A program made the translations under genes and the position numbers. This document shows, piece by piece, positions 1 through 21,268 of a stretch of 21,268 nt of DNA. Numbering within the stretch: the first letter of the stretch is position 1; every line of letters begins with the position of its first letter. Below the pieces are notes generated by a model. It was not told where the DNA came from, ran no database searches, and saw only the letters and a program-made list of their open reading frames with translations. This stretch comes from a virus. The DNA lies in IMG/VR virus record IMGVR_UViG_3300025671_000657, positions 1 through 21,268 of that record; one strand, written 5' to 3'.

Positions 1-2
1 GA

Positions 3-104
3 TACATAGAATCTGGTCAGCGAGAACTTAAAGGCGTTTTGTTGAAATGTTTTGAATATTATTGTGAGATTAACCAACCCAAACAACAAAGTGATAAGCG
101 TTAA
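3..104 (+). CDS. C-terminal fragment of an unidentified protein (5' partial)
   Basis: An open frame enters from the left edge and ends with TAA at 102-104. It encodes the last 33 residues of a protein, beginning YIESGQRELKG and ending QPKQQSDKR. The composition (mixed hydrophobic and charged residues, two Cys, two Tyr) looks like a real protein end, unlike the overlapping Lys/Asn-rich frame at 52-258. I do not recognise the family. Its place upstream of small regulatory and nuclease genes suggests the end of the early/replication region, but that is inference. About 210 bases of very AT-rich sequence without a convincing gene follow before the next start. Confidence 0.45.
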   Translation, partial: YIESGQRELKGVLLKCFEYYCEINQPKQQSDKR

Positions 105-316
105 AAATAACATAAGAAAAAGATTAAAAAAAGTTAAAAAAAGTTTATGTAATTCTTTAATTAGCACTAACAAGACTAACATAAATAAAACTAAAAAAGC
201 GGGTGGTAGTGAGTCTTTAAAAAAAGAATATAGTCATTTTTTCTGCGTAAGTTTATAAGTTGGTTGTAAAAAAATTATAACGATAGAAATTTAAGCAATA
301 TAGGCGCAATAATTAT

Positions 317-526
317 ATGAACAAAAAACAATTCAAACAACACAGACTAGAGCTAGGATTAGAACAAAAAGATTTAGCTAAACTACTAGCTTGCTCAACC
401 GCCTTAATCAGTGCTTACGAACAAGAAAAAAGAAATGCAGATGTCAACAAAAGCCCATTAAGATTGGAGAAGTACAAGAAATTAATAGAAAAGTTTAAAA
501 GAAAGAAAAATGAAACATCTAATTAA
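317..526 (+). CDS. Small XRE-family helix-turn-helix regulator
   Basis: A 69-aa protein consisting almost entirely of one Cro/CI-type helix-turn-helix. The motif runs from about residue 12 to 40: EQKDLAKLLACSTALISAYEQ matches the family pattern of a first helix, a turn after the LL-A-C segment and a recognition helix ending in YE. The C-terminus is Lys-rich. It is probably a DNA-binding transcriptional regulator. Its N-terminus, MNKKQFKQHRLELG, is clearly related to that of the regulator at 1453-1644 (MNKKEFKQKRNELN), so the two look like paralogs. The next gene starts 6 bases downstream. The target site is unknown; neither operator family of this window lies directly upstream of it. Confidence 0.8.
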   Translation: MNKKQFKQHRLELGLEQKDLAKLLACSTALISAYEQEKRNADVNKSPLRLEKYKKLIEKFKRKKNETSN

Positions 527-532
527 ATAAAA

Positions 533-877
533 ATGAAAACATTAAAAGTGATTAACTTAATTAAGCCAAAAAAAATAAATGTTGAATTGGGTAAAAATTA
601 CTTATTAGTGCCAGACACAGAATTTATCCCATACATAAAAGGTAAAAAGATCTTTGTAGAATGCCCTAACTGCAATAATGATTCAGGTGTAGATCTTGTT
701 AATATTTATGATGATAAACTAAGTCATATATTCCATGAAAGAGATTTAAATGCTTGGAGATGTAATTATTGTTTCCATGATATAAGTTATAGAATGGGCT
801 TGGCTTTAAATTCCCAGGGTTTAAAAGAACATTATCAAAGTTTTGCAAGAGAATATTTATCTATTTTTTTTAAATGA
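533..877 (+). CDS. Zinc-ribbon protein, unknown function
   Basis: A 114-aa protein with two CxxC pairs: C44-P-N-C47 and C77-N-Y-C80. This spacing is typical of a four-cysteine zinc ribbon, which usually binds nucleic acid or mediates protein contacts. The rest is not recognised. The N-terminus, MKTLKVINLIKPKK, shares the INLIKP stretch with the next gene, and the DNA under it is a 19-base exact repeat. The gene overlaps the Ref-like nuclease by 4 bases (ATGA), so the pair is probably translationally coupled. A role in phage recombination or replication is plausible from the neighbour but not shown by the sequence. Confidence 0.7.
   Translation: MKTLKVINLIKPKKINVELGKNYLLVPDTEFIPYIKGKKIFVECPNCNNDSGVDLVNIYDDKLSHIFHERDLNAWRCNYCFHDISYRMGLALNSQGLKEHYQSFAREYLSIFFK
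550..568 (+). repeat. Direct repeat, copy 1
   Basis: GATTAACTTAATTAAGCCA, identical to 879-897. It contains the palindrome CTTAATTAAG and in both copies encodes INLIKP at the N-terminus of a gene. Confidence 0.85.
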
Positions 878-1197
878 TGATTAACTTAATTAAGCCAGAA
901 CCTAAATTTAGAAATGGCTACAAAGACAAAAAAAGACTGTCAGATATTCACAAAATACCCTGCGTAAATTGCTTTGCCAAAGGAAGACCGCAAAGAAACA
1001 GAACTATTGCCCATCATAAAATAGGGATGGGAATTGGATTAAAAGCAAGTGATTTGTTTACAATGGCAATCTGCGAAAGTTGCCACACAGGAACAAAAGG
1101 AATACACAACATACCATTGAAGAAATGGGAAGAAGATAATTTTAGCCAAGATGATTTAATTGAATTAACTAACAAATTACTTGAAAATATTCAATGA
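874..1197 (+). CDS. Ref-like (P1 Ref family) HNH-type nuclease
   Basis: A 107-aa protein with the zinc-finger/HNH layout of phage P1 Ref, a RecA-dependent nuclease family. C30-V-N-C33 is followed by the AHH motif (H47, H48), the GMGIGLKASD segment (51-60), C67-E-S-C70-H71 and GIH (H78), then a KKWEEDNF tail. The Gly-x-Gly-x-Lys-Ala-Ser-Asp and Cys-x-x-Cys-His elements are the strongest match. In P1, Ref cuts DNA at RecA filaments; the same role here is inferred from the motifs. It follows the zinc-ribbon gene with a 4-base overlap, and its own stop overlaps the next start (ATGA at 1194-1197). A small DUF968-type endonuclease is the main alternative. Confidence 0.75.
   Translation: MMINLIKPEPKFRNGYKDKKRLSDIHKIPCVNCFAKGRPQRNRTIAHHKIGMGIGLKASDLFTMAICESCHTGTKGIHNIPLKKWEEDNFSQDDLIELTNKLLENIQ
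879..897 (+). repeat. Direct repeat, copy 2
   Basis: Exact copy of the 19 bases at 550-568, at the start of the Ref-like gene. Confidence 0.85.
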
Positions 1198-1373
1198 AGG
1201 AAATAATAGACAGAGTTCATAAACAAATTAATCATATTGCTAATTCTCCTAGAGGCAACCCAGATAAACTAAACAGATTATTGGAATTTTATAAAGAGCT
1301 GCTTAATTCCTATAACGCAACAGAGAATAAAATAATTATAGAAAAATACAAAAATCTTGAAAAGAAAAAATAA
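1194..1373 (+). CDS. Small charged helical protein, unknown
   Basis: A 59-aa protein beginning MKEIIDRVHKQINHIANS and ending KNLEKKK. The ATG overlaps the TGA of the Ref-like gene (ATGA), typical of translational coupling in phage operons. It is rich in Lys, Asn, Ile and Glu and probably mostly alpha-helical, with no recognisable domain. Coupling to the nuclease suggests the same transcript and perhaps a related role in DNA metabolism, but this is inference. Confidence 0.6.
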   Translation: MKEIIDRVHKQINHIANSPRGNPDKLNRLLEFYKELLNSYNATENKIIIEKYKNLEKKK

Positions 1374-1395
1374 TGCATTTTATTAATTTTAGTTG

Positions 1396-1424
1396 TTGAC
1401 ATTACTAATACTATGTAGTAGTAT
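1396..1424 (+). promoter_or_regulatory. Promoter P1 upstream of the XRE regulator
   Basis: TTGACA (1396-1401), a 17-base spacer, then TAGTAT (1419-1424). It lies about 29 bases upstream of the GTG at 1453. Its architecture is the same as P2 at 1625-1653. Confidence 0.75.
1404..1422. promoter_or_regulatory. Operator O1 (19-bp dyad) inside P1
   Basis: ACTAATACTATGTAGTAGT, arms ACTAATAC and GTAGTAGT with one mismatch around a 3-base centre. It starts 2 bases after the -35 and overlaps the start of the -10. Its first 14 bases occur in inverted orientation at 1638-1651. Confidence 0.7.
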
Positions 1425-1452
1425 AACTTTAACTAAATAATTAACAAATATT

Positions 1453-1644
1453 GTGAACAAAAAAGAATTTAAACAAAAAAGAAACGAACTAAACTACACC
1501 CAAGAAGAGCTAGCCCCTTTAATTAAATGCTCCCTAGCCTCAATACGAGCCTATGAACAAGGTAAAAGAAAACCACACCCAAACACAATTGATAAATTAA
1601 ATGAATTAATTTTAAGAAAAAGACTTGACATAACTGATACATAG
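1453..1644 (+). CDS. Small XRE-family regulator, probable autoregulator
   Basis: A 63-aa protein starting at GTG. The helix-turn-helix runs from about residue 15 to 40 (TQEELAPLIKCSLASIRAYEQ), followed by GKRKPHPNTIDKLNEL, the usual closing helix of XRE proteins. It is a paralog of the regulator at 317-526. It sits between two promoters with matching 19-bp dyads, one ahead of its start and one overlapping its own stop codon. This is the usual arrangement for a regulator that controls both its own synthesis and the downstream genes, here including the acetyltransferase. Binding to those dyads is inferred from position and shared sequence. Confidence 0.82.
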   Translation: MNKKEFKQKRNELNYTQEELAPLIKCSLASIRAYEQGKRKPHPNTIDKLNELILRKRLDITDT

Positions 1645-1653
1645 TATTAGTAT
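1625..1653 (+). promoter_or_regulatory. Promoter P2 upstream of the acetyltransferase cassette
   Basis: TTGACA (1625-1630), 17 bases, TAGTAT (1648-1653). It overlaps the 3' end of the XRE gene and lies about 40 bases before the ATG at 1693. The hexamers and spacer length equal those of P1. Confidence 0.75.
1633..1651. promoter_or_regulatory. Operator O2 (19-bp dyad) inside P2
   Basis: ACTGATACATAGTATTAGT, arms ACTGATAC and GTATTAGT with one mismatch around ATA. It starts 2 bases after the -35, exactly as O1 does in P1. Confidence 0.7.
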
Positions 1654-1692
1654 AAAGGTAACAAAGTTATTAACAATTAAATAAAAAATATT

Positions 1693-1944
1693 ATGTCAGT
1701 TACTAAAAAATTTTTTGAAAACAAAAATACAAAATTAACTAAAAGCGGTAAATCAATGACTTTAAGAATAGCTCTTGAAATGCTAGAAAATGGAATTGAG
1801 CCAAATTCAAAAAATATTGACAAGGTATTTAAAAAAATATTAGCGACAAATTCGAAAAATATTAACGAAGAAAGAAATATTGTTGAAGGCTTATTAAAGC
1901 CAGAAAATATAGCAAAAATTAAACAAAAAATTGCAAATGTCTAA
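1693..1944 (+). CDS. Small unknown protein in the P2 cassette
   Basis: An 83-aa protein beginning MSVTKKFFENKNTKLTK, rich in Lys, Asn and Ile, with probable helices in the second half (ERNIVEGLLKPENIAKIKQKI). It has no recognised domain, signal peptide or membrane segment. It is the first gene after promoter P2. A second small frame overlaps its stop codon. It may act with the regulator at 1453 or with the acetyltransferase, but nothing in the sequence decides this. Confidence 0.55.
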   Translation: MSVTKKFFENKNTKLTKSGKSMTLRIALEMLENGIEPNSKNIDKVFKKILATNSKNINEERNIVEGLLKPENIAKIKQKIANV

Positions 1945-2008
1945 TTACAAAGAAAAAGCATTATTTCATTTAAACAATATTATGAAAGAATATGAAAATC
2001 AATTTTAA
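1937..2008 (+). CDS. Possible 23-aa linking peptide
   Basis: A short frame, MSNYKEKALFHLNNIMKEYE then NQF, whose ATG overlaps the end of the preceding gene by 8 bases and whose end overlaps the acetyltransferase start at 1992. The chain of overlaps suggests translational coupling across the cassette. It could also be chance in AT-rich DNA. Confidence 0.3.
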   Translation: MSNYKEKALFHLNNIMKEYENQF

Positions 2009-2618
2009 TAAAAAGACTAGAAAGAAACTAAAGGCAATAGGTTTTGACACAGATATTATGGGTGTTCATAGAATGCCCAATGTTAGATTTGAGTTACCAT
2101 GTAAATTTACAGCCGATTATTTACATAATGATATTGAAGTGGGGTTATATAGCTACGTAGGAAGAAACTTTGCGTATTACTCTAAACTAAAGATAGGTAG
2201 GTTCTGCTCAATAGCTAACAATGTTAGTATAGGGCTACATAATCACCCAATGGACAGGATATCAACAAGCCCCTTCTTTTATACTAAGTCTTTTATGGAC
2301 ACTAATAATGAGCAATATGTTGCACTATTTAACGATGTATCTCATCCAGTTGAAATAGGAAATGATGTTTGGATAGGAGATTCAGCCAGAATAAAAGGAG
2401 GAGTTAAAATAGGAGATGGAGCAGTAATAGCAACTTGCGCAGTAGTAACTAAGGATGTAGAGCCTTACTCAATAGTTGGCGGAGTACCAGCAAAAGTAAT
2501 AGGAGAAAGGAAAATTAAAAGAAGATTTGCTCATAAATTTAAACCAGATTCTATTTTAAAAGATTTTTCTAAATTTCAATCACTAAGAAAAAGAATTAAA
2601 TCTATTTTTAAGAAATGA
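1992..2618 (+). CDS. Hexapeptide-repeat acetyltransferase (xenobiotic acetyltransferase type)
   Basis: A 208-aa protein of the left-handed beta-helix acyltransferase superfamily. Hexapeptide turns occur at about 67-81 (KIGRFCSIANNVSIG) and 121-170 (EIGNDVWIGDSARIKGG, then KIGDGAVIATCAVV and the closing GGVPAKVIG). Between them is the loop with HP and STSPFF (84-95) that holds the catalytic histidine, probably H85, in CatB/VatD-type enzymes. It should transfer acetyl from acetyl-CoA to a hydroxyl, in phages most plausibly on a surface sugar. The basic C-terminus (LRKRIKSIFKK) could touch membrane or nucleic acid. It lies in the P2 cassette, outside the structural genes, as expected for a host-modifying cargo gene. 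The substrate cannot be read from the sequence; an antibiotic acetyltransferase is an alternative. Confidence 0.88.
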   Translation: MKINFNKKTRKKLKAIGFDTDIMGVHRMPNVRFELPCKFTADYLHNDIEVGLYSYVGRNFAYYSKLKIGRFCSIANNVSIGLHNHPMDRISTSPFFYTKSFMDTNNEQYVALFNDVSHPVEIGNDVWIGDSARIKGGVKIGDGAVIATCAVVTKDVEPYSIVGGVPAKVIGERKIKRRFAHKFKPDSILKDFSKFQSLRKRIKSIFKK

Positions 2619-2672
2619 AACATTAAAATGATAAAAAAACTAATATTAATACCAAAACTACTTTAAAACAAA

Positions 2673-2918
2673 ATGACTGACATAATAAATAATGAAACAA
2701 GAGAACAACTAAAAAAATACATAGAAGCTATTGAAAATTACGAAGCTGAAAAAACTGAAATATTTGAAAGGATAAAAGAAGTTTATGATGAGGCTAAAGC
2801 GGTTGGATTTGACATTAAAACTATTAGAACTATAATTAAAGAAAGAGCTAAAGACCCTAGTAAACTAGAGGAAGAGCAGTATTTACTTGAGACCTATAAG
2901 GAGGCTTTGGGTGAGTAA
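2673..2918 (+). CDS. GapR-like nucleoid protein (DUF2312)
   Basis: An 81-aa protein matching the whole length of the DUF2312/UPF0335 family. An N-terminal helix, EQLKKYIEAIENYEAEKTEI, is followed by the signature IKEVYDEAKAVGFD (34-47), the basic helix KTIRTIIKERAKDP and a C-terminal LLETYKEALG. In Caulobacter, GapR binds AT-rich, overtwisted DNA and helps chromosome replication. The family is typical of alphaproteobacteria, which makes it the best host clue in the window. The phage copy may mimic or compete with the host protein, or manage torsion on phage DNA. It overlaps the next gene by 8 bases, and an exact consensus promoter lies within its coding region. Confidence 0.9.
   Translation: MTDIINNETREQLKKYIEAIENYEAEKTEIFERIKEVYDEAKAVGFDIKTIRTIIKERAKDPSKLEEEQYLLETYKEALGE
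2809..2836 (+). promoter_or_regulatory. Consensus promoter-like sequence inside the gapR-like gene
   Basis: TTGACA (2809-2814), 16 bases, TATAAT (2831-2836), about 75 bases before the GTG at 2911. Both hexamers are perfect, but the underlying codons belong to the conserved GapR motif, so this may be coincidental. Confidence 0.45.
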
Positions 2919-3222
2919 TATTAACTATAATTTAACTATAGATTCTAAAGTTGAATATGATTATAAACCTTGCCAACTAGGCAACATGCCGCCTTTAAAG
3001 GGTAGTATACACTTCTATTATAAGAATCAAGAAATAATAATTCCTGAATCTCGCTCGCACGATAATCTAGAAATAAAAATAGTTTGCGATAGAATGATTC
3101 TACTTGAAGAAGATGAGAAGACAATATTTACTACAAGTGAATCAGAGGAAGTGCAATTAAGATTATATAATGCAAAAAGAAGATTTGAAAGGGAGTTGTC
3201 TCATGTTTTTTTATACGGATAA
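2911..3222 (+). CDS. Unknown 103-aa protein upstream of small terminase
   Basis: I chose the GTG at 2911 because AAGGAGG at 2898-2904 is the best ribosome-binding site in the window, 6 bases ahead; the in-frame TTG at 2887 has no such site. The protein begins MSNINYNLTIDSKVEYDYK and appears beta-rich, with a charged C-terminal helix (LRLYNAKRRFERELSHV). No family is recognised. It overlaps the GapR-like gene by 8 bases and precedes the terminase genes. After its TAA the same frame stays open for 24 more codons, so the C-terminus may have been shortened. Confidence 0.65.
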   Translation: MSNINYNLTIDSKVEYDYKPCQLGNMPPLKGSIHFYYKNQEIIIPESRSHDNLEIKIVCDRMILLEEDEKTIFTTSESEEVQLRLYNAKRRFERELSHVFLYG

Positions 3223-3297
3223 TTAGGCAATGAAGAAAATATTGATATAATGGTAAACGCACTAGTAGATAAAATGACAATAATAAATGATTTTTAA
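3223..3297 (+). other. In-frame open extension after a stop codon
   Basis: Directly after the TAA at 3220-3222 the same frame continues with LGNEENIDIMVNALVDKM and ends at TAA 3295-3297. It may be a lost C-terminal end or a chance open stretch. An ATG at 3250 could start a 15-aa peptide, which I do not call. Confidence 0.25.
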
Positions 3298-3303
3298 GAG
3301 GAA

Positions 3304-3729
3304 ATGAAAAAGAAAAATAAAGGCGGAAGACCAACAAAAATGACCCCAGAGATTGTCACGAAACTAGAATATGCTTTTTCAAAGAGCTTTACAGACGAGC
3401 AAGCTTGTTTTCATGTAGGTATAAGTAGAGAGTGTTTAAATAACTACTGCATAGCCAACCCTGGGTTTCGTGACAAAAAAGAGGCATTAAAGAAAAATGT
3501 ATCTCTTAAAGCCAAGCTGAATGTGGTTGAAGGCGTTGAAAGCGGAGAATTGTCAGCTTCTAAATGGTGGTTAGAAAGAAAAAATAAAGAAGAATTTAGT
3601 TTAAGAGTTGAGAATACAGGGAAAGACGGTAAAGATATGACTGTTGATGTTATTATTAAGGATAATATACAGCCTAAGCCAAACAAATCAGATACTGGCG
3701 GCATTCAGTATAAGGGTGGTATCAAATAA
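3304..3729 (+). CDS. terS: Terminase small subunit
   Basis: A 141-aa protein with the usual small-terminase layout. It has a basic N-terminus (KKKNKGGRPTKMTPE) and a helix-turn-helix around residues 15-50, where SFTDEQACFHVGISRECLNN contains the recognition helix. The segment GELSASKWWLERKNKEEF (about 78-95) has the WWLER signature common in this family. The C-terminal 40 residues are polar and probably bind the large subunit. The protein recognises the packaging site on phage DNA and recruits the terminase motor. AGAGGAA directly precedes the ATG. The large subunit follows after one small membrane-protein gene. Confidence 0.85.
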   Translation: MKKKNKGGRPTKMTPEIVTKLEYAFSKSFTDEQACFHVGISRECLNNYCIANPGFRDKKEALKKNVSLKAKLNVVEGVESGELSASKWWLERKNKEEFSLRVENTGKDGKDMTVDVIIKDNIQPKPNKSDTGGIQYKGGIK

Positions 3730-3747
3730 TATAAAATCAAAATAAAT

Positions 3748-3939
3748 ATGACATTTTTAGGAGTACTAGGATTAATTTTTATAACATTAAAGCTATTATC
3801 TGTAATAACTTGGAGCTGGTGGCTTGTTCTACTTCCTCTTTATGGTGGTCTATTACTAGCAATAGGGGTTTTATTCTTATGTGTTGTCATAAAGGGTGTA
3901 GAGGAGAAGTTTTTTAATAGAAAAAGACCAAAAATTTGA
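3748..3939 (+). CDS. Small two-helix membrane protein
   Basis: A 63-aa protein with hydrophobic segments at about 2-20 and 24-50, joined by ITWSWWLVLLPLYGG, and a basic tail (FFNRKRPKI). The Trp-rich WSWW..L.PL loop resembles small phage membrane proteins annotated as Fragile-X-F-like (TMEM185-like). The function is unknown; in this position, between the terminase genes, such proteins are recurrent but uncharacterised. Holin activity is possible from size and topology, but no lysis gene is adjacent. Confidence 0.7.
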   Translation: MTFLGVLGLIFITLKLLSVITWSWWLVLLPLYGGLLLAIGVLFLCVVIKGVEEKFFNRKRPKI

Positions 3940-3958
3940 ACCCTTATAAATAAAGGGT
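3940..3958. repeat. Short inverted repeat before the large terminase gene
   Basis: ACCCTT and AAGGGT flank ATAAATA. No T-run follows, so it is not a typical terminator. It lies 40 bases before the terL start and might form a leader hairpin. Confidence 0.4.
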
Positions 3959-3998
3959 AAAATGCTATTGCTCCATGGGGTGAAGAACAATAAATTTT

Positions 3999-5267
3999 AT
4001 GCAAAAAGAACTAAACCTAAGCGATGAAATAGCTCCACAATTCCACGAACCACACTGCTTAATAAGAGATGAAACATTTTCTGAGTTCTGGTTCAAAGGC
4101 GGAAGAGGTAGCACAAAATCAACATTCGCAGCACAAGAGATAATATTAAACCTAATAAGCGACTCAAACGCTAACGCAATAGCATTTAGAAAAACAGGCA
4201 ATACATTAAGAGATTCCATATTACCAACAATCCTATTTGCAGTTGATAAGTTCCAAAAAACCCACAAATTTGATCACATTAAATCACCTACTGAAATTAC
4301 CTATAAACCAACTGGACAAAAGATATTAATGAGGGGGCTTGATGATGAGGCTAAAATAAAATCAATTAAGGCACAAAAAGGCTACTTCAAAATACTGTGG
4401 TTTGAAGAACTTCAGGAGTTTAGCGGAATGGAAGAAATAAGAAGTGTAAGACAATCAGTATCAAGAGGAGGCGAGAAGTTCATTACGATATTTACATTTA
4501 ACCCACCCAGAAACCCTAACCATTGGATATATACCGAGCTAAAATATAAAAACCCTGATAGATTTATTCATCATTCACACTACGAACAAGTGCCAAGACA
4601 TTGGCTAGGTGAAGAGTTCTTTAAAATAGCTGAACGATTGAAAGCTAATAACTACGAAGCGTACCAGCATGAATATGAAGGAATACCAGTAGGAAACCCC
4701 GAAGAGATTATATTTAGTGGATGTTATGAAGTGAAAGACTTTGAGACCCCACCAGAACACATGATGTATCAAGAAAGATTCTTTTTTGGTGCAGATTGGG
4801 GCTTTGCTAACGACCCTACAACATTAATTAGATGTTTTATAATGGATGATTGCCTTTACATAGATCATGAGGTTTACGGCTATCAAACAGAAATTGATAA
4901 CATACCAGAATTATTTAAGAAAGTTCCACAATCTAAAGAGTGGAATATTTACGGTGATTGCTCAAGACCGGAAACGATATCTTATGTTGCAAGAAATGGA
5001 TATAATATTGAGGGTGCTAGTAAGTGGGAAAATTCAGTAGTTGATGGTATAGAGTACTTAAAAAGCTTTAAAAAGATTATCATACATGAGCGTTGCACTA
5101 ATATTTTACAAGAATTTCAGAACTATTCTTATAAAATAGACCGCCAAACCAAAGAAGTTTTACCTAAAGTAAACGATGCTGCTGGCTGGGATCATGGAAT
5201 TGATGCAGTTAGATATGCTTTAGTTGATTATATTAATAACGAAGTATCAATTTTAGATGTTTTGTAA
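3999..5267 (+). CDS. terL: Terminase large subunit
   Basis: A 422-aa packaging motor of the PBSX/XtmB-like terminase family. The ATPase half has Walker A GGRGSTKS (34-41), Walker B ILWFEE (132-137) with catalytic Glu, and the coupling segment TIFTFNPP (163-170). The nuclease half has GADWG (D266), IYGD (D320) and DHGIDAVRY (D398, D402), the acidic residues expected in an RNase-H-like metal nuclease. The length is normal for the family. It drives DNA into proheads and cuts the concatemer. The start lacks a clear ribosome-binding site. The gene is followed by a 96-base regulatory gap rather than the portal gene, because an accessory block is inserted here. Confidence 0.97.
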   Translation: MQKELNLSDEIAPQFHEPHCLIRDETFSEFWFKGGRGSTKSTFAAQEIILNLISDSNANAIAFRKTGNTLRDSILPTILFAVDKFQKTHKFDHIKSPTEITYKPTGQKILMRGLDDEAKIKSIKAQKGYFKILWFEELQEFSGMEEIRSVRQSVSRGGEKFITIFTFNPPRNPNHWIYTELKYKNPDRFIHHSHYEQVPRHWLGEEFFKIAERLKANNYEAYQHEYEGIPVGNPEEIIFSGCYEVKDFETPPEHMMYQERFFFGADWGFANDPTTLIRCFIMDDCLYIDHEVYGYQTEIDNIPELFKKVPQSKEWNIYGDCSRPETISYVARNGYNIEGASKWENSVVDGIEYLKSFKKIIIHERCTNILQEFQNYSYKIDRQTKEVLPKVNDAAGWDHGIDAVRYALVDYINNEVSILDVL

Positions 5268-5318
5268 ACCCTAAATGTAAAAAGTTTAGTTTAAAACCCC
5301 GTATTTTAGAGCATTTTT

Positions 5319-5337
5319 TGTAAAAAGATTTGACATT
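5319..5337. promoter_or_regulatory. Dyad operator, site A
   Basis: TGTAAAAAGATTTGACATT, the reference copy of a dyad found four times in the window. Its right half contains the -35 hexamer of the following promoter. A related half-site, AATGTAAAAAG, lies at 5274-5284. Confidence 0.65.
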
Positions 5338-5357
5338 AGCAGTTTTTAGAATATTAT
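5330..5357 (+). promoter_or_regulatory. Promoter of the cysteine-rich gene, near-leaderless
   Basis: TTGACA (5330-5335), 16 bases, TATTAT (5352-5357). The expected transcription start is at about 5364, the A of the ATG, so the mRNA would have almost no leader. An overlapping TATAAA at 5355-5360 would place the start slightly inside the gene. Confidence 0.65.
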
Positions 5358-5363
5358 AAAAGT

Positions 5364-5825
5364 ATGAAAACTTTAACACTTAGAAACGACAAAAAGAAAC
5401 TAGAAAAACTTTTTATAGAAGCTATTAATCACAAAGGCAGAGAAAAGATAGCCAGAATCTATTCAAGAGGCAAAATAAATCTCGTATTAAAGAAGATAGG
5501 AATTAAGATTGAGTGCAAGCCACCCCTTAATTTTAATGCCTTTTGTAGATTTTGTAAAGGTAAATCACTTAATAACACAACTATTACCAAAAGTTATTGG
5601 TGGTCATTGTGGTCAATTTGTTGTAAAGATTGCAAACAAGAAGGAGAAAAAGAAGAATCTTATGAGTGTCAAAAAATAGATAGTGATTGTAATGATTGCG
5701 GATATTTTAAGAGAATTAAGGGATTAGAGGGCAATTGTAAGAAATTTAATAAATCAGTAACAGCAAGACCTAATTTTTGCAGTAGTTATGATTGTTTTGT
5801 TCACAGAAAAGATTTAAATTTATGA
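5364..5825 (+). CDS. Cysteine-rich, probably zinc-binding accessory protein
   Basis: A 153-aa protein with 12 cysteines in two clusters. The first is C61-R-F-C64 with C87-K-D-C90, a zinc-ribbon arrangement. The second is C109-N-D-C112 with C125, C139, C144 and H147, ending in a CFVHR motif that recurs in small phage proteins. The first 50 residues are basic and helical. The family and role are unknown; zinc-dependent nucleic-acid or protein binding is the cautious reading. It has its own promoter overlapping operator site A and sits between terminase and portal, outside the standard late order. The next gene starts inside its stop codon (ATGA). Confidence 0.75.
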   Translation: MKTLTLRNDKKKLEKLFIEAINHKGREKIARIYSRGKINLVLKKIGIKIECKPPLNFNAFCRFCKGKSLNNTTITKSYWWSLWSICCKDCKQEGEKEESYECQKIDSDCNDCGYFKRIKGLEGNCKKFNKSVTARPNFCSSYDCFVHRKDLNL

Positions 5826-6127
5826 AAATCACAGAGGAATTTATAAAATCATACTTTGATATTGAGGATGATAAAATAAAGATTACAGTTGCAGAAGGCT
5901 CTTTTTATTATCTATGCTCTTTAAAAGATTTATTTAAGGCTAAGTATGGGACTTGGGAGCTAATCAAGAAAATCTTAAAAAAGATAGTTGAGTGCAGAGG
6001 CGCACCTTCTCTCGCTGGCAGAAATTATGATAATCTATTGCTACTCCTAGCATTTATAGAAGAAAGGAATAATATTCTAGATTTGGAAATATGGCGAGAT
6101 AGGTTTAATAGTAAACATGGGATATAA
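5822..6127 (+). CDS. Unknown accessory protein, coupled to the cysteine-rich gene
   Basis: A 101-aa protein starting at ATG 5822, which overlaps the upstream TGA (ATGA). The alternative in-frame TTG at 5792 would lie entirely within the upstream gene and has no ribosome-binding site. It begins MKITEEFIKSYFDIEDDKIK; later segments such as WELIKKILKKIVE and NLLLLLAFIEERNNI look helical. No domain is recognised. Its first ten codons have a close copy at 6513-6542. It is probably co-transcribed with the cysteine-rich gene and shares its control. Confidence 0.65.
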   Translation: MKITEEFIKSYFDIEDDKIKITVAEGSFYYLCSLKDLFKAKYGTWELIKKILKKIVECRGAPSLAGRNYDNLLLLLAFIEERNNILDLEIWRDRFNSKHGI

Positions 6128-6157
6128 AAATCATTGTAACTTTAAACATAACAAAAT

Positions 6158-6484
6158 ATGAAATGTAAAGCCGATATTGAAGCAGAAAGATTTAAAAATT
6201 TAGAGCTTGGTTTTTATTATTGTTTGGTTAAAAAAACAAGGTTTATTAGCCAGGAAAAACTCGTTATCCAAGCAGATGAATTAGTGGAGGTTAGAGAGTT
6301 AGAATGCTCGATCGCAGGCAATAAGTTTTTTGCTCCTAGATACACCAATGAAAAAATAGTTGCCTTTGAGAAAGTTGAGCAACCTACTGCCTTTAAGAAA
6401 AAAAGAACAGTATTCGAAATGCCAGAGGAATTAATAAAACCATTTAATAAAATAATTAGTTCCATCTTTAGCGGTAGTCTTTAA
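6158..6484 (+). CDS. Unknown accessory protein
   Basis: A 108-aa protein beginning MKCKADIEAERFKNLELG. The middle appears beta-rich (YYCLVKKTRFISQEKLVIQA, then ELVEVRELECSIAG), and the C-terminus is helical and amphipathic (ELIKPFNKIISSIF). No family is recognised. It lies 30 bases downstream of the previous gene on the same strand, so it is probably part of the same accessory transcript. Confidence 0.6.
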   Translation: MKCKADIEAERFKNLELGFYYCLVKKTRFISQEKLVIQADELVEVRELECSIAGNKFFAPRYTNEKIVAFEKVEQPTAFKKKRTVFEMPEELIKPFNKIISSIFSGSL

Positions 6485-6512
6485 AAGACTAAATGCAAAA
6501 AGATTGGAAGCT

Positions 6513-6572
6513 ATGAAAACAACAAAAGAGTTTATAAAATCAATTGAAAACACTATAAGTAAAAACATTTGA
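6513..6572 (+). pseudogene. 19-codon frame resembling the start of the gene at 5822
   Basis: MKTTKEFIKSIENTISKNI, then TGA. The first ten codons match the 5' end of the gene at 5822 (MKITEEFIKS), with TTTATAAAATCA identical, and GGAAG precedes the ATG. It is probably a truncated duplicate; the promoter of the next regulator overlaps its end. It could still be translated as a leader peptide. Confidence 0.35.
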
Positions 6573-6576
6573 CATT
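6558..6576. promoter_or_regulatory. Dyad operator, site B
   Basis: AGTAAAAACATTTGACATT differs from site A at 2 of 19 positions. It overlaps the -35 of the promoter for the HTH gene at 6626. A weaker half-site, AATGCAAAAAG, is at 6492-6502. Confidence 0.6.
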
Positions 6577-6596
6577 TAAAATATAACTTGTTAAAT
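6569..6596 (+). promoter_or_regulatory. Promoter of the HTH regulator
   Basis: TTGACA (6569-6574), 16 bases, TTAAAT (6591-6596). The expected start at about 6603 gives a leader of about 23 bases before ATG 6626. Confidence 0.55.
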
Positions 6597-6625
6597 GGAA
6601 TTAGTTATTAATTTTTTTCTTGACA

Positions 6626-6856
6626 ATGGATATTAAAGAAGTATTAAAGACTAACAAAATCACGCAGCAAGATTTTGCTGATTATATGGGCTACACTAGG
6701 CAATCACTTTCAGGAACCTTAAGAGAGGGAAAAGAAAGAAAATCATTAATCAACAATCTAAAATTAGCAACGGCAGAGAAAAACGGCATATCGATTGACA
6801 TCACGGAAGAAGGACACACGATTGTTAGTTTTGATTTAACTAAGCTAGCAGTTTAA
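6626..6856 (+). CDS. Helix-turn-helix regulator, candidate controller of the dyad sites
   Basis: A 76-aa protein, MDIKEVLKTNKITQQDFADY followed by MGYTRQSLSGTLREGKERKS. This is a Cro/CI-type helix-turn-helix at about residues 11-40, with a short beta-like C-terminus (GISIDITEEGHTIVSF) that could form a dimer. I prefer ATG 6626 over the TTG at 6620, which is part of a TTGACA sequence. Operator site B overlaps its promoter, consistent with autoregulation, and three related sites lie at other accessory genes. This makes it the best candidate in the window for the protein that binds them, though that assignment is inferred. It is not obviously related to the two XRE proteins upstream. Confidence 0.78.
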   Translation: MDIKEVLKTNKITQQDFADYMGYTRQSLSGTLREGKERKSLINNLKLATAEKNGISIDITEEGHTIVSFDLTKLAV

Positions 6857-6859
6857 TTA

Positions 6860-6887
6860 TTGACATTAAAATAAAAATAGTTTATTA
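6860..6887 (+). promoter_or_regulatory. Putative promoter of the head module
   Basis: TTGACA (6860-6865), 16 bases, TTATTA (6882-6887); TATTAG at 6883-6888 gives 17. It lies 32 bases before the portal start. It has the TTGACATT core but not the full dyad of sites A-D, so it may be controlled differently. Confidence 0.5.
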
Positions 6888-6919
6888 GTTGATACTTAAA
6901 ATCAATTAAATTTCATTTC

Positions 6920-8320
6920 ATGGCTACTAGGACAAGTAATAATGAAGTGTTGGCTAACAGCTTAACTACATTAACAACCGCTCTTGGATTTCCTCAAGAA
7001 TTTGCAGAACAGTTAAGCCAGACAGCTACACTTGCAAAAAACAATAGAACTTATTTCATAAGTAACGATAGACCAACCCTAACCTATGCCTATACGACAC
7101 ACGGTATAATCCAAACACTTATTGATCAACCTATAGAAGATGCGTTCAGGGGTGGTATTGATATAGAATCGTCAGAATTAGAAGCAGATGAGATACAGCA
7201 GATACAGAACTATATAAAAGAAAATGATATTTTAGAAGAAGTAAAAGATTTAGCTAAATGGACTCGTCTTTACGGTGGTGGTGGAATGGTTATTAATACA
7301 ACTGGTAAATCAGATAAACCAATTAATATTGATGCTATAAATGAAGATACGCCGCTTTCTTTTCAAGCGGCTGACTTGTGGGAGTTACACCAAACTAATT
7401 TACCCGCTTATGGAGAGCAGAAAGCATACGTTAAAAGCGGATTCCATGAACCAGCTTTCTTTTATTATGGCAATAAGCTAGATGAAACAAGAGTATTAAA
7501 AACGAGAGGAAAAAGAGCGCCCTCATTAGCAAGGCCGCAGTTAAGGGGTTGGGGGATGAGTGAGGTTGAAAGATTAATCCGTTCACTTAATCAGTACCTA
7601 AAAAACAATGACCTTATTTTTGAGTTACTCGATGAGGCTAAAATTGATGTTTACGGAATACAAGGCTTTAATAAATCCTTATTAACCCAGGGAGGAACTG
7701 AGAAGCTTACTAAAAGGGTTCAAATGGCTAACAAAGTCAAGAACTATCAACAAGCTATAGTTAAAGATAAAGAAGATGATTACGATCAAAAGCAAATGAA
7801 TTTTGCAGGTTTATCAGAAATGCTACAGCAAATAAGAATTGGTATAGCAAGCGATCTAAAAATGCCATTAACTAAATTATTTGGCTTATCAACAGCAGGC
7901 TTTAGTAGTGGAGAAGATGAGATTGAAAACTATAATTCAATGATTGAAAGTCAGATAAGGGGTAAGTTTGATAATCTAATAATTCAGATGCTTAAACTTA
8001 TATGTCAAAAGCTATTTGGAGTTGTGCCAGATGATTTACAGATTGCGTATAAACCTCTAAGGATGCTTTCAGCAGTCGAAGAGGAGCAGGTTAAGACTTC
8101 ACAAGAAAATAGAATTTTAGCGATGTACGATAGGGCGTTAATGACCTCTGATCAGGTTATTGAAGAGATTAATCAATCCAATTTATTTGCTAGTGATTTA
8201 AAAAACGAATCAAGATCAGACTTTCCTATGCCTGCGCCAGCAAAGCCAAAGATGGATATAGAAACCAGCAAAACAACAAATTCAATTATTAATAAATTAT
8301 TTAAGAAAAATGGCAATTAA
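6920..8320 (+). CDS. Portal protein (DUF1073 family)
   Basis: A 466-aa protein matching DUF1073-type portals of contractile-tailed phages. The N-terminal part includes YAYTTHGIIQTLIDQPIEDA (about 52-71) and FRGGIDIES. The stem-like region has WTRLYGGGGMVINTTG (about 113-128), and the crown side has LKMPLTKLFGLSTAGFSSGE, a conserved motif of this family. The length is near the usual size. Twelve copies should form the ring at the capsid vertex through which DNA passes and where the neck attaches. No Acb1-type anti-CBASS domain, sometimes fused to DUF1073, is evident. The ATG has no clear ribosome-binding site. The next gene overlaps by 11 bases. Confidence 0.92.
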   Translation: MATRTSNNEVLANSLTTLTTALGFPQEFAEQLSQTATLAKNNRTYFISNDRPTLTYAYTTHGIIQTLIDQPIEDAFRGGIDIESSELEADEIQQIQNYIKENDILEEVKDLAKWTRLYGGGGMVINTTGKSDKPINIDAINEDTPLSFQAADLWELHQTNLPAYGEQKAYVKSGFHEPAFFYYGNKLDETRVLKTRGKRAPSLARPQLRGWGMSEVERLIRSLNQYLKNNDLIFELLDEAKIDVYGIQGFNKSLLTQGGTEKLTKRVQMANKVKNYQQAIVKDKEDDYDQKQMNFAGLSEMLQQIRIGIASDLKMPLTKLFGLSTAGFSSGEDEIENYNSMIESQIRGKFDNLIIQMLKLICQKLFGVVPDDLQIAYKPLRMLSAVEEEQVKTSQENRILAMYDRALMTSDQVIEEINQSNLFASDLKNESRSDFPMPAPAKPKMDIETSKTTNSIINKLFKKNGN

Positions 8321-8630
8321 TACAGATTATCAAAGCGTTGTAACATTAGGCAGACTATACAGAATAGGCATGGTAGAAGGAGGGCGTGGCCTAGGTCAAG
8401 CCTTAGCACCCCGTATAATGGCAAAGGGTGGTACTATGGATATTTATTTTGCTGATGCAACAGTTGACCCAACATCTTTGGCTGAAATGGCTCTTGTAAA
8501 ACAAGATACAACAGGTCAAGCAATAGAATCAATAGCAGACTACATGGCTATAGTTGAAAATCAAGCTACTGTAAATGAGGTTATTATCACTGGTGTTGAG
8601 TTAAAAGAAGATTTGGGTGCTATTTCTTAA
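8310..8630 (+). CDS. Unknown head-module protein
   Basis: A 106-aa protein, beginning MAINTDYQSVVTLGRLYRIG. The Gly-rich centre (GMVEGGRGLGQALAPRIMAK) and neutral, hydrophobic C-terminus (VNEVIITGVELKEDLGAIS) suggest a folded beta-rich structural protein, possibly a trimeric or decorating component. The start overlaps the portal gene, and the stop overlaps the next ATG by one base, so it belongs to the head operon. I do not recognise the family; a minor capsid or vertex protein is likely from position only. Confidence 0.65.
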   Translation: MAINTDYQSVVTLGRLYRIGMVEGGRGLGQALAPRIMAKGGTMDIYFADATVDPTSLAEMALVKQDTTGQAIESIADYMAIVENQATVNEVIITGVELKEDLGAIS

Positions 8631-9583
8631 TGAAAGAAAAACAACTAACACCAATAAAAGTAAATCCTAAGCTTGATGAGGAGCTAGAAAAACAAATATT
8701 AGCTTTCCTTTCAAAAGAAATATTTGCTCCTATTGTTGTTGAGATGAAGAAAAGCAAAAATATTCTATTTAATGCCAGAACAACCATTGAATCGGCAATA
8801 AAAAGTGGTAGAATACAATTTGCGGATGGTATTTTTAAAGGTGATTTTAATTCTAGTCTCGCAAAGGAGTTTAGAAGCCTTGGAATGAAATTTGACAAAA
8901 GGATTGAGGGTTATCGCAAAGAAATTGGTAAATTACCTATATCACTACAGGTTGCAATTACTCAAACAGATTCAGCTTATGTAGCAATGGCGGAGAATAT
9001 AATTAAATCTATTGAGTCAATTAATTATGATGAAGCTTTGGCAGAGCTTAATTTATCAAGTGCTTTTGATAAGGTCATTAAGTCAGTTGATAAAGACTTT
9101 GCTAGAACAGCAGCAAGTGTAATTGGCGTTAGTGTTGATTTAACTGAAAATCAAAAAGAAAGGATAGCAGACGAGTTTTCAGAAAATTTAAAGTTATATA
9201 TTAAAGATTTTGCAGATGAGCAAGTGTTAATCCTTAGAAAAGATGTTGAGGATGCAGTTTTTGCAGGGATAAGAGCAGAAGAATTACAAAAAACTATTGT
9301 TGGTAGATTTGGCGTTAGTGAGTCAAAAGCAAAGTTTTTAGCTAAACAAGAAATTTCTTTGTTGACTTCTAAATATAAACAAGCTAAATATGAAGATGTA
9401 GGAGTGCGTAAGTACAAATGGTCAATATCCAATGTTAGGACTAGACCAGATCACAGAGCCTTAAATGGAAAGGTTTTTAGCTTTGATGATCCACCTATTA
9501 CAAACCAAGATACAGGAGCTAGGAATAATCCAGGCGAAGATTTTGGTTGTAATTGTGTTGCTATACCTATTATTGAGATTTAG
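8630..9583 (+). CDS. Head morphogenesis protein, Mu F / SPP1 gp7 family
   Basis: A 317-aa protein whose C-terminal domain has the family signature: AKQEISLLTSKYKQAK (about 238-253), KWSISNVRTRPDHRALNGKV with the RxDHR motif, then NPGEDFGCNC and VAIPI at the end. The first 200 residues are mostly helical and variable, as is normal. Relatives act in early head assembly, bind near the portal and can be injected or help DNA delivery. It follows the portal and one small gene, the usual order. A minus-strand island interrupts the operon directly afterwards. Confidence 0.9.
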   Translation: MKEKQLTPIKVNPKLDEELEKQILAFLSKEIFAPIVVEMKKSKNILFNARTTIESAIKSGRIQFADGIFKGDFNSSLAKEFRSLGMKFDKRIEGYRKEIGKLPISLQVAITQTDSAYVAMAENIIKSIESINYDEALAELNLSSAFDKVIKSVDKDFARTAASVIGVSVDLTENQKERIADEFSENLKLYIKDFADEQVLILRKDVEDAVFAGIRAEELQKTIVGRFGVSESKAKFLAKQEISLLTSKYKQAKYEDVGVRKYKWSISNVRTRPDHRALNGKVFSFDDPPITNQDTGARNNPGEDFGCNCVAIPIIEI

Positions 9584-9596
9584 CCTCTATACCATA

Positions 9597-9668
9597 TCAT
9601 GAGCGATTCTTGATAAAGCCAATTATTAATAAAATAATTATTAATAATAATATATTAGTTATAAACAC
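9597..9668 (-). CDS. Possible 23-aa single-span membrane peptide
   Basis: Reading on the minus strand from GTG: MFITNILLLIIILLIIGF then IKNRS. It is one strongly hydrophobic helix with positive residues at the C-terminal end, a typical small membrane peptide. It overlaps the 3' end of the 59-aa gene by 14 bases in another frame, so it could be coupled to it. AT-rich DNA produces Ile/Leu runs by chance, so confidence is limited. Confidence 0.35.
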   Translation of the reverse strand: MFITNILLLIIILLIIGFIKNRS

Positions 9669-9834
9669 AATATAGTTTTTTACTTTTATAGTTACGTTTA
9701 ATAGATATTAGATCATCTATTTTGATGTCAAAGAATTTATGAGGACTATCTTTTAGTATTTTTACTCTAAGAGTTAAATAATCATCTTCATTTACTTTTG
9801 TTTCATTGTTTGATTCTAACTTATCTTTACTCAT
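9655..9834 (-). CDS. Minus-strand 59-aa accessory protein, unknown
   Basis: A protein that begins MSKDKLESNNETKVNEDDYL, continues TLRVKILKDSPHKFFDIKID and ends KKLYCVYN. The first 18 residues are polar and probably disordered; the rest alternates hydrophobic and charged residues like a small beta/alpha domain. No family is recognised. It lies head-to-head with the protease-scaffold gene, against the direction of the whole structural operon, and has its own good promoter and operator site C. Those are features of phage cargo (moron) genes expressed independently of lytic growth. Exclusion or host modification is possible but unproven. Confidence 0.62.
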   Translation of the reverse strand: MSKDKLESNNETKVNEDDYLTLRVKILKDSPHKFFDIKIDDLISIKRNYKSKKLYCVYN

Positions 9835-9866
9835 AAAAAATTAATATAGTTACTAGGACAAAACCT

Positions 9867-9894
9867 ATATTAATTAAGAAATTATTAATGTCAA
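9867..9894 (-). promoter_or_regulatory. Minus-strand promoter of the 59-aa accessory gene
   Basis: On the minus strand, TTGACA (9889-9894), 16 bases, TAATAT (9867-9872). The predicted leader is about 26 bases. A second TTGACA lies 12 bases further upstream (9901-9906), inside operator site C, with TAATTT at 9879-9884 as a possible -10. Confidence 0.65.
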
Positions 9895-9898
9895 CAAC

Positions 9899-9919
9899 AA
9901 TGTCAAAACTTTTTACATT
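9899..9919. promoter_or_regulatory. Dyad operator, site C
   Basis: The minus strand reads TGTAAAAAGTTTTGACATT, one mismatch from site A. It sits between the minus-strand promoter and the protease-scaffold start at 9928, and could affect both directions. Confidence 0.65.
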
Positions 9920-9927
9920 TTATTTAA

Positions 9928-10944
9928 ATGATTAAAAACGGACTAGATAATCCAAGATTAAGAGCAGAAACATTCAAGGCAAGATTCCTTGAGGCTGCGG
10001 TTGTTGAATACAATGACGAGAGGGTTTTAATAAAACCAGAAAACTTAATGAAGATGGCTCTTAAGTTTAAGGGTGCAAAAGTGATTATAGATCACAAAGA
10101 TGTTACAGCGGAAAACGCTAATGAAATAGTGGGATATATAAACAATATCTGGATAGGTGATGATGGTTGGGCTTGGTGTGATTTTACTGTAAATGATGCA
10201 GAAGCAATAAATCTTATTAACAGGGGTTACTCTGTTAGTTGTTGTTATGTAGCAGTAACTAGCGGAAATGGTGGTACTAAGAATGCAGTACCTTACAACC
10301 GTGAAGTGGTAGACATAGAAGAGAATGACGAAGTCACTCACTTGGCTATTGTGGAAAATCCTCGCTACGAGGATGCAATTATTTTAAAAAATTCAATTAA
10401 AAATAAAATGAAAAATATATTTAAATTTACTTCTAAAAAAGAGACAAAAGAAAATTCAGTAAAAGAATTGGATTTAGAAAATTCTTTTATTCAATTAAGC
10501 AATGGCTCTGATCTTCCTATGGCTGAAGCTATCAAGATATGTGAAAATGAAGCTAAAAAAGAAGAAGAGAAAGAAAACGAGTATCACGAAGACAAGCCTA
10601 AGATCAATGATGATACTGAAATTGAAGTAGGCGGCAAAATGATGAAAGTTTCTGAAATGAAAAAAATAGTTGAATCAGCTAAAAAGAATGAAGAAGACGA
10701 GGCTAAGAAAAATGCTGAGGAAGAAGAGGAAAAGAAAAAAGAAAAAGAAAATGCTGAAAAGGAAGAAGCTGAGGAAAAGAAGAAAGAAGCCAAAAAGAAC
10801 TCTATTGATGCTAAAAAGATAGCAGAAGACACAAAGAAGTTTGAAAATGGCAAAAAAATAGAATCATCAAAAGTAATTACAGATAGATCAAGATTTGAAT
10901 TAGGTCGTCTTGCTTATGGTGAGCCTCAAAAAGTTACTAAATAA
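9928..10944 (+). CDS. Prohead protease (DUF2213) with C-terminal scaffold-like region
   Basis: A 338-aa protein in two parts. Residues 1-155 match DUF2213, with candidate catalytic residues H56 (IDHKD), S102 or S104 (GYSVSC) and H138 (VTHLAIVENPRY), the pattern of herpesvirus-type assembly proteases. Residues about 200-310 are a highly charged Glu/Lys coiled coil (DEAKKNAEEEEEKKKEKEN and similar), as expected for a capsid scaffold. A Met at 161 (10408-10410), at the junction, could start a separate scaffold as in lambda C/Nu3. The protein would shape the prohead and then be degraded. No clear ribosome-binding site precedes the ATG; operator site C ends 9 bases upstream. Confidence 0.85.
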   Translation: MIKNGLDNPRLRAETFKARFLEAAVVEYNDERVLIKPENLMKMALKFKGAKVIIDHKDVTAENANEIVGYINNIWIGDDGWAWCDFTVNDAEAINLINRGYSVSCCYVAVTSGNGGTKNAVPYNREVVDIEENDEVTHLAIVENPRYEDAIILKNSIKNKMKNIFKFTSKKETKENSVKELDLENSFIQLSNGSDLPMAEAIKICENEAKKEEEKENEYHEDKPKINDDTEIEVGGKMMKVSEMKKIVESAKKNEEDEAKKNAEEEEEKKKEKENAEKEEAEEKKKEAKKNSIDAKKIAEDTKKFENGKKIESSKVITDRSRFELGRLAYGEPQKVTK

Positions 10945-10967
10945 TATTAATTCATTAAATAAAAAAA

Positions 10968-11417
10968 ATGACACAGATTTTAAACCAAACTAGACCAACT
11001 TCGGAAAAGGGGATGCTAGACTTAGCGATTAACTGGAATTTGTTTGATTGTAGAATTGACCCAGCTTCTGTTGCTGATTTCTCAAATGCAAATGGCTTTG
11101 CTCTTAAAATTGTAGGCGTTGCAGGCAAATCAATCATGGTTGATTTAGCTACTCTAGCCGCTGATGATATTTTTGGCTTTGTTCCTTATGAAGTGAAAAC
11201 AAATAGCTATGCTGCAGGAGATTCTATCAGAGCTGCTTCATTCTTTAGTGTAATGAAAATGGAAGCTTCGGCTGCTATTGCTAGAGGTGCTGATTTAGAA
11301 ATAGTACCAACTGGCAATAAAGTAGCTACTAATTCGGGCGGTACTTCAATTGGCCGTGCTTTAGACATTGCTACCGCTGATGGTGATTTAATCAGAGTAC
11401 TTATTAAAACACAGTAA
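10968..11417 (+). CDS. Capsid decoration / head-fibre-like protein
   Basis: A 149-aa, beta-rich, nearly neutral protein lying directly before the major capsid gene, the usual place for decoration proteins or DUF2190-type proteins. The C-terminal half has small-residue strands and a closing IGRALDIATADGDLIRVLI, resembling the usual ending of those families (IGxAL...GDLxRVLL). The N-terminus (MTQILNQTRPTSEKGMLD) is polar and may bind the capsid. The role is assigned from position and fold-like pattern, not a firm family match. Confidence 0.65.
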   Translation: MTQILNQTRPTSEKGMLDLAINWNLFDCRIDPASVADFSNANGFALKIVGVAGKSIMVDLATLAADDIFGFVPYEVKTNSYAAGDSIRAASFFSVMKMEASAAIARGADLEIVPTGNKVATNSGGTSIGRALDIATADGDLIRVLIKTQ

Positions 11418-11442
11418 TTTATTAATTTAACTAGGACAAAAA

Positions 11443-12537
11443 ATGGACAATAAAACTTTAAATATGCTAAAAGCAATTCATGATGGCAGACAACTTTCTC
11501 ATGATACTTTTGCAAACTCAATAATTAATACAAAGGCTGGACTTGAGGGAAAAGCAAATATTCTTTGTAATGCTGCACCAGCAGGCTATGAGCAAACTAT
11601 TTCAACATTAACGGATATTAAAAGAGATGTTATTTCTCAAGTATTCTATACAGTTGGTGAGAATCAAGGCGGCTTAGGTGCATTCGTGCCAATTAAAACT
11701 GGTGAAGGTGCATTTACTGAAGAGTCTTTATATTACAGAAACTTTAAGCTAGATGGCAACTTCGCTTCTGGAATCATGGGTCAAGGCGCGGGTACTAGAA
11801 AAGGCAAAACTAATGTTGGTTATGATTCAGTTCGTTTGCCTAACTTCTTCTGGTCAGGTGAAATGGATTACTCTATAATTGAATTAGAGCAAGCTAATAG
11901 AAACTTAGGCTCAGTAATTAACTTAATCACTCAAAGAGAGGAAGCAAGAAAAACTGAATGGGATATTGGCATTCAAGATACTGCTTTAGTTGGTCAACCA
12001 GAGTTAGCTGATATTGACGGTTTATTAACTTTATCAGGAATTACGACTGATGTTTCAACTTTGACTAAGCCATTATCTGCAATGACTTCAACGGAAATAA
12101 ATACTTTTGCTAAAAATATTGTTAAAGTTTACTTCCAAAATACAAATCAAACAAGAATGCCAGATACTTTCTGTATTCCTACTGCTGATTTCTTGGGATT
12201 ACCATCTTTTGTAGCTGAAAATCAACCTTTGATTTTTAAGTCAACTTTCTTAGAGCAAGCGTTTAAAGAAGCTACTCAAAATCCTAACTTTAAAGTTACT
12301 CATACAGCTTACAACAATAAAGATTTTGTTCAAAATCCTTTAGGCGTAAACAGATATGTTCTTTACAGAAACGATTCTAAGACTTTAGAAATGAACTTAC
12401 CAATTGATTACACAACTACAACTTTTGGAACTGTAAACAATTTTGACTTCTCTAATGTAGCTTATGGTCAATTCTCAGGTATTATTGCTAAGAGACCACA
12501 AGAAATTTACTACTTAGATCACGCGCAACCAATTTAA
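11443..12537 (+). CDS. Major capsid protein (DUF2184 family)
   Basis: A 364-aa protein with the hallmarks of DUF2184 capsid proteins in DUF1073/DUF2213 phages. An N-terminal arm is followed by VGENQGGLGAFVPIKTGEGA (about 68-87), a loop with MGQGAGTRKGKTNVGYDSV, the FWSGEMDYSIIELEQA region (about 138-153) and a C-terminal domain ending in AKRPQEIYYLDHAQPI. An HK97-type fold is expected. AGGA about 10 bases ahead of the ATG is a reasonable ribosome-binding site, fitting high expression. The prohead protease is encoded two genes upstream. Confidence 0.9.
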   Translation: MDNKTLNMLKAIHDGRQLSHDTFANSIINTKAGLEGKANILCNAAPAGYEQTISTLTDIKRDVISQVFYTVGENQGGLGAFVPIKTGEGAFTEESLYYRNFKLDGNFASGIMGQGAGTRKGKTNVGYDSVRLPNFFWSGEMDYSIIELEQANRNLGSVINLITQREEARKTEWDIGIQDTALVGQPELADIDGLLTLSGITTDVSTLTKPLSAMTSTEINTFAKNIVKVYFQNTNQTRMPDTFCIPTADFLGLPSFVAENQPLIFKSTFLEQAFKEATQNPNFKVTHTAYNNKDFVQNPLGVNRYVLYRNDSKTLEMNLPIDYTTTTFGTVNNFDFSNVAYGQFSGIIAKRPQEIYYLDHAQPI

Positions 12538-12548
12538 TATAGGAAAAT

Positions 12549-12752
12549 ATGGAACTTATAAATCAAACTAAAACAAATTTCTTAATTGCAAAAGATAAAG
12601 AGGGTAAAGATATTTTCTTTAGAATTGGTAAAGTTATGAAGCTTGATGAAAATTTAGCTAAAACTTTATTGAGATACGAAGGTATTGATACTGTTGATTC
12701 TTTGAAAGACAAAGCAGAAACGATAGTAAATAAAGCTAAGTCTAAAAAGTAA
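12549..12752 (+). CDS. Small head protein, unknown
   Basis: A 67-aa protein, MELINQTKTNFLIAKDKEGK onward, with a short beta-like N-terminal half and a helical Lys-rich C-terminus (LKDKAETIVNKAKSKK). AGGA precedes the start, and its stop overlaps the next ATG by one base. Small proteins at this position, between major capsid and DUF4054, are frequent. The function is not known; a head-completion helper is possible. Confidence 0.62.
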   Translation: MELINQTKTNFLIAKDKEGKDIFFRIGKVMKLDENLAKTLLRYEGIDTVDSLKDKAETIVNKAKSKK

Positions 12753-13327
12753 TGTCTTGTGATAATCCAATTATCCAAGCACTCACGCCAGAGGATTTTA
12801 AAAATCAATTCTGGCGTGATTTTACCTTTATTAACACTTGGTTAGTAGGCACAACCTACAACACGGGAAACCAAGTTTTTTATGATGTTAATAAAAGGTT
12901 CTATCAATGTTTGAATGATGGGGTTATTGGCACTCTTCCAACTGTAACTACAGACTGGAAAGAGATTAGTAATGTAGGTTTAGTTAGTGATTTAGATATT
13001 ACTAATGCTTACGCCGAGGCATGTATTACTTTTAATGATGCTCTTTTTGATGATGATGACGATATAGTATTAGGTTATTTATATCTAGCAGCTCATTATT
13101 TGGTAAATGATTTAAATGCTGGTGGTCAAAATAGCTCTCAAGCGGGTTTTGCTAACTCAAGAAGTGTTGGCAATGTATCTGAAAGCTATTCTATACCGCA
13201 ATGGCAATTAGACGATCCAATATTAAGTTTTTATGCAGGGTCAAGTTATGGTAGAAAATACCTTAACTTGATTTTGCCAAGATTAACAGGTAATATAGCA
13301 ACCGTTGAAGGAGCTACAACGCCATAA
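12752..13327 (+). CDS. Head-tail connector, DUF4054 family, with carbohydrate-binding-like insertion
   Basis: A 191-aa protein. The outer parts match DUF4054 adaptors: an N-terminal ALTPEDFKNQFWRDF, then NAYAEACITFNDALF, a LYLAAHYLVNDLNA helix (about 109-122) and the closing PQWQLDDPILSFYAGSSYGRKY. Between them, at about 27-72, lies WLVGTTYNTGNQVFYD, a FYQCL strand and a terminal W, spaced like a family 5/12 chitin-binding module. The protein probably joins portal and neck. The inserted module may simply be a surface decoration. A 10-bp stem-loop lies in the first 25 codons. Confidence 0.8.
   Translation: MSCDNPIIQALTPEDFKNQFWRDFTFINTWLVGTTYNTGNQVFYDVNKRFYQCLNDGVIGTLPTVTTDWKEISNVGLVSDLDITNAYAEACITFNDALFDDDDDIVLGYLYLAAHYLVNDLNAGGQNSSQAGFANSRSVGNVSESYSIPQWQLDDPILSFYAGSSYGRKYLNLILPRLTGNIATVEGATTP
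12783..12819 (+). other. Strong stem-loop inside the start of the DUF4054 gene
   Basis: TCACGCCAGA (12783-12792) and TCTGGCGTGA (12810-12819) pair perfectly over 10 bp with a 17-base loop that itself contains GATTTT/AAAATC. TTTTA follows. It could attenuate transcription after the capsid genes or act as an mRNA processing site. Confidence 0.55.
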
Positions 13328-13803
13328 TGCCAAGTGATGTAAAAGTAACATCTAATTTAAAAGGATTAGAGCAGTTACAAGAGAATTTAAAAACAAATCT
13401 AGTTGCAAAACTAGGAATATTTGCGGATAAAAACGCAAGAGGAGATGGAGCATTAACAAATGCAGAAATAGGAGCCAGACATGAATTTGGCGTAATAAGT
13501 GAAGGATTGCCAAGAAGGTCATTTTTAAAAGACCCTATTGAGATAAAAAGAAAAGAATTATTAGCAACTGCCAATAAGGTTATTAAGGCTAATATAAATA
13601 AAGAGGGTGGAGCAGAAAAGATATTTGAATTAATTGGTATTGCTGGCGAGGCTATCGTTCAAGAAGCTTTTGAAAGTGGGGGATTTGGAACATGGCAACC
13701 ACTAGCGCAAAGTACGATTGATGCAAAAGGAAGTGAACAAATTTTGATTGAGACTTCACAATTAAGGAAGTCAATAATTAGTAAAGTAGAAAAAGGGGAT
13801 TAA
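13327..13803 (+). CDS. Neck / tail-completion protein (virion morphogenesis type)
   Basis: A 158-aa protein with the typical ALTNAEIGARHEFGV segment (about 42-56) followed by GLPRRSFL (about 59-66), a motif seen in HK97 gp10-like and Mu gpG-like proteins. Near the C-terminus are TWQPLAQSTIDAKGS and ILIETSQLRKSI, the usual end of phage virion morphogenesis proteins. It should sit at the head-tail interface and help terminate or attach the tail. Starts and stops overlap or abut neighbouring genes, in standard order. Confidence 0.8.
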   Translation: MPSDVKVTSNLKGLEQLQENLKTNLVAKLGIFADKNARGDGALTNAEIGARHEFGVISEGLPRRSFLKDPIEIKRKELLATANKVIKANINKEGGAEKIFELIGIAGEAIVQEAFESGGFGTWQPLAQSTIDAKGSEQILIETSQLRKSIISKVEKGD

Positions 13804-14139
13804 ATGCCAATACCTAAGATACAAACTGCTTTAAATGGTTGGGAAAGTCCAATAACCTTGATTAAAGTTACTCAATCAGTAGTTGATTATGTAACGGTAG
13901 AGACTAAAGAAAATATAAGTTTTCAAGGTGTTATACAGCCCTTAACAGCAGAAGCTTTACAAATAAAACCCTTAGAAATGAGGAGCTGGGAATGGTTGAT
14001 GATACATACAAGAATAAGTCAAGAGATATTTACTAATGACTTAATAGAGTACGAAGGCAAGCAGTACAAAGTAATGTTTGAAAAGAATTATAGTTTAAAT
14101 AACTACTATGAATATCATTTAGTTAAGAATTATGAATAG
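13804..14139 (+). CDS. Head-tail joining protein, unknown family
   Basis: A 111-aa protein starting directly after the preceding stop. It is beta-rich (SVVDYVTVETKENISFQGVI) with a conserved-looking WEWLMIHTR and the strand pair LIEYEGKQYKVMFEKNYS, resembling the small beta-barrel joining proteins that lie between the gp10-like protein and the tail terminator. Its place supports a neck role. The end overlaps the next gene by 8 bases. Confidence 0.65.
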   Translation: MPIPKIQTALNGWESPITLIKVTQSVVDYVTVETKENISFQGVIQPLTAEALQIKPLEMRSWEWLMIHTRISQEIFTNDLIEYEGKQYKVMFEKNYSLNNYYEYHLVKNYE

Positions 14140-14638
14140 AGAGCCAATAAAAATAATAGGTGATATTTTAAAAAACTGCATGAATTTAACGGATGATCAA
14201 ATTTGGATTTATAACCAAGATTTTAAGATTCCTGAAACGAGCGGTTTATTTGTAGTGTTAGATTACGGAACAGAAGAAGATTACGCAAATGTTAATGAGT
14301 TTATACCAGCTGCGGAAGGTGTAGAAGGAGCGCAACAAAATATATCTGTTATGACAAAAGAAAATTACATAGTAAATCTTATGTCAAAGAATGATGAAGC
14401 GAGATTAAGAAAACATGAAGTGTCAATGTCATTGAATTCTGATTTTTCACAAGATCAGCAAGGGCTTTATCAATTCCAAATTGCAAGGGTAAAAAATAAC
14501 TCTAGTAATTTATCTTCTTTGGAGGGTGCAGGGATGTTAAACAGATTTGCAACTAATATTACCTTAACAGCTCATTACAGTAAAACTACTGATACGGTTT
14601 ACTATGATGATTTTACTAATCAAATTAATACAGAATAA
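14132..14638 (+). CDS. Neck / tail terminator-like protein
   Basis: A 168-aa protein resembling gp12-like neck terminators (LIC_12616 type) of contractile-tailed phages. It has an N-terminal helix (IKIIGDILKNCMNL), a beta strand LFVVLDYG (about 39-46), the NISVMTKENYIVNLMSKN segment (about 70-87), an Arg/His-rich helix LRKHEVSMSLNSDFSQDQQG and a final strand ITLTAHYSKT. Such proteins cap the tail tube and sheath at the head side. It immediately precedes the sheath gene, as expected. Confidence 0.75.
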   Translation: MNREPIKIIGDILKNCMNLTDDQIWIYNQDFKIPETSGLFVVLDYGTEEDYANVNEFIPAAEGVEGAQQNISVMTKENYIVNLMSKNDEARLRKHEVSMSLNSDFSQDQQGLYQFQIARVKNNSSNLSSLEGAGMLNRFATNITLTAHYSKTTDTVYYDDFTNQINTE

Positions 14639-14640
14639 AT

Positions 14641-16116
14641 ATGTCAATAGATATTGTAAATTTTATTAATATTTCAGTAACTAACACGCCAGCAGGCTTA
14701 CCAGATGCTAATGTTAATAGCTTAGGATTATTCACTACTGAAAGTCCATCTAATGTTGATGAGTTTAGAATTTATGTAACACCAGAAGCAGTAGCAGAAG
14801 ATTACGGCACAAATTCAGTAACTACACAAATGGCAAATAATGTTTTTGCTCAAAGCCCTAACTTGCTTAGTGGAGATGGCAGGCTTGTTATTATACCCTT
14901 AGTGAACTCAATTAGTGCGATTGCGGGTAACTTTACAGGCGCAGATATTACAGCCAATTTAGCAGCTTTACAAGCAGTTGCAGATGGTGATATTAGAGTT
15001 GTTCTAAACGGAAACAATATTGATTTAACTGATTTAGATTTTACTAATACATCTAGTTTTGCTGATATTGCCCAAATACTACAAAGCAAACTCACTGATG
15101 TTGTAGTAACTAGTAAAGCAACAGGATTTGATCTTGATTCTAAGAAAGTTGGCACAACTTCAACAATAGATTTAGTTCAATTACCAGCAGGCGCAGGAAC
15201 AGATTTAAGCGTTGCAGGTTTATTTAATGTTGCAGCAGGAACGCCAACAGCAGGCAATAACGCACAAGGCGAAAGTTTAGTTGATGCAATTACAAGAACA
15301 GAGGAGCAAGTTAATTACACAGGTGTAATAACTGATTTAGAAATGGAAGATGCAGTAATTTTATCAACTGCTTCTGCTATTCAATCAAGAGATATGATTT
15401 TTGTTCATCAATTCACTAGCACAGAAGATTTAGAGCCTACAACTGGTATTTGTTCAATTGTTAAAAATGCAACACAAACTAAGACAAGATGCTTATATTA
15501 TTCTGACCCTTCAACTGCTAACTTAGTCAAGGCTTCATATGCAGGGCGTGGATTTAGTGTTAATTTCGCAGGTTCTAATACTACCATGACAATGAACTTA
15601 GAAACTCTTGCAAATGTAGTACCAGATACAAAAATTACTCAAACTATCTTTGAAAAGGCAAAGACAGCAGGCGCAGATTTATATGGCGATGTGCAAAGTT
15701 CACCTATTGTTGTTTCAAATGGTGCAAATCAATTCTTTGATAGCGTGTACAATCAGATCTGGTTTAAACTAGCTCTTGAAGTTGCAGGCTTTAATTACCT
15801 AAAACAAACTAATACAAAAATCCCTCAAACTGAAACAGGAATGGATGGTTTAAAAGGTGCTTATGCTAAAGTTTGCGATAGAGCAATTACAAATGAAATG
15901 TTTGCAGCAGGCAATGAATGGAACGGTTCTACTTTTGGCAATCCAGAAGACTTTAAGCGCAACATTATAGATAAAGGTTACTATATATATAGCCAGCCAA
16001 TTGCACAACAATCACAAGCAGATAGAGATGCAAGAAAAGCTCCTTTGATACAGATTGCAGGCAAAGAAAGTGGAGCAATCCACTCTTCAACTATGAACGC
16101 TCTTATTGAAAGATAA
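14641..16116 (+). CDS. Tail sheath protein (DUF3383 family)
   Basis: A 491-aa protein matching DUF3383, the contractile sheath of this phage type. The N-terminus MSIDIVNFINISVTNTPAGL is followed by NSLGLFTTESP and FRIYVTPEAVAEDYGTNS (about 40-57). The centre has repeated Thr/Ala-rich strands; the C-terminal part has GVNGxx-like conserved stretches such as GMDGLKGAYAKVCDRAITN and YYIYSQPIAQQSQADRDARKA, where the QADRxxRxAP motif is characteristic. It forms the contracting outer tail layer, so the phage is a myovirus-type particle. The tube gene follows directly. Confidence 0.9.
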   Translation: MSIDIVNFINISVTNTPAGLPDANVNSLGLFTTESPSNVDEFRIYVTPEAVAEDYGTNSVTTQMANNVFAQSPNLLSGDGRLVIIPLVNSISAIAGNFTGADITANLAALQAVADGDIRVVLNGNNIDLTDLDFTNTSSFADIAQILQSKLTDVVVTSKATGFDLDSKKVGTTSTIDLVQLPAGAGTDLSVAGLFNVAAGTPTAGNNAQGESLVDAITRTEEQVNYTGVITDLEMEDAVILSTASAIQSRDMIFVHQFTSTEDLEPTTGICSIVKNATQTKTRCLYYSDPSTANLVKASYAGRGFSVNFAGSNTTMTMNLETLANVVPDTKITQTIFEKAKTAGADLYGDVQSSPIVVSNGANQFFDSVYNQIWFKLALEVAGFNYLKQTNTKIPQTETGMDGLKGAYAKVCDRAITNEMFAAGNEWNGSTFGNPEDFKRNIIDKGYYIYSQPIAQQSQADRDARKAPLIQIAGKESGAIHSSTMNALIER

Positions 16117-16139
16117 TATTAACTTAAATTAAATAAATT

Positions 16140-16592
16140 ATGGCTACTCAAAGTTTAACAGGTTCAGATACAATATCTATTGATGGCATACCATTAATTG
16201 ATTTAGGAGATGGAGATGTTGGCTCTTTAACTTATCCTAATGAATTAGTGGGTGTTAAGACTGGTAAAAATGGCAATTCAATCTTTGCCTTAAATGAAAC
16301 TGGCGACCAAGCTGACTTAGTTCTAAGAGTTCTAAGGGGTTCTAAAGACGATAAGACTTTAAACTCTAGGCTAATTTCTATGAAAGCAGATTTTGCAGGC
16401 TTTACAACTCTTACGGCTCAAGTAATTAAAAAAGTTGGTGATGGTCAAGGAAATGTTACTAATGACATCTACGATTTATCTGGCGGCGTTTTCTCAAAAA
16501 GAGTTGAAACAGTCTCAAATGTAGAGGGTAATACAGACCAATCACTAGCTATTTACAATATTAAATTTACTAACTCACCTAGAAGCTTATAA
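16140..16592 (+). CDS. Tail tube protein (DUF3277 family)
   Basis: A 150-aa protein, the expected size for a DUF3277 tube subunit. The order is SLTGSDTISIDGIPLIDLGD at the N-terminus, the strand LTYPNELVGVKTGKNGN, then LVLRVLRGSKDDKTLNSRL and VSNVEGNTDQSLAIYNIKF near the end. Hexameric rings of this protein form the inner tube of the contractile tail. The ATG lacks an obvious ribosome-binding site. Its stop overlaps the tail chaperone start by one base. Confidence 0.88.
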   Translation: MATQSLTGSDTISIDGIPLIDLGDGDVGSLTYPNELVGVKTGKNGNSIFALNETGDQADLVLRVLRGSKDDKTLNSRLISMKADFAGFTTLTAQVIKKVGDGQGNVTNDIYDLSGGVFSKRVETVSNVEGNTDQSLAIYNIKFTNSPRSL

Positions 16593-17038
16593 TGGAATTT
16601 AAAACAGAAAGTGGCGCAGAAGTAGTAATTAACATGGCTGATTTTATAGATGCTTCAAGGCTGCGTGTTGCAGTTCTTGGAGCTATAAAGGAAAGCGGAG
16701 TTGAAATATCTAAGGTGGATATTGAGAAATTGCTATCAGGTGTAAAAGAGGACATGGGAGCAGCAGTTAAAAGTGGGGCTTTAGATTCTTTATTAGATAT
16801 GGTTATCTCTTTAGATTGTAGCGAGAAAGTAAATAATGAGATATTTAATTGCTTAAAAAGATCTACTTACAATAGCGAGAAGATAACCAGAGATACTTTT
16901 AATGAACTAGAGGCAAGAGGTGATTATTACCATATTGTTATTATGTGTCTTAAGGTAAATCTAGCCCCTTTTTTCAAAACCCTCTTTTCAAAGTTGAGCG
17001 CACTCCAACTGATGAAAAAGCAAGAGAGCCAAAAATAA
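16592..17038 (+). CDS. Tail assembly chaperone, short (G-like) form
   Basis: A 148-aa helical protein between tube and tape measure, the position of tail assembly chaperones such as lambda gpG. It begins MEFKTESGAEVVINMADF and contains LRVAVLGAIKESGVEIS and FNELEARGDYYHIVIMCLK. Near its end the mRNA has a run CCCCTTTTTTC where ribosomes can slip back one base to make a longer product (see the fused form). Chaperones of this type coat the tape measure before tube polymerisation. Assignment rests on position, size and the frameshift arrangement rather than sequence family. Confidence 0.8.
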   Translation: MEFKTESGAEVVINMADFIDASRLRVAVLGAIKESGVEISKVDIEKLLSGVKEDMGAAVKSGALDSLLDMVISLDCSEKVNNEIFNCLKRSTYNSEKITRDTFNELEARGDYYHIVIMCLKVNLAPFFKTLFSKLSALQLMKKQESQK

Positions 17039-17217
17039 AGATTAATGCCGATGAGGCAGATGTTATTTTATTAAGGTTAGCAAAGGCAGGCTACGGAGGG
17101 GGCAATCCAGAAGTAATAAACAATATGAATATTACTTGGATTATGAAGATGATAGAATATGAAGGCTTTTGTAGTGAATATGAAGAAGAATATCATAATT
17201 TAAATAAGAATGGCTAG
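16592..17217 (+). CDS. Tail assembly chaperone, -1 frameshifted (G-T-like) form
   Basis: If ribosomes slip by -1 at TTTTTTC (16969-16975), 128 codons of the short form are joined to 80 codons of the -1 frame, giving 208 aa. The extension reads QNPLFKVERTPTDEKAREPK, then IKINADEADVILLRLAKAGY and on to a TAG at 17215-17217. This frame is open, protein-like and has no good start of its own, and it overlaps the tape-measure start by 8 bases. Lambda G/GT and many other phages use this same arrangement. The T-domain would bind the tape measure or tube subunits. Confidence 0.82.
16969..16975 (+). promoter_or_regulatory. -1 ribosomal frameshift slippery site
   Basis: T TTT TTC in the zero frame fits the X XXY YYZ rule; an overlapping C CCT TTT at 16966-16972 fits it too. 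The zero frame ends at 17038 and the -1 frame stays open to 17217. Confidence 0.78.
16992..17010 (+). other. Possible stimulatory stem-loop after the slippery site
   Basis: AGTTGAG (16992-16998) pairs with CTCCAACT (17003-17010) with one bulged C and a CGCA loop. It begins 16 bases after the slip site, somewhat further than usual. Confidence 0.4.
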
Positions 17218-18661
17218 CATAGGACAATTATTTATAGAATTAGGCGTAAAAGCCGATACACAACAGATTAATAAAGTTGATGCTGGCGTTAAGTCATTGA
17301 GAAGTAACTTATTGCTAGTTTCTGCTGCTTTTACTGGTGCGGTAGTTGCTTTAGATAGATTTGTTAATAGCGCACTAAAAGGCGTTGTTTCTCTTCAAAA
17401 TCTTAATGCTCAAACAGGATTATCAATCCAAAAACTCCAGCAATTCCAACAAGCAGGGCAATTATCTAATCTTGCATTAAGCGCAGATCAAATAGCCCAG
17501 TCAATAGGTAATGTACAAAAGAACATAGCAGCCATAAGAATTGGTCAAGGTGATATTTCACCTTTTCAATTACTAGGTGTTGATGTAGCTGGTCAAGATG
17601 CTTTTGGTGTAATAGAGCAATTAAGAGGAGCTATACAAGGTTTAGACCCTGCAACAGCCACTAATCTAATTAGTCAAATAGGATTATCACCAGACTTTAT
17701 TAATATTCTTAGATTGAGTAGAAAGGAATTTGAGCTATTAAGTGAGAACACTTTTTTAAATCCAAAACAAAGAGCTGACATTGACAAGGTAGGAACATCA
17801 ATTAAAGCCCTGCAATTAAGATTTAAAGCTTTAAAAGATCAAGCAGTAGCAAAGATTGCGCCAGAACTAAATAAATTAGTTCAACAATTCTTTAAATGGA
17901 TGAAAGATAATGGTAAAGCCATTATTGAGGTCATTGCAGGAATGGCGAGAGGATTTGCCAAGTTTGCACAAGCAATAGGAAATGCCTTTAGTCTAGTGAC
18001 TCAATTTATTGATGGTTTGGTAGGAATGGAAAGAGGCATTAAAATATTAGCTGGTGCTTTTGCATTATTAACCTTGAGTTTTTCACCATTCTTGGCAGGT
18101 TTGGCGGCTATTATTCTTTTGTTAGACGATATAGCAGTTTTTAGAGCTGGTGGCGATAGTGTTATTGGTGAACTTGTAAAAGCTTTTGAAGATTTACCAG
18201 ACTTTGCAAAGATACTAGGAATAGGAGCAGGAGGAGCAACACTTTTGACATTCCTCGGTAGTTTGACAAAGGCACTAGGAGCTTTAGCAATTCCTGCTGC
18301 TGCTTTAGCAATTCCTTTGGCTTCGGTGGTTGCTTCTCTAACATTCCTTGCAAATGCGCCAGAATTTGGCAAGAAGATAGCAGAAGCTATTGATAAAACA
18401 GAAGGTGGTCAAAAACTAGGAGATGCTTTATTAGACATAAGAGATACCACTAGAACAGGAGGAATAGGGGCAGGTCTTGCAATTGGTGGATTACGTGCGG
18501 CAGAGGCATTAACAGGAATCAATATAAACAACAATAATACATACAATATAAATGGATTAAATGCTCAAGAAATAGGTGGCGAGGTTCAAAGGTCGCAAAA
18601 AGTAATTAATCAAGAGGCTTTAAACAGGGTGCAGGCTTCACAAGGCAATAGTGCTAAATAG
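17210..18661 (+). CDS. Tail tape measure protein
   Basis: A 483-aa protein. The N-terminus (MASIGQLFIELGVKADTQQI) and the following helical, Gln/Ala/Leu-rich region are typical of tape measure proteins. Two hydrophobic stretches lie at about 277-312 (ILAGAFALLTLSFSPFLAGL and on) and about 335-382 (TLLTFLGSLTKALGALAIP and on), which may insert into the host membrane at DNA entry. The C-terminus is Asn-rich and polar. At roughly 1.5 angstrom per residue it would set a tail of about 70 nm, short for a myovirus. It starts inside the end of the chaperone extension, and its 3' end overlaps a convergent minus-strand gene by 8 bases. Confidence 0.9.
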   Translation: MASIGQLFIELGVKADTQQINKVDAGVKSLRSNLLLVSAAFTGAVVALDRFVNSALKGVVSLQNLNAQTGLSIQKLQQFQQAGQLSNLALSADQIAQSIGNVQKNIAAIRIGQGDISPFQLLGVDVAGQDAFGVIEQLRGAIQGLDPATATNLISQIGLSPDFINILRLSRKEFELLSENTFLNPKQRADIDKVGTSIKALQLRFKALKDQAVAKIAPELNKLVQQFFKWMKDNGKAIIEVIAGMARGFAKFAQAIGNAFSLVTQFIDGLVGMERGIKILAGAFALLTLSFSPFLAGLAAIILLLDDIAVFRAGGDSVIGELVKAFEDLPDFAKILGIGAGGATLLTFLGSLTKALGALAIPAAALAIPLASVVASLTFLANAPEFGKKIAEAIDKTEGGQKLGDALLDIRDTTRTGGIGAGLAIGGLRAAEALTGININNNNTYNINGLNAQEIGGEVQRSQKVINQEALNRVQASQGNSAK

Positions 18662-18971
18662 TATTAAATTGTAAAGAAGTGATGGGATCAATACAATAAT
18701 ATTCTACTACACCAGTTTTGATGTCAGTCAAGATCATACATTCTATGTTTGCGGCATTAGTGCATCTTGATATAGAGATAAAAGCATTCTTTTTGTTTGG
18801 TTTAGTGTGTACGGAGCATGTTAATTGTGATTTAAAGACATAAGATCGTATATTATTATCCATAGGATTCCCACTAGCTTTAAAGGCTTTATCCCAAAGG
18901 GTGTTTGGAGTGGCAAAAGAACCATTGCAATAAAAAGTAAAAAATAATAAAGTTATAAGTAATTTCTTCAT
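18654..18971 (-). CDS. Exported cysteine-containing accessory protein (moron)
   Basis: A 105-aa protein with a clear signal peptide: basic MKK, a hydrophobic core LLITLLFFTFYC and a probable cleavage after SFA at residue 20. The mature part of about 85 residues has four cysteines (52, 70, 78, 93), enough for two disulfides in the periplasm. It begins TPNTLWDKAFKASGNPMDNN and ends CIDPITSLQFNTI. No family is recognised. It lies on the opposite strand between tape measure and Dit-like genes, with its own promoter and operator site D. Position, export and separate control fit a cargo gene acting on the host envelope, for example against superinfection; this is inference. Confidence 0.8.
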   Translation of the reverse strand: MKKLLITLLFFTFYCNGSFATPNTLWDKAFKASGNPMDNNIRSYVFKSQLTCSVHTKPNKKNAFISISRCTNAANIECMILTDIKTGVVEYYCIDPITSLQFNTI

Positions 18972-19004
18972 TTTTGTTTTTTATTTAAATTAATAACAAT
19001 TACA

Positions 19005-19032
19005 TTATTAGACTGGAATTTATAAAAGTCAA
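19005..19032 (-). promoter_or_regulatory. Minus-strand promoter of the exported protein gene
   Basis: On the minus strand, TTGACT (19027-19032), 16 bases, TAATAA (19005-19010), about 35 bases before the start at 18971. Site D lies 4 bases upstream of the -35. A TTTACA inside site D is an alternative -35, with TAAATT 16 bases on. Confidence 0.55.
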
Positions 19033-19036
19033 ATAA

Positions 19037-19057
19037 AATGTAAAAACTTTTTACATT
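19037..19057. promoter_or_regulatory. Dyad operator, site D (perfect palindrome)
   Basis: Ten-base arms AATGTAAAAA and TTTTTACATT flank one central C, a perfect inverted repeat. Its core matches sites A-C. It lies between the divergent starts at 18971 (-) and 19066 (+). Confidence 0.7.
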
Positions 19058-19065
19058 ATTAAATT

Positions 19066-19854
19066 ATGAGTAAAGATTTTAATGCACTAGAAACGGCAGA
19101 AATAACCAACAATCTAGTTAATAGATATATTGTCTCACCAGTGGTAAACTTAGGTATTGCAGGCTTTGAGTTTGATATATTTGAAGAACATAAATCAGAG
19201 TTACAAGCTGAAATAACAGATCACTTCGTAGAAGATAATTCCACAAGACAAGATCACATAGCTATTAAGCCAGAAAGATTTACATTGCGTGGTTTTGTTG
19301 GTGAATTGGTCGATAGGCAGGCAGGTGCTAAATCAGAAATAACAGAGCTTGCGGAGAAACTAACTATAATTAATAGTTATATTCCAATAGTAACAAGCTT
19401 TGCAAAGCAACTAAATGATACTATTGAGGCTAATAAAGTAAGCGTTGTTGATTCAGTTGATGAAACAATAGGGACTGGCGTTGATTTATTTCAAGCATAT
19501 AAAGAATTAAACCCACCAGATACATTGCAAGCCAAGGGTTATAACTTTTTTCAAGCCTTATTTAGAGCTAAACAACTTGTATCAGTAGAAACCCCCTTTG
19601 GCTTCAAAAGTGATTATGCTATTGAAAATGTAATTGCTACGCAGGGAGATAATAAATATATATCAGAATTTTCAGTTGTATTGAAGGAGTTTAGGACAAC
19701 AACAACTGAATTAGTTGATTTTGATGTTAAGAAAACACAAGGCAGATTAACAAACCAAAAAGCAGAAGAATTAGATCAAGGAACAGCTAACGGAGTTCAA
19801 AGAAAGGCTTCATTATTTTTTCAGATTAAAGAGAAAGTTATAAATTTCTTTTGA
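19066..19854 (+). CDS. Dit-like distal tail / baseplate protein (DUF6046 type)
   Basis: A 262-aa protein. The N-terminal part, LGIAGFEFDIFEEHKSELQA, EITDHFVEDNSTRQDHIAIK and PERFTLRGFVGEL (about 30-85), is the usual start of Dit-like proteins in contractile-tailed phages. The middle is helical; the part around 175-225 (RAKQLVSVETPFGFKSDYAI, then SEFSVVLKEFRTTTT) is the beta-rich segment of the same family. It probably forms the ring at the tail tip that links tube and baseplate. It resumes the structural operon after the minus-strand island; no Shine-Dalgarno sequence precedes the ATG. Confidence 0.78.
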   Translation: MSKDFNALETAEITNNLVNRYIVSPVVNLGIAGFEFDIFEEHKSELQAEITDHFVEDNSTRQDHIAIKPERFTLRGFVGELVDRQAGAKSEITELAEKLTIINSYIPIVTSFAKQLNDTIEANKVSVVDSVDETIGTGVDLFQAYKELNPPDTLQAKGYNFFQALFRAKQLVSVETPFGFKSDYAIENVIATQGDNKYISEFSVVLKEFRTTTTELVDFDVKKTQGRLTNQKAEELDQGTANGVQRKASLFFQIKEKVINFF

Positions 19855-19865
19855 CCAAATAAAAA

Positions 19866-19908
19866 GCTTACAAACGCTGAAACCTTGGACAGTAAAGCGT
19901 TTGTAAGC
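19866..19908 (+). other. 13-bp perfect hairpin between tail genes
   Basis: GCTTACAAACGCT (19866-19878) and AGCGTTTGTAAGC (19896-19908) pair perfectly around a 17-base loop. The stem is more GC-rich than its surroundings. No T-run follows, so it is not a standard terminator; an RNA processing, stability or attenuation element is possible. The rest of the 122-base gap (19855-19976) is featureless. Confidence 0.7.
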
Positions 19909-19976
19909 CATCAATCTATTAATCAAAAATCAATAAATATTAAGAAAATGTTAAGTAATTATAAAAATAAAGTCAA

Positions 19977-20318
19977 GTGAAACAGATAACAGAAATATCA
20001 CAAGATCCAAAACAACGCTTTAATATAATAACAGAAGACAATCAGAACTTTGAACTAAGGCTAGAATATAGCGACCAGCAACAAGGTTGGTTCTATGGTA
20101 TAACTTTTGGCGACTTTATCCTAAATGGTGCAAGATTAGTTACTGGTGTGAATATTTTAAGGAGTTATCAAAATGTTATTCCTTTTGGTATTAGTATTTT
20201 AACAGATGATTTAAGCGAGCCATTATTTATTGATGACTTTTCAACTGAAAGGGTAGAAATGCTATTACTCACGCAAGAAGAAGTTGAGCAAGTAGAAACT
20301 GATTTTTATAATAAATGA
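19977..20318 (+). CDS. Baseplate plug-like protein (Pam3 gp18 type)
   Basis: A 113-aa protein starting at GTG. It is beta-rich: RFNIITEDNQNFELRLEYSD (about 14-33), GWFYGITFGDFILNGARLV (about 37-55) and the closing PLFIDDFSTERVEMLLLTQE. The pattern F.I....NQ.F.L.L.Y....GW....I..G.F.L.G..L resembles the small plug protein that closes the tail tube in cyanophage Pam3 and is common between Dit-like and hub genes. It follows a 122-base gap with a strong hairpin and overlaps the next gene by 4 bases (ATGA). Confidence 0.75.
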   Translation: MKQITEISQDPKQRFNIITEDNQNFELRLEYSDQQQGWFYGITFGDFILNGARLVTGVNILRSYQNVIPFGISILTDDLSEPLFIDDFSTERVEMLLLTQEEVEQVETDFYNK

Positions 20319-21268
20319 AATTCCAAAGAAGATATAAATTAACAGTTGAGATAACTAAACGCAGAGAGCTAACGGAAGCGATAGGGCCAGCATTGCCAGA
20401 TCCTACATTTATTGGCCCAAAGCCTTCAACGGCACAGACCACAACTCAAGCTATTGAGATAAGAAGCCCCTTAACTCTTGAACTAGATATAGCTAGAAGC
20501 ACGCAAAGCAGTTTAAATAGTGCGACTTTTAGGGTTTATAATCTAAGTGAAACCAATAGAAGCCTTATTTTTCAAAATAGATTTAGCATTAATGATGTAT
20601 CAGGTAATAGAAAAAAAGTTATTTTACAAGCTGGCTATGAAACAGCATTAAATAGAGATGATGACTTATCAACTATATTTGTAGGCAATTTACTTGAAGC
20701 TTATTCTTATAGGCAGGGTTCAGATGTTATAACCTATATTAACGCCCAAGACGGGGCTTTAGGTGCTTATAATTCAAATATAAATCAAACCATAAGAGGA
20801 GGTACAAGCTTTAGGGATATAGCTAAAATAATAATAGGAGGAATAACAGGAATAACAGAGGGTAAAGTGGGCGATATTCAAGGAGTTTCAAAAACATCAA
20901 CCGCATTAAATGGAAATAATTTTTATTTACTGAAAAAGAATTACAGAGAGGAGGTTTTTATTGATCTTGAGAAAATTAATGTTTTAAACGAGAATGAATA
21001 TATAAAAACAACAAATGAATATATAAAAACAACAGGCGGAAAAGTGCCGCTAATAAATACTGATACTGGATTGCTAGGAACGCCACAGCGACAAGGCACA
21101 GACTTAGTTATGGATGTTATTTTTGAGCCTAGATTACAAGTCGGGCAATTGGCGGAGGTACAATCAAAATTTAACCCAAAGTTTGACGGTCAATATAAAA
21201 TAATGGGCTTGAGACATAGCGGCATAATATCTGGTGCAGTAGGTGGAAAATGCACTACTTCACTAAAC
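20315..21268 (+). CDS. Baseplate hub protein (phage protein D-like), 3' partial
   Basis: The ATG overlaps the upstream stop (ATGA), and the frame stays open for 318 codons to the window end. It begins MKFQRRYKLTVEITKRRE, followed by LELDIARSTQSSLNSATFRV and YNLSETNR (about 50-76), a pattern common at the N-terminus of baseplate hub proteins. Further on are ILQAGYETAL, IFVGNLLEAYSYRQGSDVIT and, near the window end, PRLQVGQLAEVQSKFNPKFD followed by QYKIMGLRHSG, typical of the hub C-terminal barrel. The protein should form the trimeric or hexameric centre of the baseplate. It carries an exact 21-bp tandem duplication (NEYIKTT twice). Confidence 0.82.
   Translation, partial: MKFQRRYKLTVEITKRRELTEAIGPALPDPTFIGPKPSTAQTTTQAIEIRSPLTLELDIARSTQSSLNSATFRVYNLSETNRSLIFQNRFSINDVSGNRKKVILQAGYETALNRDDDLSTIFVGNLLEAYSYRQGSDVITYINAQDGALGAYNSNINQTIRGGTSFRDIAKIIIGGITGITEGKVGDIQGVSKTSTALNGNNFYLLKKNYREEVFIDLEKINVLNENEYIKTTNEYIKTTGGKVPLINTDTGLLGTPQRQGTDLVMDVIFEPRLQVGQLAEVQSKFNPKFDGQYKIMGLRHSGIISGAVGGKCTTSLN
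20993..21034 (+). repeat. Exact 21-bp tandem duplication in the hub gene
   Basis: Units at 20993-21013 and 21014-21034 are identical; each encodes the seven residues NEYIKTT in frame. Probably a recent slippage event, as no base differs. Confidence 0.9.

Follow-up and report, generated by a model that had tools for sequence, protein, structure and literature searches.

The window, 21,268 nucleotides of viral DNA (IMG/VR record IMGVR_UViG_3300025671_000657), contains four copies of a dyad, S1 to S4, whose consensus is TGTNAAANNNTTTNACA. A fifth copy, S5, is found in G004, a near-identical contig of 32 kb. The sites, the promoter-like sequences beside them and the adjoining genes are as follows.

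5317–5337, plus strand: S1, dyad TTTGTAAAAAGATTTGACATT, identified by the 19-mer match and by shuffling
5330–5357, plus strand: S1 promoter, TTGACA-N16-TATTAT, with the right half of S1 as −35; 11 of 12 positions
5364–5825, plus strand: gene for a 153-aa cysteine-rich protein (from the list of open reading frames), first after S1, replaced in G002 and G003
6556–6576, plus strand: S2, dyad TAAGTAAAAACATTTGACATT, holding the −35 of TTGACA-N16-TTAAAT, 49 bp upstream of the helix-turn-helix gene
6626–6856, plus strand: HTHc, a small, predicted helix-turn-helix protein of 76 aa and candidate regulator of the dyad (from Pfam, conservation beside S2 and a model)
6860–6887, plus strand: promoter-like site of the portal gene, TTGACATT, without a dyad; internal control
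9655–9834, minus strand: 59-aa cargo gene (from the list of open reading frames), predicted to be driven from S3
9867–9894, minus strand: antisense promoter adjoining S3, TTGACA-N16-TAATAT; 10 of 12
9899–9919, minus strand: S3, dyad AATGTAAAAAGTTTTGACATT, 8 bp upstream of the plus-strand ATG at 9928
9928–10944, plus strand: structural gene in the protease position, between the Mu-F-like and capsid-region genes, its ATG abutting S3
18654–18971, minus strand: gene for a 105-aa exported protein with a signal-peptide-like start and cysteines; S4 cargo
19004–19032, minus strand: antisense promoter adjoining S4, TTGACT-N17-AATAAT; 10 of 12
19037–19057, no strand: S4, perfect 21-bp palindrome AATGTAAAAACTTTTTACATT, 8 bp upstream of the ATG of the Dit-like gene
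19066–19854, plus strand: Dit-like tail protein gene (PF21821, 1e-14), its ATG abutting S4
18867–18887 of G004: S5, fifth dyad copy, abutting the ATG of the baseplate-J gene, with no accessory reading frame beside it

A preliminary description of this DNA had reported four copies of one 19-mer, TGTAAAAAGATTTGACATT, with 0–2 mismatches, and its coordinates match ours: 0 mismatches at 5319–5337 (+), 2 at 6558–6576 (+), 1 at 9899–9917 (−) and 2 at 19037–19055 (−), where the plus-strand reading (19039–19057) has 3. Shuffled sequence gives a mean of 0.04 matches, and five matches are never reached in shuffles. Two further observations of that description are borne out, namely that TTGACA lies as a −35 hexamer inside the right half of three sites (S1, S2 and S3; TTTACA is the S4 equivalent) and that 19037–19057 is a palindrome. 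The motif is not frequent at random positions: a weight-matrix scan of G004 finds five sites of at least 27 bits, with the runner-up position at 15 bits. All sites are wholly intergenic, compared with 4.6% of the 21-mers in the window. TGT-N11-ACA is present in four of the five sites of the window and G004, S2 being AGT-N11-ACA. Position 4 of the dyad is free (A or C), and changes at this position occur without a compensating change on the opposite arm, which fits a DNA dyad rather than an RNA stem.

At S1 and S2 the dyad overlaps the −35 of sense promoters, its centre lying at about −37. The S1 promoter is the top promoter match within 5000–10100 and is also present in G002. Its predicted +1 falls approximately at the ATG of the cysteine-rich gene, whose transcript is possibly leaderless. 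The encoded protein carries the pattern CX2CX22CX2C and has no Pfam match at E ≤ 1; its gene is missing in G002 and G003, where S1 and S2 remain. S2 places a dyad at the predicted promoter of HTHc itself, and the 49-bp spacing is constant in the window and in all four related contigs covering the region (G001, G002, G003 and G004). HTHc has weak Pfam similarity to HTH_3 and phage transcriptional regulators (HTH_3 at 21 bits, below the curated cut-off of 23), and PDB profile matches to the HTH regulators PezA, PbsX-family and CylR2 (E 0.002–0.003). The predicted model is HTH-like (pLDDT 74), with helices at residues 3–9, 14–21, 25–34 and 38–52. A foldseek comparison of this model with the PDB gave no significant match, the top entries being restriction–modification controller proteins, e.g. 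C.Kpn2I and C.Esp1396I. Other small HTH genes (317–526, 1453–1644 and 31815–32102 of G004) may alternatively encode the regulator.

S3, S4 and S5 end 0–8 bp upstream of structural start codons, and each lies just upstream of an antisense σ70-like promoter at a late-module boundary, with its centre at about −49 to −52. The geometry of dyad and promoter is constant within each class, S1/S2 and S3–S5. Antisense scores at S3–S5 are 10–11 of 12 in the window lineage, G015, L078 and L010, compared with sense-strand scores of 8–9 in seven of eight cases and 10 in one; a score of at least 11 has a probability of 0.0036 in matched random sequence, and −10-like hexamers are common in AT-rich DNA. The S5 promoter reaches 11 of 12 in three lineages (G004, G015 and L078) and has no cargo reading frame. 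The cargo of S3 and S4 is small, reverse-oriented, exchangeable and placed between structural genes, with its own predicted promoter. At S3, a promoter block of about 80 bp is nearly identical in G012 and G001 despite a different driven gene, the 59-aa gene being swapped there for a reading frame for a 29-aa hydrophobic peptide. S3 is also kept in relatives that do not have the 59-aa gene, and in L010 and G019 its antisense promoter has no reading frame. The S4 cargo consists of one or two genes in G015. In L045 the exported protein gene and its promoter are kept and the dyad is lost; in L047 the gene is co-directional and has no dyad.

Two lineages share the positions of the five sites. One is represented by G004, the other by contigs that are 80–90% related: G002 and G003 carry S1 and S2, G012 carries S3, and G015 carries S4 and S5. 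Among the IMG/VR contigs with AATGTNAAAANTTTTNACATT, seven of nine belong to the same phage group. This near-confinement of the motif to one phage lineage argues for a phage-encoded binder. HTHc, the dyads and the reverse-strand cargo are jointly absent from the stretches covered by the more distant contigs G007, L014 and L015, a co-absence that rests on few independent lineages. In clade B (G019 and L085–L089), HTHc is 45–47% identical; no strict dyad was found before its gene, and the S3 and S4 positions have weak forms of a kind frequent by chance. Dyad forms in the distant L010, L046, L048/G019 and L078 are singly weakly above chance (P 0.05–0.27) and were left out of the strong evidence. 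Matches in G016 (within a coding region) and G018 (unrelated, single) were taken as chance.

The preliminary description had proposed that the sites mark exactly the accessory genes, as a phage regulon for cargo. A phage regulon is favoured by the lineage-specific dyad, its position at promoters, the constant spacing to HTHc and the joint absences. The exact correspondence with accessory genes does not hold: S5 abuts the baseplate-J ATG with no accessory reading frame, the cargo of S3 is swapped or absent while the site persists, and S3 and S4 likewise lie 8 bp from structural-gene ATGs (9928 and 19066). The absence of the full dyad from structural-operon promoters holds for the plain portal promoter at 6860. 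Since sites and accessory genes are not one to one, what the sites have in common is an embedded promoter, antisense in three cases, rather than cargo.

We consider the chances about even that a phage-encoded Cro/XRE-like protein, most likely HTHc, acts through the dyad on promoters that lie inside the late operon, some of them antisense. The findings in clade B and L045, the sub-threshold Pfam matches and the lack of a significant PDB match weigh against it. An HTHc dimer would bind TGTNAAANNNTTTNACA and would regulate its own promoter via S2. Because the operator covers the −35 at S1 and S2, a dimer bound there would be expected to keep RNA polymerase off and so to repress. The operator of S3, S4 and S5 lies about one helical turn further out, directly upstream of the antisense promoters; a third half-site (TTGAC) overlaps their −35, so that binding could mean repression or, at low dose, activation. 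One switch would be common to the embedded promoters, three running against the operon, and HTHc, as a late-operon product, would turn them down once late transcription begins. S3 and S4 may serve as docks for exchangeable side genes, and S5 as an antisense promoter only. In an unlikely variant, the S3–S5 promoters serve to make antisense RNA against late genes, HTHc shuts them, and the cargo genes are later passengers. Such RNAs would act by excluding related phages or by restraining late genes that are expressed too early, and the shut-off by HTHc would let the phage escape its own antisense RNAs.

The element could instead be the upstream part of a strong promoter, namely the consensus −35 TTGACATT preceded by an UP-like A-tract, its symmetry being incidental. 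TTGACATT does serve this phage as a general −35, at 1396, at 6860 and in the divergent region of G003, and in the relative G019 three early promoters carry the repeated AAAAAAAGACTTGACA. We nevertheless find this rather doubtful: the promoters at 1396, 1625 and 6860 have no mirrored TGTNAAA half, S4 is perfectly palindromic, and the S3–S5 promoters use a second TTGAC, 12 bp away, which leaves the dyad outside the core promoter although it is conserved. A similarly unlikely possibility is a site of the P2 Ogr type, at which a phage activator on TGT-N11-ACA turns on adjacent promoters late. P2-like, Ogr-dependent late promoters carry TGT-N12-ACA, also between divergent late operons, two of which can be served by one site (PMC3931495). 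The TGT...ACA dyad is likewise repeated in the late region here, the centres at S3–S5 have an activator-like position, and the product of the S1 gene is cysteine-rich. However, the spacing is N11, the good −35 boxes at S1 and S2 need no activator, and no Ogr family protein is found; Ogr has CX2CX22CX4C, whereas the cysteine-rich protein ends in CX2C, matches no Pfam family and is missing from G002 and G003, which keep S1 and S2. The conserved candidate regulator is a predicted HTH protein, not a zinc finger.

It is quite unlikely that the dyads are linker sequences for homologous recombination between phages, with no regulatory role. They do sit at module boundaries, the gene just beyond the near-identical S3 block is swapped between lineages, and the TerL gene across S1 is unrelated in G002. 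Against this, conservation extends to promoter hexamers, half-sites and a constant distance to the predicted start, the part common to S1/S2 and S3–S5 is the dyad only, too short for ordinary homologous exchange, and modules of a similar kind occur in G007 with no dyad at all. An RNA hairpin in structural-gene leaders that controls translation would agree with the closeness of S3–S5 to start codons, but S1 and S2 have another distance and orientation to theirs, an Rfam search of the window gave no match, and the one-sided A-to-C changes in S3, S4' and S5' break the stem uncompensated. This very improbable reading was rejected on the one-sided changes.

The dyad set controlled, in our preferred reading, by HTHc is a new form of dispersed phage operators. 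In Cluster A mycobacteriophages (L5, Bxb1), one repressor acts on many dispersed sites, one of them at its own promoter, and site and repressor co-vary between phages; these 13-bp stoperators are asymmetric, oriented with transcription, mostly off promoters, present in up to ~30 copies, and block elongation (PMC6550527). Dispersed sites, one at the predicted promoter of the candidate regulator itself, are shared with our phage, which differs in having five symmetrical dyads, all at promoter-like sequences and three beside antisense promoters; the 32 kb of G004 hold five strong sites, not many copies genome-wide. HTHc resembles XRE/Cro-like and controller-type (C-protein) regulators in size and predicted HTH arrangement; unlike C-proteins, it is not part of a restriction system, and its sites are dispersed over late genes.

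Morons that carry a promoter of their own and run antisense to the late genes of a prophage are a general pattern, and in prophage BTP1 the antisense RNA STnc6030 lies within late genes, its escape mechanism being called undiscovered by the authors and no operator that switches it off being described (PMC7067206). The S3 and S4 cargo, reverse, exchangeable and with its own predicted promoter, resembles morons, but no terminator was seen after either cargo gene in a terminator scan. S5, and S3 in L010 and G019, would resemble STnc6030 as predicted antisense promoters without a reading frame in late genes. We know of no moron set with dispersed promoters sharing one phage-specific operator.

If the proposal is correct, one operator would link a regulator and several embedded promoters, including antisense ones, within a late operon, and the dyad would be a sequence tag for exchangeable cargo sites in related phages. 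It would also make it possible to test directly how a phage escapes silencing by its own antisense transcription, and interest would rise if a late gene product shuts the antisense promoters.

None of the strong dyads was found in the early part of G003 by weight-matrix scan, and an integrase search of seven records was negative. A search of the relatives for other repeated dyads yielded a cluster of three in L048 and otherwise nothing in excess of shuffled sequence. Two contig scans for a host gave as sole match a 48%-identical portal gene on an uncultured MAG contig of 49% G+C. By its portal, the closest isolate is Bdellovibrio phage phi1422, at 43%.

The four dyad sites of the window lie at the positions, and carry the mismatch counts, given in the preliminary description (chance expectation for the window, 0.04 matches). 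All are variants of a single dyad, TGTNAAANNNTTTNACA, whose S4 form reads as a perfect palindrome over 21 bp. As an IMG/VR fragment, the window is prolonged to the right by the near-identical contig G004 (IMGVR_UViG_3300034418_008733; 32,374 bp). A weight-matrix scan of G004 revealed five sites of at least 27 bits, the next best match reaching 15 bits; with the same matrix, no site was found in the early region of the related contig G003.

5317–5337, plus strand: S1
6556–6576, plus strand: S2, before the candidate regulator gene HTHc
9899–9919, minus strand: S3, at the 59-aa gene (9655–9834, minus strand)
19037–19057, palindrome: S4, at the 105-aa exported-protein gene (18654–18971, minus strand)
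G004 18867–18887, outside the window: S5, dyad AATGTAAAAACTTTTTACATA

S1 and S2 overlap the −35 elements of predicted promoters (TTGACA-N16-TATTAT and TTGACA-N16-TTAAAT, respectively), with the dyad center ~37 bp upstream of the predicted start in both lineages. At S3, S4, and S5, an additional TTGAC is located 12 bp past the dyad's own TTGAC on the strand opposite the late genes, a −10-like hexamer follows 16–18 bp downstream, and the dyad center lies 49–52 bp upstream of the predicted start. The two geometries are offset by about one helical turn. An independent consensus scan, with total matches not above shuffles, ranked S1 near the top at 11/12, as it did the S3 antisense promoter at 10/12. 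Its score for the S4 antisense promoter is 10/12. The S5 antisense promoter scores 11/12 in three lineages, a value of 11 being reached by matched random sequence in 0.36% of trials; sense-strand scores over the tested sites are 8–10, all these calls being predictions in AT-rich DNA, where −10-like sequence arises easily.

Dispersed operators under one phage repressor (stoperators) are known (PMC6550527), as are the repeated dyads at late promoters of P2 Ogr (PMC3931495), but this element lacks the defining features of either system. Reverse-oriented accessory genes are also known, and so is an antisense RNA inside late genes (PMC7067206). We file as a new arrangement one putative operator common to several predicted promoters within a late operon, both sense and antisense, one of which would drive HTHc, the probable regulator.

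The dyad is kept at five of five places in contigs 80–90% related in protein (S1 and S2 in G002 and G003, S3 in G012, S4 and S5 in G015), a comparison spanning few independent lineages. Judging from sample of origin and contig ends, the separate contigs G003, G012, and G015 probably derive from a single phage type. From the S3 promoter through the dyad, 90 of 94 positions are identical between the window and G012; just past this block, the 59-aa gene is swapped for a 29-aa hydrophobic ORF (MNFNTILLVIILICIIEVYIEIEKIIPQQ in G001), and no ORF of the annotated size is present at this place in L010 and G019. Around the S4 site and start codon, the window shares 51 of 56 bases with G015, and further out 61 of 110 columns. 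The large terminases of G002 and G003 (L040 and L029; 86%-related phages) give no detectable blastp match to that of the window, and this exchange ends directly before S1.

S5 stops 1 bp short of the start codon (ATG) of a Pfam-assigned baseplate-J gene, and S3 and S4 end 8 bp upstream of structural-gene ATGs. No accessory ORF lies next to S5 in G004, G015, or L078; therefore, the dyads are not exact markers of accessory genes, and the earlier proposal to this effect fails. At S5 (L027 18793–18887), G004 carries ~50 bp more than G015, with a hairpin of CCCACAATTTCTTGTGGG and TACTAGGACAAA; a 12-mer complement of this stretch, TTTGTCCTAGTA, also occurs 3′ of the S3 antisense −10 with the same 4-nt gap. 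The extra stretch may be what is left of a former cargo gene.

Cargo is also found without the dyad. In L045 the dyad is lost, and the cargo and a promoter-like TTGACA are retained. The exported-family gene of L047 is co-directional with the late genes, begins where the tape-measure gene ends, and overlaps the Dit-like gene, with neither a dyad nor space for a promoter. HTHc, reverse cargo, and dyad are all absent from the covered stretches of G007, L014, and L015. The exported proteins (window, L044–L048) have ~100–110 aa, with four cysteines in most, and are encoded between the tape-measure and Dit-like genes, mostly in reverse orientation. In G015, an additional 99-aa gene without a Pfam match (L044 5632–5934, minus strand) separates S4 from the exported-protein gene.

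Nine of 2.9 million viral contigs contain AATGTNAAAANTTTTNACATT, seven of them from this phage group, and this near-restriction points to a putative binder encoded by the phage rather than a widespread host regulator. HTHc (76 aa) starts 49 bp after S2 in the window and G001–G004, and its helix-turn-helix portion is almost invariant among these contigs. Its Pfam scores fall slightly below the cut-off, and its profiles match PezA and PbsX-family regulators (E 0.002–0.003). The structure model is HTH-like (pLDDT 74), with no significant match in the PDB. In clade B phages (G019, L085–L089), HTHc has diverged and no strict dyad precedes it. In the 44.6-kb relative G019 (IMGVR_UViG_3300024581_002496, reversed), three early genes (27402, 32167, and 34467) have identical copies of the promoter upstream part TAAAAAAAGACTTGACA, and a variant of it precedes the portal gene.

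Another helix-turn-helix gene (1453–1644) is flanked by a different repeated dyad, ATACTATGTAGTAGTAT and ATACATAGTATTAGTAT, and because of this its product would be a less likely binder of S1–S5. The flanking dyads, which lie within the spacers of two promoters (TTGACATT... and TTGACATA...; window 1396–1425 and 1625–1655), are probably operators of that product. Between this early gene and the small terminase, a hexapeptide-repeat acyltransferase-like gene (1992–2618) may be an accessory gene for surface modification. The late region ends with a gene for a 587-aa protein (L028 14700–16463, equal to G004 27074–28837) containing five stretches of DUF285 (PF03382, 4.8e-86); this family was described from Mycoplasma.
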